Shown here one piece after another: positions 1-64,000 of a DNA stretch of 64,000 nt. Position numbers and translations under genes: made by a program. The stretch comes from Alphaproteobacteria bacterium (GTDB taxonomy: Bacteria; Pseudomonadota; Alphaproteobacteria; Micropepsales; Micropepsaceae), in contig JAJPHG010000007.1 of the NCBI GenBank assembly GCA_021325375.1, forward strand, positions 186,001 through 250,000. The letters are read 5' to 3'. A model generated the notes under the pieces. That model made no database searches, was not told the origin of the DNA, and saw only the letters and a list, made by a program, of their open reading frames with translations. Positions within the stretch are counted from its first letter, which is position 1, and each line of letters starts with the position of its first letter.

Positions 1-1164
1 TGCCCGGGCTTGGCGATGGTCACCGCCAGCCACAACGAGAACGGCTGGACCGGCGTGAAGATGGGGGCCGCGCGGCCGCTCACTTTCGGCCCCGAAGAGA
101 TCACGCGGCTGAAAGCCATCGTGCTCGGCCAGGAATTCAAGCCGCGCGCCGGCGGCAGCTACAGCCGCGTCGAGAATTTCCGCGACAGATATCTCGACGA
201 GCTCACCAAGGGCCACAAGCTGTCGCGCCCGATGAAGGTGACGGTCGCTTGCGGCAACGGCACCGCCGGCCTGTTCGCGCCCGAGGCCCTGCGCCGCATC
301 GGCGCGGAGGTTGCGGAGTCTGAGTGCAATCCCGACTACAATTTCCCGAACTACAATCCGAACACTGAAGACCTGCACATGCTGGACGCCATGGCGAAGG
401 CGTTGAAGGCGAACGGCAGCGAGATCGCGCTCGGCTTCGACGCAGATGGCGACCGCTGCGGCGTGGTCGACGACAAGGGCGAGGAGATCTTCGCCGACAA
501 GATCGGCGTGCTCCTGGCGCGCGACATGTCGACGACGCGGCCGGGCGCGAAATTCGTCGCCGACGTGAAGTCGACCGGCATCTTCGCGATCGATCCGATC
601 CTTAAAGAAAACGGCGCGACAACCGACTACTGGATCACCGGCCATTCCTACATGAAGCGCCGCTGCAAGGAGATCGGCGCGCTGTGCGGCTTCGAAAAGA
701 GCGGCCACTACTATCTCTGCGATCCGCTGGGCCGCGGCTATGACGACGGCATCGTCGCCGGCATCGCGATCCTGGAGATGCTCGATCGCGCCGGGGCGAA
801 GAAAATGTCCGATCTCGTCGCCAGCCTGCCCAAGACCTGGAGCTCGCCGACCATGGCGCCCGAATGCCCCGACGACAAGAAATACGCCGTCGTCGACGCG
901 ATGGTGAAGGAATACCAGGACGCGCAGAAGACGGGCGAGAAGATCCTGGGCCAGCCGATCAAGGACCTCATCACCGTCAACGGCGTGCGCGTGACGCTCG
1001 AGGACGGCACCTGGGGCCTGGTGCGCGCCTCGTCGAACAAGCCCTCGCTGGTGGTGGTGGTGGAGAGCCCCGTGTCCGACGCGCAGATGCACGCCATGTT
1101 CAAGGACCTCGACGGCAGGCTGTCCAAGCATCCGGAAGTCGGCGCGTACGACCAGAAGATTTGA
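1..1164 (+). CDS. phosphomannomutase/phosphoglucomutase, 5' end outside window
   Basis: Alpha-D-phosphohexomutase that interconverts hexose 1- and 6-phosphates for polysaccharide and nucleotide-sugar synthesis. The frame is open from base 1, and the first visible residues already contain the active-site phosphoserine loop TASHNENGWTG. The N-terminal part of domain 1 therefore lies upstream of the window. Downstream are the metal-binding loop DADGDR (about 438-460) and the sugar-binding loop FEKSGH (about 690-710). The C-terminal domain is complete, and the stop is at 1162-1164. Bacterial family members usually have about 450-500 residues, so roughly 80-110 residues are missing. I cannot tell mannose from glucose preference from the sequence. 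Family assignment is secure; the exact product name is less so. Confidence 0.93.
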   Translation, partial: CPGLAMVTASHNENGWTGVKMGAARPLTFGPEEITRLKAIVLGQEFKPRAGGSYSRVENFRDRYLDELTKGHKLSRPMKVTVACGNGTAGLFAPEALRRIGAEVAESECNPDYNFPNYNPNTEDLHMLDAMAKALKANGSEIALGFDADGDRCGVVDDKGEEIFADKIGVLLARDMSTTRPGAKFVADVKSTGIFAIDPILKENGATTDYWITGHSYMKRRCKEIGALCGFEKSGHYYLCDPLGRGYDDGIVAGIAILEMLDRAGAKKMSDLVASLPKTWSSPTMAPECPDDKKYAVVDAMVKEYQDAQKTGEKILGQPIKDLITVNGVRVTLEDGTWGLVRASSNKPSLVVVVESPVSDAQMHAMFKDLDGRLSKHPEVGAYDQKI

Positions 1165-1253
1165 GTTCAGGCGAGAGAGGTGCCGCCAATACAGCGTGTT
1201 CTCGATCAAGGGTTGATGATAGTCTCCCTTCCGATTGAGACGAGGATCCGCGC

Positions 1254-2231
1254 ATGGTGGCGATGAAATTCTGGCAGGAAAAGCTAAGAAAAATCTATCC
1301 CAATACCGATAAGTCTCCCGACTACATAATGGCGCACGTCTACACGGCCTGCAGCGAGCTTGGTCGATATCTGCTGCGGAACGAAAACAATGACCGCCGC
1401 GACGAGGCCGTCCTGAAAGCGATCAGCTGGATGATGGCGCTCTCGACGCATTTCAAATTGGACTTCGAGTCGGCAGTTGTCCGCCGGTTCCCGCTCGCGT
1501 GCCCATATTGCCTCGATCGCCCCTGTACATGCGATCGGACCGGCAAACGCGCGAAGAGGCATGGCCGCCTGCTGAGTTCAAATGAGGTGAAGGACGAGTT
1601 GTCCGCGAAGTACAACGGATTGGTGTTCTCGACTGAAGCGTCGTTTTCGTGGCTGGCTGGGCAATTGGCGGAAATCTACCCTTCCAATCGAGCGTTGCTC
1701 ACAAAAGGCGGCCAAGGTTACATAGCGGCAAAGTTGCTCGAGGAGGGCGGTGAGCTACATCGCGCATATAGCGTCGTTTTGCTTGGTCGCGGTGACCCGG
1801 CTGATATCGGGCGCGAGGTGGCCGACCTGACCGCTTGGGTTATTTCCTGCTGGGATCTCGACGGCGCCGGCAAGAATATTGATGCCGAGGTTGCGAGCAC
1901 ATATGTTGACGGTTGCTATCGTTGCCACAAGAGTCCGTGCGTTTGTCCCACTTATTCCATTACGATGGGGCAGGAAGAGTTGATCGGAGACATAGCCAAA
2001 TATCTACGTGCGCTAAAGACGGCGGGAGTGCAGCCCAAGGCGGTGGACGAGGCGTTGGCTAGTGTGGATGAAGTCGCATCGGCGCCGACGAAGAAAACCA
2101 AAACGACGGCTGCACAGAAAGTTAAGGCCTTGATGTCCGTGCTCACTGGTGCGGAACGGGGCTTGGAAACAGTTGACGGAGTTGTGCAGCATCTAAGCGA
2201 TGCAGTGGAACACCTTGAACATCTGGTCTGA
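1254..2231 (+). CDS. duplicated MazG-like protein with two CxxC-PCxC knuckles
   Basis: A 325-residue soluble protein made of two tandem MazG/NTP-pyrophosphohydrolase-like helical units. The second unit (about 140-235) keeps the metal-binding pattern, EEGGE at 163-167 and EVAD at 188-191. The first (about 12-95) has the same layout, but its acidic residues are degenerate. Each unit ends in a similar cysteine motif: C83/C86/C91/C93 (CPYCLDRPCTC) and C221/C224/C229/C231 (CYRCHKSPCVC), probably zinc-binding. A helical tail follows. The family suggests hydrolysis of nucleoside triphosphates or related nucleotides, but no substrate is known. A second ATG at 1263 is an alternative start. It stands alone, 90 bases after the mutase gene. 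Confidence 0.7.
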   Translation: MVAMKFWQEKLRKIYPNTDKSPDYIMAHVYTACSELGRYLLRNENNDRRDEAVLKAISWMMALSTHFKLDFESAVVRRFPLACPYCLDRPCTCDRTGKRAKRHGRLLSSNEVKDELSAKYNGLVFSTEASFSWLAGQLAEIYPSNRALLTKGGQGYIAAKLLEEGGELHRAYSVVLLGRGDPADIGREVADLTAWVISCWDLDGAGKNIDAEVASTYVDGCYRCHKSPCVCPTYSITMGQEELIGDIAKYLRALKTAGVQPKAVDEALASVDEVASAPTKKTKTTAAQKVKALMSVLTGAERGLETVDGVVQHLSDAVEHLEHLV

Positions 2232-2263
2232 CCTGAACCCGTTCTTGCAGGCGAGTTGGAGCT

Positions 2264-2914
2264 ATGCCTTCTATCGACGAATACAACGGCGCCCACATCA
2301 CCGTCGTCAATGACGGCAAGCGGTGCATCCATTCGCGCTATTGCGTGCTGAACCTGCCTGAGGTGTTCAAGCCCAATGTCGATGGGCCGTGGATCGATCC
2401 CGATGCCGCGGCGACGGAAGCGGCTATCGCGGTGATCGCCAAATGTCCGTCGGGGGCGCTGCGCTGGCGCGGCGAAGCGGGCGGACACGAGGAAGCCCCG
2501 CCCGGCGTCAACACGATCCGGGTGTGGGAGGACGGTCCGCTCGCGGTGCAGGCAGAGCTGAGCGTCGCGGGCGACAAGGCGAGCCACCGCGCCACGCTCT
2601 GCCGCTGCGGCAAGTCGTTCAACAAGCCCTATTGCGACGGCATGCACCGCAAGTCCGGCTTCAAGGCGACGGGCGAGCCTGAGAGCGGCGAGATCGAAAC
2701 GCTCGCCGTCAAGAACGGCCCGCTCGCGGTCACGCCGACCAAGGACGGCCCGCTGCATGTCGTGGGCGCGCTCGAGATCTGCGCGGCAAGCGGGCACACG
2801 GTCTGGCGCGGCACCGAGACCTGGCTCTGCCGCTGCGGTCATTCCAAGAACAAACCGTTCTGCGACGGCAGCCATGAGGCGGCGGGGTTCAAGGCGGAGG
2901 GCGCGGTCGAGTAG
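2264..2914 (+). CDS. Fer4_19 plus two CDGSH-type iron-sulfur domains
   Basis: A 216-residue cytosolic iron-sulfur protein. Residues 1-70 form a divergent single-cluster ferredoxin-like (Fer4_19) domain with C21, C27 and C61. Two CDGSH-type units follow, each with the three-Cys one-His ligand set: C113/C115/C124/H128 (CDGMH) and C189/C191/C200/H204 (CDGSH). CDGSH proteins bind a redox-active 2Fe-2S cluster and are linked to electron transfer or cluster handling; the precise partner of this bacterial fusion is unknown. The ATG at 2264 has a purine-rich stretch just upstream. It is codirectional with, and 32 bases after, the MazG-like gene, and convergent with the oxygenase gene that ends at 2918. 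Confidence 0.88.
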   Translation: MPSIDEYNGAHITVVNDGKRCIHSRYCVLNLPEVFKPNVDGPWIDPDAAATEAAIAVIAKCPSGALRWRGEAGGHEEAPPGVNTIRVWEDGPLAVQAELSVAGDKASHRATLCRCGKSFNKPYCDGMHRKSGFKATGEPESGEIETLAVKNGPLAVTPTKDGPLHVVGALEICAASGHTVWRGTETWLCRCGHSKNKPFCDGSHEAAGFKAEGAVE

Positions 2915-2917
2915 CGC

Positions 2918-3586
2918 TTATTTCGCGTCGTGGAAGATGATGCCCAGCGTATGGCGCTCGCCCGAGCGCAGCACGCTCACGCCGTGGCGCATGGTGACGC
3001 GGTAGGGGCCGCGCGTGCCTTCGACGGGGCGATGATTGACCGCGAAGACGACGCCATCCCCCTGGCCGAGCGGCACGACGCTCACGCGCGACTGCATGCG
3101 CGGGCGCTGCTCGGTCGCCACGAACTCGCCGCCCTCGAAATCCTTCGACAGCAGGATCGCGACCTGCAGCGGGAAGACATGCTCGCCATAGAGGTCCTGG
3201 TGCAGGCAGTTGTAGTCGCCGGGTCCGTATCTGAGCAGCAGCGGCGTCGGCCGCGTCTGGCCCGCGCCGTGGCAGCGCTCCAGGAACGCACGGTGCGTAA
3301 GCGGGAAGCGCACGTCGCTCTTGAGACGTTCGCTCCAGCGGTTGGCGATCGGGGCAAGACGCGGATAGAGGCTCTCGCGCAACTCCGCCACCCGCGGCGG
3401 CAACGGATAGGCGAGATATTTGTACTCGCCGCGCCCGAAACCGTGCCGCGCCATCACGACCTTGCTGCGAAACTGTGCTTCGTCGTCATAGCTCGCGGCA
3501 AGCGCGCGGCATTCCTCCGGCGCGAGCAGCTTCGGCATCACCGCCCAGCCGCAGCCGTCGAGCGCGGCTTCCAGTTCGCCGCTCAT
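2918..3586 (-). CDS. 2OG-Fe(II) oxygenase
   Basis: A 222-residue Fe(II)/2-oxoglutarate-dependent dioxygenase of the prolyl-4-hydroxylase/AlkB-like superfamily. The double-stranded beta-helix core shows the iron ligands HQD (near residue 139) and the distal His in FAVNHRP, followed by an Arg-rich strand suited to 2-oxoglutarate binding. The ATG at 3586 overlaps the TGA of the Ada-type gene as ATGA, so the two are translationally coupled. That pairing suggests a role in alkylation-damage reversal or response, but this is inferred from context. The substrate could also be a protein. The much longer open frame running upstream to 4249 is an artefact antisense to, or out of frame with, the Ada gene. 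Confidence 0.82.
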   Translation of the reverse strand: MSGELEAALDGCGWAVMPKLLAPEECRALAASYDDEAQFRSKVVMARHGFGRGEYKYLAYPLPPRVAELRESLYPRLAPIANRWSERLKSDVRFPLTHRAFLERCHGAGQTRPTPLLLRYGPGDYNCLHQDLYGEHVFPLQVAILLSKDFEGGEFVATEQRPRMQSRVSVVPLGQGDGVVFAVNHRPVEGTRGPYRVTMRHGVSVLRSGERHTLGIIFHDAK

Positions 3587-4215
3587 GCGGCCTCGCGCGC
3601 GAGCAGCCGCTTCTTGCGCTCCACGCCCCAGCGATAGCCAGAAAGGCTCCCGTCGCTTGCGACCACGCGATGGCAGGGCACCGCGACCGCGAGCGGATTG
3701 GCGGCGCATGCTTGTGCCACGGCGCGCGCCGCGCGCGGCTCGCCGATCGCCTTGGCGATCTCGGCATAGCTCGCGGTGCGGCCGGACGGGATCTCCTTCA
3801 GACCCCGCCACACAAGCATCTGGAACGCGGTGCCGCGCATATCGAGCGGGAAACGCGCGCCGCCGACGAAAGGTTCGAGCGCGCGTGCCGTCTCGATCAG
3901 CGCTTCGCTTCCGAAGCGCTTGCGCAGGTCGCGCTTGAGCGCGGCGCGGCTCTTGCCGAACAGGATCGCGCACACGCCTCTTTCGCTCTTGGCGACAAGG
4001 GTGAGGCCGAGCCAGGTCTCGCCGATGGCGTAGCTGAGTGCCTCGCGCTCCGGCCTGCAGCGTTTGCAGGGCCGAAAGCCGGCGCGCTCGGCTTCGGCCG
4101 CGGTCGTGTGGAAGCGCACGTTCTCCATCTTCGGCCGCGCGGCGCAGCTCGGGCGGCAATAGACCCCCGTCGTCTTGACCGAATAGAAATGCTTTGCCCT
4201 GGGCATCGTCATCAT
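3583..4215 (-). CDS. Ada-type methyltransferase lacking the AraC DNA-binding domain
   Basis: A 210-residue DNA repair protein. The N-terminal Ada metal-binding domain has the four cysteines of CRPSC and CKRC, which in Ada accept a methyl group from phosphotriesters. The C-terminal O6-alkylguanine methyltransferase domain has the active-site motif PCHRVV and the downstream sequence GYRWGVERKKRLL. Full-length Ada is about 350 residues and has an AraC-type HTH between these parts; here it is absent, so this protein should repair DNA but not regulate in the classical Ada way. The ATG at 4215 is preceded by a good Shine-Dalgarno (AGGAG, about 6 bases away); the longer frame to 4263 is unlikely to be used. 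It is coupled to the downstream oxygenase. Confidence 0.9.
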   Translation of the reverse strand: MMTMPRAKHFYSVKTTGVYCRPSCAARPKMENVRFHTTAAEAERAGFRPCKRCRPEREALSYAIGETWLGLTLVAKSERGVCAILFGKSRAALKRDLRKRFGSEALIETARALEPFVGGARFPLDMRGTAFQMLVWRGLKEIPSGRTASYAEIAKAIGEPRAARAVAQACAANPLAVAVPCHRVVASDGSLSGYRWGVERKKRLLAREAA

Positions 4216-4293
4216 GACGTTCTCCTGTCTTTCTCGACGAAGACAGCATTGCCTAGGTCGCACCCCGCTTCGACCCGATCCTTGCGGCCGGCG

Positions 4294-5106
4294 TCACGCC
4301 AGCGCGTCGTAGAGCATGCGCGCCGCGGTCACGGCGACGAAGATCGCGAACGCGCCGCGCAGCCGCCTGCGGTCCATGCCGTGCGCGATCTGCGCGCCGA
4401 AGGGCGCGGCGAAGAACGAGATCGGCGCGATCAGGAGAAAGCCCAGCAGGTTGACATAGCCGAGCGAATAGGGGGGCAGGCCGGGCGCGCCCCATCCGCT
4501 CAAGATCGCGCCGATGGTGCCGGGGATGGAGATGATCACGCCGAAGGCCGACGCGGTGCCGACCGCGCGGTGGATCGGCATGCCGAACAGCGTCATCGCA
4601 GGAACGCCGATCGTGCCGCCGCCGATGCCCATCACGGTCGAGACGCCGCCGATCAGCGCGGGCAGGACCGTGCCCAACGGACCCTCGGGAAGCTTGTCGG
4701 CGATGCGCCGCTCCTCGCTCCCAAAGGCGAGCTGCAGCGCGACCAGGATCGCGACGACGGCGAAGACGAGCGTGAGCACGCGCCCGCGCGCGATGCCGGC
4801 GAGCGCGCTGCCCGCGACGACGCCGATGAGCATCGGAAGCCACCAGCGGCGCAGCAGCGCCCAGTCGACGGCGCCTTTCCCGTCATGCGCGCGCGACGAG
4901 GAGAACGCGGTCGGGATGATGGCCGCGAGCGAGGTTCCGGTCGCGATGTGCATGCTCAAACCGGGATCGATGCCCATCAGCCCCAGCACGTGATAGAGCA
5001 CCGGCACCACCACGATGCCGCCGCCGACGCCGAGCATTCCGGCCGTGAGCCCGCTGACCGCGCCCGCGATCACAAGACCCAATGCCAAGGTGCCCATCTC
5101 GTTCAT
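4294..5106 (-). CDS. TauE/SafE family sulfite exporter-like permease
   Basis: A 270-residue integral membrane protein with about eight hydrophobic segments and two repeated glycine-rich halves (GMLGVGGGIVVVP near residue 24 and GIGGGTIGVPA near 160). These repeats are diagnostic of the TauE/SafE (DUF81) family, which exports sulfite, sulfoacetate or related organic anions across the inner membrane. No substrate can be read from the sequence. It lies between the Ada-type gene (start at 4215) and dusA, all on the minus strand. The 23-base gap to the dusA stop suggests cotranscription with dusA. Confidence 0.88.
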   Translation of the reverse strand: MNEMGTLALGLVIAGAVSGLTAGMLGVGGGIVVVPVLYHVLGLMGIDPGLSMHIATGTSLAAIIPTAFSSSRAHDGKGAVDWALLRRWWLPMLIGVVAGSALAGIARGRVLTLVFAVVAILVALQLAFGSEERRIADKLPEGPLGTVLPALIGGVSTVMGIGGGTIGVPAMTLFGMPIHRAVGTASAFGVIISIPGTIGAILSGWGAPGLPPYSLGYVNLLGFLLIAPISFFAAPFGAQIAHGMDRRRLRGAFAIFVAVTAARMLYDALA

Positions 5107-5129
5107 GGAATATCGCCACGCTCCGCAAG

Positions 5130-6137
5130 TCAGGCGGCGGCGCGGTCCTCCCCGGGCGCGACATGGGCGAGGGCGTCGCGCAGCGTCTGCAGGTTCGCGC
5201 CGCGCAGGTTCGCGTTCTCGGCGATGTGGCGGCGGAACAGGCGCGCGCCGGGTCGTCCGTTGAACAGGCCCAGCATCGGCTTGGTCAGCCGGTTCAGCGC
5301 GACGCGCTGCGCCAGTTGCTCCGCCGCGTAATCGACATAGGCGCTCACGGCCGCATCGAACGACACCGCGCTCGCGCCGAAGAAGCGCGCATCGACATCG
5401 GCCAGCATCGCGGGCGAGTGATAGGCCGCGCGGCCCATCATCACGCCGTCGACATGGGCGAGATGCGTCTGCGCCTCATCGAGCGTATTGACGCCGCCGT
5501 TGAGGACGATCCTGAGCTTTGGGTGCTCCTGCTTCACCCGATAGACGAGCGCGTAGTCCAGCGGCGGCACGTCGCGGTTCTCCTTCGGCGACAGGCCCTC
5601 GAGCCACGCCTTGCGCGCATGGACGGCGAAGGTCTTCACGCCGGCGCGCGCACAAAGGCCGATGACGTCGCGCAGCGCTTCTTCCGGGTCCTGGTCGTCG
5701 ACGCCGATGCGGCATTTGACCGTCACCGGGATGGAGACCGCCGCGCGCATCGCGCCCACGCATTCCCCGACAAGCTCAGGCTCGCGCATCAGGCAGGCGC
5801 CGAAGCGCCCGGACTGCACGCGGTCCGACGGGCAGCCGACATTGAGGTTGATTTCGCTGTAGCCGAAATCCGCGCCGATCCTGGCGGCCTGCGCGAGCTT
5901 TGCAGGTTCCGATCCGCCGATCTGCAGCGCCACCGGATCTTCGCGGCGGTCGAAGCCCAGAAGCTTCTCGCGGTTGCCGCGCAGGATCGCGTCGGCCGTC
6001 ACCATCTCGGTATAGAGCAGCGCGTGGCGCGTGAGGCTGCGATGGAGGAACCGGCAATGCCGGTCCGTCCAGTCCATCATGGGTGCAATACAAAATGTAT
6101 GTGCTTGATTTCGTTGCATTATTCCGATACATTCCAA
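5130..6137 (-). CDS. dusA: tRNA-dihydrouridine(20/20a) synthase DusA
   Basis: FMN-dependent enzyme that reduces uridine to dihydrouridine in the tRNA D-loop. It shows the N-terminal signature IAPMMDWTDRHCR (residues 17-29), NVGCPSDRVQSG with the catalytic Cys, the phosphate- and tRNA-binding residues around KCRIGVDD, and NGGV. At 335 residues it has full DusA length. The ATG at 6137 gives this length; the ATG at 6119 (MQRNQ) is an equally good start. The gene is intact, although its 5' end is a known insertion site for mobile elements and an integrase gene diverges from it here. The first few codons and the promoter may therefore come from the element. Confidence 0.95.
   Translation of the reverse strand: MECIGIMQRNQAHTFCIAPMMDWTDRHCRFLHRSLTRHALLYTEMVTADAILRGNREKLLGFDRREDPVALQIGGSEPAKLAQAARIGADFGYSEINLNVGCPSDRVQSGRFGACLMREPELVGECVGAMRAAVSIPVTVKCRIGVDDQDPEEALRDVIGLCARAGVKTFAVHARKAWLEGLSPKENRDVPPLDYALVYRVKQEHPKLRIVLNGGVNTLDEAQTHLAHVDGVMMGRAAYHSPAMLADVDARFFGASAVSFDAAVSAYVDYAAEQLAQRVALNRLTKPMLGLFNGRPGARLFRRHIAENANLRGANLQTLRDALAHVAPGEDRAAA
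6051..6092 (-). other. candidate left attachment site in dusA 5' end
   Basis: This segment encodes the conserved DusA N-terminal motif around APMMDWTDRHCR. Integrases associated with dusA are known to recombine in this part of the gene and restore a full reading frame. The core cannot be delimited here because the matching direct repeat at the other end of the element should lie beyond base 64000. Confidence 0.4.
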
Positions 6138-6246
6138 GGGCTTAGACGGACGCCATCACACTTTTTCGTATCCGAAAATACGACGCTTTTCGCCACGTTT
6201 CGACGTCTGAGTGTGATGGATTTGTGATCGAAAACGGTGCTCAGCA
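6138..6246. promoter_or_regulatory. divergent dusA-int control region with nested inverted repeats
   Basis: The 109-base spacer between the divergent dusA and integrase genes holds a perfect 10-bp inverted repeat, CCATCACACT (6153-6162) and AGTGTGATGG (6210-6219), 47 bases apart. Inside it lies a small hairpin, CGTAT/ATACG (6167-6171 and 6178-6182). The position suits integrase arm sites, an excisionase or repressor operator, or overlapping promoters. The function is inferred from position only. Confidence 0.5.
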
Positions 6247-7308
6247 ATGGCCAACATTCGACAATTAGCATCTGGTCACTGGCAGGTCCAAATCCGCCTC
6301 AAAGGGCGCAGGGCGACAGAGACGTTTGTTCGCCGCGATCACGCGCGCGAGTGGGCAACCGAAGCAGAAGGCCAGGTCGATCGCGGACAGACACCGTCCG
6401 GTCGTCGCGCGCGGGGCGCGAAGACATTTGGCGCTCTGATCGACCTGCACGTCGACGATATGAAGGATGTCGGCAAACCACCTGGCCGATCCAAGAGCGC
6501 AACGCTTGATATGCTACAGCGCGAACTCGGCGCGCTCAGGATCGGGGAGTTGGACCGGGAGCGCCTTGTTCGGTTCGGTCGAGAGCGCGCAAAAAAGGGT
6601 GCGGGTCCAGTCACTCTGGGTCAGGACATCGGTGCAATTAAACTTGTCCTGTCGCACGCTGCGGCAGTGCATGGTGTAGAGGTAACAGTCGAGCCAGTGC
6701 AGCTGGCGCGCATCGCTCTCAAACGCCTTGGGTTGGTTGGGAAGAGCAATGAGCGGGATCGGCGGCCGACAGAGGACGAACTGATCAGGCTCTTTGGCCA
6801 TTTTGACTCTAACCCGCGCCAATTGATTCCGATGAGCCGGATCATCAAGTTCGCGATCGCAACCGCTATGCGCCAGGAAGAAATCTGTCGCGTGACGTGG
6901 AGCGACCTGAATTCGCGAACGAAGATGCTGACCATTCGGGACCGTAAGGATCCTCGGGAGAAGAAAGGCAACGACCAGCGAATTCCGCTGCTCGGAGTTT
7001 CAGGATACGACGCCCTTGCCCTGATCGAAGAGCAGCGGGCCACACGTGGGAATGAAGATGATCGGATTTTCCCGTACGTTCACAAGTCTGCGGGCACCGC
7101 ATTTACCCGAGCCATCAGAGACCTTGAGATCGAAGATCTGCACTTTCATGACCTGCGACATGAGGGAACGAGCCGCTTGTTCGAGGCAGGGTTTGCGATC
7201 CAGCAAGTCGCGCTTGTGACCGGCCACAAGGACTGGAAGATGCTGCGCCGTTATACGCATTTAAAGCCGGAGATGTTGCACGGCCTAGTGAATTCCAGAG
7301 CTGCCTAA
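6247..7308 (+). CDS. int: tyrosine-type site-specific integrase
   Basis: A 353-residue phage-type integrase that should catalyse integration and excision of the element at dusA. An N-terminal arm-binding region (about 1-55) and a core-binding domain (about 60-150) precede the catalytic domain, whose residues are all present: R209 (AMRQEE), K234, H301 and R304 (HDLRHEG), H327 (GHKDW) and the nucleophile Y336 (RRYTHL). It starts 109 bases from dusA in divergent orientation, which matches the dusA-associated integrase group. No excisionase gene is obvious nearby. The ATG at 6247 is the first good start. Confidence 0.95.
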   Translation: MANIRQLASGHWQVQIRLKGRRATETFVRRDHAREWATEAEGQVDRGQTPSGRRARGAKTFGALIDLHVDDMKDVGKPPGRSKSATLDMLQRELGALRIGELDRERLVRFGRERAKKGAGPVTLGQDIGAIKLVLSHAAAVHGVEVTVEPVQLARIALKRLGLVGKSNERDRRPTEDELIRLFGHFDSNPRQLIPMSRIIKFAIATAMRQEEICRVTWSDLNSRTKMLTIRDRKDPREKKGNDQRIPLLGVSGYDALALIEEQRATRGNEDDRIFPYVHKSAGTAFTRAIRDLEIEDLHFHDLRHEGTSRLFEAGFAIQQVALVTGHKDWKMLRRYTHLKPEMLHGLVNSRAA

Positions 7309-7543
7309 TCGCAAACGGGCGAATTGATCCCGAGACGCTATCGCTGCTGGATTGCCTCAGCGAGCCTTGCGCGCCGGGTGCTTCAGAATCTCGCCACGCC
7401 GAAGCGAGCAGGGAGATCGAGGGTACTTATCGGCGTTCATCCGAAGTTGGCGGTCTTGGATGAGGCGGACCTGAATCAATTCGATCAAAAGGGTCATTTC
7501 CTCCTACACGAGATAAGTTTGGCAAAGCCGCAAGGCAGCGCTC
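7309..7543. other. intergenic, nothing recognised
   Basis: The 235 bases between the integrase and the next plausible gene show only weak overlapping frames without recognisable protein sequence. No tRNA, clear terminator or repeat was seen. Confidence 0.4.
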
Positions 7544-8038
7544 GTGGCACAACCCACTAAATGGATTGCCGCCAGTGACAAGACCATGCTCAAGCAGATT
7601 CTCAATTTCGTGGAGTTGGGGTCTCTCGTCATCGGCGTGCTTGCGGTCTACTTCGCCGTTCGCAACAACACCCGCCAACTCGGGGCGCAGATTTTTCTAG
7701 CCTATTCGGACCGTGTATGGACGATCCGGCGCGCGGCGATATTCGACACCAGGAATTCCGAGACCTTTGCCGCCGCGGTATTTCTCGTCTTCGAGCTCTT
7801 CGAACTGAAGCGCCGGGGCTATGTATCGCGATCAATCTGGAGCATTTGGGACAACGACATTGCCGACCTATTCCGGAGCGACGCATTCCGCGAGCATTGG
7901 GCCGGCATCAGGCCGCGCTTGAAAAACCATCCGCACTTCCTGCGATGGGTCGACGGTCAATTGGATACCTCCAGGCGATCGGGCTCAGAAGCGGGAACGC
8001 CGGCTGTTCCTTCGCTCCGCCTTCAAGAGCCTGAATGA
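7544..8038 (+). CDS. hypothetical single-membrane-span protein
   Basis: A 164-residue protein I cannot assign to a family. It has one N-terminal membrane segment (about residues 22-40, ELGSLVIGVLAVYFAV) followed by a soluble region rich in aromatic and charged residues (SIWSIWDNDIADLF, HWAGIRPRLKNHPHF). The start is a GTG at 7544; an internal ATG at 7586, just before the membrane segment, is an alternative. It is a lone gene between the integrase and the acyl-CoA operon. Proteins of this shape (one TM plus a helical domain) are common in accessory DNA and usually uncharacterised. Confidence 0.6.
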   Translation: MAQPTKWIAASDKTMLKQILNFVELGSLVIGVLAVYFAVRNNTRQLGAQIFLAYSDRVWTIRRAAIFDTRNSETFAAAVFLVFELFELKRRGYVSRSIWSIWDNDIADLFRSDAFREHWAGIRPRLKNHPHFLRWVDGQLDTSRRSGSEAGTPAVPSLRLQEPE

Positions 8039-8103
8039 TCACCATCAAGAGGAGATTTTCCGCAATTCGTAAGGGGCCGTCGGCGCACGGTTTCCATGAG
8101 CGA

Positions 8104-8209
8104 CGCGAATAGCGACGAATCTGCAAGTCGGAGGAATTTCATCAAATAACTCAGTCCGTCGAACGGTTACGTTGCCGGCACATCAGATGGCGCATCCGCG
8201 AATAGCGAC
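8104..8209. repeat. 13-bp direct repeat upstream of acyl-CoA operon
   Basis: The sequence CGCGAATAGCGAC occurs at 8104-8116 and again at 8197-8209, the second copy ending 12 bases before the ATG of the acyl-CoA dehydrogenase gene. It may be a regulator binding site or the scar of a small duplication; the sequence does not decide. Confidence 0.45.
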
Positions 8210-8221
8210 ACGGAGATCGAA

Positions 8222-9430
8222 ATGGCTGCAGGCACGAAGAAGGACACCAAGCCGCTCCCGGCACCCAACAGCGACTTTTACCAGTTCGCCGAAACGCTGA
8301 TTCCGGAGGAGCGGGCGCTTCTGGACAAAGTGCGGACCTTCGCGGAGACCAAGATTGCGCCGATCGTCGACAAGTACTGGGCCGACGACGCGTTTCCGTT
8401 CGAACTCTTGCCGGCATTCAAGGAATTGAACATCGGCGGCCTCGGGCTCACCGGCTATGGCTGCACCGGCGGCAGCCAGAAGCTTTTCGGCCTCATTGCC
8501 ATGGAGTTCGCGCGCACCGACGCGTCCACATGCACCTTCTGGGGCGTACATGACGGCCTTGCCATGGGCTCGATCTATCTCGCCGGTTCGGAGGAACAGA
8601 AACAGAAGTGGCTCCCGCCGATGGCCCGGATGGAAAAGATCGGCTGCTTCGGCCTCACCGAGCCGCTGGTAGGCTCGGGCGCTGCCGGCGGCCTGACGAC
8701 CACTGCGACACGAGATGGAGACACGTGGATTCTGAACGGCCAAAAGAAGTGGATCGGCAACGCGCCGTGGTGCGATATCTCCATCATCTGGGCGCGCGAT
8801 GTCGCCGATAACCAGGTCAAAGGGTTCATCGTCGAGAACAAGACGACACCGGGCTTCAGCGTCGAAAAGATCGAGCACAAGATCTCCCTGAAGATCGTGC
8901 AGAACGGCCTCATCACGCTCGACAACTGCCGCATATCCGAAGCGAATCGGCTTCAAGAGGGCCATTCGTTTCGCGATACGGCGCGGGTGCTGCGTATGAC
9001 CCGCTACATGGTGGGTTGGGCGTCGACCGGCTGCCAGATGGGCGCTTACGAGGCTGCGCTGAGTTATGCGCAGCACCGCCTCCAGTTCGGCAAGCCGATC
9101 GCATCTTTCCAGCTCATCCAGGATATGCTCGCAAAGATGCTGGCCAACATCACGGCCTGCCAGTGCATGATGATGCGCCTCGCGCAGCTCGACGACGAAG
9201 GCAAGCTGCTGGACCATCACGCGTCTCTCGCGAAGTCGTTCTGCACCGCCAAGATGCGTGAAACCGTTTCGTGGGCCCGCGAGATGTGCGGCGCCAACGG
9301 TATCGTCGTCGACTACAAGGTCGCGCGCTTCTTTGCCGATGCCGAGGCGCTCTATTCCTACGAAGGCACCTTCCAGATGCAGAATCTGATCGTGGGCCGG
9401 GCCATCACCGGCTTCAGCGCTTTCGTCTGA
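8222..9430 (+). CDS. acyl-CoA dehydrogenase (GCDH/ACX4-like clade)
   Basis: A 402-residue flavoprotein that introduces the alpha-beta double bond in an acyl-CoA thioester, the first step of beta-oxidation-like breakdown. The FAD/acyl-CoA signature region (CFGLTEPLVGSGAAG, WILNGQKKWIGN) and the C-terminal helical domain are complete. The catalytic base is E381 in YSYEGTFQMQ, the position used by glutaryl-CoA dehydrogenase and plant short-chain acyl-CoA oxidase 4, to which the overall sequence looks closest. Whether oxygen or an electron-transfer flavoprotein is the acceptor cannot be told. A GGAG about 7 bases before the ATG supports the start. It is the first gene of a six-gene run to 14773. 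Confidence 0.92.
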   Translation: MAAGTKKDTKPLPAPNSDFYQFAETLIPEERALLDKVRTFAETKIAPIVDKYWADDAFPFELLPAFKELNIGGLGLTGYGCTGGSQKLFGLIAMEFARTDASTCTFWGVHDGLAMGSIYLAGSEEQKQKWLPPMARMEKIGCFGLTEPLVGSGAAGGLTTTATRDGDTWILNGQKKWIGNAPWCDISIIWARDVADNQVKGFIVENKTTPGFSVEKIEHKISLKIVQNGLITLDNCRISEANRLQEGHSFRDTARVLRMTRYMVGWASTGCQMGAYEAALSYAQHRLQFGKPIASFQLIQDMLAKMLANITACQCMMMRLAQLDDEGKLLDHHASLAKSFCTAKMRETVSWAREMCGANGIVVDYKVARFFADAEALYSYEGTFQMQNLIVGRAITGFSAFV

Positions 9431-9469
9431 GGGAAAGACAAGGTCCAACTCACCCATCGGAGTTCGCCA

Positions 9470-10276
9470 ATGGCCCCGGCCACAGAAACGAAACTGTCGC
9501 TCGAGAACGTGCTGTACGAGCAGCGGGGAGATATCGCCTATGTCACCGTGAACCGCCCGAAGGTGCTGAACGCGCTGAACTCAGCGACCTGGGCAGACCT
9601 CCTGGCAGCGTTCGAACAGGCGCGCTCCGACGCGAATGTCCGCGGCGTCATCCTGACCGGAGCTGGCGACAAGGCGTTTATCGCCGGCGCGGACATCGCC
9701 GAACTCGCCCACCTGTCCGCCGTTGAGGCCGAGCAATCGAGCCGGATCAGCCAGCAGGTGCTCGATCACATCGAAAATTTGGGAAAGCCGGTCGTTGCCG
9801 CGATCAAAGGTTTCGCCCTTGGCGGTGGCTGCGAGACGGCGCTTGCCTGCACGATCAGGATAGCAGTCGAGACCGCCAAGTTCGGACAGCCCGAAGTCAA
9901 ACTCGGCTTGTTGCCGGGTGGCGGTGGCACGCAACGCCTGCCGCGCTTGATCGGCAAGGGCCGCGCGCTCCAGCTCATCCTCACCGGCGGAATGATAGAC
10001 GCGCAGGAAGCGTATCGCATCGGACTCGTCAACGAGATCGTGTCCGCTGAGCTTCTCCTGCAACGGGCCGAAGCCATTCTCAAGACTATCGCTGCGAATG
10101 GTCCCGTAGCAGTCAGGTTCGCACTCTCCGCGGTGAACGAGGGACTGGAGACGAGCCAGAGCGAGGGCCTGGCGCTCGAGGCGGCCTATTTCGGGCTCTG
10201 CGCCGGTACCGAGGACAAGGCAGAGGGCACCAAAGCCTTCATCGAAAAGCGCGCGCCGCAGTTTCACGGGCGCTGA
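9470..10276 (+). CDS. enoyl-CoA hydratase/isomerase family protein
   Basis: Crotonase-fold enzyme, 268 residues, expected to hydrate the enoyl-CoA made by the preceding dehydrogenase. The oxyanion-hole glycines (FIAGADI near 70, ALGGGC near 117-121) and both general acid/base glutamates of true hydratases, E122 (GGGCE) and E142 (GQPE), are present, so hydratase activity is likely rather than isomerase or decarboxylase only. It lies 39 bases after the dehydrogenase stop and 26 before the CoA transferase, in the same operon. The chain length or ring specificity of the substrate is unknown. Confidence 0.92.
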   Translation: MAPATETKLSLENVLYEQRGDIAYVTVNRPKVLNALNSATWADLLAAFEQARSDANVRGVILTGAGDKAFIAGADIAELAHLSAVEAEQSSRISQQVLDHIENLGKPVVAAIKGFALGGGCETALACTIRIAVETAKFGQPEVKLGLLPGGGGTQRLPRLIGKGRALQLILTGGMIDAQEAYRIGLVNEIVSAELLLQRAEAILKTIAANGPVAVRFALSAVNEGLETSQSEGLALEAAYFGLCAGTEDKAEGTKAFIEKRAPQFHGR

Positions 10277-10302
10277 ACGTCCCACGTCGCAAGGAGACAG
10301 CA

Positions 10303-11526
10303 ATGGCAGACGACAACATTTTCTCGGGACTGAAGGTGGTGGACCTGGCGAGCTTCATCGCGGGTCCAAACGCGGCCGTGATGCTGTCCGATTTCGGCGC
10401 CGAGGTGATCAAGGTTGAACCGCCGAGCGGCGACCCGTGGAGGCACGGACATCAAATCCCGCCGCAGCCATTCTCCACCGATCCGTATCCCTGGCACATG
10501 AGCAACCGCAACAAGCGCGGCATGGCGCTCGATCTGAAATCTCCCGGCGCGCAGCAAGTGCTCGAGAAGCTGGTCAGATGGGCGGACGTGTTCATTGTCA
10601 ACACGCCACATCCGGCGCGCAAGAAGCTGAAGATCGAGTATGACGACGTCGCCCAGTGGAATCCGCGTCTCATCTATGCAGACCTCACGGGGTTCGGCGA
10701 AAAGGGACCGGATGCGGATCTTCCGGGGTTCGACATCACGTCCTATTGGGCGCGCAGCGGCATGCTCTCGATGACGCGCGACAAGGGGCAGCCGCCGACC
10801 TGGCCGGTCGCCGGCAGCGGCGACGCCGCGACGGCCGTTGGCTTGTACTCTGCGATCGTGACCGCCCTTTACCGTCGCGAACGTACCGGCAAGGGATCCT
10901 ATGTGACAACGTCCCTGCTTGCCGAAGGCGTCTGGGCCGCGAGCGTATCGATCCAGGGCGCGTTGTGCGGTGCGCATTTCTACGGGCTGCACGATCGCGA
11001 ACATCCGGCCAACGCAGCATTGAACGTGTATCGATCTGCCGATGGCGTCTGGTTCGTCCTGATCATCATGCCCGACAAGGTGGTGGCCATCGCGAAGGCG
11101 GTCGGTCGCACGGATCTTCTGACCGATCCCCGGTTCTCCGACCCGGCAAAGCTGAAGACGAACATGTCAGAGCTCGCCGCCATTCTTGAAAGCATCTTCG
11201 CCTCGCAACCGATGGCGCATTGGTATGAGGTGTTCAGCAAAATCCACGTGACATTCGGTGCCGTGCGGGATCCACTGGATGTCATCAACGATCCTCAGTT
11301 GCGGGCGAACGACATCATCGTTCCGCTCGAAGGCGCCGGCGAGAAACTGACCTCGACGATCAGCAGTCCGATCCAGGTCCATGGCGTGGCCAAGCAGCCT
11401 GCTAGGCGCGCGCCCGGCATTGGCGAGCACACCCAAGAAATCCTGAATCAGCTCGGATTCAGTGCAAGCGACGTCGATCGGTTGCGGGCCGCCGGCGTCA
11501 TTCCGAATGTAAGAACGGCTGCTTAG
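10303..11526 (+). CDS. CaiB/BaiF (family III) CoA transferase
   Basis: A 407-residue family III CoA transferase that moves CoA between carboxylic acids, so it could load the free acid substrate of this operon using another acyl-CoA as donor. The N-terminal core (GLKVVDLASFIAGPNAA, FGAEVIKVEPP) is typical. The catalytic aspartate that forms the acyl anhydride is D144 in PGFDITSYWARSG. An AAGGAG precedes the ATG by 6-8 bases. Its presence in place of an acyl-CoA ligase, and the lack of a thiolase nearby, point to a specialised acid rather than general fatty acids. The substrate is not known. Confidence 0.92.
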   Translation: MADDNIFSGLKVVDLASFIAGPNAAVMLSDFGAEVIKVEPPSGDPWRHGHQIPPQPFSTDPYPWHMSNRNKRGMALDLKSPGAQQVLEKLVRWADVFIVNTPHPARKKLKIEYDDVAQWNPRLIYADLTGFGEKGPDADLPGFDITSYWARSGMLSMTRDKGQPPTWPVAGSGDAATAVGLYSAIVTALYRRERTGKGSYVTTSLLAEGVWAASVSIQGALCGAHFYGLHDREHPANAALNVYRSADGVWFVLIIMPDKVVAIAKAVGRTDLLTDPRFSDPAKLKTNMSELAAILESIFASQPMAHWYEVFSKIHVTFGAVRDPLDVINDPQLRANDIIVPLEGAGEKLTSTISSPIQVHGVAKQPARRAPGIGEHTQEILNQLGFSASDVDRLRAAGVIPNVRTAA

Positions 11527-11604
11527 GCACGCGAGCAGGCGCATCGACAGCGAAGAGGCCGCGTACGGCAGCTCGTGCCGCGAAGCAAGGAAGGACGGCA
11601 ACCG

Positions 11605-12537
11605 ATGACATCGACAGGACCATGCGAGACTTCGACAGCCGGCAAGAAATGCGCCCGTCTGTTCTATCTCGACCTGAGCCAGGGGCGCATCTACGCGATT
11701 GACCGCAACGGATCGAACCGCGAAGTCATTGTCACCGACTGCCATCTACCGGACGGCATCGCCATCGACGTTGAGGCCGGACACATCTACTGGACCAACA
11801 TGGGCGTGCCGAGTCTGGACGATGGTTCGATCGAGCGAGCTGATCTCGACGGCAAAAATCGGAAAGTCATCGTACCGGTCGGTGTTACGCACACGCCGAA
11901 ACAGATCCATCTCGATCGCGAGAACGGCAAGCTCTATTGGTGCGACCGCGAGGGCATGCGTGTCATGCGGTCGAACCTCGATGGCTCCGTGGTGGAGATA
12001 TTGATCAAAACCGGCGAGGGCGCGAAAGACGCCCACGATCAGACGAAATGGTGCGTGGGGATCACGCTCGACCAAGCCTGCGGCCACATCTACTGGACCC
12101 AGAAGGGCCCGGACAACGCCGGTCTGGGACGAATCTATCGCGCCAATATAGATATCCCGAAGGGCGAGAAGGCCGATCGCCGCTCCGATATCGAAGTCTG
12201 GCTCGACAAGCTCCCCGAACCGATCGACCTGGAGCTCGATGTCGAAAGCCGTGTTCTCTATTGGACCGACCGCGGTGACCCGCCGCTGGGCAACACGGTC
12301 AATCGGCTGTCGATCGACGCGCAGGCGAACGCCCGTACGCCCGAGATCGTCTTCACGCATCTGATGGAAGGGATCGGCATCGCGCTCGATGCGCCCGGTA
12401 ACATGATGTTCATGACCGATCTCGCCGGCTCCGTATATGCGGCACGTCTCGATGGATCGCAGAAGAGCGTGCTGCAAGTCGCGCAAGGCAATCTGAGCGG
12501 CATCGCCTATGCCGAACTGCCGTCAAAGGAGAGATGA
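11605..12537 (+). CDS. YWTD (LDL-receptor class B-like) beta-propeller protein
   Basis: A 310-residue soluble beta-propeller made of repeats marked by YWTD-like strands: IYWTNMG, LYWCDREG, IYWTQKG and LYWTDRGD. No signal peptide is seen, so it should be cytosolic. The start at 11605 is preferred over 11575 because an AAGGAAGGA lies about 9 bases upstream. Family members have been described as SMP-30/lactonase-like or of unknown function. Its place between the CoA transferase and the 3-hydroxyacyl-CoA dehydrogenase (overlap ATGA at 12534-12537) suggests a role in this pathway, for instance lactone hydrolysis or substrate binding. No catalytic residues were identified. Confidence 0.8.
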   Translation: MTSTGPCETSTAGKKCARLFYLDLSQGRIYAIDRNGSNREVIVTDCHLPDGIAIDVEAGHIYWTNMGVPSLDDGSIERADLDGKNRKVIVPVGVTHTPKQIHLDRENGKLYWCDREGMRVMRSNLDGSVVEILIKTGEGAKDAHDQTKWCVGITLDQACGHIYWTQKGPDNAGLGRIYRANIDIPKGEKADRRSDIEVWLDKLPEPIDLELDVESRVLYWTDRGDPPLGNTVNRLSIDAQANARTPEIVFTHLMEGIGIALDAPGNMMFMTDLAGSVYAARLDGSQKSVLQVAQGNLSGIAYAELPSKER

Positions 12538-13481
12538 TCATGACGATCGACAAGCCCATCCAACAGGTATCCATCATCGGTACCGGCGTCATCGGCGCGA
12601 GCTGGGCCGCCCTCTTCCTCGCCAAGGGGCTGAAGGTTGTTGCGACCGATGTGGCGCCCAACGCCGAAATATCGTTGCGCAAGTTCGTCGACGACGCCTG
12701 GCCCGCTCTTGAGCAGCTGGGCCTTTCCGGTCACGGGTCCCAGTCGAATCTGAAGTTCACCGCAGCCCTCGCAAGCGCCGTTGAGGGCGCCGACCTGGTG
12801 CAGGAGAACGGTCCTGAAAAGATCGATTTCAAAAAGAAGCTCTACGGCCAGCTCGACGTGATGCTCCCGCCCGACGTGATCATTGCGTCGAGCTCCTCCG
12901 GCTTGACGATGAGCGAGATCCAATCCGGCTGCCCCAATCACCCGGAGCGCTGTGTCATCGGCCACCCTTTCAACCCTCCGCATTTGATCCCGCTGGTGGA
13001 GATTGTCGGCGGGGCAAAGACGTCCGAAGAAACGATCCTACGCGCGGAGAAGTTCTACACCGGCATCGGAAAACGCACCGTCAGGCTTCGCAAGGAGGTG
13101 CCCGGACACGTCGCGAACCGGCTGCAGGCCGCCCTGGCACGCGAGGTCTACCACCTCGTCGCCGACGATGTCGTCAGCGCTGCCGACGTCGATACGGCCC
13201 TTTGCTGGGGTCCGGGCTTGCGTTGGGGGATCATGGGGCAGCTTCTCCTCAATCACCTCGGCGGCGGCGAAGGCGGCATCGAGCACTTCTTCCACCAGTT
13301 CACCGGCCCGATGACCGCATGGTGGAAGGTGCTTGGCGCACCGGTCCTCACGCCCGAGGTGCAAGCGAAGCTCATCGCCGCCGTCTACGCAGAAGTCGGA
13401 TCGCGCTCGATCGACGAACTCGCGGCTGAGCGCGACAAGCTGTTGCTTGGTCTCTTGCGCCTGCGGGCAACCCAACCCTGA
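12534..13481 (+). CDS. 3-hydroxyacyl-CoA dehydrogenase family protein
   Basis: NAD-dependent dehydrogenase, 315 residues, with the Rossmann loop GTGVIGASW (16-24), the catalytic His in IGHPFNPP (H144), and the C-terminal helical domain with RLQAALAREVYHL and GLRWGIMG. This form is shared by 3-hydroxyacyl-CoA dehydrogenases, lambda-crystallin and carnitine 3-dehydrogenases, so the substrate may be a hydroxyacyl-CoA or a free hydroxy acid. The ATG at 12534 overlaps the previous stop; the ATG at 12540 is better spaced from the AAGGAGAG and may be the real start. In the pathway it would oxidise the product of the enoyl-CoA hydratase. Confidence 0.9.
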   Translation: MIMTIDKPIQQVSIIGTGVIGASWAALFLAKGLKVVATDVAPNAEISLRKFVDDAWPALEQLGLSGHGSQSNLKFTAALASAVEGADLVQENGPEKIDFKKKLYGQLDVMLPPDVIIASSSSGLTMSEIQSGCPNHPERCVIGHPFNPPHLIPLVEIVGGAKTSEETILRAEKFYTGIGKRTVRLRKEVPGHVANRLQAALAREVYHLVADDVVSAADVDTALCWGPGLRWGIMGQLLLNHLGGGEGGIEHFFHQFTGPMTAWWKVLGAPVLTPEVQAKLIAAVYAEVGSRSIDELAAERDKLLLGLLRLRATQP

Positions 13482-13489
13482 GGCGACCG

Positions 13490-14773
13490 ATGCCCAAGAC
13501 AAACGATCCACCCCATGTCGTTATTGTGGGTGGTGGATTTGCCGGACTCACTGCGGCGCGCTCGCTTGCGCGAACGCCGGTCCGGGTTACGCTGATCGAC
13601 AGACGCAATCATCACCTCTTCCAGCCCCTGTTATATCAGGTCGCCACGGCTGGGCTTTCACCGGCCCAGATTGCGGCACCGATTCGATCGATTGTCCGCA
13701 AGCAGAAGAACATCGACGTCATGCTGGGTGAGGTCACCGGCATCGACGCGGATCGGCGTGAGGTACTCCTGGATGAAGTGCGCGTTCCCTTTGACTACCT
13801 TGTGCTGGCCACCGGCGCGCGCCACTCCTATTTCGGCCACGACGACTGGGAGCCCTTCGCACCCGGTCTCAAGTCGATCGAGGACGCAACGGACATCCGC
13901 CGCCGTATCCTGACGGCGTTCGAGAAAGCGGAGTGGGAGAGCGACGCCGCCACCCGAACGGCACTTCTCACCTTCGTCATCATCGGCGGCGGACCGACCG
14001 GCGTCGAACTCGCAGGCAAAGTCGTCGAAATCGCTCGACATGCCCTGCGCCGTGATTTTCGTAACATCAATCCAGCTGCCGCGCGCATCATGCTCGTCGA
14101 AGCGGGCGCTCGCCTGCTCGCCGCGTTCCCGCAGACTTTGTCGGACGACGCCAAAGCGCGGCTCGAAGCGCTTGGCGTAGAGGTGGTGCTCGGCAAGCCA
14201 GTGACGGCCTGCGACGCGGACGGTGCCGTCATTGGCGGCGCACAGACGCGGGCGCGGACGATTGTTTGGGCCGCGGGGGTTGCGGCCTCGCCGGCCGCGC
14301 ACTGGCTTGGCCTGCCTGCTGACCGGGCCGGACGCGCCCTGGTGGACGGCAACCTGGCTGCGCCGGGACACGACGCAATGTTCGTTATCGGTGACACAGC
14401 GTCGGTGAAAGACTCGGGCGGAAAGCCGGTGCCGGGTCTCGCATCGGCGGCAAAACAGCAGGGCGCTTATGTGGCGGATGCCATCAAAGCAAGGCTTTCC
14501 GGCAGAAGCGTAGGCCCATTCGCCTACACAAATATGGGCAACCTCGCCACGATCGGCCGTAACGCTGCCGTCGTGCAATTGTCGAAAATCCAGCTGACGG
14601 GGTTTGTTGCGTGGCTGTTCTGGTCGCTCGTCCACATCTACTTCCTCGTCGGATTTCGGAACCGGATCATCGCGGTTGTCGATTGGATCTGGACCTATCT
14701 GACATACGACCGTGGGGCCCGTCTTATCACCGGCGGACAGTCCGCGAAGAAGCCGGTCGGACCTGCGTCATGA
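13490..14773 (+). CDS. ndh: type II NADH dehydrogenase (NDH-2)
   Basis: A 427-residue single-subunit, non-proton-pumping NADH:quinone oxidoreductase at the inner face of the membrane. It has two dinucleotide-binding loops, GGGFAG (14-19) for FAD and IIGGGPTGVELAG (about 164-176) for NADH. It also has the NDH-2 signatures NHHLFQPLLYQVA and GDTAS, and a hydrophobic C-terminal region (WLFWSLVHIYFLVGF) that anchors the enzyme. It starts 8 bases after the 3-hydroxyacyl-CoA dehydrogenase, so it is probably cotranscribed. It would reoxidise the NADH formed by that enzyme and pass electrons to ubiquinone, from which the Cyo oxidase of this window could draw. Confidence 0.93.
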   Translation: MPKTNDPPHVVIVGGGFAGLTAARSLARTPVRVTLIDRRNHHLFQPLLYQVATAGLSPAQIAAPIRSIVRKQKNIDVMLGEVTGIDADRREVLLDEVRVPFDYLVLATGARHSYFGHDDWEPFAPGLKSIEDATDIRRRILTAFEKAEWESDAATRTALLTFVIIGGGPTGVELAGKVVEIARHALRRDFRNINPAAARIMLVEAGARLLAAFPQTLSDDAKARLEALGVEVVLGKPVTACDADGAVIGGAQTRARTIVWAAGVAASPAAHWLGLPADRAGRALVDGNLAAPGHDAMFVIGDTASVKDSGGKPVPGLASAAKQQGAYVADAIKARLSGRSVGPFAYTNMGNLATIGRNAAVVQLSKIQLTGFVAWLFWSLVHIYFLVGFRNRIIAVVDWIWTYLTYDRGARLITGGQSAKKPVGPAS

Positions 14774-15044
14774 CCGGCCAGCGATCCGACAACCCACGGG
14801 CTTCCGCGGCGACCCCGACGGAAGGCCGGGTAGTCGCGTTCGGCGCGGCTTGGGCGTCGGTCGTGCCTGCCGCGTTGACCGGTGAAGAGAGCGCCAGCGA
14901 CAGGCCGTCGCAAGGTGTATGGGATTCGAAAAAGGAAACGTCTCGGAACACCCAGCACTGAGCGACTGCGTTTCCCGGGAGTAGAAGCGCACCACCGCGC
15001 TGGAGGACACGACGATAACGATACAAAGGTAGGGAAAAGGTCGG

Positions 15045-15785
15045 ATGGCAGTCAGCGCGTCGTTCGCAGCGGCAATCCGCCCCAATATCACTATGCTGCT
15101 GCTCGCCTTGAATGGCGGATATGTCGATACAATGAGCTTTCTCGCGCTGCACGGGCTCTTTGCGGCGCACGTCACCGGGAATTTCGTGACGCTCGGTGCT
15201 TCCCTGGTCCTCGGGACAACGGGCGTGGCCGCTAAGCTGATCGCGCTCCCCGTTTTCTGCATCGGAGTCGTCGTTGCGCGTCTGTTGCGCTACCATCTTG
15301 AGCAACGAGGTCGCCCCGTTCTTCGGTCGCTTCTCCTCATCCAGCTCCTTCTCCTCAGTATCGCTGCGGTCTTCGCCGCGAAATTCGGTCCGTTTCCAAA
15401 TGGCGACGGTATTGGTGCCGTTGTCACCGGCATGACGCTTGTAGCAGCCATGGCGATCCAGAATGCCGCCCACCGGGTGCACTTCCCGACGTCGCCGCCG
15501 AGCACGGTGATGACGGGCACCACGACCGAGATCATGCTGGATCTGGCGGACTTGCTTCACGGCGAGTCCGGCGAGGCGCGCAAGACGACGAAAGCGCGGA
15601 TGTGGCGACTGTGCCAAACCGTTCTGGTCTTTGCAGGCGGTTGCGCCTCTGCAGCCGTTCTCTATGTGATCGGGGGCGACCTAAGCTTCCGCGCGCCGCC
15701 CGTCATCGCGTTGCTCACCTTGGTCATCGCGCCACGCGACGTCGAGCAGACAACGTCAGTTCTGCCAAGCACAAATCGCCCGTAA
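15045..15785 (+). CDS. DUF1275 (YoaK family) membrane protein
   Basis: A 246-residue polytopic membrane protein of the DUF1275/YoaK family, with about six membrane segments and the family motifs LNGGYVDTMSF and HVTGNFVTLG near the N-terminus. The biochemical function is unknown. It is followed after 17 bases by dps and then osmC, forming an apparent stress-related operon that is separate from the acyl-CoA/NDH-2 operon (271-base gap). Confidence 0.87.
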   Translation: MAVSASFAAAIRPNITMLLLALNGGYVDTMSFLALHGLFAAHVTGNFVTLGASLVLGTTGVAAKLIALPVFCIGVVVARLLRYHLEQRGRPVLRSLLLIQLLLLSIAAVFAAKFGPFPNGDGIGAVVTGMTLVAAMAIQNAAHRVHFPTSPPSTVMTGTTTEIMLDLADLLHGESGEARKTTKARMWRLCQTVLVFAGGCASAAVLYVIGGDLSFRAPPVIALLTLVIAPRDVEQTTSVLPSTNRP

Positions 15786-15802
15786 CTCCGAGGAGACAGA
15801 AG

Positions 15803-16324
15803 ATGACCAACGCAGCCGCCAAAACCCGCCGAACCGCCCCGCTCAAGACACCATCCAGTCTTTCTGGCAACGCTAGCAAAAACATTTCGGCCGCTCTCAC
15901 CGCCCTTTTGGCAGACATGTTTGCGCTTTACGTCAAGTCGAAGAATTTCCACTGGCACATATCAGGACCGCACTTTCGCGACTATCACCTTCTGCTCGAC
16001 GATCAGGCGACGCAGATATTCGACACGACGGACGCGATCGCAGAACGCGCGCGAAAGATCGGCGGAACAACGATCCGATCGGTCGGCCATATCGCCAGGG
16101 TAAAGCGTCTGCTCGACAACGACGCGGACTATGTGACGCCGCAAGATATGCTGGCGGAATTGCGCGAAGACAATATGCAGGTCATCTCATGGCTGCGCGA
16201 GCTTCATGTGCTCTGTGATGAGTACGGGGATGTCGCGACCGCCAGCTTGCTGGAGGTGTGGATCGACGAAGCGGAACGCCGTGTATGGTTCCTGTTCGAG
16301 AGCGGACGGGAGCGCGGCCCATGA
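15803..16324 (+). CDS. dps: Dps-family DNA starvation/stationary phase protein
   Basis: A 173-residue ferritin-like dodecamer-forming protein that oxidises and stores iron with peroxide and protects DNA. The intersubunit ferroxidase residues are present: H50 (NFHW), H62, D77 and E81 (TTDAIAER). An N-terminal extension of about 25 residues carries K9?RR-type positive charge and could contact DNA. The ATG at 15803 follows AGGAGACAG, which sets the start; the longer upstream frame overlaps the DUF1275 gene and is rejected. Its stop overlaps the osmC start as ATGA, so the two products should be made together. Confidence 0.93.
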   Translation: MTNAAAKTRRTAPLKTPSSLSGNASKNISAALTALLADMFALYVKSKNFHWHISGPHFRDYHLLLDDQATQIFDTTDAIAERARKIGGTTIRSVGHIARVKRLLDNDADYVTPQDMLAELREDNMQVISWLRELHVLCDEYGDVATASLLEVWIDEAERRVWFLFESGRERGP

Positions 16325-16758
16325 CCGAGACACAAAGGCCGGTGACAGTCACCGAAAACGGTCGCACGACGTATGCGCAAACTGTGAGGATCGGCCAACA
16401 CCTGCTCACTGCGGACGAGCCACAGGCAAGTGGCGGCCAGGACGCGGGACCATCGCCTTACGAATATCTCCTGGCGGGCCTCGGGGCTTGCACAATCATG
16501 ACAATCCGCATGTACGCCCAGCGCCATAACTGGCCCCTTATCCGCACAACCGTCGAGCTCCGGCATGAAAAGGTCACATCGCCGAGTGGTTCTGCGATCA
16601 ACGACCAATTCCATCGGGTCATTCACCTCGAGGGCGAGCTCACGGACCAGCAACGATCGCGGATACTGGAGATCGCCGAGCATTGTCCTGTAGGTGGGAC
16701 GCTGCGCCACGGCGCAATTATCGATACCGCTCCGGCCGGAAATCTCGATGGCGCGTGA
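16321..16758 (+). CDS. OsmC/Ohr-family peroxiredoxin-like protein
   Basis: A 145-residue OsmC-fold protein of the hydroperoxide-reductase superfamily. The two redox cysteines are in LGACTIM (C57) and EHCPVGGTL (C122), the usual OsmC arrangement, and the sequence has the family motif PSPYEYLLAGLGAC. It should reduce organic hydroperoxides. Translationally coupled to dps (ATGA at 16321-16324), it belongs to a peroxide-defence pair. The closest match is the general OsmC branch often called YhfA-like, not classical Ohr, but I cannot settle the subfamily. Confidence 0.9.
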   Translation: MTETQRPVTVTENGRTTYAQTVRIGQHLLTADEPQASGGQDAGPSPYEYLLAGLGACTIMTIRMYAQRHNWPLIRTTVELRHEKVTSPSGSAINDQFHRVIHLEGELTDQQRSRILEIAEHCPVGGTLRHGAIIDTAPAGNLDGA

Positions 16759-16977
16759 GTCTGTGGCCACCGCTTGGTTGGTCGTGAGGTGGCCTTCCGA
16801 GACTCCATGACGGCAGATTCGTGCTTCGTCTGAAATTTCTTGGACAAACGGGTAGGCAAAAAGCACGGCTATGCAAGGCTTTGGGCGAGTGAGCGTTGTA
16901 TTCTGACAGATAGATGCCGGATGCCGTTAAGGCGTCGGCAATTGCGGGCTCCATGCAATAAACGTGTCCGCCAGGCA

Positions 16978-17637
16978 ATGGAGGGGCAGGTGTTAAACGA
17001 CCCGACCAAGTCGGCTGAGTCGCCGGCTGGTGGTCATGTAATCGAATCCGTCACACGGTCCCTAGCTGTGCGCGAAATCCATCACCGGATAGCCAATGCG
17101 TTGGCGCTTCTGGTCGCGAGCATGCGCTTGGAACTCAAGTCCGCCGGCGGGCAGGAGTTGCAGGAGGCCCTACTGCGTCATGAGCGGCACATCATGGCAA
17201 TAAGCGAACTTCATCAGTTCTTCGCAACCGATAACGGAAATAGCGAAGTTTCGACGCTCTCCTATTTCGAGCGCCTCTGCGATTTGCTCGCGCGCGCCAT
17301 TCTCGAGCCTATGCGCATCGGTTGCGAAGCCTCCATATGTGATCGGGCGCTGCCGGTCATCCGGTGCGAGCAGCTCGGCTTGATTGTCACGGAGCTCGCC
17401 ACCAACGCCGCGAAGCATGCCTTTCGCGGCGCCGGAGGCGGCCGCGTTCGCATAGACCTATCGTCTCAGGGAACAAGCTGGTCATGCATCGTCTCCGACA
17501 ATGGCGTCGGCATGCAGCGTCGGGAACGCGGTACCGGCTCTCAGATCGTGGACGGACTGATCGAGGGATTGGGCGGATACTTGCACGTTCAGACCGGGTC
17601 CGAAGGTACGGCGATATCTCTTACGTTCAACGCGTAG
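16978..17637 (+). CDS. HWE/HisKA_2-type sensor histidine kinase, no sensor domain
   Basis: A compact kinase of about 219 residues from the ATG at 16978. The phosphoacceptor His lies in VREIHHRIANAL (H35/H36), typical of the HisKA_2/HWE group found in alphaproteobacteria. The ATPase domain shows an N box (VTELATNAAKHAF), a G1 box (VSDNGVGM) and a glycine-rich C-terminal box. No PAS, GAF or membrane domain is visible, so its signal input is probably another protein, as in the general stress response. No response regulator gene is adjacent. Start choice is uncertain; in-frame ATGs at 16921 and 16840 would add up to 46 residues of unconvincing sequence. Confidence 0.8.
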   Translation: MEGQVLNDPTKSAESPAGGHVIESVTRSLAVREIHHRIANALALLVASMRLELKSAGGQELQEALLRHERHIMAISELHQFFATDNGNSEVSTLSYFERLCDLLARAILEPMRIGCEASICDRALPVIRCEQLGLIVTELATNAAKHAFRGAGGGRVRIDLSSQGTSWSCIVSDNGVGMQRRERGTGSQIVDGLIEGLGGYLHVQTGSEGTAISLTFNA

Positions 17638-17782
17638 AGGACGCCTGTGCTGCGGTAACGATTCGGAAAATCAAGGCCGACGCACAACGGAGCCGGCCAG
17701 CTCAATCGGGAGCTTATGCCGCAAGCTCCTATCGGATGGTGGCCGTACCTGCGGTCGCGGCGCTTTGCAGATTCTATCCTTC

Positions 17783-17816
17783 TTGGCCAAACAGACCAAT
17801 TTTGGCAATTTTGTGC
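17783..17816 (+). promoter_or_regulatory. conserved box upstream of first AraC gene
   Basis: A sequence beginning TTGGCCAAACAGACC and ending TTTTGTGC is closely matched upstream of the paralogous AraC gene (minus strand, 50771-50803; roughly 26 of 33 positions by eye). Sharing outside the coding region suggests an operator or promoter element kept with both copies. Confidence 0.4.
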
Positions 17817-17926
17817 CGTTTTCGGATGCCCATTGCGGGTGGCGGCGGTATAAATGCAGGGTCTTCCTGGCCCGTTGGATCAACCAATCGGCACTCACAT
17901 CCTTCGGGCGTTGCTTGGGCTCAACC

Positions 17927-18880
17927 GTGAACCAACAGGCAAACAATTCGCGGGATCCGCCGAACAACTCTGGGGGGGCGTTTGGCAGCAATCTGGCTGC
18001 TCATTTTCATCTGAATGAGAGCGAACACGTCTCCTCGACATGGCCTGGCGAAAACCTTTTCGCGATCACGCGCCTGCGGTCCGACATCGGCATCCCGGAT
18101 CGCACAACGAGCGTGCCGAGCGAGGCGGCGCTGCATATTTCGGTTTCGATCCTGCCGGTCCCTCTGCGTGCTTACGATCTTTGGATCGACGGAAAGGCGA
18201 TAGATGTTCCCTACATCCCGTCGCTGCGCACGAGCGTCATGGATCTTCAGGCCGATCCTATCTGCTGGGTCGGCGCCGGCTTCGACTATGTGCATTACCA
18301 CGTGCCCAAAGCCGGCCTCGACGAGATCGCGAGAGAGCACGGGATAGAACCAGTCAGCACCTACAAATTCGTGATCTGCGAACATGACATCGTGCTCGCG
18401 CAACTCACGCGCCACGTCCTGCCGCTCATCGGTTCGCGCGACTGGAAGGGGTCGCTTGCGCTGGACCAATTCAGCCTGATCCTCGGCGCGCACGTGCTCG
18501 CAAACTATGCCGGGCTTACCTCCTTACAGGTCGTAAAAAGAGGTGGATTGGTTCCTTGGCAAGAGAAGCGCGCCGTCGAGATGATGACGGAAAGCCTCGA
18601 AGGGAAATGGCGACTTTCCGAGTTGGCTCGCGAGTGCGGCCTTTCGGTGAGTCACTTTGCACGTGCATTTCGGAAAAGTTTCGGCACGTCTCCCTATCGC
18701 TGGCTGCTGGAACGCAGAATCGATCGTGCCAAATCGCTGCTGGTGACGACCGATTTTCCACTAGCTGATATAGCTTTACGGTCGGGCTTTTCCGATCATG
18801 CATCATTCACGCGTGCATTCAGCCGGATTGTTGGCGATAGCCCAAGCCGATGGAAACGCGTTGTGAAGTCAAGAGCCTGA
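17927..18880 (+). CDS. AraC family transcriptional regulator (paralogue 1)
   Basis: A DNA-binding regulator of about 317 residues with an AraC-binding-like N-terminal domain and a C-terminal double HTH (LSELARECGLSVSHFARAF, DIALRSGFSDHASFTRAF, then the conserved S-PSRWKR end). It is very similar along its whole length to the gene at 49753-50727. A GTG at 17927 is preferred because the paralogues align only from GGAFGSNLAAHF onward and the region further upstream looks like a shared non-coding control box; the longer frame from 17765 is doubtful. It follows the orphan kinase after 290 bases. Target genes are unknown; the adjacent stress cluster is the nearest candidate. Confidence 0.85.
   Translation: MNQQANNSRDPPNNSGGAFGSNLAAHFHLNESEHVSSTWPGENLFAITRLRSDIGIPDRTTSVPSEAALHISVSILPVPLRAYDLWIDGKAIDVPYIPSLRTSVMDLQADPICWVGAGFDYVHYHVPKAGLDEIAREHGIEPVSTYKFVICEHDIVLAQLTRHVLPLIGSRDWKGSLALDQFSLILGAHVLANYAGLTSLQVVKRGGLVPWQEKRAVEMMTESLEGKWRLSELARECGLSVSHFARAFRKSFGTSPYRWLLERRIDRAKSLLVTTDFPLADIALRSGFSDHASFTRAFSRIVGDSPSRWKRVVKSRA
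17999..18096 (+). repeat. 98-bp tract near-identical to inverted copy at 50552-50649
   Basis: Inside the first AraC gene, this 98-bp stretch differs at only three positions from the reverse complement of 50552-50649. Flanking parts of the two genes are clearly more diverged. The two copies form an inverted repeat about 32 kb apart. Confidence 0.85.
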
Positions 18881-19327
18881 GAAATCAACGATCGCGAGAA
18901 GAAGCCAGCTTCGCCACTTGCGTGTGGTGTTCTCCCGAGAGGCTGGAAATCTGTGCTCCACCAAGCTTTGGTCGAAACTCAACGTTCTTGCAATTCAGAG
19001 CACGAGCGTAAAAGCCAAAGCCGCTACAAGCATGACATGCTCCCTTCAACAACTTGCCGCCGAAACGCCCCCTCCACCCCAGCCCGGCGGTCTGGCGGGC
19101 CGGGCCTCCCCCAATGCCCGGCCCGTCCTTTTGCATGGCGAGCAACTCGGGCGAACAATATCGACCAGCCACCGTTTGACTTATACCGTTCTACCCAAGC
19201 TGGGTCACGATGTGGGAGAACCGCGTATCGCTAAGTTTGATCGCCGCACATCTGGGGCCATTGAAAGTTGGCGCCGGCGCTGCCCGCCCGGGCAGCGTGA
19301 GGATACAGATATCACTGTGCCATCCGT
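18881..19327. other. intergenic region after AraC gene
   Basis: About 450 bases between the AraC gene and the 3' end of the mdtP-like gene. Apart from the hairpin at 19096-19125 and a short GC palindrome at about 19279-19298, I see no convincing gene; open frames here do not resemble proteins. Confidence 0.45.
19096..19130 (+). terminator. putative rho-independent terminator
   Basis: A perfect 10-bp GC-rich stem, CGGGCCGGGC (19096-19105) and GCCCGGCCCG (19116-19125), with a 10-base loop, is followed by TCCTTTT. It could end transcripts coming from the AraC gene 216 bases upstream. Confidence 0.55.
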
Positions 19328-20782
19328 CTACTCTGGCGCCGCGCTCAAAATACCTGTCGCAAGCGCCAGCGAGGCGGCAGCCGACAAGGCGGTGCTATAG
19401 GCTTCGGCGGCGGCATCGCGCGCGTGCAGCAACTGCATCTCCGCCAGGGTTACGTCGGTGATGGAGCCCACGCCGTGGCGCCAAGACGCAAGCGCCGCAT
19501 CAAAAGTCGTTTGAGCGGCGGCTTCGAGGACGTGCGCGGCGCGCCAGGTAGCGATGCTTGTCTTCACGGCGTTCTGCGCCACGACGATCTGACGTGTGGC
19601 CTCGGTGACGGCTTGCGTTGTAAGCGCAACGGTGCGGTCGCTGTCTGCGCGCGCCTGCTCGACGTTGGCGTCGCGGATGCCGCCGTCGAAGATTGGTATC
19701 TTGATGCCGACCAACACGGTCACGCCCGAGCGATGGGCGGACAGATTGGTCGCGGGAAGTTGATCTGCGCCGAGCGAGAACGCGCCGCTGTCGAGACTCG
19801 CAGTCGCGTATGAGCCGGTCGCCGACACGAATATCTTCGGAAGATACTCTGCCTGCGCGGCCTCGAGGCGCGCCAGGCTCGCCAAGCGTCCGGCGTTTGC
19901 GGCCTGGATGTCGGTGCGCCGCGCCAGCGCATCGGCTACGACCTTGTCGATGTCTGAAACGACCGCTGCATTGAAGTCGTGCAGCGGCGGATCGGCGACC
20001 GCGACCTTTGTGAGGGGCGAGATACCCATGGCGGTGAGCAGAGCCACATAGCTGTCATCGGCTGCGCCATTCGCCTGCACCAGCGCGAGGTTCGCCTGTG
20101 CCGTGGCCTGACGTGCCTGCGCCACTTCTACAATCGTTCCGATGCCGTGGCGTAGGCGATCTTCCGCGGCGGCCTGCACCTCCTGCGCATCCTTGACGGC
20201 GGTAGTCGCGTTGATCAGCCGCGCGCGGGCAGCCGCATGCGCATAGAACGCGAGGCTTACCTTGTAGATGACATTCTGGTGCTCTGCTGTGAAGTTGATA
20301 TCGGCCAACGTTGCATCTTGCCGTGCTGCTTCCAGCCGAGCCGAGCGCTGGCCGAAGTCGAATAGCAGCCACTGAAGCGTCAAAGCTGAGACGGCAGCGG
20401 ACGCGGTATTGCCGTTAGCGGTTGAAACCGCGGTGCGGCCTTGACCCGACTGATAGCCGCCGAGCACCAATGCCGATAGGTTCGGCAGAAACGTCGCCTC
20501 CACGAGCCCCTCACGCTGTGCAGCGATGCGCGCTTCCGCCCAAGCGACGCGTGTAGCCGGATTGGCGGACTGAGCAATGTCGATCAACTCTGGCAGCGTA
20601 TAGGCATGCCGCAGATCGAATTGCGCGGGCGCGGTCGGTAGCGAAATATTTGTGTTCGGCGGCAGGACGTACGTGTCACCGACCCACGGACGGTCCGGAC
20701 GCACGGGCGCCAGATCCTCGGCGAATGCCGTGTTGCCGCATAGCACGGCTGCGGAAACGAAAACTATCTTCACGTTAGGCAT
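19328..20782 (-). CDS. mdtP: TolC/MdtP-like outer membrane efflux protein
   Basis: A 484-residue outer membrane factor of tripartite efflux pumps. It has a signal peptide (MPNVKIVFVSAAVLCGNTAFA), then two outer-membrane-efflux repeats with long alternating coiled-coil helices rich in Ala, Gln and Glu. The start at 20782 has a GGGAGG 6-8 bases upstream; the longer frame to 20935 overlaps the upstream gene and is rejected. The start overlaps the end of the FUSC gene by 8 bases, so it is the last gene of the ytcA-HlyD-FUSC-TolC operon, whose order equals E. coli ytcA-mdtNOP. The symbol rests on that synteny. Confidence 0.88.
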   Translation of the reverse strand: MPNVKIVFVSAAVLCGNTAFAEDLAPVRPDRPWVGDTYVLPPNTNISLPTAPAQFDLRHAYTLPELIDIAQSANPATRVAWAEARIAAQREGLVEATFLPNLSALVLGGYQSGQGRTAVSTANGNTASAAVSALTLQWLLFDFGQRSARLEAARQDATLADINFTAEHQNVIYKVSLAFYAHAAARARLINATTAVKDAQEVQAAAEDRLRHGIGTIVEVAQARQATAQANLALVQANGAADDSYVALLTAMGISPLTKVAVADPPLHDFNAAVVSDIDKVVADALARRTDIQAANAGRLASLARLEAAQAEYLPKIFVSATGSYATASLDSGAFSLGADQLPATNLSAHRSGVTVLVGIKIPIFDGGIRDANVEQARADSDRTVALTTQAVTEATRQIVVAQNAVKTSIATWRAAHVLEAAAQTTFDAALASWRHGVGSITDVTLAEMQLLHARDAAAEAYSTALSAAASLALATGILSAAPE

Positions 20783-22673
20783 CTTGCCTCCCTTGCGCTG
20801 CCATGACCGCAGCGTCCTGTTCCAGCTTGTGCAGATGCGCTTCGATGATTGCCTGCAGTGGGCCTGTGGCCGCCTCCCGTGGACCGGCATTGAACGGATC
20901 GGAGGGTCTTTCAATCGCATGAGCAATGCACTCAACGCGCGGGCCTAGCGATGGCATGGCGTGATGTTCCAGGAAGAGCGGCCCCTGCAACTGGGCGACA
21001 GCCTGGACGGCGTCTTCGCGGGCGGCGAGCCAGTCCGGCGACGGGCGGACGCGTGCCGGTTCATAACGCGCGAGCGAAAGATCGCTTGCTACTGCCGCGA
21101 TTGCGGCGCCGACTGACGCAGGTGCTGTCGCCAACATTCGCACCGCACGCGCCAGCGCAGCGTCGACGCGCGCTGCAATGCTCACGGGATATATGTTGGT
21201 GAAGACCAGGTAGGTGACGATATTGCCGACAAGAATGCCGACGACGCGGTCGCGCGCGATCGCAAGATCGAACTGAGGCCCGTTGCCCTGCACCACGCAG
21301 AGGAAGAAGGCGAAGGCGATCTGGAAGCCGGCGTAAGCGATGCGCGGACTCGAGCCCGCGATATAAGCTGAGACAAAGGCGCCAGCGAAGACTAGGAGCA
21401 TCAGCTCCCCGATCGACATGAGATGCGGCAGAAGGAAGATGATCACGGCCAGCCCCGTGCCGGCGCCGATCAGGCACCCGGCGATGCGTAGGCTCAGCTT
21501 CTCGATGGTTTCAGCGGTGGTGGTGAGCGAGACGATGAAGACGGTGATGAAGCAGGTATGAATGCCGGGCCAGTCGAGCACCGTATAGAGGAAATAACAG
21601 AACATGGCCGCCGCTGTGGCTTTCAGCGCGTAACGGACATGATCGGGATTCGTGAAGGCGTCGGCTACGAGGAACCCGCCTTCGCTAGCCGCCGGCTTGG
21701 CGGTCTCCGGCGGGCTGGTGAAGACGGCGAGTATTCGCTTGATCTCGGCGAGCATCGCCGCGGCAAGAGGCTTCATAACTGGCTGCGATGCGATGTCCAA
21801 ATCGATATCGACCGGATAGAGGCCGCGATCCAGAATGGCCGCCATGGCGTCCAGCTTTTCCGCGATGGCGTCGCTAAGCTGCTGCGGCAGCATCGAAACA
21901 GGGTAGCGCGCGATGATGTTGACAATCGCCAGCAGGCGCATGCTCGACGCGGCGGCGCCGCGAAGGGCAGCGATATCTTCGGGTGGCGAGGTCTTTTCAA
22001 CGGCGGCGAGGCGCAGCGCAGCGTCGGTCGGCCCGCTTCCTTCGCCAACGACCTCCGTGACGCGCCGATGCACCAGCGCATTAGGGCGGCGCAGCATCTG
22101 GGCCGCAAGCGACAAGCGCCAAGCGATCAACCGGCCGGCCAGCGTTCGGGGCTTGATGCCGACGGCGAGGTTTACCAGGATCGAAACGCAAGCCGGAATA
22201 CCGACCAAGAGCCAAGCATAGAGTAGCGCTCGCGTCCCCGCCTCGCCGACCGGCGCGAGCGCCAGCACGTCGAGCGCATAGGCGACGATCAGGGCCATGA
22301 TCCCGCCTATCGCACTCAGCTTGCTGGTGGATGCCAGGAAGAGGAACGCAAAAGCCGTGAGCGCCATCGCGATAACGCGCCACATTGAATCGTTCAGCAC
22401 CGCCGCGGCGATGAGGAAGATCAATCCGACTAGCACCGTGAGGAGCGCGAGCAGCACCAGACTGAGCAGGAGGCTGGTGGCGCGTTCCTTCTGATTGAGG
22501 AAAAAGACGATGTAGATCGTGAGAGCAGCCCCAGGGGTCTGGTAGATCTCGACCGCCAGAACCGTGAGCGCACATATCAGCGCTATGCGAAGCGCAAAGG
22601 CGATCTTGCCCGGGCGCGGCTCAAGAAAGAACGCGAGATCGTCGCGCCAGCGATCAATCGCAGCGTGCACCAT
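20775..22673 (-). CDS. mdtO: FUSC family inner membrane transporter, MdtO-like
   Basis: A 632-residue inner membrane protein of the fusaric acid resistance/aromatic acid exporter type. Two blocks of hydrophobic segments (about 25-180 and 370-520) are each followed by a soluble helical domain, the AaeB/MdtO/YccS layout. The ATG at 22673 is chosen because it has a GAGG about 7 bases upstream and leaves a 20-base overlap with the HlyD gene; the frame could extend to 22715. It would work with the adjoining periplasmic adaptor and outer membrane protein to expel aromatic acids, dyes or drugs. The substrate is not readable. Confidence 0.88.
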   Translation of the reverse strand: MVHAAIDRWRDDLAFFLEPRPGKIAFALRIALICALTVLAVEIYQTPGAALTIYIVFFLNQKERATSLLLSLVLLALLTVLVGLIFLIAAAVLNDSMWRVIAMALTAFAFLFLASTSKLSAIGGIMALIVAYALDVLALAPVGEAGTRALLYAWLLVGIPACVSILVNLAVGIKPRTLAGRLIAWRLSLAAQMLRRPNALVHRRVTEVVGEGSGPTDAALRLAAVEKTSPPEDIAALRGAAASSMRLLAIVNIIARYPVSMLPQQLSDAIAEKLDAMAAILDRGLYPVDIDLDIASQPVMKPLAAAMLAEIKRILAVFTSPPETAKPAASEGGFLVADAFTNPDHVRYALKATAAAMFCYFLYTVLDWPGIHTCFITVFIVSLTTTAETIEKLSLRIAGCLIGAGTGLAVIIFLLPHLMSIGELMLLVFAGAFVSAYIAGSSPRIAYAGFQIAFAFFLCVVQGNGPQFDLAIARDRVVGILVGNIVTYLVFTNIYPVSIAARVDAALARAVRMLATAPASVGAAIAAVASDLSLARYEPARVRPSPDWLAAREDAVQAVAQLQGPLFLEHHAMPSLGPRVECIAHAIERPSDPFNAGPREAATGPLQAIIEAHLHKLEQDAAVMAAQGRQDA

Positions 22674-23706
22674 GCTTGACCTCGACGACGGCGCTGGCAC
22701 CCAGGCGCGCCGCACGCTCCGGCGGCTGTTCCAGGCGGATGCGGACCGGGAAACGCTGAGCGACCCGAACCCAGTTCAACGAGCGCTCTACGTAAGGCGC
22801 GGAACGGGGCAGATTCAGTCGCTCAGTATCGAGCACGCCCCAGCCAATGCTGTCGACCACACCCTTGATCGGCTCGGACCTCGCGGCCATCGAATATACG
22901 GTGGCGCAATCACCGGGCGCGATGGAGTCGAGTTCGGTTTCGCGGAAATTGGCGACGGCATACCAATCATCTGTCGCTATCAGTGTGAAAAGCGCTTGGC
23001 CAGGCAAGGCAAATTCGCCGCTTGTGGCGACAAGTCCTACAACTAGCCCGTCGTGCGACGCACGCACCGTGGTGTCGGCGAGATTGCGCCGTGCCAGCGC
23101 CAGCGCCGCCTGCCGCGCGGCGACTGTAGCTTCGGCGGCGGCTTCCGTGTCGATCGCTTGGTAGGCGGCGGATTGAAGTTCGCGCGCTTGACGTGCGGTG
23201 GTGGCCGAGGTGCGCGCGGCGACCTCCGCCTGGTCGAGTTGAAGACTCGGCACGTATCCCGCGGCCGCTAGCGGACGCAGGCGCGCAGCGGTGCGGCTGG
23301 CAAGCGCTGAGGTAGAATTGGCACTCACCGCCTGGTCGGCGGCGACCGTGGCGTTGGAGCGTTGGGTCGAGAGAACCCGGCGCTGAGTCGCGAGTTGCGC
23401 TTCTGCAAGGCGCAGGTCGGCTTCGGCTTGGGCTACCGCGAGGCGATACGGAACCGGGTCGATCTGGAATAGCAGCGCGCCCTTGCGCACGCGCATGTTC
23501 TCTCGGACGCCAATGGTTACGATACGGCCACCCACCGCCGACGCGACATGAACAACGTCAGCGTCGATGGACGCGTCATCGGTCGATGGTCGCTGCGCGC
23601 CGAGCAGATAGACACCACCCGCGAGCAAAGCGGCTGCAACAACGACCGACAACGCGACCAATCTGGCTCGCGTGGAAAAGGATGTAGTTCCGGCTGCCTT
23701 CATCAC
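22654..23706 (-). CDS. mdtN: HlyD family membrane fusion protein, MdtN-like
   Basis: A 350-residue periplasmic adaptor anchored by one N-terminal membrane span (about 14-36). It shows the barrel-sandwich (lipoyl-like) halves (ADVVHVASAVGGRIVTIGV and the VRASHDGLVVGLVATSG region), an Ala-rich coiled-coil hairpin between them, and a beta-barrel C-terminal part (WYAVANFRETELDSI). It links the FUSC inner membrane protein to the TolC-like channel. Its ATG is 1 base from the ytcA-like stop and its end overlaps the FUSC start, so this is a tight operon. Confidence 0.9.
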   Translation of the reverse strand: MMKAAGTTSFSTRARLVALSVVVAAALLAGGVYLLGAQRPSTDDASIDADVVHVASAVGGRIVTIGVRENMRVRKGALLFQIDPVPYRLAVAQAEADLRLAEAQLATQRRVLSTQRSNATVAADQAVSANSTSALASRTAARLRPLAAAGYVPSLQLDQAEVAARTSATTARQARELQSAAYQAIDTEAAAEATVAARQAALALARRNLADTTVRASHDGLVVGLVATSGEFALPGQALFTLIATDDWYAVANFRETELDSIAPGDCATVYSMAARSEPIKGVVDSIGWGVLDTERLNLPRSAPYVERSLNWVRVAQRFPVRIRLEQPPERAARLGASAVVEVKHGARCD

Positions 23707-23707
23707 G

Positions 23708-23968
23708 TCACCCGTAGAAGACGAGCCAAGCGACCAACGCGAAGGAGAGGCCGATTGCGGAGCAGACCAACAACTGATGCGGCACGGATTGTGCGAGACC
23801 CATCGCGAGGAACGAGGCTCGTGCGATCAGGGATGCGGCGATGCCAAGCAAGCAGCAAAGCATCCACGCCGGAAAGTACGAACCGAACAAGTAAAGTGTC
23901 GGTCTGGCGCTGCATCCCGTCAGCAGGAGCGTCGTCAATACAATGCTGGTTTGCGCTGCCGTTCGCAT
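23708..23968 (-). CDS. ytcA: YtcA-like small lipoprotein
   Basis: An 86-residue protein with a lipoprotein signal (LTTLLLTGC, lipidated Cys at 19) followed by two membrane-spanning segments and a short cytoplasmic or periplasmic tip. In E. coli the uncharacterised ytcA gene sits directly upstream of mdtNOP, exactly as here, so the small lipoprotein is probably an accessory of the efflux system. It lies 3 bases after the AraC regulator stop and 1 base before the adaptor gene. Confidence 0.82.
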   Translation of the reverse strand: MRTAAQTSIVLTTLLLTGCSARPTLYLFGSYFPAWMLCCLLGIAASLIARASFLAMGLAQSVPHQLLVCSAIGLSFALVAWLVFYG

Positions 23969-23971
23969 GCC

Positions 23972-24823
23972 TCAGCTCAGACCGGCCAAATGCTCTTGGT
24001 GAGCACCGGCTTTTGACTTGCGGCAGTTCGCGTCGCTCCGTTCTCGCCGCCATACAGCTGGTGTCTGGGCATAGCGCGGGCGAAAAAGCTTGCAGAGATG
24101 GGCCTGGTCCGTAAATCCGCAGCGCACTGCGATATCGCTGAGTGAGAGGTCGCTCGTCAGCATCAAGCGCTCTGCCCGCTCCAGCCGCTTCCGAACCAAG
24201 TGGGCGTGCGGTGTTTCCTGAAATGTGCGCCTGAACGTTCGGCAAAAGTACGCTACGCTCAGCTTCGTTACAGCGCTCATTTCTCTAAGAAGGATCGGTT
24301 GATCCAGCCGCGCCTCGATGAAGACATGCAGCCGACGAATTTGCCAGGCGGCAAGACCACCGGACCTTTTCTCAGGTTCGGCATCAGCCGACCGGCGCTC
24401 GATTTCCACACGCAGAAGGGACGCCGCGCGATTCAGTAGCGCTTTCGCGGCCTCGTGGTCAGCATCGAATTCTCTCCGGACATTGTCGAGCAGATGCACG
24501 AGGTTTGGCAGAAGGCTTGGCTCCTCCGGCGCGCCAACGTTCTTGGTAGTGAAGGGAGGAGAACAAAGCATGGGCCGCCATGTATCGGGATTGAGTCTCG
24601 ACCCCGCCACAATGGAGCCATGGCCGCGTTCCGCGGTGTTACGTGTTGTTAGTTCGTGTTGTAAAATGACAGAGCCGGTCCCCTCCAAACGGAGAAGCGG
24701 GCCTTGGCGCTCGCGAAAACGCCTCATTGGGAACGGGGTACCGAGCCGTTTTGGCACTTCGACGCAAGATTTGGTCGTTCTTGACCAGATCGAGCGGAAA
24801 ACCGGCCTCATGGGCCGTCTCAC
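23972..24823 (-). CDS. AraC family transcriptional regulator of efflux operon
   Basis: A regulator whose C-terminal 100 residues form a clear AraC double HTH (REMSAVTKLSVAYFCRTFRR, LSDIAVRCGFTDQAHLCKLF). The N-terminal part is short and unassigned. The longest frame begins at a GTG at 24823 (283 residues), 8 bases from the decarboxylase-family gene. An internal Met at residue 85 (MLCSPPF) is a plausible alternative, since the first 80 residues are Arg-rich and not protein-like. Because it precedes ytcA by 3 bases on the same strand, it likely controls the efflux operon and its own expression. Confidence 0.83.
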   Translation of the reverse strand: MRRPMRPVFRSIWSRTTKSCVEVPKRLGTPFPMRRFRERQGPLLRLEGTGSVILQHELTTRNTAERGHGSIVAGSRLNPDTWRPMLCSPPFTTKNVGAPEEPSLLPNLVHLLDNVRREFDADHEAAKALLNRAASLLRVEIERRSADAEPEKRSGGLAAWQIRRLHVFIEARLDQPILLREMSAVTKLSVAYFCRTFRRTFQETPHAHLVRKRLERAERLMLTSDLSLSDIAVRCGFTDQAHLCKLFRPRYAQTPAVWRRERSDANCRKSKAGAHQEHLAGLS

Positions 24824-24831
24824 GCCCGCCG

Positions 24832-25632
24832 CTATTTCGTCAAATCCTGCAGAACGACGAATTCACTGGTCGAGCAGGACATCGAGAAGCGGTAGCCGTC
24901 GCCGACCTTTATCGGCGCCATCTCTTGGAGTTCTTCGCCAATTGCTTGGGGAAACTCCAGCTGCGCCTCACCGCACCAGACATCGATGACTATTAAATCA
25001 TCGTGCGCAACCCTCACGAGCTCATCAATCGCCGGCTGGTCGCGCATTCCGACATTGAGATTGGGAAAGTATCGTCTATGAACGAACGGGCGCCCCAGGA
25101 TGGCGAATGCGTCCCCATCGTCGCGCCGCAACGTCAGAGATCCGTGCGCCAACCGCTGACCGTGAACAGAAAGACTGGCGCCAAACCTAGTTTCGGGGGC
25201 AATCATTGCCGCAGCCGGTCCTGGTACCGGAAACGTTCTCGTCTGAAAGATGCTCCCCAGTCGTTTCGGACTGCCTTTGAGCCATCCTCGCGCGAGCGAC
25301 GCATCGTTGTCGGCAAATGCATAGGGTATCCAAGACACTGGCGTCTCTTTCCAGAGAGCGTCGACAAGCAAGTAAAACTCCCGACACTGATAGCGTGCCG
25401 GATCGAGTAACTCGTCGTCCCGAGCTGTAAACTGGCAGTCGGCAAATGCCGCGATCACGCGTCCGTTGCTTTCAACGTCCGGGGCAAGGCCGGGCGGAAG
25501 CGTGGCCGCCACCGCTGTCGGCTCGGCCCAGAATTCAAGCGCGATGATGTCGCCAGCGATATGCCAAGGTGGGGCGGCAACTATATTGGCCCTGCCCAAC
25601 GGCGAGAGCGGAGGCGCGAAACCCTGCAACAT
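24832..25632 (-). CDS. acetoacetate decarboxylase family protein
   Basis: A 266-residue protein of the acetoacetate decarboxylase fold. The segment CREFYLLVDALW and the Lys motif SPKRLGSI (K123) align with the catalytic PKKLG region of the solvent-forming clostridial enzyme, where the first Lys makes the Schiff base and the second lowers its pKa. Here the second Lys is Arg. Many members of this superfamily are not acetoacetate decarboxylases but aldolase-dehydratases or unknown Schiff-base enzymes, so the reaction is open. It leads the minus-strand run that continues with the AraC gene and efflux operon. Confidence 0.8.
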   Translation of the reverse strand: MLQGFAPPLSPLGRANIVAAPPWHIAGDIIALEFWAEPTAVAATLPPGLAPDVESNGRVIAAFADCQFTARDDELLDPARYQCREFYLLVDALWKETPVSWIPYAFADNDASLARGWLKGSPKRLGSIFQTRTFPVPGPAAAMIAPETRFGASLSVHGQRLAHGSLTLRRDDGDAFAILGRPFVHRRYFPNLNVGMRDQPAIDELVRVAHDDLIVIDVWCGEAQLEFPQAIGEELQEMAPIKVGDGYRFSMSCSTSEFVVLQDLTK

Positions 25633-25768
25633 GTCCCTATTTCCTCAGCACCGGATCGACTGGTGACGAGGCTAAGTTGCGCCGTTTGCTTGGACTATGC
25701 TTGTAGGTGCGAAGCTCGATTTGGAAGATCTTGCAACGCGAAGTACCCGTTTCGAGCCCTATAGCGTC

Positions 25769-27253
25769 TCAAGGAGCAGACGAAGACAGGTCAGCACCGT
25801 TCCGGCTTTCGTGCGAATGCAGGCAACTGCTCGCGTGGCGACGCCGCACGACATCAATCTCCCCTGCGTCGGCCAGCATTTCGCGGGCATAGACTCTCGT
25901 CGTCTCGAGTAGCCGGTATCGCGCACCTTTATCCGACCGATTGACGCATACAAGCGATTTCAACACGAGTTCGGCCAAAGAATGCGAGGTGTCGACGCCA
26001 GTCTCAACGTCATTTGCGACGATGATCGCCTCCTCCAGTGTGAACTCATCTGAAAATATGGACAGTGCACGCAGGGTGCTCCGCTCGGCTTCCGGCAAGA
26101 GACGATAGCTCCACTCCAGCATCCCACCGAGCGTATGATGTTTTAGCGGAGCGGCGCGACGGCCAGGCCATGTCAGCGAGAGGCCATTGTTCTCCAACAT
26201 CTGATCAAGCCTCTCGAAGCCGAAGATCTGGGCTTGAGAGGCCGCCAACTCGATCGCGAGCGCCAGACCGTCCAGCCGGCTGCAAATCCGCGCAACAAGG
26301 TCTGCCTCGCCGCTGGAAGCGATGGCGTCATTCGCTATACCGGCCCGTTCTACAAAAAGTTGCGCCGCCGGATACGACAGAACTTCTGCAGGGGATAACC
26401 CCTTGTCCCTGGGAGGGGAAGGTAGCGCACCCAGTTGAAAAACCCACTCACCTTCAATGCGCAACACCTCTCGGCTCGTAACAAGAGCGCTGATATCCGT
26501 CGCGGTGATGATCTTGTGTAAGAGCGTGGCAACCGCATCAATTAGGTGTTCGCACCCATCCACGATCAGGAGCATCTGCCGCGACTTCAGCATGCTCACG
26601 ATGCCGCCGGTGCGATCTTCGTTTCGCGGCGGCAGCCCCAACACGGCCGCGAGTGCTTCCTCAACCCTGTTCGGATCTTCAACCGATGCGAGTTCGACGA
26701 CGTACACGTTGCCCCGAAAGGATTCTTCAAGGCGGTTCGCGACGGCGAGTGCCACGGAGGTTTTTCCCATCCCGCCGGGCCCGGTGACGGTAACGACTCT
26801 TTGAGCACGTACGAGTTTGGCAATCTCGACGACAACCTCGTCGCGTCCAACGAGTTTTACTGGCGATGTTGGAGGGGCAATCCTCTCAGCCAACGCAAGG
26901 GATGGCATCCCCGGCAGATCGACATCGTCGCTGCGAGAAATCGGGGCAGCGAAGCAGTACCCGCGACCCGGGACGTTGACGATATATTTCGGTTCACTGC
27001 CGCTCAACACTTTGCGCAAGGCGGTCATCTGAAACCGCAGATTGCCTTCTTCCACGGCTATGCCAGGCCACGCAGCATCGAGAAGCGCACGATGACTAAC
27101 AACCCGGCCCGGATGTTCGAGAAGATGCGCGAGTATATCGAAGGCCCGGCTACCTATGTGAAGCGGTACGCCGTTTCGCTCTAGCAACCGTCGCGCTTTG
27201 ACCGCACGAAATGGCCCGAACGAGATCACCCAATTTTTTGTATTACCGACCAT
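25769..27253 (-). CDS. winged-helix/NB-ARC-like ATPase regulator, C-terminally short
   Basis: A 494-residue transcriptional regulator. Residues 1-105 are an OmpR-type winged helix (ISFGPFRAVKARRLLERNG to VPGRGYCFAAP). An ATPase domain follows, with Walker A GPGGMGKTSVALA, Walker B LLIVDGCEHLI and TSRE. Two relatives in this window have 946 and 949 residues; this one ends about where their ATPase-linked helical module ends (TTRVYAREML) and lacks the long TPR-like sensor region. The last 25 residues are unlike the relatives, which suggests a deletion or frameshift. The ATG at 27253 has a strong AGGAGGTC. It may be a defective or constitutive regulator. Confidence 0.85.
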   Translation of the reverse strand: MVGNTKNWVISFGPFRAVKARRLLERNGVPLHIGSRAFDILAHLLEHPGRVVSHRALLDAAWPGIAVEEGNLRFQMTALRKVLSGSEPKYIVNVPGRGYCFAAPISRSDDVDLPGMPSLALAERIAPPTSPVKLVGRDEVVVEIAKLVRAQRVVTVTGPGGMGKTSVALAVANRLEESFRGNVYVVELASVEDPNRVEEALAAVLGLPPRNEDRTGGIVSMLKSRQMLLIVDGCEHLIDAVATLLHKIITATDISALVTSREVLRIEGEWVFQLGALPSPPRDKGLSPAEVLSYPAAQLFVERAGIANDAIASSGEADLVARICSRLDGLALAIELAASQAQIFGFERLDQMLENNGLSLTWPGRRAAPLKHHTLGGMLEWSYRLLPEAERSTLRALSIFSDEFTLEEAIIVANDVETGVDTSHSLAELVLKSLVCVNRSDKGARYRLLETTRVYAREMLADAGEIDVVRRRHASSCLHSHESRNGADLSSSAP

Positions 27254-27381
27254 CTTGGCGACCTCCTGCGGCAGTTGGGAAAGAGTACCGTGATTGATCG
27301 CGTCGCGGTGCTCGAAGACCCTCGAAGGGCGATTTCGGTCGGGTTTCTTCTGTTGGTCCACAGGATCACCAAAGTGTTTGT

Positions 27382-27750
27382 TCACCGCCGATCGCCGATC
27401 GAAATGACGCGCCGCCCAAACAGCCGCGCGTCAACAGATAACGCGCCAGGACCGAGCAGGGCGAGCGCTAGCGAAGCGACACCGCTGAGGCCGACCAGGG
27501 GGCCGAGCGGAGCAGGCAACCCAGCAAATCCGGCCATCCCTCCAATGAACAGAGCGACAGCCCAAACCCGCATCCCGGACCCAGTTACAAGACCCAACGC
27601 AGCAATCCCGGCGACCCACTGACCCCAGCCGGGAAGCGCCACAACTCCCGCGAATGCTAGGAACAAAAGCTGACCGCCGAGCGAAAGCCGCAGAATCAGC
27701 AAAGCCAGCCCAGCCGCACCCGTAGGGTAGATCGAGATGGCAGAGCCCAT
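27382..27750 (-). CDS. small four-span membrane protein, DoxX-like
   Basis: A 122-residue, very hydrophobic protein with about four membrane segments and a short charged C-terminus (GPGALSVDARLFGRR) that resembles the ends of DoxX-type proteins. No catalytic motif is visible. It lies upstream of and on the same strand as the short winged-helix/ATPase regulator (129-base gap) and is divergent from the sensor kinase (149-base gap). The function is unknown; the DoxX link is a loose resemblance. Confidence 0.6.
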   Translation of the reverse strand: MGSAISIYPTGAAGLALLILRLSLGGQLLFLAFAGVVALPGWGQWVAGIAALGLVTGSGMRVWAVALFIGGMAGFAGLPAPLGPLVGLSGVASLALALLGPGALSVDARLFGRRVISIGDRR

Positions 27751-27898
27751 GATTCAACAGTAGCAATATTTCCGATCTGCCAAATCCTCCGTCTTGGGTA
27801 AGGCCTAATCATCAATTTTGAGGATCGCCGTCTAGCAGTGCTGATAAGATGTGGACGATTCATGCCGCCGGATGCCGCCGCGAGGAAGCAGACGCCAC

Positions 27899-30800
27899 AT
27901 GCGACGCTTTTTGAGAGCGCTCATCGCACTTTGCGCCTTGTGGCTGAGCTCCGTTTCGGCATCGTTTGCGCTCGTGCCAAACGTCGATATTCATCAGCTC
28001 GAGCATACGCGCTGGACGATCGGTGATGGCGCCCCTCCGGACATCTGGGGATTGGCTCAGGGACCAAGTGGATTTCTTTGGCTGGCGACGGGCGCTGGCC
28101 TCTACCGCTTCGATGGAGTGAAATTCGAACGCATTCTTCCCTTAAGTGGCGAGTCGTTTCCGTCGCTTGATATGACCTCCCTGGTTATTTCGCCAAAGAG
28201 TAATATCTGGCCTAGGGTCGACATTTGGATCGGCTATTTCTCGGGCGGTGTTAGCGAGCTTGTGGACGGTAGACTTAAGAATTATCCAGAACTGGACGGC
28301 GTTCGAGTTCAACACGTCTATAGCTTGGCGATCGATCACGTTGGTGATGTCTGGGCCACTTCCACGGAAGGGCTTTTTCGTTTTCACCATGGCCACTGGG
28401 AGCGTATCGGCCAGGCGTGGAACTACCCCTATGAGCGAGCCGCCTATCTTCATGTCGCGCGCGACGGAACCGTTTGGGTAACAGGTTCGACGCTGGCCTA
28501 CCTGAGACCTGGCGCAACGAAATTCAAGAGCCTCGACATCTCGCTTCACAAATACTCGCCGCTGGCGGAAGACCCAGCTGGGCGGATTTGGATTTCGGAC
28601 ACCACGCTGGGGATATTGCCAGTCGATGAAGCCCTGAAACGACCACCTTCAGATAAGAATCTCGAAAGCTCCGATCTCGTCCGTGCCAAAAGGATCATGT
28701 TCGACAGCAACGGAGTATTGTGGGGGACAGACGCCGACCACGGCGATAGCGGTGGTCTATTTCGGGTGCGTTCACCCAATGGTTGCCATCACCCGATCCT
28801 GCAAAGCGACGTAACCGAGAGGTTCGGGGAACGAGACGGCCTGACGTCCAACCACACAGGGCAGTTGCTGGAGGACCGCGAAGGTGATGTTTGGCTGGGA
28901 ACCAATCTCGGCCTCAACCGCTTCCGCGCGAACAAATTTACGCTTGTGCAGGGCTTGCCCACGATTGCTGAATACGGCTTTCGCTTGGCGAGCGACCGAG
29001 AAGGGAACGTACTGGTATCGGCTGCGGGTGCAATTTACCGCGTTTCCGCGCGAGCTCCTACGAAAATTCTTGCTGACGTGCATTTCCTCATCGATAGCCT
29101 TTTTGTAGACCGAAAAAAAACAATCTGGGTGACGGCACGAGATCGGACGCTCGACGACGCGAGCTTTATCGGCTTTTTGGACAAGAATCGTTTTCGATTC
29201 ATACCGGTTCCACCGGGAGCGGAGCACACCGAGATGGTGATCGCCGGTGAAGATCCAGATGGAGATCTGATCGTCAGTGTTGCTAACACGCAGCTGAGAG
29301 TGCTCAAGAACGGCTCGTGGTTATCACTTGACGCCCTGTATTCAGTTCCAAAATTGACCTACACGATCGCCTTTACCGACTCCCGCAATCGCTTTTGGAT
29401 CGGCTTCTTCGAACAAACGCTCGCATTGCTCGATCGTGGGTCATTGCACGTTTTTACGGCAAAGGACGGTCTTGCAATCGGGCAGGTGAGCGCACTCGCC
29501 GAAGTTGACGGCCGGATTCTCATCGGCGGGGAACAAGGTCTCGCCGAAGTTGACGGAAATTCCATACGCAGCATACCCGCTTCGCGCTTTCCAGGTTTCA
29601 GCGGGATTACCGGAATCGTGCGCTCGCGAGATAAAGCGATATGGACGACAGGGATTTTGGGAATTGTCCGGATTCCGGAGGACGAGCTGCAAAAAGCATT
29701 TGATGATCCCCACTATAAAATCAACTACCGGCTGTTTGACTATCGCGACGGTGTGGTCGGAATGGCCGAGCAAGCTCTTGACCAGCCAAACGCCGTGGAG
29801 AGTAACGATGGGAGACTATGGTTCAACACGAACCATGGAATCATCAGCGTTGACCCGCTGCATCTGACGTTCAACACGCTACCTCCGCCGGTGTTCGTCA
29901 CGTCCTTGACGATCGACGGCCAAACACGACTGCCTGAGAATCAAACATTGCCCGCAGGTTCCAAAGAGGTGCGCATCGACTACACCGCCACGAGCTTGCA
30001 GGTTCCAGAACGCGTGCCGTTCCGATACATGCTTGAGGGATTTTCAACCCGGTGGACCGATCCAGGAACACTTAGGCAAGCGTTCTTCACCAATCTTCCG
30101 CCGGGCCAATATCGATTTCGTGTTATCGCCGCAAACAACGACGGAGTGTGGAATCAGCGCGGGGCTTCTGTTTCCTTCGTGATTCCTCCAACCTTTTTGC
30201 AAAGCTGGGCTTTCGCGGCGCTCTGTATGTTGGCCGGCACTGCCGTTCTTTGGGGTCTCTATATGTTTCGGGTCGATCAGGTGGCCGGGCATGTGAGATC
30301 GCGCCTGGAAGAACGCATCCGCGAGCGCGAGCGCATCGCCCGCGAGCTGCACGACACGCTTTTGCAGTCCGTTCAAGGCCTGATCCTGCGCTTTCATGCC
30401 GTCGTAGAGAGGATGCAGCCGGCCGATCCGCGCCGGCAGGAGCTCGAACACACGATCGAGCGCGCCGACCAGGTGCTTCTGGAGGGGCGCGAGCGCGTAC
30501 ACCACCTGCGTGTCTCGGGCAATCGCGGCGACCTACCTACCGCTCTATGCGAGGTTGGCGAAGAGCTTGCCGAAGATCGAATTGCGAAATTTCAAATGAG
30601 TGTCGAGGGTACGACACGCCAGCTCCATGCAATCGTCCGCGAAGAGCTTATCTGGATCGGGCGCGAGGCGTTGATCAATGCCTTCACGCATGCTGACGCA
30701 TCGCTAGTCTTCGCAGAGATATCGTACCACTGGCGCGAACTGCGGCTGGAGATCCGGGATGATGGCCGGGGCCTGCCAAAGGAGGTCGCGGCCACTGGCG

Positions 30801-31000
30801 GCAAGACCGGCCATTTCGGCCTCGTGGGCATCCGGGAGCGTGCAAATCGGATCCGAGGGCGGTTGAGCCTTCAAAGCAGACGCAGCAGCGGCACCGCGCT
30901 GACGGTGATCGTTCCCGCGAACATCGCTTACCAGGAGAGCCATCGCCGATGGCATTTCGGAGCAATTCGAAGACTTTTTCTGGGGGATATCGAGTCGTGA
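27899..31000 (+). CDS. triple-Y beta-propeller sensor histidine kinase
   Basis: A 1033-residue membrane sensor. A signal peptide (MRRFLRALIALCALWLSSVSASFA) is followed by a long periplasmic region of two-component propeller repeats (motifs such as GLAQGPSGFLWLATGAGLYR and DREGDVWLGTNLGLNR). A Y_Y_Y domain (about 665-755), one membrane span (about 765-790), a HisKA_3 domain with the phosphorylated H818 in ARELHDTLLQSVQGL, and a HATPase domain complete it. Such sensors bind sugars or other small molecules in the periplasm. The ATG at 27899 is chosen because the signal peptide begins there. Its stop overlaps the response regulator start (GTGA at 30997-31000). Confidence 0.93.
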   Translation: MRRFLRALIALCALWLSSVSASFALVPNVDIHQLEHTRWTIGDGAPPDIWGLAQGPSGFLWLATGAGLYRFDGVKFERILPLSGESFPSLDMTSLVISPKSNIWPRVDIWIGYFSGGVSELVDGRLKNYPELDGVRVQHVYSLAIDHVGDVWATSTEGLFRFHHGHWERIGQAWNYPYERAAYLHVARDGTVWVTGSTLAYLRPGATKFKSLDISLHKYSPLAEDPAGRIWISDTTLGILPVDEALKRPPSDKNLESSDLVRAKRIMFDSNGVLWGTDADHGDSGGLFRVRSPNGCHHPILQSDVTERFGERDGLTSNHTGQLLEDREGDVWLGTNLGLNRFRANKFTLVQGLPTIAEYGFRLASDREGNVLVSAAGAIYRVSARAPTKILADVHFLIDSLFVDRKKTIWVTARDRTLDDASFIGFLDKNRFRFIPVPPGAEHTEMVIAGEDPDGDLIVSVANTQLRVLKNGSWLSLDALYSVPKLTYTIAFTDSRNRFWIGFFEQTLALLDRGSLHVFTAKDGLAIGQVSALAEVDGRILIGGEQGLAEVDGNSIRSIPASRFPGFSGITGIVRSRDKAIWTTGILGIVRIPEDELQKAFDDPHYKINYRLFDYRDGVVGMAEQALDQPNAVESNDGRLWFNTNHGIISVDPLHLTFNTLPPPVFVTSLTIDGQTRLPENQTLPAGSKEVRIDYTATSLQVPERVPFRYMLEGFSTRWTDPGTLRQAFFTNLPPGQYRFRVIAANNDGVWNQRGASVSFVIPPTFLQSWAFAALCMLAGTAVLWGLYMFRVDQVAGHVRSRLEERIRERERIARELHDTLLQSVQGLILRFHAVVERMQPADPRRQELEHTIERADQVLLEGRERVHHLRVSGNRGDLPTALCEVGEELAEDRIAKFQMSVEGTTRQLHAIVREELIWIGREALINAFTHADASLVFAEISYHWRELRLEIRDDGRGLPKEVAATGGKTGHFGLVGIRERANRIRGRLSLQSRRSSGTALTVIVPANIAYQESHRRWHFGAIRRLFLGDIES

Positions 31001-31623
31001 CCGCCGCGCCCATACGCATCTTGATTGCCGATGACCACCCCCTCCTACGCGAGGGGGTCGCCGCCGTGTTGTCGAACGAACAAGACATGGAAGTCGTTGC
31101 CGAAGCAGGAAATGGTATCGAGGCCGTGGAGCTGTTCCGAAAATACACTCCGGACATAACGCTTATGGACTTGCAAATGCCGGGTTTGAACGGCGTGGAC
31201 GCGATACGAGCGATCCGCGGTGAAGCGCCTCAGGCGCGGATCATCGTACTGACGACCTATTCTGGCGACATACAGGCTGGGCTCGCGCTCAAGGCCGGAG
31301 CCGCTGGCTATCTGCTGAAAAGCATGTTGCGCAACGATTTGATTGACACTATCCGCATGGTACATGCCGGGCTTAAACGTGTGCCACCGGAAATCGCCGC
31401 CGAAATCGCGGAGCACATGGCCGACGAGAGGTTGTCGGAGCGGGAGATAGAAGTTCTTGTTGAGGTAGCTCGTGGCAGTGCGAATAAGGAAATTGCGAGG
31501 TTGCTCTCAATTTCTGTGACCACCGTCAATGCCCATGTGAAAAACATCTTGCAAAAGCTTCACGCCAAAGATCGTACCCAAGCTGTGACGATTGCGATAA
31601 AGCGGGGAATTATCGAAATCTAG
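30997..31623 (+). CDS. NarL/LuxR-type response regulator
   Basis: A 208-residue response regulator: receiver domain with the acidic pocket IADDHP and phosphoacceptor D58 (LMDLQMPG), conserved T and K (LTTYSG, LLKSM), then a LuxR-type HTH (LSEREIEVLVEVARGSANKEIA). The GTG at 30997 overlaps the kinase stop, so the pair is translationally coupled and surely cognate. The frame extends to an ATG at 30949 inside the kinase gene. It ends 29 bases from the 3' end of the convergent cyo operon; its targets are not visible. Confidence 0.93.
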   Translation: MTAAPIRILIADDHPLLREGVAAVLSNEQDMEVVAEAGNGIEAVELFRKYTPDITLMDLQMPGLNGVDAIRAIRGEAPQARIIVLTTYSGDIQAGLALKAGAAGYLLKSMLRNDLIDTIRMVHAGLKRVPPEIAAEIAEHMADERLSEREIEVLVEVARGSANKEIARLLSISVTTVNAHVKNILQKLHAKDRTQAVTIAIKRGIIEI

Positions 31624-31651
31624 CCCGGCGCTGCGCAGTCGAACCTAGCGT

Positions 31652-32056
31652 TCAGCGCTGCATATTTAGCATGTCCTTCATCGGGATCATGTTGTGGTTG
31701 AGATTCGTCATGATCCAAAGCGACCCGAAGATCACGAGGCAAACGATAAGAACTCCGAACGCCAGCGCAAGCACATTGTTCGTATTGTCGGGCCCGGTCG
31801 TGATGTGGAGAAAGAATACGAGATGAATGCCCATCTGGGCCACGGCGAGCGCAACCAGCGCGGCAGGTACGGCGGGGCCGTAGATGACGTTTGTTTGTAC
31901 AACCCAAAACGAGGCACCCGTGAGCCAAACTGCCAGCACGAAGCCGATCAGATAGCTTTGCACGCCCTTCCCGAATGATTCCCCAACGTCGAGGCTGAGG
32001 CCTGGAGCCTTGTCGCGTGCCCGTGACGCGCCATCGGCAATTCCGTTTCCACTCAT
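31652..32056 (-). CDS. cyoD: cytochrome bo3 quinol oxidase subunit IV (CyoD)
   Basis: A 134-residue small subunit with three membrane segments (LIGFVLAVWLTGASFWVV, AALVALAVAQMGIHLVFFLH and VLALAFGVLIVCLVIFGSLW). It assists assembly of the binuclear centre in the bo3 oxidase. It is longer than the E. coli subunit (about 109 residues) because of an N-terminal extension. Its ATG at 32056 overlaps the CyoC stop (ATGA). It is the last gene of cyoABCD; no cyoE (haem O synthase) follows. Confidence 0.92.
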   Translation of the reverse strand: MSGNGIADGASRARDKAPGLSLDVGESFGKGVQSYLIGFVLAVWLTGASFWVVQTNVIYGPAVPAALVALAVAQMGIHLVFFLHITTGPDNTNNVLALAFGVLIVCLVIFGSLWIMTNLNHNMIPMKDMLNMQR

Positions 32057-32715
32057 GGCGTGAACCTCGCGAGATAGACGAGCGAAAAGATCGCGACCCA
32101 GATGATGTCGAGGGCATGCCAGAACAGGCTGAAGCAGGCGAGCCGCCGCAGCATGTCCTGCCTGAACCCCTTCGCAAAGATCTGGGCCATCATCGTTCCC
32201 AGCCAAAGCAGACCGGCCGTCACATGCAATCCGTGGCAGCCTACGAGCGCGAAGAACGCTGAGTAAAATGCGCCATCCGCCGGTCCTTGGTGTGCCGCGA
32301 TCAGACCAGCGAATTCGTGTATCTCCAGAAACAGGAACGCCGCGCCGAGAATGCCGGTCAGGAGCAGTCCCGCTTCCATCAGAAGAAGGTTTCGTGCGGC
32401 GGCGCCGAGGGAGGCGATACCGCAGAGGAAGCTCGAAACAAGCAAGCAGATCGTCTCGATCGTGAGATTCGACATATCGAGATGCGGTGCGGGTACCGTG
32501 GCATTGCCGGCCACCACTTGGAATGCCGCAAAGAAGGCAGAGAACATGACGATATCGGACAGTAGGAAGATCCAGAACCCGAACGACACCACGATACTTT
32601 TAGACGTGGGGCCACCTTCTCCCCGGCCGGGGGCATCCGAACTCGATCCGAATGCGAGGCTTCCGCCGGCGACATCGGCCGGGATAAGGGACGAGCGCTC
32701 CGACACCATGCTCAT
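32053..32715 (-). CDS. cyoC: cytochrome bo3 quinol oxidase subunit III (CyoC)
   Basis: A 220-residue haem-copper oxidase subunit III with five membrane segments and the family pattern [18 protein letters not shown] near the N-terminus and [19 protein letters not shown] later. It stabilises the oxidase core. The first 35 residues are a poorly conserved cytoplasmic leader. Its start overlaps the CyoB stop and its stop overlaps the CyoD start by 4 bases each, as expected in a coupled cyo operon. Confidence 0.94.
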
Positions 32716-34715
32716 TGCGGCATCCCTTCCGCCAGCGCGTCCGATCTTGCAAGCCTGTTTTCACGGTCGAGGCGAGCGACCTCGCGGGCCGATATCTCCT
32801 GCTCGCTCCTGTCGCGCCATGCGAACGCTACGAAGGCCGCGTAGATGCCAACGGCACCCAGGCCGGCGAGCCAATAGATCCGCCAGATCATCGCGAAGCC
32901 GAGAAACACCGCGAAAAAGGCCGTGACGACGCCGGTCGCAGTGTTTCGCGGCACGGATATCGCCTCGTAAGTGGGCTCGCCGGTCAGGAGGTGCGCGAGC
33001 TCGCGAGCTTTGCTCTTCATGCCCCAATACGGCTCCTCGCCTTTGACGTTGGGCATGACTGCGAAATTGAACGCCGGCGGCGGCGAGGCTGTCGCCCATT
33101 CGAGTGTCCTGCCGTCCCAGGGATCGCCGGTCGTATCCTGAAGCGCGGCGCGGCGCCGGATGGAAACTACGAATTGAATGATCTGGGCGCCGATGCCGAG
33201 CGTGATCAGGCCGGCGCCCGCCGCCGCAACCAACACCCATGGGTACCATTCGGGCCGATCGAAATGCTGCATGCGCCGGGTCATGCCGAGAAGACCGAGC
33301 ACATAGAGCGGCATGAAGGCCATGTAGAAACCAACGAGCCAGAGCCAGAAGGCGCGCTTGCCCCAGGTCTCGTCGAGTCGGAATCCAAAGGCTTTGGGGA
33401 ACCAGTAATTGTATCCGGCGAATGCGCCAAACAGCACACCGCCGATGATGACGTTGTGGAAATGCGCGACCAGGAAGAGACTGTTGTGTAGGACGAAGTC
33501 GGCGGGCGGCACGGCCATTAGCACGCCGGTCATGCCGCCGACGATGAACGTGACCATGAATCCGATCGACCACAGCATCGGCACTGTGAAGCGAACCCTC
33601 CCGCCGTACATCGTGAAGAGCCAGTTGTAGACCTTCACACCCGTCGGCACGGCGATGATCATCGTCATGATGCCGAAGAAGCCGTTGACGTCGGCGCCGG
33701 CGCCCATCGTGAAGAAATGGTGCAGCCAAACCATAAATGAGAGGAGGCAGATGGCCATGGTCGCCATCACCATCGAGCGGTAGCCGAACAGTGGCTTGCC
33801 GGAGAAGGTCGCGATGACCTCGGAGAATATGCCGAACGCCGGTAGAATGTGGATGTAGACCTCCGGATGGCCCCACGTCCAGATGAGGTTGACGAACATC
33901 ATCGGGTTACCGCCCATCTCGTTGGTGAAGAAATGGAAGTCGAGGTAGCGGTCGAGCAGCAGCATCGCCGTCACCGCGGTCAGGATCGGAAACGAAGCGA
34001 CGATCAGAAGATTCGAAGCCAGCGCCGTCCAGCAAAAGACCGGCATGCGCCAGTAGCTCATGCCGGGCGCTCGCATCTTGAGGATGGTCGTGACCAGGTT
34101 GACGCCCGACATGATTGTCCCCGCGCCGGAAATCTGGATTGCCCAAAGATAGTAGTCGACGCCGACATCCGGCGAATATTGCAATTCAGACAGCGGCGGA
34201 TAAGGCAGCCAGCCTGTTCGGGCGAACTCGCCGACGACGAGCGAGATATTCACCAGAAGCGCAGCTGCAGCGGTGAGCCAGAAGCTCACGGAATTCAGCG
34301 TCGGGAAAGCGACGTCGCGAACGCCCAGTTGCAGCGGCACTACGAAGTTCATCAGGCCGGTCACGAACGGCATGGCGACGAAAAAGATCATTATCGTGCC
34401 ATGAGCCGAGAAGACTTGATCGTAGTGGTCTGGCGGCAGATAACCCTGCCCGTGAAAGGCGAGCGCCTGCTGCGAGCGCATCATCACCGCGTCGCTGAAG
34501 CCCCGAAGCAGCATTACGAGTGCCAGCAGGCAGTACATCACGCCGATACGCTTGTGATCGACGCTCGTGATCCATTCCTTCCAGAGATAGGGCACGTATC
34601 CTTTCAGGAACACCCAGACGATGACGCCGGCGAGCATGAGTCCCACGACGCCGGCGGCTACCAACGGAATTGGCTCCGACCACGGTATTGCCTGCCAAGT
34701 CAGCCGTCCGAGCAT
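32712..34715 (-). CDS. cyoB: cytochrome bo3 quinol oxidase subunit I (CyoB)
   Basis: The catalytic subunit, 667 residues (E. coli 663), which binds haem b, haem o and CuB and pumps protons while reducing oxygen to water. The diagnostic motifs are present: the cross-linked His-Tyr site [12 protein letters not shown], the CuB pair HHFF and the haem ligand segment [11 protein letters not shown]. The N-terminal extra helix ([20 protein letters not shown], then [15 protein letters not shown]) is typical of the bo3 group. It starts 1 base after the CyoA stop. Confidence 0.97.
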
Positions 34716-34716
34716 G

Positions 34717-35667
34717 TCAATGTGCTCCCGTCGTGGTGTCGGAAACCGGTGCGAGCGAAGGCCCGCTTCCGGGCGGAAGGCGGAGGCTCACGATGTCCTC
34801 GAACAAGCCGTCCGACACGCTGCCGAACACCTGCACGCGCCGCTCGTGCGATTGCTTCGATAGAACGCGGTATTCGGCGGCGTCCAGACGGGAGGTCGCA
34901 GCGTGCGCGCTTTCGACAAAGGCTGCGAAGTCCGCTGGCGTTGCGACCACGGTATCGAACGCCATGTCGGCGAACCCGTCGCCGCTGAATTGCGCCGACA
35001 ATCCCGGGAACGTGCCGGTCTCCGAGCCCAGCAGGTTCAGCTGCGTGACCATGCCGTTCATCGCGTAGATTTCGCTGGAAAGCCTAGGTACGAAAAAGAC
35101 GTTCATCACAGACGCCGAGGTGATCCTCAGATTCACCGGCGTGCCGACAGGGATCACAAGACGATTGATCGTGGCGATGTGCTGGTCGGGGTAGATGAAC
35201 AGCCACCGCCAGTCGAGGGATACGACTTCTACCTCTAACGCTCGCCGCGGCGATGCGATCGGCCGCGCCGGATCGAGGTCGTGCGCCCCTGTCCATGCGA
35301 CGCCACCAAGAAAGAGGATCACGAGCGCAGGAATCGCCCATACCAGTGCTTCCAACTTCCCGGAATAGGCCCAAGCGGGTCGATAGGTTGCTGCCTTGTT
35401 GGAAGCGCGAAACCACCACGCAAACAAAAGGATGGCCAGGATGGTCGGTATGACGATCACAAGCATGATGCCCAGGGCATCCAGGAGGACCAAGCGGTCG
35501 CCGTCCGCGACAGGTCCGGCAGGAGAGAGGATCGTGGGGTAACACCCGGCCGCGGCAACGGACGTGAGAGCGACTGTGGCAATCCGACGGAGGTGCCGTC
35601 GCGCACGCCAGCCCTGGCTCGTACTGTTCCGTGCTACAGCTGATGCCAAAGCGACGCTCCGAGGCAC
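34717..35667 (-). CDS. cyoA: cytochrome bo3 quinol oxidase subunit II (CyoA)
   Basis: A 316-residue lipoprotein subunit. A long signal with lipobox VAAAGC (Cys at about 42) and two membrane spans lead into a periplasmic cupredoxin domain. The CuA ligands of cytochrome c oxidases are absent ([16 protein letters not shown] replaces the Cys-containing loop), which identifies a quinol oxidase. The start is a GTG at 35667, with no ATG near; a later start cannot be excluded. It is the first gene of cyoABCD, preceded by a 233-base region shared with the end of the large regulator at 35901. Confidence 0.94.
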
Positions 35668-35900
35668 GTTCCGCGTTGCGACGCTAGGGCGAAGCTATCC
35701 TTTTGGAATTGGCTGGAAGTAGCCTGTTGAGGAAAGACGTGCGCAAAACCACTTTACAGGCGCCTGCTGAGAATACGTGCACGTTCGCGACGCCCAAGCC
35801 CGCTGGACTAAGATTTCGGGCACTTGCTTGCCATTTCTAGCAACATTTAACGCCGGTCAATCTTGAACTTGGCCTAGACTGCGGGCGATATCGTCCACGC

Positions 35901-38750
35901 TTAAGACGAGCGCTGGCCTGACGCGACTCTCAATTCTTCTATCAGGCGCTTCGCCTTGAGAAGGTCGATTGTATCGAACCCCTCCGTAAACCTGCCATAG
36001 ACCGAACTTAGCGATCTTAGAGCTTCATCAGGACGCTGCATTGGCATCCCGCTCAAGCTGATCGCAGCCCGCAGTTCCCAGGAAAGTGCGCCTTGGCGAT
36101 GTGCGAGTTCGGCAGCACGCCGGCAAAGACTGGCGCCTGAATCCCTGTCCCCAAACGCTTCAGCTAATACGCCCTTTACGCGCAAGATCTCAGGCGTGCA
36201 CCAGTGCTCGGCGTCGTGGACGTCGTCTTCGTCATTCTGCCGAAGAAGCCATTCGGCGTCGGCGAGTCGCCCCTGGACAGCGGCCGCCTCCGCAAGCTCG
36301 GTCCGTATGATTGGATGGAACACTCGATCGTGAGATGCAGCCTGCAGCCGCAAACCTTCCTCAACGAGCCGGCGGGCCTCATCGAATTGGCCGCGTCGCG
36401 CTTGGCAGAGCCCGAGGATGGATAGCCCGAACCCATGGAACTGGACCAACCCACGCGTCCGCGAATATTCAACGATTTCCACCATATAGGCTTCGATTTT
36501 GTCGATATCGGGCTCGAACAAATACAAATGAATGCCGCACCACATCGTGGCGGCGGCAACCGGCAGCGGGATTCCCAATGATTCGGCCACAGATACCGCT
36601 TCGCGGCTGGTGTGCATGGCTCGATCCGGAAATCCCATCAACCACTCCAGACACGAGGCATAGCCCATGCCGTCCGAAAGTCGGTCATAGCCCGTCTGCT
36701 TTATCATTGCGAACCTTGATGGTTCCGTATCGATGTCAATGAAGCGCCGGTAATGCCCCATCGCCTCTTCAAGCCGCCCGAGAAACAGCTTCGACTCTCC
36801 CAGCATCCATTCTGCTTGACCGATCGCACCGGGATTTCCGGAACGCCGCGCGGTGTTTAAACATTCCTCCGCCACTGCGAGTGAATGGGCGTAGGCCGGC
36901 ACCCGCACTTGTTGCGCCCAAAGCGCGAGGTGGCAACTCATTTGGCTTTCGAAGTCGCCAAGACTTACGGCCAGGCCAAGCGCCTTATTCCAGGTGGGCT
37001 CGAACTCGTCCATATCGCTCGCCGTGAATAGCAGGGTGCTCGCGAGCGCCATATAGATTCCCAGTTGCTGCGGCTGCGGTTCGGATGTGTCGTCTAGGGC
37101 GTTGGACGCTGTTTTCATCCAGTCATGGCACTCGGTCAGGAGTCCCAAACCAAGCCAGGTTGTCGCCGACAACGCTGCCAGCTGCACTCCCAATTCGGGA
37201 TTTCCCGCAGGACCAAACGACCATTGAAGCGCTGCACGAATGTTGTCGATTTCCATGGCCAGCGCGCGAGGATCCTGACTGCTGGTGTCGGCTTGCAGTA
37301 GCAGATCACGATAGTAGATTGCGTGTCGCTGTTGCAGAGAGTGATGTTCTTCGGTCTGCTGCAGCTTTGACGCGGCATAGGTACGCGTCATGTCCAAAAG
37401 CCGATGACGCACGGATGTGCCTGGATCGGTCGAGACGAGGGATTTTGCGAGCAAACTCGCGATGATGCCAGGACTCTCTTCGTTTCTGGTCTCAGCGCCG
37501 GCGGCCACACAGCACGCGGCATCAAGCGTGAACCCTCCTGTAAAAATGGATAGTTGCCGAAACACCTTTCTTTCACCGTCGGAGAGAAGATTGTAGCTCC
37601 AGTCAAGCGTCGCATTTAGCGTTTGCTGCCGCGGCGGCGCGGTTCGGCGCCCCGGCCAGAGCAACGCGAATTGGCTGCTGAGAAGCGCTGCGGTATCGCG
37701 AATGCCATAGGCGGCGACTCGGCCTGCGGCAAGCTCGATGGCAAGCGCGATACCACCGAGCTGGCGGCACATCTCTCCGACGATCCGCGCATCTTCGTCG
37801 CCAAGCGCTTCGCCAAACCCGGCACTGGCGATCCGATTGACAAACAATTGTACGGCCGGATACGCGAGAGCCTCGATGGCCGTGAGCTTCTCGTCCTCCG
37901 GCGGGCTGACCAACGGAGGTAGCGGATGAATGTGTTCGCCCTCAGCTCGCAACGCTTCTCGGCTGGTCGCCAAAATGTGGAGATCCGAATTATCAGCAAG
38001 CAGGCGCTCTACCACTGCTGTCGCCTCCGCGATCAAGTGCTCGCAGCTGTCCAGAACGAGCAAGACGCGCTTGCCCCGAAGATGCGCTGCGAGCTCTGGT
38101 ATCGGATCTTGCGCTTGGACCGGAAGGCGAAACGCGGACGTGACTGCCGCGGCCAGGAACTTCGGAGAACCGATAGGACTGAGTTCCACAAAGCATACCA
38201 CGCCGACAAATTCGCCCAAGAGCGCATGAGCGACAGAAAGCGCCGCCGTCGTCTTTCCAACGCCCCCCGGCCCAAGGATGGTCACGAACCTCTCTGCAAG
38301 CAGTTTTTTGCGAATCGTGCGGACGTCCTCATCCCGGCCCACCATGCGAGCAAGCGGTGGCGGCAATGAGTACGTCGACTCGATCGCGGAATCCGTCTCC
38401 GGCGGTTCCTCTATCGTCGCCCGCGAGGTAGGTGCGACGAGGCTATAGCCGCGGCCGGGTACATTCGCGAGATAGCGCGTACCGTCGCAGTCAAGCGCTT
38501 TACGTAACGCCGCTATATGAACGCGAAGGCTGACGTCTTCGACGAAGACACCCGGCCAAACCCTTGCAATCAACTCCTTCTGACTTACGACCTCGCCGGG
38601 TCTGTCAGCCAGAGCGAGCAAGATATCGAACGAACGACTGCCAATCTTGATCGCATGGCCGTTCTTCGTGAGTAGGCGCTGCGACGGTAGGAGGCAAAAC
38701 TCTCCAATGGAGACGACTTCAGGTGCCGGGAGATCGATCTGTCGAAGCAT
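35901..38750 (-). CDS. winged-helix/NB-ARC-like ATPase/TPR transcriptional regulator
   Basis: A 949-residue regulator. The winged-helix DNA-binding domain (GEFCLLPSQRLLTKNG to VPGRGYSLVAP) is followed by an ATPase with Walker A GPGGVGKTTAALS and Walker B LLVLDSCEHLI. A long helical TPR-like region follows, with repeats such as AEWMLGESKLFLGRLEEAM. This is the LTTR-unrelated, STAND-like design in which ligand or protein binding drives ATP-dependent assembly. The ATG at 38750 is preferred; the frame reaches 38918, but the extra 56 residues do not match the relatives. It is divergent from the paralogue at 38984 and points toward cyoA. Its target is unknown. Confidence 0.87.
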   Translation of the reverse strand: MLRQIDLPAPEVVSIGEFCLLPSQRLLTKNGHAIKIGSRSFDILLALADRPGEVVSQKELIARVWPGVFVEDVSLRVHIAALRKALDCDGTRYLANVPGRGYSLVAPTSRATIEEPPETDSAIESTYSLPPPLARMVGRDEDVRTIRKKLLAERFVTILGPGGVGKTTAALSVAHALLGEFVGVVCFVELSPIGSPKFLAAAVTSAFRLPVQAQDPIPELAAHLRGKRVLLVLDSCEHLIAEATAVVERLLADNSDLHILATSREALRAEGEHIHPLPPLVSPPEDEKLTAIEALAYPAVQLFVNRIASAGFGEALGDEDARIVGEMCRQLGGIALAIELAAGRVAAYGIRDTAALLSSQFALLWPGRRTAPPRQQTLNATLDWSYNLLSDGERKVFRQLSIFTGGFTLDAACCVAAGAETRNEESPGIIASLLAKSLVSTDPGTSVRHRLLDMTRTYAASKLQQTEEHHSLQQRHAIYYRDLLLQADTSSQDPRALAMEIDNIRAALQWSFGPAGNPELGVQLAALSATTWLGLGLLTECHDWMKTASNALDDTSEPQPQQLGIYMALASTLLFTASDMDEFEPTWNKALGLAVSLGDFESQMSCHLALWAQQVRVPAYAHSLAVAEECLNTARRSGNPGAIGQAEWMLGESKLFLGRLEEAMGHYRRFIDIDTEPSRFAMIKQTGYDRLSDGMGYASCLEWLMGFPDRAMHTSREAVSVAESLGIPLPVAAATMWCGIHLYLFEPDIDKIEAYMVEIVEYSRTRGLVQFHGFGLSILGLCQARRGQFDEARRLVEEGLRLQAASHDRVFHPIIRTELAEAAAVQGRLADAEWLLRQNDEDDVHDAEHWCTPEILRVKGVLAEAFGDRDSGASLCRRAAELAHRQGALSWELRAAISLSGMPMQRPDEALRSLSSVYGRFTEGFDTIDLLKAKRLIEELRVASGQRSS

Positions 38751-38983
38751 GCCAAAGCCTTGCCGGCAAATGTTCAGCCCCGAGCTTTGTGCGTAGTGGC
38801 AACCCAGAACATCAACAAGCTGCTCCGTTCTTTTTGGAGCAAGAACGGACAAAAAGAGCAAAATTAAACAAGCGAAATCATTTGCTTCTTTTCCTGAGAG
38901 GTAAAACCGCGTCGGCATTGTGAGCCCATCAGACGGCCTGAAAGGCTATAACTTCATGGAGTTCGACGCCTCGGGGAGTGGTC
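38751..38983. promoter_or_regulatory. divergent promoter region of two large regulators
   Basis: About 230 bases between the starts of two divergent paralogous regulators. It is relatively AT-rich near 38860-38900. No clear dyad or -35/-10 pair could be assigned by eye, but both promoters must lie here, which would allow mutual control. Confidence 0.45.
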
Positions 38984-41824
38984 ATGAATACTGCCGCCGA
39001 CACTGCACACCCTTCCGAACGCGTGATCGCTTTCGGACCGTTCCAGCTCTTTCCGACCCGGCGCCTGCTGTTGGACGGCGATCACCCGGTGCGGATGGGC
39101 AGTCGCGCCCTAGATATCCTCATCGCCCTAGCGGAGAGGCCAGGCGAGACCGTGTCCAAGGCCGACTTGATGGCGCTCGCTTGGCCAAATCTTCATGTTG
39201 AGGAAATCACCCTCAGGGTTCACATGTCCGGATTGCGGCGCGCCATCGGTGACGGCAGTGGCGGCAATCGGTATGTCGTTTCCATCCCGAACCAGGGCTA
39301 CGTTTTCGTGGCGCCCGTCGAGGCGAAGACTGCCAACATTCCCGTCGGGCCGACGAAGTCCGACACCCCTAACAATTTGCCCATCCTCCTCACGAGGCTG
39401 GTTGGACGACAAAGCACCATCGATACCCTGGTAGGCGAGCTTCGCCACCGTCGTCTGCTGACGATCGTCGGCACCGCTGGAATCGGAAAGACCGCGGTCG
39501 CGCTGGCCGTGTCCGAGGCGTTGATGGGCGACTACAGCGACGGGATTTGGTTTGTGGACTTGGCCTCGATCTCACAGTCCAAACTGGTTGCGACCACCGT
39601 GGCTACGGTCCTTGGTCTCGAGGCGAGAGCCGACGATGTCACACCGACGTTGGTCCAGTACATGCGGGCCCGCCAACTTCTGGTCGTGCTCGACAACTGC
39701 GAACACGTCATCGACGGCGCTGCTGCGCTGGCCGATGAGCTATTGCGGCAAGCGCCAAACGTCCGCATCATGACGACGAGCCGCGAGCCGCTGCGGATCG
39801 AGGGCGAGACAGTCCGCCCGCTAGGTCCTCTCGAGTGTCCGGTGGAGCCGGACGCGCCGGTCGAGACGCTCAAGACATTTCCCGCAATCCAGCTGTTCAT
39901 CGAGCGCGTAACCGCCAGCGTCACAACCCTGCAGATTAGCGAACCGGAAGTAAAAGCAGTCGCCGAGATCTGTAGAACACTGGATGGCGTTCCGTTGGCG
40001 ATCGAGTTCGCTGCGGTCTATGCGGGGCCCCTTGGCGTCAAACGTTTGGCGGAACATCTCAGTGAGGGCCTGAAGCTCCTCCCCGCACGGCGCAGAGCCG
40101 CGCCAGAACGGCAGCAGACCATGCATGCCATGCAGGATTGGAGTTACAGCCTTCTCACCGATGCCGAGCGCAAAGTCCTGCGGCGCCTCTCGGTTTTCGC
40201 AGGTACCTTCACCCTCGAATCTGCGAGTGCGGTAGCCACGCAAAAGACAGAGAGTCGCGACGTGGTCACGGAAATCGGAAACCTTGTCTTAAAGTCGTTG
40301 GTCGCCGCTGAGATCAGCGGCCCCAACCAGCGCTATCGGCTTCTCTATACGACGCGCGCCTACGCGCGCGAAAAGCTGGGCGCCGATGAGCGAGCTGACG
40401 CAGCGCGCCGAATGGCCACCTATTTCGCCCACCGGCTAAACTATGCCTGGGCCGACAAGGATCGCTTATTCGCCGATGGCGGCTACAAGGATTTTATTGA
40501 TCAGATTGGAAACCTGCGCGCCGCGCTGCAATGGTGTTTTTCACCAGAGGGTGACGCAGCCCTGGGCGCGGAGCTCGCCGCTGGCGTCTCCACTTGCTTT
40601 GCCGACCTCGGACTCACTGCGGAGGCGCGCGACTGGAGTGCGCGCGGCATCGCCTCCCTTACTCCCGATATGCGAGGCGGCCCTATCGAAGCGGTCCTGA
40701 GGTTATCATTCGCGCGTGCTCTCATGATGACCAACGGGAACTCAGACGAGGCCCTACAGGCCGCCCAGCTGTGCATTGAACTCTGCGCCGCCATCGGCGA
40801 GCGCGAAATGGAGTTCGCCATGCTGAGCACCCATCACATCTTTGTTGGCCGGACCGGCGACGTCAGGGGCTCGTTGGCGCTCGCCCAGCGAGCCAACGAA
40901 ATCGCTATAGAGCTCGATGACGCCGACGCGCTCGGCATGGCAAATGGGATGCTTACTCAGTCGTATCACCTTCTCGGTGACCAGGCGAAGGCCGAGACTC
41001 ACACCCTGGCGGCGCTGCGATATGCGCCGCCAAGCCGCCGAATCAACCAATACAAGGTTGGGGTGGATCAACGTTTCCGATCGATGGGCTCCCTCGCGCG
41101 GCTTCTCTTTTTTCTCGGCCGGCCGGAGCAAGCCGAAGCACGCGCGCGTGCAGTGCTGGATTATTCCCTAAAGAGTCAAAACCCAGCGAACGTCCTCATG
41201 GCGGGCATGTTTCCCGCGACGATCGCGCTCATGACGGGCAACTGGGCTTGGGCCGAGGAAGCAATCACCCTAGTCGGAAGTACCGGCCGAAAGAGTTTGA
41301 TTGAGCCGTTTGCTATTCTTGCTGACGCCCTGCAGGCGGAACTGGCCTTTCGAACCGGCGACCGAAGCGAGATAGCCGTGGCGGCCGTGGAGACGACTTT
41401 TCAGGCCGTGCTGCGCTCGCGATACAATCCTGGCTATCACGCGATGGCGGTTATCGAGGCCCTGACCTTGGCCGGTCGTCAGCCTGACGCGCAGGCCCAT
41501 CTTGACTGGATGATCTCAAAAATGGAGCGCGAAGGCATGTACATGTACATGCCGGAATATTACCGCCTGGGCGGCGACATCCTAGCGTCTGCCGGCGACA
41601 ACGAGAGCGCACGGGAAGCCTACGAACGGGCTGCTGCAATGGCACGGACGCAATCGGCGCTTGCGTGGGAGCTGCGCGCAGCCATGAGCTTGGCGCGGCT
41701 AGATCGGACTCACAACCCGGCCAAGGCTCGAGCCGTGCTGCAGCCCGTATACGACCGGTTCGTTGAAGGTCACCAGAGCGCGGATCTCCGCGCGGCGCGC
41801 GACCTGCTGGCCGCGCTGACTTAG
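38984..41824 (+). CDS. winged-helix/NB-ARC-like ATPase/TPR transcriptional regulator
   Basis: A 946-residue paralogue of the divergent gene. It has a winged helix (FGPFQLFPTRRLLLDGD to IPNQGYVFVAP), an ATPase with Walker A GTAGIGKTAVALAV and Walker B LVVLDNCEHVI and the TSREPLRIEGE strand, and about 480 residues of TPR-like helices (ALAQRANEIAIELDDADALG and others). The ATG at 38984 has GGGGAG 5-6 bases upstream; a GTG two codons earlier is possible. It would sense a small molecule through the C-terminal helices. The neighbouring catabolic genes at 42-49 kb are possible targets, but on position alone. Confidence 0.88.
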   Translation: MNTAADTAHPSERVIAFGPFQLFPTRRLLLDGDHPVRMGSRALDILIALAERPGETVSKADLMALAWPNLHVEEITLRVHMSGLRRAIGDGSGGNRYVVSIPNQGYVFVAPVEAKTANIPVGPTKSDTPNNLPILLTRLVGRQSTIDTLVGELRHRRLLTIVGTAGIGKTAVALAVSEALMGDYSDGIWFVDLASISQSKLVATTVATVLGLEARADDVTPTLVQYMRARQLLVVLDNCEHVIDGAAALADELLRQAPNVRIMTTSREPLRIEGETVRPLGPLECPVEPDAPVETLKTFPAIQLFIERVTASVTTLQISEPEVKAVAEICRTLDGVPLAIEFAAVYAGPLGVKRLAEHLSEGLKLLPARRRAAPERQQTMHAMQDWSYSLLTDAERKVLRRLSVFAGTFTLESASAVATQKTESRDVVTEIGNLVLKSLVAAEISGPNQRYRLLYTTRAYAREKLGADERADAARRMATYFAHRLNYAWADKDRLFADGGYKDFIDQIGNLRAALQWCFSPEGDAALGAELAAGVSTCFADLGLTAEARDWSARGIASLTPDMRGGPIEAVLRLSFARALMMTNGNSDEALQAAQLCIELCAAIGEREMEFAMLSTHHIFVGRTGDVRGSLALAQRANEIAIELDDADALGMANGMLTQSYHLLGDQAKAETHTLAALRYAPPSRRINQYKVGVDQRFRSMGSLARLLFFLGRPEQAEARARAVLDYSLKSQNPANVLMAGMFPATIALMTGNWAWAEEAITLVGSTGRKSLIEPFAILADALQAELAFRTGDRSEIAVAAVETTFQAVLRSRYNPGYHAMAVIEALTLAGRQPDAQAHLDWMISKMEREGMYMYMPEYYRLGGDILASAGDNESAREAYERAAAMARTQSALAWELRAAMSLARLDRTHNPAKARAVLQPVYDRFVEGHQSADLRAARDLLAALT

Positions 41825-41849
41825 AGGCGGAAACCCAACTCCCACCGAT

Positions 41850-41999
41850 TCAACGGCTGTGGAAGACGGGAGCACGGCCTTCGCGAATTCGATTGGCGGT
41901 CGTCGCAAGCCAGAGCACTCCCTTGGCCTTCCATTCGTCCAGCCCGATCGGATCGACGAGCGTGAGCTGATCAACGTCCGAGGAATGCGTCCTTCGAAA
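41850..41999 (-). pseudogene. possible alpha/beta-hydrolase gene fragment
   Basis: A 49-codon minus-strand frame ending at 41850 reads LVDPIGLDEWKAKGV, which resembles the segment LVNPIGLEDWKAKGV common in a group of alpha/beta hydrolases. It has no start, no catalytic residues and stops on both sides, so at best it is a remnant. The match is from memory of the family and is uncertain. Confidence 0.3.
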
Positions 42000-42383
42000 C
42001 TATGAACCACCGCCCGTTACAAGGTCCGACATTATCTGCCCCATCTCCATCACCTGACTTGGCGGGGCTTCTTGGATGATCACCAGCATCGCGGTATCCC
42101 GCGCGCCGGTTGCGTTGTGAAGAATGGTCCAAAGCTGCGAGGCCATGGCTCTCTTGTAGTCGGCCGAACGTCCGGCGCGGATCAGTACCGTCAAAATCGC
42201 CGCCGGCGCTGCGTTGCCGCCTACAAAAGCGTCTCCGTACGAAAAGGTGCTGAAGACGATTTTGACGAGGGTCTTGTTCACTCCGGCCATCTCGCTGTGG
42301 AAATTGGTGATTTCCATTGCGAGAGCCGACTTGGCGTCGGACGAGAGAACGTCTTTTGAGGTGGTGATCGTATAGAGTGGCAT
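42000..42383 (-). CDS. tautomerase superfamily protein (4-oxalocrotonate tautomerase-like)
   Basis: A 127-residue member of the tautomerase/MIF superfamily. The mature N-terminus is proline (MPLYTI), the catalytic base of the family. The length of about 125 residues, with two beta-alpha-beta units, resembles trimeric cis-CaaD/MSAD-like members more than the 62-residue 4-oxalocrotonate tautomerase. Likely chemistry is keto-enol tautomerisation or a related reaction on a small keto acid. It stands on the same strand as the patatin-like gene, 177 bases downstream of it. Confidence 0.8.
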   Translation of the reverse strand: MPLYTITTSKDVLSSDAKSALAMEITNFHSEMAGVNKTLVKIVFSTFSYGDAFVGGNAAPAAILTVLIRAGRSADYKRAMASQLWTILHNATGARDTAMLVIIQEAPPSQVMEMGQIMSDLVTGGGS

Positions 42384-42560
42384 TTTCGCCTTGATCTGTC
42401 CGTTCCAGCAACCGGATCGGTCGCGATATTAAAGTAGGTCTTTATGAAATGCGGGATAGGCTCGCCTTGCCATGATTTGTACAGCGCGTGCCCAAACGAA
42501 GATGAACGGCCGGTCGAATGTCGTTTCAACATTGCGAGGGCGATACCCATTCAACTTCGA

Positions 42561-43982
42561 TCAAAGGCTTCCGCTGAACTCGGCGAGCACCTTCGAATCC
42601 CGCACTGATTGCGCCCCAACCGTGACGAGGTCGTCGACGTCGGCCGAAGACACGGTCAGACCCGTCGGTATTTTCTGAAGCCTGGCGCGGACGTTTTCGT
42701 CGGTGGCGTCTCCAATAGACAAATGTGCGAAGAACCCCTGCACGTCGTCGCACGCGTGCCCGTCGACAACCGGGCCTTCTGCGCAACGAATCCGCCGGAG
42801 CGCGGAAACGAAACGTTGCAAATGGTCCTCGGCCAAGACAAGCGTCTCGAAGTCGTAGCTATCGATTTGCGATCCCGATACCGAAGCTATGATTTGACCC
42901 AGATCCGAGACACTGCGTTGTCGCGGCCAATCGGAATCGCGCTTGGCTTCGCCATCGGCGCTGATCAGCAAGATCCGTCGGACATGGTCGAGACCTAGTT
43001 GATGCAGGCGCCGAGCGTCGTCGCCATAGGCCAGCGCCTTATCAATTGCGAAGCGCATCGCAAGATTGTCGGCGATCCCGCCGTCCATGAGATGGACGTA
43101 TCTGGTCTTATTCGGGTCCAAATAGAGCCTCGCAAGTTCTCCCAACTGGTGTTCACGCGGCGTGGTAGTTGGTGCGGCGGCGTGCGCGATCCAGGGCGGC
43201 TCGCGTCCCGCGCATTGCTTGGCGTAGTTGGTCAGCGTGACTGGCGTGAAGAGGATCGGAAGTCCGTTCGATGCCGCGACGGCGTTCGCAATCGGATAGG
43301 TTGATAGATTGGAGCAGATGAGGTCGAATTCATCCTGGGTAAAGGAGAAGACCGTTCCATAGTTGATGTCCGTTGCATCGATCGAGATCACGGGCCTACC
43401 CCTGCGCTCAAGGTCTGCAAACGTGGCGCCATGGAATATCAGCCGGTCGTAGATGGTCGCCATCTCATCCCCTCTGCCGTAGCCCGGGCTGAACATCCAC
43501 TGCCAGCGCCAAGGCAGGAAATAGAGGCCCCAGATATAACTATTCACGTCCACCTTGAGAAAATCGTGCTCGAAGTCCTCGAATGTGCGTTCGCGGTACA
43601 GGCCATAATAGGCAGCGGGGAACGCGCCACCGGAAACAGCCGCATAGGTGTCGAGCTCGTCGAGCAATCGGCGCCGTTGACCGTTCACTGTGATCGGGTA
43701 ATCGCGCAATCCTCGCAGCACACCGTAGGAAAAAGCGGAGGACCGTTTGCCGCCACCCGATCCGACCAGCACGACCAGCAATTCGTTCGAGGAATCTCCG
43801 TCGGGAAGGGCGTCAATCCTGTAGCCGCCCTTCGAAATTGCGGCGGGATCGGCGCTCAACGCCGAGCTCTCGATGGGCGTGTTCATCACGGGCGCGGCAC
43901 AACCACTCAGCTGGAAAAGGCCGGAGACAAAGACAAGACCAAATCCTGTGTATGCGGCCCACGTTCCAGAAAAGTTGCGCAT
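42561..43982 (-). CDS. patatin-like phospholipase lipoprotein
   Basis: A 473-residue predicted lipoprotein (signal with lipobox LFQLSGC). A patatin-fold acyl hydrolase domain shows the oxyanion glycine loop VGSGGGKRSSAFSYGVLRG, the nucleophile Ser in AVSGGAFPAAYYG (first Gly of GxSxG replaced by Ala) and the catalytic Asp in LMDGGIADNL. It would cleave acyl esters of lipids at the cell envelope. The ATG at 43982 is chosen because the signal peptide starts there; the frame extends to 44060. It has no close partner, but lies among other catabolic genes. Confidence 0.87.
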   Translation of the reverse strand: MRNFSGTWAAYTGFGLVFVSGLFQLSGCAAPVMNTPIESSALSADPAAISKGGYRIDALPDGDSSNELLVVLVGSGGGKRSSAFSYGVLRGLRDYPITVNGQRRRLLDELDTYAAVSGGAFPAAYYGLYRERTFEDFEHDFLKVDVNSYIWGLYFLPWRWQWMFSPGYGRGDEMATIYDRLIFHGATFADLERRGRPVISIDATDINYGTVFSFTQDEFDLICSNLSTYPIANAVAASNGLPILFTPVTLTNYAKQCAGREPPWIAHAAAPTTTPREHQLGELARLYLDPNKTRYVHLMDGGIADNLAMRFAIDKALAYGDDARRLHQLGLDHVRRILLISADGEAKRDSDWPRQRSVSDLGQIIASVSGSQIDSYDFETLVLAEDHLQRFVSALRRIRCAEGPVVDGHACDDVQGFFAHLSIGDATDENVRARLQKIPTGLTVSSADVDDLVTVGAQSVRDSKVLAEFSGSL

Positions 43983-44119
43983 AAGGCTTTTCTCGTCCTG
44001 GGTTTGCACCATCGGCTGCACACACCAGTGTTTCACGCAGATTCGTTGCTGCGCTTGCACGAAAGAACCCTGCTTTTGAGATTCGTAGCGGGACGATCAA
44101 TCTCGCCGGCGGTCATCGA

Positions 44120-44587
44120 TCACAAACTGCGCTCCTCCAACCAATCGACATAGAGTTTGCGCTCCGCGAATAGCCAGGCGTCGTCCACTTTGGCGAAGGT
44201 GTCGTAGTAACGCAGCGCCGCAATCATCAATTTGCGCTTATCGCCGTCAACGCTGAGATGGTGGGCAAAACAATATGCTTGGCCAGTGGCACGGTCCTTT
44301 GTGAGGGATGAAATCGTGCTTTGTCCCACGAAGTGCATGGTGGACTGATATTTGTTTAGGTCCGCGAAGACGGGGGCCAAGGCCTCGCGAGAATGCAACT
44401 CCTGGGACGGCTTCGGGTTCTTGGCGTCCATGTAGACGACAAAATGAGCGTCCGACGTGAATAGCGCCATTTGGTCCGCTGCTTCGCGTCGATCGGCACA
44501 ATAGGCGTAGGCTTCAACGAGTTCGCGGATCGCAAGTCTATCGGCAACCTCGGCAGGATAAATCGCTGTGTGCTTGTTCGTTTTCAT
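44120..44587 (-). CDS. NTF2/SnoaL-like protein
   Basis: A 155-residue cone-fold (nuclear transport factor 2/SnoaL-like) protein. Typical features are the N-terminal helix IRELVEAYAYCADRREAAD, the strand FTSDAHFVVYMD and the C-terminal ALRYYDTFAKVDDAWLFAERKLYVDW. Members are dehydratases, isomerases, hydrolases or binding proteins, so no reaction can be given. The ATG at 44587 is used; there is no obvious ribosome binding site. It lies 26 bases after the aldehyde dehydrogenase stop, so the two probably form one transcript. Confidence 0.83.
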   Translation of the reverse strand: MKTNKHTAIYPAEVADRLAIRELVEAYAYCADRREAADQMALFTSDAHFVVYMDAKNPKPSQELHSREALAPVFADLNKYQSTMHFVGQSTISSLTKDRATGQAYCFAHHLSVDGDKRKLMIAALRYYDTFAKVDDAWLFAERKLYVDWLEERSL

Positions 44588-44613
44588 GGTGGAGGCCTTT
44601 TTCTGCGTATCGT

Positions 44614-46062
44614 TCACGTCACTTCGAGGATCGCGCGCGTTTCGAGAAATGCGCCTATGCCATAGGCGCCGTATTCGCGGCCAACTCCTGAGAACTTGAA
44701 CCCACCCCAAGGAGCTTGCGGATCATCGGTCATGCCGTTGATCACGACCCGGCCTGACCGCACTTGGGAGGCCACTCGCCGCGCGCGAGTTACGTCCGTG
44801 CCAAAGACGGCGCCGTGAAGGCCATATCTGGAATCGTTGGCAATTCGGACTGCATCGTCATCGGTATCATACGCAATCACGCTGAGCACCGGGCCAAAAA
44901 TTTCTTCCCGCCCGATTGTCATGTCGTTAGAAACGTTGACGAATACTGTCGGCTTCACGAAATAACCCGCTTCAAGGTCCTTCGGACTGCCTTCTCCGCC
45001 GACCAGCACCTCGGCGCCTTCCTCGATTCCCTTGCGGATGTACGACTGCACACGGTCGTACTGCTTCTGCGACACCATGGGTCCTATGGCGGTCTTGGGG
45101 TCGGACGGATCGCCAACCGGGAACGCCTGCATGGATTCCACGATCGCGCGCTTGACTGCGTCGAGTTGCTTCCTTGGCACAAGCAATCGGGTCCCTGCAG
45201 CGCAGGCTTGACCGCTGTTCATGAATGCTAGGACGAGCGCAGCGGGAATCGCCTTTTCGAGGCTGGCGTCATCCAGCAGGATAGTGGGCGATTTTCCTCC
45301 CAGTTCGAGGGTGACGCGCTTCATCGTCGCCGCACCGTCGCGCATGATAGACTGGCCTACCGCCACCGAGCCTGTGAACGATATCTTGGCGACGTCCGGG
45401 CTGCGCACCAGTTCGGCGCCCACTGTGCTGCCGAGGCCGGTGACGACGTTCAACAGACCGTTCGGTAGCTTCGCTTCGTGCAGCGCCTCCACTAGGATCC
45501 TCGCCTGCAACGAACTCATCTCGCTTGGTTTGATCACCACGGTGCAACCGGCGCCGACGGCGGACGCGAGCTTGAGACACATGAAGAGCGCGTTCGCATT
45601 CCATGCCGTGATCAAGCCGGCGACGCCAACTGGCTCCATGGTCACGGTCGTCTTGTCCCAGCTGCGTGTCCAAGGAATTTCCGCAAGCGCTTTCTCGGCC
45701 GCAGCAAAGGCGTTAATGGCGGACTCGACGATTGGCCTGGCGAACTGCACGATGCCGCCATACTCTTCCACCATAGCCGCTGTTAGGTCATCTATCCGAG
45801 CCGAAGCGGCATGATGCAGGCGACTTAAAATCTCTGCGCGCTCTGCTGGCAGCGATGTACCGTAAGTGCCGAACGCTCGCTTTGCTGCGGCGATAGCGCG
45901 ACGCGCATCTTCCTCGTCACCGAGCGTGGCTTGCGCGATGATTTTTCGATCGGTCGGCCGGATAACGTCCATGACTTCCTGCCCATGCGAGGGGACAAAC
46001 CCGCCATCGATGTAGTGCGTTGTAATCGTCTTAATTGTACCGGTCCGCGTCGGTGTATTCAT
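44614..46062 (-). CDS. aldehyde dehydrogenase family protein
   Basis: A 482-residue NAD(P)-dependent aldehyde dehydrogenase. The nucleotide-binding strand has GSVAVGQSIM. The general base is E253 (LELGGKSP), the nucleophile is C287 (NSGQACAAGTRLL), and the oxyanion Asn lies in TAWNANALF (N155). It oxidises an aldehyde to a carboxylic acid; the specificity is unknown. A LysR regulator diverges from it, and an alcohol dehydrogenase remnant lies in the space between, suggesting a former alcohol-aldehyde oxidation unit. A clear AGGAG-like site precedes the ATG. Confidence 0.93.
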   Translation of the reverse strand: MNTPTRTGTIKTITTHYIDGGFVPSHGQEVMDVIRPTDRKIIAQATLGDEEDARRAIAAAKRAFGTYGTSLPAERAEILSRLHHAASARIDDLTAAMVEEYGGIVQFARPIVESAINAFAAAEKALAEIPWTRSWDKTTVTMEPVGVAGLITAWNANALFMCLKLASAVGAGCTVVIKPSEMSSLQARILVEALHEAKLPNGLLNVVTGLGSTVGAELVRSPDVAKISFTGSVAVGQSIMRDGAATMKRVTLELGGKSPTILLDDASLEKAIPAALVLAFMNSGQACAAGTRLLVPRKQLDAVKRAIVESMQAFPVGDPSDPKTAIGPMVSQKQYDRVQSYIRKGIEEGAEVLVGGEGSPKDLEAGYFVKPTVFVNVSNDMTIGREEIFGPVLSVIAYDTDDDAVRIANDSRYGLHGAVFGTDVTRARRVASQVRSGRVVINGMTDDPQAPWGGFKFSGVGREYGAYGIGAFLETRAILEVT

Positions 46063-46089
46063 GGCGCACTCCTCTCCGAGATATTGTTG

Positions 46090-46203
46090 TCAGAACGATG
46101 TAACGACGACTCGGTTGACGAAACCGTTCAGCGCCAGCGCGGCGATATCGATGTCTTCAAGGTCGAAGGCGCCTCCGAGTGCGTTGACGACGAGCGCTTT
46201 CAT
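46090..46203 (-). pseudogene. N-terminal remnant of zinc-type alcohol dehydrogenase
   Basis: From an ATG at 46203 the minus-strand frame reads MKALVVNALG, then FDLEDIDIA, then VNRVVVTSF and a stop. This follows the N-terminus of zinc-dependent alcohol dehydrogenases (MKAxVV, F-IEDIDI, VLVRVVATG), breaking off just before the zinc-ligand Cys. No further ADH sequence continues toward the aldehyde dehydrogenase start at 46062. It is read as the stump of a deleted gene. Confidence 0.5.
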
Positions 46204-46314
46204 CCGTGGCTTTTCCCGATGCGCAAGCCCCGCTCCAGACGCGTGGATGATAAAAATATGGTATCGATGCGTCCAAGACATCTTTCTGATCATTTCAATG
46301 CCTAGGAGGTATCA

Positions 46315-47199
46315 ATGGAGTTGAGGCATCTGCGCTACTTTGTCCGCGTCGGAGAAGAGCAGCACTTCGGGCGCGCGGCTGAGCGGCTTCAAATCGCGCA
46401 GTCAGCGCTGTCGCGTCAAATCCATGATTTGGAGAATGAACTTGGATTTGCTCTTTTTGATCGTTTGCCACGCGGCGTGAAATTGAGCACGGCGGGAAAG
46501 CTATATCTGAGTGATGCGCGACGCATATTGCACGATGTCGGCGAGGCGAAGCTCCGTGCTGGGCGGGTGGCTACGGGCAAAGCTGGGACACTGCGCGTGG
46601 GATTTGGCGAAACGCAGGCTTGGCATGGCGTGGTACCGGATTCCTTTCGCCGATTCCGGCAGCGGAATCCCAGCGCGGAATTGGAATTGCATCCCATGGC
46701 GTCGACTCTGCAGATGGATGCAGTCCGATCAGGGGCGCTTGACGCAGGGTTTGTTTTTAGTATGACGCCTCCGACGGCGGAGTTCGCCCGGCATCAAGTT
46801 GCGCAGCACAAGCTCTTGCTGGCCGCGCCAAAAGGTCACCCGGTCACTCAATTCGCGCGATTGCGGCTACGCGATCTGAATGACGCGCCTTTCATTTGGT
46901 TTCAACGATGGGTCGCCCCGATTTTCTATGATCGCCTCATGCAGGCTTGTCTTCGCGGAGGGCTAAAATCGCCGAGAATCGTTCAAGAAGTTCCCGATCA
47001 TGCGACCATGCTTAGTTTGGTATCGTGTCGTCTCGGAACTGCCTTCGTTAGTGGGGCCACACGCTGGCAACGCCCCGACGGGGTGGTCTTACGTCCCGTT
47101 GCCGATTTGGACTTTCCACTGGCGTTCTACCTAGTGTGGAAGAAGGACAACACCTCGCCCTTGTTGCAAAAGTTCATCTCTCAAGTCACGTCAACGTAA
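46315..47199 (+). CDS. LysR family transcriptional regulator
   Basis: A 294-residue LysR-type regulator. The N-terminal winged HTH (MELRHLRYFVRVGEEQHFGR, AERLQIAQSALSRQIHDLE) and the two-lobed effector-binding domain are complete. The ATG at 46315 follows AGGAGG by 6 bases. It diverges from the aldehyde dehydrogenase gene across a 252-base gap, the usual arrangement for a LysR regulator and its target, so control of aldehyde dehydrogenase plus the NTF2-like gene is the most likely role. Confidence 0.93.
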   Translation: MELRHLRYFVRVGEEQHFGRAAERLQIAQSALSRQIHDLENELGFALFDRLPRGVKLSTAGKLYLSDARRILHDVGEAKLRAGRVATGKAGTLRVGFGETQAWHGVVPDSFRRFRQRNPSAELELHPMASTLQMDAVRSGALDAGFVFSMTPPTAEFARHQVAQHKLLLAAPKGHPVTQFARLRLRDLNDAPFIWFQRWVAPIFYDRLMQACLRGGLKSPRIVQEVPDHATMLSLVSCRLGTAFVSGATRWQRPDGVVLRPVADLDFPLAFYLVWKKDNTSPLLQKFISQVTST

Positions 47200-47366
47200 T
47201 TGCTTTGCGCGCGCACGCGTTGGACGGGAATAGCATTGCGTTCCTGCTTGAATAGCTGCGGCCCACGGGGTCAGCGCAATTTTGTCCTCAATCAGGAACA
47301 GCTATCCAAGTCGGTGCACTTGGAACCGTCTAACGTCCCCAGCCGAAAGCTTGGGAAAATCGTTTG

Positions 47367-49721
47367 ATGGTCACGATTGTGGCGCGCGTGGGAGCGGTAA
47401 TCGTCGCTGCGGTGGGTCTGTATTGCTTGGTCGGCGGCCTCTGGCTCGTGGGATTGGGCGGATCGTTCTATTACGCGGCCGCCGGTCTCGGCTACATCGC
47501 TGGGGGATATCTTCTCTTCCGCTACAGGGCGTCTGGCGCTTGGTTGATAGCATTCATTTTCCCGATCACCCTCATGTGGGCGGTTGCCGAGCGCGGCTTC
47601 GCATTCTGGCCATTGATGTCTCGCATAATGGTGCCGCTGGGATTTGCCATCGCGGCGCTCGCGCTGGCGCCGTTGCTGCAGCCTATCGATAGACCCGGAT
47701 TTGACTGGAGTCGCGGCCGATGGCCGGGATGGACCTTGGCGGGCCTTTGCAGCTTCGCCTTCGTGACGATGCTTGTGCTGGCCTTCTTTCCGCACGGCGT
47801 GGTTGCGCCGTCGAACGAAGTGGCCTTCGCTCTCGCGCCGGGCGACAATCGCCCGTCTGACTGGACCGCTTACGCTCGAACCAACGCAGGTGGCCGCTTC
47901 TCCCCCTTCAACCAGATCAATCGCAGCAATGTCAGCCAGCTGAAGATCGCCTGGATCTATCACACTGGCGATTTGGGGCCGGGCGTGAACCAGGATACCC
48001 CGCTCCAGATCGGTGACACCATCTATACATGTACGCCCAATGATTTTGTGGCGGCGGTCGACGCCGACACGGGCAAGGAAAAATGGCGGCGCGACGAGCA
48101 TGCCCATTCACCGATGTGGCAGCGCTGCCGCGGTTTGGGCTATTTCAAGGACGCCGGTGCGCCACCAAATTCGCCATGCGCTGAGCGTTTGATCAACGGC
48201 ACGATTGACGCTCGCCTGATCGCGCTCGACGCGAAAACCGGAAAGCCCTGTCCTGGCTTTGGAAGCGGCGGGGCCGTCGACCTGAAGGTCGGCATGGGTT
48301 CCGTTCCCCCTGGATACTACTTCGTCACTTCAGCCCCCATGGTCGCCCGAGACAAAATCGTCGTGGGTGGGTGGGTCGTGGACAACCAGCAAACGGGCGA
48401 GCCTTCAGGCGTCATTCGCGCTTTCGACGTTCGGACAGGCAGACTCGACTGGGCCTGGGATCTTGCCGATCCATCGATCCGCAAACTGCCCGCCCCTGGA
48501 AAGACCTATACGCGGGCCACTCCCAATATGTGGACCACGCCGAGCTTTGACGATCGACTCGGCCTGATATACGCGCCGCTCGGCAATGAAACGCCGGACT
48601 TCTATGGCATGGGACGATTGCGGGCTGCGGATCGCTACAACTCCTCACTCGTGGCGATCGACGTCGAGACCGGTCGCGAGCGTTGGCACGTACAGACGAC
48701 CCATCACGATATCTGGGACTATGATCTGCCGTCACAACCAGCGCTCGTCGACGTGCCGGACGGCCACGGTCACATCATACCGGCAGTCCTGCAGGAAACA
48801 AAAAGAGGAGAACTGTTTTTATTCAACCGAGCCACCGGCGCACCGGTGGCTCCGATTGTGGAGCGCCCCGTTCCTCAGGACGGTGCAGTCCCCGAGGAAC
48901 GGCTGTCGCCTACGCAGCCCTTCTCGCCCGGAATGCCGACGATAGGAGCCCAAACACTCACCGAGGAGACAGCTTGGGGCATGACGATGCTCGATCAGCT
49001 ATACTGTCGCATCAGCTTCAGGCAACACCGCTACGAGGGCACCATGACGCCGCCTGGGTTGAAGCCGGCGTTCCACCAGCCGAGCAACGCGGGCGGCTTG
49101 AACTGGGGAAGCGTGACCTACGATCCCTGGAACAACTACGCTTACGTCAACGACATCCGGATGCCCAACGAATTCTGGCTTGTTCCGCGCAAAGACTGGG
49201 CGAAGTCCTCCAAGAAATATCCAAATGCCGACACGGGGCACGGCCCATCCGTGCAGAAAGGCACGCCCTACGGCGTGGTTCAGCAAGCTTGGGTTAGCCC
49301 ACTCGGGGTACCTTGCAGCGAACCTCCGTTCGGCACCGTGGATGCGATTGACCTGAAGACTCGAAAGTTGGTCTGGTCTGTCCCGGCGGGGACGTCGCAA
49401 GACCTAGGCCCGCTCGGTATCACGAGCCATCTTCCGATGCCGGTGGGTATGCCGGCATATGCCGGTACCATGGGAACGGCCGGCGGCCTCATTTTCTTTT
49501 CTGGCTTTCAGGAGAAGTACGTCCGCGCCTATGACGCCCAAACCGGCGCGACCTTGTGGGAATTTGCATTGCCGTTCGGCAGCAGCGCAACACCCATGAC
49601 CTACATATCGCCGCGGACAGGCAAGCAGTATGTCATCGTAACAGCTGGCGGTGCGGCACACGACACAACAACAAGTGACTATGTCATCGCGTTCGCTTTA
49701 CCCGGCTCGACAAGTCGATAA
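47367..49721 (+). CDS. gcd: membrane-bound PQQ-dependent glucose dehydrogenase
   Basis: A 784-residue quinoprotein (E. coli Gcd 796). The first 140 residues hold five membrane spans. The periplasmic eight-bladed propeller has the PQQ enzyme signatures (DWTAYARTNAGGRFSPFNQIN, DADTGKEKWRRD, TTHHDIWDYDLPSQP). It oxidises glucose or other aldoses to the lactone in the periplasm and hands electrons to ubiquinone. No pqq biosynthesis genes are seen in the window, so PQQ must come from the host or medium. The ATG at 47367 is preceded by a TTG, and the ribosome binding site is weak. Confidence 0.93.
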   Translation: MVTIVARVGAVIVAAVGLYCLVGGLWLVGLGGSFYYAAAGLGYIAGGYLLFRYRASGAWLIAFIFPITLMWAVAERGFAFWPLMSRIMVPLGFAIAALALAPLLQPIDRPGFDWSRGRWPGWTLAGLCSFAFVTMLVLAFFPHGVVAPSNEVAFALAPGDNRPSDWTAYARTNAGGRFSPFNQINRSNVSQLKIAWIYHTGDLGPGVNQDTPLQIGDTIYTCTPNDFVAAVDADTGKEKWRRDEHAHSPMWQRCRGLGYFKDAGAPPNSPCAERLINGTIDARLIALDAKTGKPCPGFGSGGAVDLKVGMGSVPPGYYFVTSAPMVARDKIVVGGWVVDNQQTGEPSGVIRAFDVRTGRLDWAWDLADPSIRKLPAPGKTYTRATPNMWTTPSFDDRLGLIYAPLGNETPDFYGMGRLRAADRYNSSLVAIDVETGRERWHVQTTHHDIWDYDLPSQPALVDVPDGHGHIIPAVLQETKRGELFLFNRATGAPVAPIVERPVPQDGAVPEERLSPTQPFSPGMPTIGAQTLTEETAWGMTMLDQLYCRISFRQHRYEGTMTPPGLKPAFHQPSNAGGLNWGSVTYDPWNNYAYVNDIRMPNEFWLVPRKDWAKSSKKYPNADTGHGPSVQKGTPYGVVQQAWVSPLGVPCSEPPFGTVDAIDLKTRKLVWSVPAGTSQDLGPLGITSHLPMPVGMPAYAGTMGTAGGLIFFSGFQEKYVRAYDAQTGATLWEFALPFGSSATPMTYISPRTGKQYVIVTAGGAAHDTTTSDYVIAFALPGSTSR

Positions 49722-49752
49722 GCGATAGATGAGTCTGTGTTATCTCAATTGC

Positions 49753-50727
49753 TCAGACAGCGCTCGCAGCCCGTCTCCATCGGCCTGGGCTAGTGCCTAC
49801 AATCCGTCCGAACCCGCGAGTGAACGCCGCCTGATTGGAAAATCCCGACCTTGCGACGACATCCGCAATCGGAATATCAGTCGTCGCCAGCAATGTCTTC
49901 GCACGATCGATCCTGCGTTCCAGAAGCCAGCGATACGGAGAGACGCCGAAACTCTTCCGGAATGCGTGCGCGAAGTGGCTCACCGAAAGACCGCACTCCT
50001 GCGCCAGCTCGGAAAGTCGTATCGTCCCTTCGAGGCTCTCCCTCATCATCTCGGTGGCGCGCTTCTCTTGCCAAGGTGCCAATCCGCCTCTTTTTAAGAC
50101 CTGTAGGGCGGGAAGCCCGGCGTAGGTTGCGAGCACGTGCGCGCCGAGAATGAGACTTACCTGGTCAAGCGGGAGCGAACTAGTCCAGTCGCGCGAACCT
50201 ATGAAGGGCAAAACATACCGTGTGATCTCAGCAAGCACGATATCGTGCTCGCCTTGTGCGAACCTGTAAGATCCGACCGGTTCTATGCCGTGGTCTCTCG
50301 CGATTTCGTCCAGCCCCGCTCTTGGCACGTGGTAGTGCAGATAGTCGAAGCCGGTTCCTACCCAGCAACAGGGATCGGATTGAAGGTCAAAGACTTGCGT
50401 ATGGAGAGACGGAATACACCGAATGCCCGTGGCCCTTTCAACATCTACGGCTTTTCCGTCGATCCAAAGATCGTAGCTCCGTAGCGGCACAGGCAAAATT
50501 GAAACCGAAACGAGAAGCGCGGCTTCGCTTGGCACACGCGTCGTTCGTTCTGGGATGCCGGTGTCGGACCGCAGGCGCGTGATCGCGAAAAGGTTTTCGC
50601 CAGGCCATGTCGAGGAGACGTGCTCGCTCTCATTCAGATGAAAGTGAGCGGCCAGATTGTTTCCAAACGCTCCCATGGCGCTATTCGGCGAGAACGGCAT
50701 GGTTTGCCCTATGTACCGAGAGGACAT
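49753..50727 (-). CDS. AraC family transcriptional regulator (paralogue 2)
   Basis: A regulator of about 324 residues, almost colinear with the AraC gene at 17927-18880 and with the same domain plan: N-terminal ligand domain (NLAAHFHLNESEHVSSTWPG) and C-terminal double HTH (LSELAQECGLSVSHFAHAF, DVVARSGFSNQAAFTRGF). An insertion of a few residues (VERATGIRC) distinguishes it. Starts at 50727, 50700 or 50673 are all possible; the frame to 50904 is not supported. It is convergent with gcd (31 bases between stops). The shared upstream box and the near-identical 98-bp tract argue for a recent common origin of the two copies. Confidence 0.85.
   Translation of the reverse strand: MSSRYIGQTMPFSPNSAMGAFGNNLAAHFHLNESEHVSSTWPGENLFAITRLRSDTGIPERTTRVPSEAALLVSVSILPVPLRSYDLWIDGKAVDVERATGIRCIPSLHTQVFDLQSDPCCWVGTGFDYLHYHVPRAGLDEIARDHGIEPVGSYRFAQGEHDIVLAEITRYVLPFIGSRDWTSSLPLDQVSLILGAHVLATYAGLPALQVLKRGGLAPWQEKRATEMMRESLEGTIRLSELAQECGLSVSHFAHAFRKSFGVSPYRWLLERRIDRAKTLLATTDIPIADVVARSGFSNQAAFTRGFGRIVGTSPGRWRRAASAV
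50552..50649 (-). repeat. 98-bp tract near-identical to inverted copy at 17999-18096
   Basis: Second member of the inverted repeat inside the AraC paralogues: three mismatches in 98 bases, no gaps. Outside it the two genes fall to an identity that is clearly lower by eye. Confidence 0.85.
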
Positions 50728-50770
50728 CGAAATTATGCCGCGAGTATTGGCAACAGGCACATGAAAAATA

Positions 50771-50803
50771 GCACAAATCGACAAAAATAGTCTGTTCGGC
50801 AAA
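50771..50803 (-). promoter_or_regulatory. conserved box upstream of second AraC gene
   Basis: On the minus strand this reads TTTGCCGAACAGAC then ATTTTTGTCGATTTGTGC, matching the box at 17783-17816 upstream of the other paralogue. It lies about 45 bases before the ATG at 50727. A shared autoregulatory operator or core promoter is the simplest reading. Confidence 0.4.
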
Positions 50804-50972
50804 CGGGTAGCAGGATCGGCATAAAACGGGTGCCATGTCGGGCGACGATCACTGCCTCGCAAGGCTTCGGGGCAAGTCAACTCACCCCATCGTGAGGCCG
50901 CCAAGACTGAATCTCAACTTGCCCTCGTAGCTCGGCCCGTCGGAGCGGTCTATTGATACAACTCTCTTGTTG

Positions 50973-51005
50973 ATCGTGTGGGCTTACAATGAATTGTCAC
51001 ACGAT
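50973..51005. promoter_or_regulatory. nested dyad, possible operator
   Basis: An outer perfect 8-bp inverted repeat, ATCGTGTG (50973-50980) and CACACGAT (50998-51005), encloses an inner palindrome ACAATGAATTGT (50986-50997). The site is 243 bases upstream of the LysR ATG. It is more likely a protein-binding site than a terminator because the spacer is long and AT-rich. Confidence 0.45.
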
Positions 51006-51247
51006 TATTTTGGGCGAACCGCACTGTCCGAATAGGCCGACCGCAAATCGGCGGTGAAAGGTTTCGAGCCTCCTGTAGCTACGGACGCACAGTCGTGGTC
51101 GCGGGATTTTTCGAGGTCTCGCGTGATGACGTCGCGCGGCCACGCGCCAGTGGAGAGCCTAACGGCCGGTGCTGTAGGCACCAGTCATCGTCGCAGCGAG
51201 TTAAAGCCGGGGCTGCAAAGAACGGGATCGATTGGTGGACCTATAGC

Positions 51248-52135
51248 ATGGAGTTGCTGGATCTTCATTATCTGATCGTGACCGCAGATGCCGGAAAGTT
51301 TGCTTTTGCAGCAAAGGCTCTCGGCATAGACACGTCGACGATTAGCCGCCGGATCGGAAATCTCGAGGACGAGTTGGGTCTGTCCATCTTTGAGCGCGAT
51401 CATTCCGGCATTCGTCTCACCCGCAGCGGCCTAGTGATCGTTCGCTGTGCACGGCGTGTGCTATTCCACACCGATGAACTGAAGAGGCTGGGACGGCAAT
51501 TCGCGTCCGGGAGCAGCGGCGTGATCCATCTTGGTGTGCGAGTCCCTCCCGTAGGTGGCGCATCGCGCGCGCTGCTGACGGCCTGGCGCGCTGCACATCC
51601 TGATGTTGCGCTATCCATAGTTGAAGGCCATGAACGAGAGTTGGCCCTGAGTCTCAGTGAACGCCGGTTGGATGTAGCGCTTGTCACCGGGCACATCACG
51701 TGGCCGCATGTGGTGGCCTGCCCGTTATCTAAAGAACGAATGGTAGCGGTTCTTCCCTCTAGTCATTCGCTGGCCGAGCGGACAACGCTCGATTGGGAGT
51801 CGCTTAGCGCCGAGACCATTTTGATCCAGGACTGGGACGACAACCACACGCAGCGTGAATTTTACGCTACGCTGCTGGGTAGTGGCGCGCGGTTTCAGGC
51901 GCATACGGCAAGCAAACAAACGATTATGGCGCTCGTCGGAGCCGGCCTCGGAGTCACATTGGCGACCGAGAGCCAAGCCGAGCCAACGCTACCCGGCGTC
52001 ACGTTCAAACCGATCGGAGAGGAGAATGCCTCATTGGAATTCAATCTGGTGTGGTTGCCGGAGACCGAGGACCCATTGATCGGTCGCTTCATCGCTTTCA
52101 TGCGGGATGAGTCACGTCTGCGCGGGTTCGTTTAA
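51248..52135 (+). CDS. LysR family transcriptional regulator next to trb operon
   Basis: A 295-residue LysR-type regulator (MELLDLHYLIVTADAGKFAF, ALGIDTSTISRRIGNLEDEL, then a two-lobed effector domain). The ATG at 51248 begins the HTH region; the longer frame from 51095 is unsupported. Its 3' end overlaps the convergent DUF2274 gene by 24 bases. LysR genes are often found at this edge of alphaproteobacterial trb modules, so it may control element transfer, but nothing in the sequence proves this. Confidence 0.9.
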   Translation: MELLDLHYLIVTADAGKFAFAAKALGIDTSTISRRIGNLEDELGLSIFERDHSGIRLTRSGLVIVRCARRVLFHTDELKRLGRQFASGSSGVIHLGVRVPPVGGASRALLTAWRAAHPDVALSIVEGHERELALSLSERRLDVALVTGHITWPHVVACPLSKERMVAVLPSSHSLAERTTLDWESLSAETILIQDWDDNHTQREFYATLLGSGARFQAHTASKQTIMALVGAGLGVTLATESQAEPTLPGVTFKPIGEENASLEFNLVWLPETEDPLIGRFIAFMRDESRLRGFV

Positions 52136-52357
52136 CGGCGACTTCCTGCGCCGGGCTTTGGCAAATCCCCGGTCTGTGGCCATAAACTTGGCCAGCATCG
52201 GTGCGATCAGTTTGGAAGGTTCTACAGGCTGTTGGTTGGATTCCTTTGCGTGGACTTCGGCATAAGCCGCGAGATCACGATGTACGGATGCCGGGAGCTC
52301 GACATTGAGCCGAACCGGTTTGTCGCTTTCGATCACGCCAAGTCTAAGTTTCGCCAT
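52112..52357 (-). CDS. DUF2274 family protein of trb operon
   Basis: An 81-residue protein (MAKLRLGVIESDKPVRLNVE) of the DUF2274 family, which regularly follows trbI in integrative elements. It is predicted to be a small RHH-like or helical cytosolic protein with a basic C-terminus (KARRRK). The ATG at 52357 has a GGAG 7 bases upstream; a TTG at 52372 would overlap the trbI stop. Its function is unknown; by position it may tune conjugation. Confidence 0.83.
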   Translation of the reverse strand: MAKLRLGVIESDKPVRLNVELPASVHRDLAAYAEVHAKESNQQPVEPSKLIAPMLAKFMATDRGFAKARRRKSPLNEPAQT

Positions 52358-52368
52358 GATGGACTCCG

Positions 52369-53556
52369 TCAATCACGATAGGGTTCAAGACTAAGATCTC
52401 GCGTCACGAGGACGTTCACCGGGAATCCCGGTCGGATCGTGATTGTCGGCTGCACGTTCAACGACCGGCCGACCACTTGTTCACCCGTTTGGTTGAAACT
52501 CTGGGAGGCGCCTTGGCGGATCGCCTGGGCGAGATTGTTCTCGCTGTCGCTCGTTCCCGCTTCTGAGCCGACGCTTAGGACTGTCGAGAGAACCGCCGCT
52601 TCGAACAGCAGACCCCAATGGTTGTCCACCTCGTCCTCAAGACCCGCGTACCCTTCGGTATCGGTGCCCGACTGACGCTCGAGGACGATCGATTTGCCGT
52701 TGGGCAGGATCAGGCGATTCCAGACCAGCAAAGCCCGTGATTGACCAAACGTGATCTGCGCGTCGTACTGGCCAACGAGTTTCGCGCCCTGCGGAATGAG
52801 CAGTATTTTTCCGGTGGGCGTGTCAAATACATCCTGTGTCACCTGCGCGGTGATTTCGCCCGGTAAATCGGAGCGCAACCCCGTGATGAGCGCTGCGGGA
52901 ATGACCGAGCCGGCAAGAACGACATCGGGGCTTGCCGAAGCCGTTAGACGATCGGGACTTTGCGTTTGACGGTCGGTTGCCTGGTTCAGGAATGCCAGCT
53001 TGTGATCGCCAGGGGTGTCGGATGTGCCACCCGGCGTCGTCGGTGTTGTGCCCGCGGAGGCTAATAGAGCGGGAGCCACCACAGACGGCGCCGAATTCGT
53101 CGTCGCGAAGAGGTGGCTAGTGCGTGCTGCGTCTCGTTCCTGGAGCACACGCTGTTGTTCTGGCGTCATTGTGCCAGCATTTGGCATTCCTGACGGTGTC
53201 ACGCCGGCATTGAGCATGGGCTTGCCAAGGTCACCGGGGAGTGGAGGGCCAAGCCTTGGCGCGGCATGGGGCAAGCCTGTGTAGTCGCGCGGGAGAACAG
53301 AGAGTCCCTCGGGTGTCGAGCGATTGGCGGTGTTATAAAGTTCGGAGCCGCCTCCTGACTCATGGGGGCGCAGCGCAAAGAAGAGCGCGCCGGCAATAGC
53401 GACGGCCGCCACACCGCCCAGCCCAAGCAAGACCTTTCGAGAAAGCCTTGTGACCGGCGTGCGATCCGATCGCAAGCGCATTTCGGAAGTCGCCCGCGTG
53501 CCGGTGCGCTCGCTATTCGTCGGACCGACGTCCTGGTCGTCGTGCCTTTCGCTCAT
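52369..53556 (-). CDS. trbI: conjugal transfer protein TrbI (VirB10-like)
   Basis: A 395-residue VirB10-family protein: cytoplasmic N-terminus, one membrane span (about 44-62, VLLGLGGVAAVAIAGALFF), a Pro-rich periplasmic linker and the C-terminal beta-barrel domain (GSVIPAALITGLRSDLPGEI, PQGAKLVGQYD, LVWNRLILPNG). It bridges the inner and outer membrane parts of the type IV secretion channel. Its start overlaps the trbG stop by 4 bases. Confidence 0.94.
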   Translation of the reverse strand: MSERHDDQDVGPTNSERTGTRATSEMRLRSDRTPVTRLSRKVLLGLGGVAAVAIAGALFFALRPHESGGGSELYNTANRSTPEGLSVLPRDYTGLPHAAPRLGPPLPGDLGKPMLNAGVTPSGMPNAGTMTPEQQRVLQERDAARTSHLFATTNSAPSVVAPALLASAGTTPTTPGGTSDTPGDHKLAFLNQATDRQTQSPDRLTASASPDVVLAGSVIPAALITGLRSDLPGEITAQVTQDVFDTPTGKILLIPQGAKLVGQYDAQITFGQSRALLVWNRLILPNGKSIVLERQSGTDTEGYAGLEDEVDNHWGLLFEAAVLSTVLSVGSEAGTSDSENNLAQAIRQGASQSFNQTGEQVVGRSLNVQPTITIRPGFPVNVLVTRDLSLEPYRD

Positions 53557-54530
53557 GACGGCTTTCCATCCGTACGGACGATGCGCACGATCTGCTGCGG
53601 GTCGGCGCCAAGCTTGAGTTCGGCCGCGGCAAAGAGCCGATCTACAATCATGTAATTACCGCGCACACGGTAGTTGACGAGCTGGCCCTCGCCCTGCGGG
53701 CCTACGACCCACACGGGCGGCATTTCGCCTTGCGCGATGCCACTCGGAAACTCGATGAACACCTGACGTCCGTCATCGAAGGCGCGCAGCGGCCGCCACG
53801 CGGGATTGTCGCCCTCAAGTCGATAGCGGAAATTCAGGCTGTTGATGTCGATGCCGGTTGCCACGGGCGCTGCGGAATCGGCGACTGTATTCTGCGCGCG
53901 CAACGCGATGAGCTGGTCCTGTGGGTAGGCCCAGGAGACGGAGGCCATGTAAGTCTTCTCATCGGAGCGCAACTCGAGATGATAGGTCCGCCGGTCGGTA
54001 TTGATGACAAGGTTCGTCGTGAGGTTGGGCGCAGTCGGTTTGAGCAGAATGTGAATACGCTTGCCAGCACCCGTGCCGCTCTCGGTGTCGCCGATCACCC
54101 AGCGCACAGTATCGCCCGCGGCAACAGGGCCGGAGCCGACCAGCTGTTCGCCTGGCTCGAGCGCAATGTCGGTGATCTCGCCGGGCGCGGCGTAGACCTG
54201 ATACAGCGCGCCATCCGAGAACGGATAGACCTGGACCGCATTGATATAGGCCGCCCGTGTCGGCTGGATCCGCGCCGCATTGTTCGCGGCAGCAACGCGC
54301 TGTTGCGGAATGGCCGCCTCGTGAACAGTCGGCACATGGCCCGGCAGCGGCTTGAGCTGTCCGGGAAGTGGAAGTAACCGTGGAACCTCGATCATCTGCA
54401 CCGGTTTGGGCGGATCTGGTTGCAGAACGGCGGCCTGCGGTTTGTCGTCATATTTGATCTCGGGCGGCGTCCAGGTGGAGCAGGCGCCGAGAGAAACGGA
54501 CGAGAGAAGAAGAATGGATAGCGTGCGCAT
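53553..54530 (-). CDS. trbG: conjugal transfer protein TrbG (VirB9-like)
   Basis: A 325-residue periplasmic/outer-membrane-associated protein with a lipoprotein-type signal (LLLSSVSLGAC). Typical VirB9 segments follow: YPFSDGALYQVYAAPGEITDI, TNLVINTDRRTYHLELRS and the C-terminal FIEFPSGI and MIVDRLFAAAELKLG. It forms the outer membrane core complex with TrbI. It shares one base with the trbF gene at 54530 and overlaps trbI by 4 bases. Confidence 0.94.
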   Translation of the reverse strand: MRTLSILLLSSVSLGACSTWTPPEIKYDDKPQAAVLQPDPPKPVQMIEVPRLLPLPGQLKPLPGHVPTVHEAAIPQQRVAAANNAARIQPTRAAYINAVQVYPFSDGALYQVYAAPGEITDIALEPGEQLVGSGPVAAGDTVRWVIGDTESGTGAGKRIHILLKPTAPNLTTNLVINTDRRTYHLELRSDEKTYMASVSWAYPQDQLIALRAQNTVADSAAPVATGIDINSLNFRYRLEGDNPAWRPLRAFDDGRQVFIEFPSGIAQGEMPPVWVVGPQGEGQLVNYRVRGNYMIVDRLFAAAELKLGADPQQIVRIVRTDGKPS

Positions 54531-55216
54531 TAGCCGAGCTCCTTGGACCAGTTGAGGGCGTGGACGTAGACGCCGAGCGGGTTCTTCTTGAGCCGGTCGG
54601 CGTCGGTTGGGGTCTGGATCACGATGGTGAGAATGGCGCTCCAGCGTTCGGTCGAGGCGAGCGCGTCATCCACGTAGCGGCGCTCGACCCACTCGACGCG
54701 AAAGCTGTCGTCGGAGGCGCGGATTACGCTGGAGACGTCGATCGCTATCTGCTCTTTGCCGATCCTCGTAAAAGGGTCGCTGGTGCGTGCAAAATCGTTC
54801 AGCGCGAGGGCGCCCTTGTCGGTGACGTAGTTGTAGGCATCGAGCCAGTTCTGTCGCAGCACGATCGGGTCGGCGGGAATCGCGCGCACCTCATCGATGA
54901 AGTGCGCCAGATGCCACGCAATCTGCGGATCGGTCGGGCGATAGTCGGCGGTGGCCGGCGCGATCGCCTGGGCTTGACCAAGCTTGTCGACCTGCACCAC
55001 CCAGGGCGTGATGGTGCCGTGCGCCGATTGCCAGACGAGCCCAGCGGCAAGGCCGCTGCTCATCAATAGCGCGGCGAAGAATGCAAGTCGCCAGTTCTTG
55101 GCTTGCACGCGCGCCGAACCGATGCGGTCGTCCCAGACTTGTCCCGCCTTCTGGTAGGGCGTCTCCGGCGCTGGTGTGGTGCCGTATCGCACGGTGGACC
55201 TTCGAAACATTCTCAC
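54530..55216 (-). CDS. trbF: conjugal transfer protein TrbF (VirB8-like)
   Basis: A 228-residue VirB8-type inner membrane protein with one membrane span (about 45-64, AFFAALLMSSGLAAGLVW) and a periplasmic NTF2-like domain that nucleates channel assembly. Conserved pieces are TPYQKAGQVWDDRIGSARVQ before the span and VEWVERRYVDD near the C-terminus. It overlaps trbL by 4 bases at its start. Confidence 0.94.
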   Translation of the reverse strand: MRMFRRSTVRYGTTPAPETPYQKAGQVWDDRIGSARVQAKNWRLAFFAALLMSSGLAAGLVWQSAHGTITPWVVQVDKLGQAQAIAPATADYRPTDPQIAWHLAHFIDEVRAIPADPIVLRQNWLDAYNYVTDKGALALNDFARTSDPFTRIGKEQIAIDVSSVIRASDDSFRVEWVERRYVDDALASTERWSAILTIVIQTPTDADRLKKNPLGVYVHALNWSKELG

Positions 55217-56469
55217 TCTCCTTCAGAAAGATCGATGGAATGGCCGCTGCCGCCTTGGTCGCCGGAGCGCAGCGCGTTACTTGCAGCCGATGCGCCATGG
55301 GTCATTGCCTGATGCCGGCGCATGCGCTGTGCCCACGGTGGAGGCGAACCAGCACCCGGCGGCTGGGGGCCACCGCCGGGTGCTGGGCGTTGGGTCGCGG
55401 CTGCGCCACCGGCATTGAAGCTGGAGCGCAGGTTGGACGCGGCCCGACGCAGGGGGCTGGCGGCAGCGGAGACGCCCGCTTGCGCGACACCCGCAATTCC
55501 ACCAGTGCGATAAGCAGCAGAAGCACCGCCGGCGACGCTTGCACCGGCATGCGCGACTCCGGAGATGGCACCGCCCGCGGCGCGCAATGCGCCAGCTGTT
55601 CCAGCGACACCAGCCGCGCCGAGTCCGGCAACTGCGAGACCCGTGCCAATAGCCGATCCGGCGCCGAGTTGAGGCCCACCGGCGATGAGTCCATTGGCGA
55701 TGCCAGGACCGAAGATGGAGAGACCGAGCAGTGAAAGAGATGCGAGGATAAGCGTCAGCGCATCGCTGATGGTCGGTGGATTGTTGAAGCCGCTGGTGAA
55801 CTGGCCAAAGATCTGCTGGCCGATGCCGATGATGACCGCCAGCACGAGTATCTTCACGCCGCTCGACACAACATTGCCGAGAACCTTCTCGGCCAGGAAG
55901 GCCGTGCGGCCGAAGAGACCGAACGGCACAAGGACGAACCCCGCGAGCGTCGTCAGCTTGAACTCGATCAGGCTCACGAAGAGCTGGATCGCCATGACGA
56001 AGAAACTGATGATGACGATGAGCCAGGCGGTCAGCAGGATCACGATCTGGACGAAGTTCTCGAAGAAACTTGTGAACCCCATGAGGCCCGAGATGGAGTT
56101 GAGAATGGGCTGACCGGCGTCGATGCCGACTTGGGCGATGTGGCCGGGCTGCAGGAGCTGGGCCTGGGACATCGAGCCACCGCCCGCTTTCAATCCCAGT
56201 CCCGCAAACGAATTGAAGACGATCTCGGCCAGATTGTTGAAGTTGCCGAGGATGAAGGCGAAGACACCAATATATAATGTCTTCTTGATGAGCCGGGCGA
56301 TGATGTCCTCGTCCGGCGCCATGGCCCAGAACAGGCCCGCCAGACAGATATCGATTCCGATCAGCACGCCCGCGAGCCAACGGACGTCGCCCTGTACCAG
56401 GCCGAAGCCGGAGTCGATGTACTGGGTGAAGGTGCCCAGGAAGTTGTCGATGACGCCGGTTCCGTTCAT
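55213..56469 (-). CDS. trbL: conjugal transfer protein TrbL (VirB6-like)
   Basis: A 418-residue polytopic inner membrane protein with about six spans in the first 280 residues, the VirB6/TrbL channel component, and a long Gly/Ala/Pro-rich C-terminal tail (from about 290) that is likely disordered. It starts with MNGTGVIDNFLGTFTQYID, typical of the family. It overlaps the trbK-alt stop by 4 bases. Confidence 0.94.
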   Translation of the reverse strand: MNGTGVIDNFLGTFTQYIDSGFGLVQGDVRWLAGVLIGIDICLAGLFWAMAPDEDIIARLIKKTLYIGVFAFILGNFNNLAEIVFNSFAGLGLKAGGGSMSQAQLLQPGHIAQVGIDAGQPILNSISGLMGFTSFFENFVQIVILLTAWLIVIISFFVMAIQLFVSLIEFKLTTLAGFVLVPFGLFGRTAFLAEKVLGNVVSSGVKILVLAVIIGIGQQIFGQFTSGFNNPPTISDALTLILASLSLLGLSIFGPGIANGLIAGGPQLGAGSAIGTGLAVAGLGAAGVAGTAGALRAAGGAISGVAHAGASVAGGASAAYRTGGIAGVAQAGVSAAASPLRRAASNLRSSFNAGGAAATQRPAPGGGPQPPGAGSPPPWAQRMRRHQAMTHGASAASNALRSGDQGGSGHSIDLSEGE

Positions 56470-56780
56470 GGATGCGATATCCGTTCGGAGTTGGTCGAGG
56501 AAACAGGTTTGGGATCGCCGGCGAAGAAGCGTCTACGGTTCTCCCGCCAGGCCATCGCGCAGTCCTGATCGTCTTGCGCACGGCTCCCCATTGTTTGACA
56601 GCGTGCAAGATCGCGGGAGAGCTCATCGCTCGACTCAGTACCGAGCTTGATGTTTGCTGGCTGTGGGGGCCGCGTACTGTGCCGGTCGAGATAGATCGCG
56701 CCGGCGACGATCGCACCCGCCACGGCGAGATAGCCGAGAACCGGCAGCACGCAGCCCCAATTGATCACACGGCCGCGCAT
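56466..56780 (-). CDS. putative entry exclusion protein TrbK-alt
   Basis: A 104-residue protein with one N-terminal membrane span (VLPVLGYLAVAGAIVAGAIY) and the alternative TrbK signature LARCQTMG, then DCAMAWRENRRRFF. It sits between trbJ and trbL, where entry exclusion proteins lie, and should block redundant transfer into cells that already carry the element. The ATG at 56780 overlaps the trbJ stop. The longer frame to 57116 overlaps trbJ and is not used. Confidence 0.86.
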   Translation of the reverse strand: MRGRVINWGCVLPVLGYLAVAGAIVAGAIYLDRHSTRPPQPANIKLGTESSDELSRDLARCQTMGSRAQDDQDCAMAWRENRRRFFAGDPKPVSSTNSERISHP

Positions 56781-57544
56781 CAGTGGAACATCTGCGCGTT
56801 GCCGGGCTGGTAGCCAGCACCGTAGTTGAGGAACTGCGTCGTCTGGGTTTGTGCCTGTTCCTGGGCTTCCACGGTTCGCGCGCCGTCCAGACTTTGCGCC
56901 CGCGCGATTGCCGTCATTACGGCGGTGAGATCCGCCAGTTGCTTGGTCAGCAGGGCGAGAAGCTGGTTGCCGGACTGGGCGGCCTGCAACGCTCCAACAG
57001 ATGACTGGCTGACATTCACCAACGCATCGATCTGGCTGTGCGTGCTTTGGAGATTCTGCACGACGCCGGCCTGCACCCGCATCGCATCCTGATAGGCGGC
57101 GAGCGCGTTCTGCCAACGGGATTGCGCGTCGGTGAGAAGCTGCTGCGACGAGGTCGATCCCGAGTACGTCGTAGGGTAGGTCGTCGCGAACGTGTTGTTG
57201 ATCGAGCTGACATCATAGGAGATGCGTTGCGCTTGTCCGAGCAGCGACGTCGTCTGTGTGATCGACTGGTCGATCGAACTCAACGACGAGAAGTTCAGAT
57301 TGCTGAGATTGCGCGCCTGATTGATGAGCGATGTCGCCTGGTTCTGCAGCATCGTCAGTTCATTGGTGACCTGCTGCAGCTCGCGCGCAGCGGTGAGGAC
57401 ATTCTGCGCGTAGATGCTGGGATCGAAGACGATGTCGCCGCCGAAGAATTGGGCCTTGGCAGGCACCACAGCGAGCAGCGCAACGGTGACGCCGGCAAGC
57501 AGCGCATTGCGGATGCGATGATGGGAAATGCGACGCATAGTCAT
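56780..57544 (-). CDS. trbJ: conjugal transfer protein TrbJ (VirB5-like)
   Basis: A 254-residue secreted protein with a clear signal peptide (ALLAGVTVALLAVVPAKA) followed by long Gln/Ser-rich helices (ELTMLQNQATSLINQARNLS). It corresponds to VirB5, the pilus-tip or adhesin component. The ATG at 57544 has AGGAGGTTG in front and overlaps the trbE stop; the extra codons up to 57607 are rejected. Confidence 0.93.
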   Translation of the reverse strand: MTMRRISHHRIRNALLAGVTVALLAVVPAKAQFFGGDIVFDPSIYAQNVLTAARELQQVTNELTMLQNQATSLINQARNLSNLNFSSLSSIDQSITQTTSLLGQAQRISYDVSSINNTFATTYPTTYSGSTSSQQLLTDAQSRWQNALAAYQDAMRVQAGVVQNLQSTHSQIDALVNVSQSSVGALQAAQSGNQLLALLTKQLADLTAVMTAIARAQSLDGARTVEAQEQAQTQTTQFLNYGAGYQPGNAQMFH

Positions 57545-59970
57545 GTGACAACCTCCTTCTGGAAAAGCATGGGGAGAGCCCAATCGAGGCCCCTGTGACG
57601 TAGCCACGCGGCAGCGAAGCCGGCGCGACCGTGTTCGGCGAAGATCTTGGCGATGGCCGTCTGATCGGTTTTGGACGACGCTGCGGTCAAGGCGAGCGCG
57701 ACCTCGGATAGACCGAGCTCAAAGAGCCGGTTGCCGCGGCGTGACTGGCAGTAATAGTCGCGCTTGGGAGTCGCGCGTGCGAGGATCTCGATCTGGCGGT
57801 CGTTGAGTCCGAAGCGGCGATAGATGGCCGCGATCTGCGGTTCGAGGGCGCGCTCGTTGGGAAGAAGAATCCGCGTCGGGCAGCTCTCGATGATTGCTGG
57901 CGCGATAGCCGAGCCATCGATGTCGGCCAGCGACTGCGTGGCGAAGATGACGCTCGCGTTCTTCTTGCGTAGCGTCTTCAGCCATTCACGAAGCTGATCG
58001 GCGAAGCCGCGATCGTCCAGCGCGAGCCAACCTTCGTCGATGATGAGAAGTGTTGGGCGCCCGTCGAGGCGGTCACCGATCCGGTGAAACAGATAGGACA
58101 GCACGGCCGGCGCCGCGCCCGCGCCTATCAATCCTTCGGTCTCGAACGCTTGCACCTCGGCGGTGCCCAGATGTTCGAACTCGCCGTCCAGCAATCGACC
58201 CCAGGGACCGCCGACCGTGTAAGGTTGAAGCGCCTGTTTTAGGGCGTTGGACTGCAGAAGCACGGACAGTCCAGTCAACGTGCGCTCTGCCGCGGGTGCC
58301 GAGGCCAGCGAACTTAGCGCTGACCAGATGTGCTCCTTGAGCTCGGGCGTGACGGTAACGGACTCACGCGCCAGGATTGCCGCGACCCATTCGGCCGCCC
58401 AGGCGCGTTCGCCCGGATCGTTGGCAAACGCCAAGGGCTGAAGCGACACGGGCTCGGAGACATCCTCGGCCAGCGCGCCGCCGAGATCGTGCCAGTCGCC
58501 GCCCATGGCGAGCGCCGCGGCGCGAATGGATCCACCGAAATCAAAGGCGAAAACCTGCGCTCCCGCATAGCGGCGGAACTGCAGTGCCATCAGCGCCAAC
58601 AACACGCTCTTGCCGGCGCCCGTCGGTCCGACGATCAGGGTATGCCCGACATCGCCGACATGCAGGCTGAAGCGGAACGGTGTCGATCCTTCGGTCCGCG
58701 CGAAGAACAACGGTGGCGCGCCGAGATGCTCATCCCGTGCCGGGCCCGCCCATACCGCGGAAAACGGCATCATATGCGCCAGGTTCAACGTCGAAACGGG
58801 CGGCTGGCGGACATTGGCATAGACGTGCCCGGGCAAGCTGCCCAACCAGGCTTCGACCGCATTCACACTCTCGCGAATACATGTGAAGTCGCGGCCCTGG
58901 ATGGCTTTCTCGACAAGGCGCAAGCGGTCTTCAGCGATGCGCGGGTCGTCGTCCCAAACCGTGACGGTGGCGGTGACATAGACTTCGCCGACCAGATCGG
59001 AGCCCAGTTCCTGCAGTGCGAGGTCCGCATCGAGCGCCTTGTTCGAGGCGTCGGAATCCATCAGTACCGAGGCTTCGTTGGTCATCACCTCCTTGAGGAT
59101 CGCCATGATCGATTTGCGCTTGGCGAACCATTGGCGGCGAATCTTGGCGAGTACCCTGGTGGCATCGGTCTTGTCGAGGCAGATCGCCCGCGTCGTCCAG
59201 CGATAGGGAAAAGCGAGCCGGTTGAGATCATCGAGCAGGCCGGGCCAAGTCTGCGACGGAAATCCCATCACGGTGAGCGCACGCAGATGCGCCGAACCCA
59301 GTCGCGGCTCGAGACCGCCGGCGAGTTCCTGATCGGCCAGGATCGCGTCGAGATACATCGGCACCTCGGGCACGCGCACGCGCTGGTGCTTGGTCGAGAT
59401 GCAAGAGTGCAGATAGGTGAGCGTGCCGACATCGTCGAGCCAACCCGCTTCCGGCATGAAGCCTTCGACCAGCGCCAAGACGCGATCTGTGCGATCGACA
59501 AAGCCGATCAGAGCTGTGCGCCAGTCGGCGCCTTGATTGGCACGCCCTTCGTAAAGCCAATTCTCAGCCCGGGCGGCATCTTCGGCCGGTGGCAACCAGA
59601 CCAAGGTGAGGAAATACCGGCTCTCGAAATGCGTGCCTTCTTCCTCGAACTGTGCACGGCGTTCTTCGTCGACCAGACGCGAGACGGGATCGGGAAATTG
59701 GCTCTGGGGATAGCGGTTGGCAGGATCGCGCTGCGCTTCGACAAAGATTGCCCAACCCGAGCCGAGACGGCGCAGCGCATTATTCAGCCGCGATGTGATA
59801 GCGACGAGCTCGGCTGGTGTGGCGCTATCGAGGTCCGGACCTCGAAACTTCGCGGTGCGCTGGAACGATCCGTCCTTGTTGAGAACGACACCTTTGGCGA
59901 CGAGCGCGACCCAGGGCAGGAAATCGGCGAGCCGCTGGGAGCGTGGGCGGTATTCGGAGAGGTTCAGCAT
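57541..59970 (-). CDS. trbE: conjugal transfer ATPase TrbE (VirB4-like)
   Basis: An 809-residue VirB4-family ATPase that powers assembly and transport of the mating channel. Walker A is VGPTGAGKSVLLAL, Walker B is LLIIDEGWLAL, and the N-terminal CagE/TrbE domain starts LNLSEYRPRSQRLADFLPWV. The length matches other TrbE proteins (about 810-850). It is followed directly by trbJ and preceded after 10 bases by trbD. Confidence 0.95.
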   Translation of the reverse strand: MLNLSEYRPRSQRLADFLPWVALVAKGVVLNKDGSFQRTAKFRGPDLDSATPAELVAITSRLNNALRRLGSGWAIFVEAQRDPANRYPQSQFPDPVSRLVDEERRAQFEEEGTHFESRYFLTLVWLPPAEDAARAENWLYEGRANQGADWRTALIGFVDRTDRVLALVEGFMPEAGWLDDVGTLTYLHSCISTKHQRVRVPEVPMYLDAILADQELAGGLEPRLGSAHLRALTVMGFPSQTWPGLLDDLNRLAFPYRWTTRAICLDKTDATRVLAKIRRQWFAKRKSIMAILKEVMTNEASVLMDSDASNKALDADLALQELGSDLVGEVYVTATVTVWDDDPRIAEDRLRLVEKAIQGRDFTCIRESVNAVEAWLGSLPGHVYANVRQPPVSTLNLAHMMPFSAVWAGPARDEHLGAPPLFFARTEGSTPFRFSLHVGDVGHTLIVGPTGAGKSVLLALMALQFRRYAGAQVFAFDFGGSIRAAALAMGGDWHDLGGALAEDVSEPVSLQPLAFANDPGERAWAAEWVAAILARESVTVTPELKEHIWSALSSLASAPAAERTLTGLSVLLQSNALKQALQPYTVGGPWGRLLDGEFEHLGTAEVQAFETEGLIGAGAAPAVLSYLFHRIGDRLDGRPTLLIIDEGWLALDDRGFADQLREWLKTLRKKNASVIFATQSLADIDGSAIAPAIIESCPTRILLPNERALEPQIAAIYRRFGLNDRQIEILARATPKRDYYCQSRRGNRLFELGLSEVALALTAASSKTDQTAIAKIFAEHGRAGFAAAWLRHRGLDWALPMLFQKEVVT

Positions 59971-59980
59971 CGGTCGAGCC

Positions 59981-60250
59981 TCACGCGATCAGATGCGCGG
60001 GATAGCGCAGATGACGGCGCACCACATCGACGAATTCCGGATCGCGTTTGGCCGCCCACACCGCCGCCAGATGTCCGACGAGCCAGAGCACGGCGCCTAC
60101 GATCCAGAGCCGGAGGCCGAGCCCGACTGCCGCCGCCAGCGTCCCGTTCAGGATTGCGACCGCGCGCGGTGCGCCACCCAACAAAATCGCTTCCGTCAGC
60201 GCGCGATGGACTGGCGCATAGAAGCCGGACACGGGTTCGTCGGTGAGCAT
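59981..60250 (-). CDS. trbD: conjugal transfer protein TrbD (VirB3-like)
   Basis: An 89-residue inner membrane protein with two adjoining hydrophobic segments (ILNGTLAAAVGLGLRLWIVGA region). It has the TrbD pattern GFYAPVHRALTEAILLGGAPR at the start and RRHLRYP near the end. Its ATG at 60250 overlaps the trbC stop (ATGA). VirB3-like proteins work with the TrbE ATPase in pilus assembly. Confidence 0.91.
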   Translation of the reverse strand: MLTDEPVSGFYAPVHRALTEAILLGGAPRAVAILNGTLAAAVGLGLRLWIVGAVLWLVGHLAAVWAAKRDPEFVDVVRRHLRYPAHLIA

Positions 60251-60579
60251 CAGACAAGCGCTCCGCCGCCGAACTGGAAAAAGGTCAGGAAGAAGCTCGA
60301 CGCGGCGAACGCGATCGAGAGACCGAACACGATCTGGATCAATCTGCGAAAGCCGCCACTCGTCTCGCCGAACGCGAGCGTCAGGCCGGTCACGATGATA
60401 ACGATCACCGAGACGACCTTGGCAACGGGACCCTGGATGGAATCCAGAATTTGCTGGAGAGGCTGCTCCCACGGCATGTTTGTGCCGGCGGCGTGGGCGG
60501 GTGCCGTCATCAACGCGAAGGCTGCAAATGTCGCGGCGGCAAATAGCCGTGCGCGTATCCGGTGAAATGTCGAGCTCAT
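60250..60579 (-). CDS. trbC: conjugal transfer pilin TrbC (VirB2-like)
   Basis: A 109-residue pilin precursor: signal peptide ending APAHA, then a short mature peptide with two membrane helices (VAKVVSVIVIIVTGLTLAF and RLIQIVFGLSIAFAASSFFLTFF). The mature part would be the pilus subunit. It overlaps both trbB (4 bases) and trbD. Confidence 0.92.
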   Translation of the reverse strand: MSSTFHRIRARLFAAATFAAFALMTAPAHAAGTNMPWEQPLQQILDSIQGPVAKVVSVIVIIVTGLTLAFGETSGGFRRLIQIVFGLSIAFAASSFFLTFFQFGGGALV

Positions 60580-61544
60580 GCGTGTTCTCCTGCTGGGGTG
60601 AGGCGGTAATCGCCGCCTGCGTCGAGGCCTTCGACACAGGCGAGTTCGGAGAGGTGACGGGCAGAGCCGCGGCCAGCGAGAACGGCGATTACGTCGATGG
60701 TTTCGGCGATGAGCGCACGGGGCACGGTGACGACGGCTTCCTGGATCAGCTGCTCCAGCCGGCGCAGCGCGCCGATGGCGGAGCCTGCGTGCAGGGTGCC
60801 GACGCCGCCGGGATGGCCGGTGCCCCAGGCTTTCAGGAGATCGAGAGCTTCCGCACCGCGCACTTCGCCAATGGGTATGCGATCGGGCCGCAAGCGCAGC
60901 GACGAGCGCACCAGGTCCGACAACGAGGCCGCGCCGTCTTTCGTGCGCAAGGCAACGAGGTTGGACGAGGCACATTGCAGTTCGCGCGTATCTTCGATGA
61001 GCACGATCCGGTCGGAGGTTTTTGCGATTTCGGCGAGGAGCGCGTTGACGAGCGTTGTTTTGCCGGTCGAGGTGCCGCCTGCGACGAGTACGTTCTTGCG
61101 AGTTGCAACCGCTGTCCGAAGGAAGTCCGCCTGGCCGGCGGTTATGATTCCAGCTTCGACGTAATCTGCGAGCGTGAACACCGCGACAGCCGGACGGCGG
61201 ATGGCGAAGCACGGCGCCATCACGACGGGAGGAATGAGACCTTCGAAGCGCTCACCCGTCTCGGGCAATTCCGCCGAGACACGCGGGGCGCCAGCGTGAA
61301 CTTCCACGCCGACATGATGAGCGACCAGGCGGACGATGCGTTCGGCATCCATCGGCGGAATGCGCACGGCGGTATCTTCGAGGCCGCCCGACAGACGATC
61401 GATCCAGAGGCGTCCATCCGGATTGAGCATCACCTCCACGATGGAGGAGTCTTCGAGGAATCCCGCGATGGCCGGACCAAGCGCGGTGCGCAGCATGCGC
61501 GTGCTGCGGGTTCTGGTCTCAGCTCGGAAGGATTGTACGTTCAC
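60576..61544 (-). CDS. trbB: conjugal transfer ATPase TrbB (VirB11-like)
   Basis: A 322-residue secretion ATPase of the VirB11/GspE group with Walker [17 protein letters not shown], an Asp box ([12 protein letters not shown]), Walker B ([13 protein letters not shown]) and a His box ([12 protein letters not shown]). It forms the hexameric cytoplasmic motor. A GTG at 61544 with GGGGTC ahead is taken as the start; a TTG at 61556 is possible. It is the first gene of the trb run proper. Confidence 0.95.
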
Positions 61545-61789
61545 GCTTGACCCCAAATTCGGACGCGCCAGCCGCGTCGTTTGATGAGGTCGAGTAGAAA
61601 GAACCGCTTTCAGGTGAAGGCAACAAGCTCGTTGCTGCCGTCGTAGTGTGGCGTGGAGAGACAGGAGGACGGCGAGGAGATCATTGCCATGCGTCTGCAG
61701 AAATGGAGAAAAAATCGCCTGTCAGTCGATAGGGCGATCAACATTCGTATTGCGGCGTGACGTAGCGCTGACTGGCGTAGGCAGGTCAC
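61545..61789. other. intergenic region between copG and trbB
   Basis: The 245-base gap holds the terminator at 61707-61738 and presumably the trbB promoter. Otherwise I see nothing specific. Confidence 0.4.
61707..61738 (-). terminator. putative rho-independent terminator after copG
   Basis: On the minus strand a 6-bp stem, ATCGCC (61733-61738) and GGCGAT (61714-61719), with a 13-base loop is followed by a run of six T residues. It lies about 50 bases after the copG stop and would separate traG-copG from trbB. The short stem makes it weak. Confidence 0.45.
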
Positions 61790-62221
61790 TCAGTCTTTTG
61801 AGGGAGATGTCTCGGCAGATGCTTCGATTTCACGAGTGATTTCGTCGAGCAACGTCTGGCCGTGGGCCAGCCGACGACCAACCGCCTCGATGAAACCCTC
61901 GTAGCGTTCGCGGCCCTTTGCCTGCGCTGCCTTTTGTGCGGTGTCGGGCAACGGTGGGGTGTGCGTCAGCCAGAAGCGGATGAACAGGGCGAGCGTTTCG
62001 TTCGTGATCGCCGAATGGCGTTCCAGCCGCTCGATTGCGCGGCTCATGCGATCAAGCCGCTTAGCCAAAGCGGCCTCAAGTCGGTCGGCGCCGTCTGGCG
62101 ACAGAAACGAATCCAGCGCGACTTCCACGATCTGCACGCGCGACACCCGCTTGGCCGTTGCGTAGTCGTCTAGCCGGGCCGCGAGTTCATTGGGCAAGCG
62201 GAATGTGTGGTTGCCGCGCAT
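61790..62221 (-). CDS. CopG/ribbon-helix-helix family protein
   Basis: A 143-residue protein with an N-terminal ribbon-helix-helix DNA-binding unit (NHTFRLPNELAARLDDYA, RVSRVQIVEVALDSFL) and a helical C-terminal part (RLDRMSRAIERLERHSAITNE). A CopG-type gene between traG and trbB is standard in these elements and may autoregulate the transfer genes or act at the origin of transfer. It lies 3 bases after the traG stop. Confidence 0.87.
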   Translation of the reverse strand: MRGNHTFRLPNELAARLDDYATAKRVSRVQIVEVALDSFLSPDGADRLEAALAKRLDRMSRAIERLERHSAITNETLALFIRFWLTHTPPLPDTAQKAAQAKGRERYEGFIEAVGRRLAHGQTLLDEITREIEASAETSPSKD

Positions 62222-62224
62222 AAA

Positions 62225-64000
62225 TCACATACCGAGACGGTCGGCGGGATCGAGCGGCGTCTGCCGCACGGAGTTACGAACCTGCTGATCGAAACCCGGT
62301 TGGATCGGCGGCCCTGTATCGTCATTGGCGTCATCCAGCTCGAACTCCTGGGCAGGATCTGGCGGCGTTGGTGCGATGTCTTCGTGCTCGGGTAGCTCCG
62401 GCTCGCGCCTTGGCCCGCCATTGGCGGGATCGGCCTCAGTGTCTGAGCTTGGTGCCGCGATCAGATGCACCCAGGCGCCAGCTGTGGGTCCGTTGGGCAA
62501 GGATGGATTGGGGCGCGAAGCGCCAAGCGTCGGCAGCCGGGGCGGAGGAAGAATGCGCTCGTTCAAGCGCCGATCCTGGAAATAGCGAACCTTCTTGGCC
62601 CGTATCGGTGGACAACCCGATATCAGGACAATTTCATCGGATGTCGGAAGCTGCATGATCTCGCCGGCCGTCAGCAATGGTCGGGCGGTTTCCTGTCGCG
62701 ATACCATCAAATGGCCCAGCCACGGACTGAGACGATGCCCGGCATAGTTCTTCATCGCGCGCAACTCGGTGGCGACGCCAAGCGCATCGGAGACGCGCTT
62801 TGCCGTGCGCTCGTCGTTGGTCGCGAAGCTCACGCGCACATGACAATTATCGAGAATGGAATTGTTCTGCCCATAGGCTTTCTCGATCTGATTGAGGGAC
62901 TGCGCGATCAGAAAGGATTTGAGGCCATATCCCGCCATGAACGACAGGGTCGACTCGAAGAAATCCAGCCGACCCAGCGCGGGAAATTCATCAAGCATCA
63001 GGAGCAAGCGGTGCTTGCGTCTGTCGGATTCGAGTTCTTCCGTAAGGCGCCGCCCGATCTGGTTGAGGATCAGGCGGATCAGCGGCTTAGTCCTCGAAAT
63101 GTCGGACGGCGGCACCACGAGATAGAGCGTTAGCGGTCTGTCGCTCTCTACGAGATCAGCGATGCGCCAATCGCATTGCCGGGTAACCTTCGCAACGACG
63201 GGATCGCGATAGAGGCCCAGGAAGCTCATGGCGGTGGAAAGCACGCCCGATCTTTCATTCTCCGATTTGTTGAGCAGTTCGCGCGCTGCGCTCGCGACGA
63301 CGGGATGAACACCCCCATGACCCAGATGCGGCGTGTTCATCATTGCCCAAAGGGTCTTTTCGATGGTGCGCCGCGGGTCGGATAGGAAGTTGGCGACCCC
63401 GGCCAGTGTTTTGTCCTCCTCGGCGTAAAGAACGTGCAGGATCGTGCCAACGAGCAGAGCGTGACTGGTCTTTTCCCAGTGGTTTCGTCTCTCCAAGGCG
63501 CCTTCGGGATCGACAAGCACGTCTGCGATATTCTGTACGTCGCGTACTTCGCGCTCACCGCGGCGAACTTCCATCAATGGATTGTAGGCGGTACTTGCGG
63601 TGTTGGTGGGGTCGAACAGCAGCACGCGGCCGAAACGCGCGCGCCAGCCCGCGGTCAGAGTCCAATTCTCACCCTTGATGTCGTGCACGATAGCCGAGCC
63701 CGGCCAAGTCAGAAGCGTCGGAATCACGAGACCGACACCCTTGCCGCTCCTGGTCGGCGCGAAACACAGAACGTGTTCGGGACCGTCGTGGCGCAGATAG
63801 CTTCCTTGCCAGCGGCCTAGCATTACGCCGTCGGGATGTAGCAAATCCGCGCCGCGGACTTCCTGAGCCGTCGCCCAACGCGCAGACCCATAGGTGATCG
63901 CGTGCTTTGCTTCACGGGCGCGCCATACCGACATGGCGATTGCGACGGCGAAGGCTGCGATGCCACCCGCGCCGGCGATATATCCACCTTCGACAAAAAT
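62225..64000 (-). CDS. traG: type IV coupling protein TraG (VirD4-like), 5' end outside window
   Basis: Coupling ATPase that brings the relaxase-DNA complex to the Trb channel. Walker A is APTRSGKGVGLVIPTLL, Walker B is LLLMLDEFPALGRLDFF, and the C-terminus carries an acidic Pro-rich tail. The 569-residue piece from an ATG at 63934 is not the full protein: the frame stays open to base 64000, adding a hydrophobic stretch (GAGGIAAFAVAIA) that should be part of the N-terminal membrane anchor. About 60-90 residues are probably missing. Confidence 0.94.
   Translation of the reverse strand: MFVEGGYIAGAGGIAAFAVAIAMSVWRAREAKHAITYGSARWATAQEVRGADLLHPDGVMLGRWQGSYLRHDGPEHVLCFAPTRSGKGVGLVIPTLLTWPGSAIVHDIKGENWTLTAGWRARFGRVLLFDPTNTASTAYNPLMEVRRGEREVRDVQNIADVLVDPEGALERRNHWEKTSHALLVGTILHVLYAEEDKTLAGVANFLSDPRRTIEKTLWAMMNTPHLGHGGVHPVVASAARELLNKSENERSGVLSTAMSFLGLYRDPVVAKVTRQCDWRIADLVESDRPLTLYLVVPPSDISRTKPLIRLILNQIGRRLTEELESDRRKHRLLLMLDEFPALGRLDFFESTLSFMAGYGLKSFLIAQSLNQIEKAYGQNNSILDNCHVRVSFATNDERTAKRVSDALGVATELRAMKNYAGHRLSPWLGHLMVSRQETARPLLTAGEIMQLPTSDEIVLISGCPPIRAKKVRYFQDRRLNERILPPPRLPTLGASRPNPSLPNGPTAGAWVHLIAAPSSDTEADPANGGPRREPELPEHEDIAPTPPDPAQEFELDDANDDTGPPIQPGFDQQVRNSVRQTPLDPADRLGM

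Follow-up and report, generated by a model that had tools for sequence, protein, structure and literature searches.

Genomic islands specific for dusA and equipped with DAI integrases have been described as elements whose integrase gene adjoins the dusA 5′ end; their direct repeats are short and semiconserved, the native dusA start is displaced and replaced by an island-supplied one, and the cargo is very variable. They average 42.6 kb (4.8–184.8 kb) and about half of them are prophages (PMC4482086). Six DAI phages are named in that paper, DC1, mEp460 and H66 among them, and shufflon-type recombinases are given there as the closest relatives. The same target gene is used by Vibrio islands that are mobilizable by IncC plasmids (PMC8409611), and the trb/RlxS integrative and conjugative elements (ICEs) of Mesorhizobium that resemble ICEMlSymR7A include nonsymbiotic ones beside dusA (PMC8627217). 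In the latter, the region between rdfS and traF encodes a Rep_3 initiator and DUF2840 (PMC8627217). For the roles of FseA, QseM and RdfS we follow PMC10359603 and PMC11963761.

The locus described here shares the listed traits of the dusA-specific islands, from the position of the integrase to the variable cargo, but measures 119.8 kb and carries a trb system; whereas the Vibrio islands are mobilizable by IncC plasmids, it encodes transfer genes of its own. It resembles the ICEMlSymR7A-type ICEs in its trb genes, traG, RlxS-like relaxase, transglycosylase, traF-like S26 peptidase, RdfS-like HTH_17 protein, DUF2840, DUF736 and DUF2285 proteins reminiscent of FseA/QseM, and differs from them in its genus, its cargo and the presence of a Shedu-like gene and a short-pAgo/TIR pair; no counterpart of the Rep_3 initiator of the non-symbiotic Mesorhizobium ICEs was found here among the core proteins g53–g71 (g68 partly scanned). 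Both kinds of element have been published, the dusA islands (PMC4482086) as well as trb/RlxS ICEs, some of them located at dusA in Mesorhizobium (PMC8627217); what is new is a large member. A literature search combining Rhizomicrobium with integrative and conjugative element found none, which says little.

Boundaries and architecture of the element

The window, that is, the whole analysed stretch of 64,000 nucleotides (C35:186,001–250,000), contains only the left half of the element. The original prediction treated the 58 kb that follow dusA as one ICE with its right end past base 64,000, and a repeat of the dusA sequence does lie there: 20 identical bases recur 119,829 bp downstream of the left copy, at position 125,890 on the window scale, which we continue beyond 64,000. 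The search covered the whole assembly (4,766,043 bases, 45 contigs). A 24-base pattern from the dusA 5′ end, with up to three mismatches allowed, matched this 4.77-Mb sequence twice on the same (+) strand, perfectly at C35:192,060 and with two mismatches at C35:311,889, and reversed-pattern controls of the same search gave no match in the whole assembly. A 27-base version of the pattern occurred once in the window and never in 100 shuffles. Pattern search and alignment together set the span between the two matching 20-base direct repeats at 119,829 bp, with a GC content of 60.3%, compared with 65.6% in each flank (6.1 kb on the left, 8.1 kb on the right). We are highly confident that this is one element in the 5′ end of dusA, a predicted ICE whose left half is the window and in which a conserved conjugation core separates a 44-kb cargo bay from one of 42 kb (Table 1).

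Table 1. Features of the dusA-borne element in order along the contig (positions above 64,000 on the window scale)
Feature	Position	Strand	Basis or remark
dusA, with a 5′ end supplied by the element (MQRNQAHTFCIAPMMDW...)	5130..6119	-	native start MSHKFCVAPMMDW... displaced to attR
attL core CGGTCCGTCCAGTCCATCAT	6061..6080	+	20 bases identical to attR
dusA-type tyrosine integrase	6247..7308	+	353 aa, divergent from dusA; Phage_integrase, 83.9 bits
Cargo bay 1, 44 kb	7309..51247		domain scans
Bay 1: acyl-CoA/CoA-transferase operon	8222-14773		
Bay 1: DUF1275, ferritin-like and OsmC genes			listed after the acyl-CoA/CoA-transferase operon
Bay 1: efflux genes OEP, FUSC, HlyD	19328-23703		
Bay 1: acetoacetate decarboxylase-like gene			listed between efflux and sensor kinase genes
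Bay 1: sensor kinase and response regulator	27899-31623		
Bay 1: COX1/2/3-type oxidase genes	about 31652-35493		ORF 31652-32056 outside the scan
Bay 1: regulators with STAND-type ATPase domains; patatin			
Bay 1: aldehyde-dehydrogenase-like ORF	44614-46062		named from the alignment of 44,834-45,574 to the C42 copy of Pfam-named g96
Bay 1: PQQ dehydrogenase	47367-49721		
LysR regulator	51248..52135	+	borders trb operon also in G010, G007, G061 (47-61% identity)
DUF2274	52112..52372	-	domain scan
trbI	52369..53556	-	best model, 218 of 386 bits, below cut-off
trbG	53553..54530	-	over NCBIfam cut-off
trbF	54530..55210	-	position and order in congeners
trbL	55213..56469	-	over NCBIfam cut-off
trbK-alt	56466..56780	-	position only
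trbJ	56780..57544	-	position and order in congeners
trbE	57541..59970	-	1501.7 bits; NCBIfam cut-off 1020
trbD and trbC	59981..60579	-	position and order in congeners
trbB	60576..61496	-	over NCBIfam cut-off
CopG-type ORF (name from the original prediction)	61790..62221	-	position and order in congeners
traG coupling protein	62225..64000, start at 64,210	-	Pfam
Shedu SduA-like protein	64,373-65,656		between traG and relaxase; Pfam; PADLOC 598.5 bits
ORF without family			between SduA-like gene and relaxase
RlxS-like relaxase	67,180-68,967		DUF3363 306.5 bits; RlxS 586.8 bits, NCBIfam cut-off 850
Transglycosylase (SLT), TraF-like S26 peptidase (Peptidase_S26), DUF2840, HTH_17 (RdfS-like)			in this order after the relaxase
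FseA-like overlapping ORF pair	71,570-72,347		AFEFLRRN-motif ORF overlaps DUF2285 (RovC_DNA-bd) ORF, +1 frame
Lone DUF2285 ORF (QseM-like), HTH_3, DUF736, YAcAr, DUF7146/Toprim, Strawberry-notch helicase, ParB-like			in this order after the FseA-like pair
Cargo bay 2, 42 kb	84,249-125,889		domain scans, about ten small ORFs left out
Bay 2: TIR protein beside short pAgo	84,998-87,975 (G000:C35:270,998-273,975)		PADLOC TIR-PNTD and pAgo_I, 463 and 652 bits
Bay 2: ECF-type sigma factor, zf-HC2 protein, GTP cyclohydrolase I, cytochrome b561, CopD			
Bay 2: aldehyde dehydrogenase, hydrolases, TPP enzyme, peroxidase, LysR regulators			
attR core, same 20 bases	125,890-125,909 (G000:C35:311,890-311,909)	+	repeat of attL

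Integrase, dusA and the insert-free locus

As had been read from the window, dusA is intact, an uninterrupted minus-strand ORF ending at 5130. Its mechanical start, TTG 6137, leaves the stated 109 bases to the divergent integrase ATG at 6247; the likelier start is ATG 6119, which reads MQRNQAHTFCIAPMMDW and is supplied by the element. The integrase gene adjoins the dusA 5′ end, as in DAI elements, and its catalytic residues (R209, K234, H301, R304, H327 and Y336) are all in place, in agreement with the call of a complete enzyme. Among the best 80 of 234 homologous loci in genome records, 74 show this arrangement, with the integrase divergent beside dusA and the core, counted at up to three mismatches, 171–206 bp from the integrase start; three of the six exceptions (L023, L027, L051, L053, L073 and L077) end near or inside the integrase. 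Within the genus, 12 of 69 genomes, our own included, match the integrase at E 1e-30, that of G006 weakly, at only 31–33% identity. The phage relatives among the matches listed (30 of 363) include Burkholderia phage DC1 (38.0%), Enterobacteria phage mEp460 (37.3%) and Pseudomonas phage H66 (37.0%), and the top match among these 30 is a protein of Marinobacter phage PS6 (41.4%) annotated as a shufflon-specific recombinase.

The displaced native start of dusA, MSHKFCVAPMMDWTD, read back from the far copy, is present at attR and, when joined to the dusA body, yields an uninterrupted DusA N-terminus. The joined flanks, queried against 60 genus genomes (own included), matched 56 of them, most matches stopping within the dusA 5′ region, which alone is no proof of an empty site. 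Comparison of flank genes in 11 fetched dusA loci did provide a congener lacking the insert: in G054 both flanks adjoin, in the order g114, g113, g112, g111, g110, dusA, g6, g5, g4, g3, g1. There, g110 and dusA are 932 bp apart, and g109 and g2 were not found. No right-flank gene was found beside dusA in the other 10 loci, six of which have the left-flank genes g6 and g1. The insert-free state is thus seen in one genome, G054, and the displaced start independently supports it.

Four of the 11 fetched loci (L146, L149, L154 and L155, from G038, G046, G021 and G048) encode DusA N-termini of the MQQ... or MHINQ... type, which are close to the element-supplied start and less like the MSHKFC type; other dusA elements may reside at these loci.

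Conjugation and regulatory core

A complete trb operon with copG and traG had been proposed for the right part of the window. TrbG, TrbL, TrbE, TrbB, DUF2274 and TraG are confirmed by models, whereas TrbI scores under its cut-off and TrbF, TrbJ, TrbD, TrbC, trbK-alt and copG are named from position or gene order. The adjoining LysR gene is counted as core and not as cargo because G010, G007 and G061 likewise have it next to their trb operons. The relaxase expected beyond the window is encoded 3 kb past base 64,000 by an RlxS-like DUF3363 gene. The expectation of replication and partition genes there held in part: a ParB-like protein is encoded, its ParB_N match lying below the Pfam cut-off, but neither Rep_3 or another replication initiator nor ParA was found among the core proteins g53–g71 (g68 scanned in part). 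In G061, traG and the relaxase gene are about 100 bp apart, whereas here the SduA-like gene lies between them.

Genes were called heuristically, with some small ORFs missed, and all core genes except the FseA-like pair are single ORFs by this caller. The layout of that pair recurs in three congeners (G010, G007 and G061), the DUF2285 frame starting A-L-P-(S/T) and lying +1 relative to the upstream ORF, and the pair probably yields a +1 frameshift product. The RdfS-like label is based on the HTH_17 domain and position.

The order of the core block is kept in G010, G007 and G061 and partly in G032. G010 matches the order dusA, integrase, LysR, trb, traG, relaxase, DUF736 and has the same integrase type (85%) and core, with a different bay 1 of 17 kb that has no match to ours. 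The core of G061 is 60–100% identical to ours at the protein level, and no match to the dusA integrase was found in that genome at E 1e-30. Collectively, these comparisons point to modular swapping. Upstream of the G061 core there is a tRNA-Gln with a PF00589 match at C8:34,664; this tRNA was considered as the integration site, but no second copy of its 3′ end was found in C8:1-100,000. Among the homologous integrase loci (best 80 of 234), trb genes lie 2.1–4.3 kb from the integrase start in four (L029, L030, L046 and L074), and g60-like, that is, RdfS-like, proteins are encoded in 13. The notion that RdfS tracks the integrase was dropped, since g60-like proteins also occur in the cores of genomes with no match to that integrase (84% in G061, 81% in G007).

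Cargo and its sources

The roles of cargo genes are read as domain names only. The TIR protein and short prokaryotic Argonaute of bay 2 lie side by side and form a pair of the kind called SPARTA. Bay 1 contains inverted repeats formed by two AraC-type genes (17,958-18,866 and 49,764-50,690) that are 77–84% alike and 31–32 kb apart. Three large regulators combine Trans_reg_C with a STAND-type ATPase domain (25,769-27,253; 38,984-41,824; window-scale 112,141-114,969), and the ORF at 35,901-38,750, outside the domain scan, resembles them by appearance.

Parts of the cargo are also found in relatives. The operon g10–g15 is colinear with G028:C1:444,046-450,502 at 74–76% DNA identity, and the 36 kb around that locus (418–454 kb) also contain the efflux, oxidase and regulator modules, arranged differently. 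The PF00589 match nearest to this cluster (E 1e-5) is at 605,785, the sole TrbE match in G028 is at 662,755, and the dusA integrase has no match there at E 1e-30. Cargo modules thus cluster in a relative with no match to that integrase, which in part is the observation that the original prediction had set against a single element; it does not refute the element here because the att repeats bracket all of the cargo, and it bears instead on cargo origin. In G016, the oxidase and efflux modules lie together on C15. That contig has relaxase-like matches as well, from 332,362 onward, and C17 has an integrase match (62%), so that the modules may stand in a mobile context.

A 16.4-kb efflux and oxidase query matched 31 of the 69 genus genomes (own included), mostly through its COX1 part. 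A 15.5-kb query from the right part of bay 1 matched 5 of 69 at E 1e-40 (own included), with short stretches only outside this element. The g12 protein was matched at E 1e-100 in four of the 69 genomes, or three besides our own, and the g10–g15 operon is therefore not part of the genus core. The bay-2 query matched all 69 (own included), mostly over a short stretch at the GTP cyclohydrolase gene.

A second copy of cargo is present in the genome itself: the bay-2 block g83–g97 (window-scale 100,012-111,421) is colinear, in inverted orientation, with G000:C42:17,092-27,586. The first 5 kb align at about 79% DNA identity, locally reaching 88%; the middle aligns poorly, and 108,973-111,421 is 93.7% identical. 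Near 109,000, identity jumps from about 61% to 93%. The PF00589 matches on C42 are at 163 and 171 kb.

Discussion

The gene content suggests how such an element could move. The integrase would recombine attP with attB in dusA, and the element would supply a new 5′ end so that an intact DusA is still encoded. The FseA-like activator, a probable +1 frameshift product that the QseM-like protein would restrain, would turn on the RdfS-like excisionase, which together with the integrase would excise a circle; RlxS would nick the excised circle, and one strand would leave the cell through TraG and the Trb type IV system. The element is likely mobile between cells by conjugation.

Alternatively, the cargo might be ordinary chromosome, with only a small island at dusA and, unconnected with it, a trb region nearby. 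Colinearity of g10–g15 in G028 and the clustering of modules there without an integrase match speak in its favour, but in this genome attL and an attR with the displaced dusA start enclose all of it, the flank genes are together without the cargo in G054, and g12 is matched in just three of the other 68 genus genomes (E 1e-100). We consider this explanation contradicted by the attR with the displaced start and the G054 locus, and give it hardly any weight. The different contents of the two bays could also reflect at least two elements that piled up at dusA and later came to share one outer pair of ends, and accretion has been suggested by the authors of PMC4482086 for some dusA islands. Against this, the 24-base att pattern occurs just twice in the genome at up to three mismatches, the dusA integrase is the only PF00589 match of the genome that falls between the repeats (serine recombinases and transposases being outside that search), and the order of the core block is kept in G010, G007, G061 and partly G032, which leaves accretion improbable.

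Slightly less improbable, though still unlikely, is an immobile fossil of an ICE: mobility is predicted from sequence, and no replication initiator was found among g53–g71. Yet the catalytic residues of the integrase are complete, the core genes, bar the FseA-like pair, are single ORFs in an order shared with congeners, and the att cores are identical over 20 bp, all of which speaks against a fossil.

Modules from the chromosomes of congeners were probably brought together to form the cargo of the element, and the bay-2 block has perhaps undergone recent exchange with the resident C42 copy; the identity step near 109,000 is as expected if element and chromosome recombined recently. Far more tentatively, and with the odds rather against it, the element might act as a genus-internal gene shuttle, acquiring blocks from the chromosomes of its host genus through homologous recombination and passing them on to other strains as divergent second copies.

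What had been a guess from half of an element has become a bounded element whose two ends and relaxase gene are located and for which a reference locus lacking the insert is available. The core of G061 without a match to the dusA integrase, and the integrase and core of G010 with another bay 1, point to modular swapping, and the duplicated chromosomal block makes the origin of ICE cargo testable within one genus.
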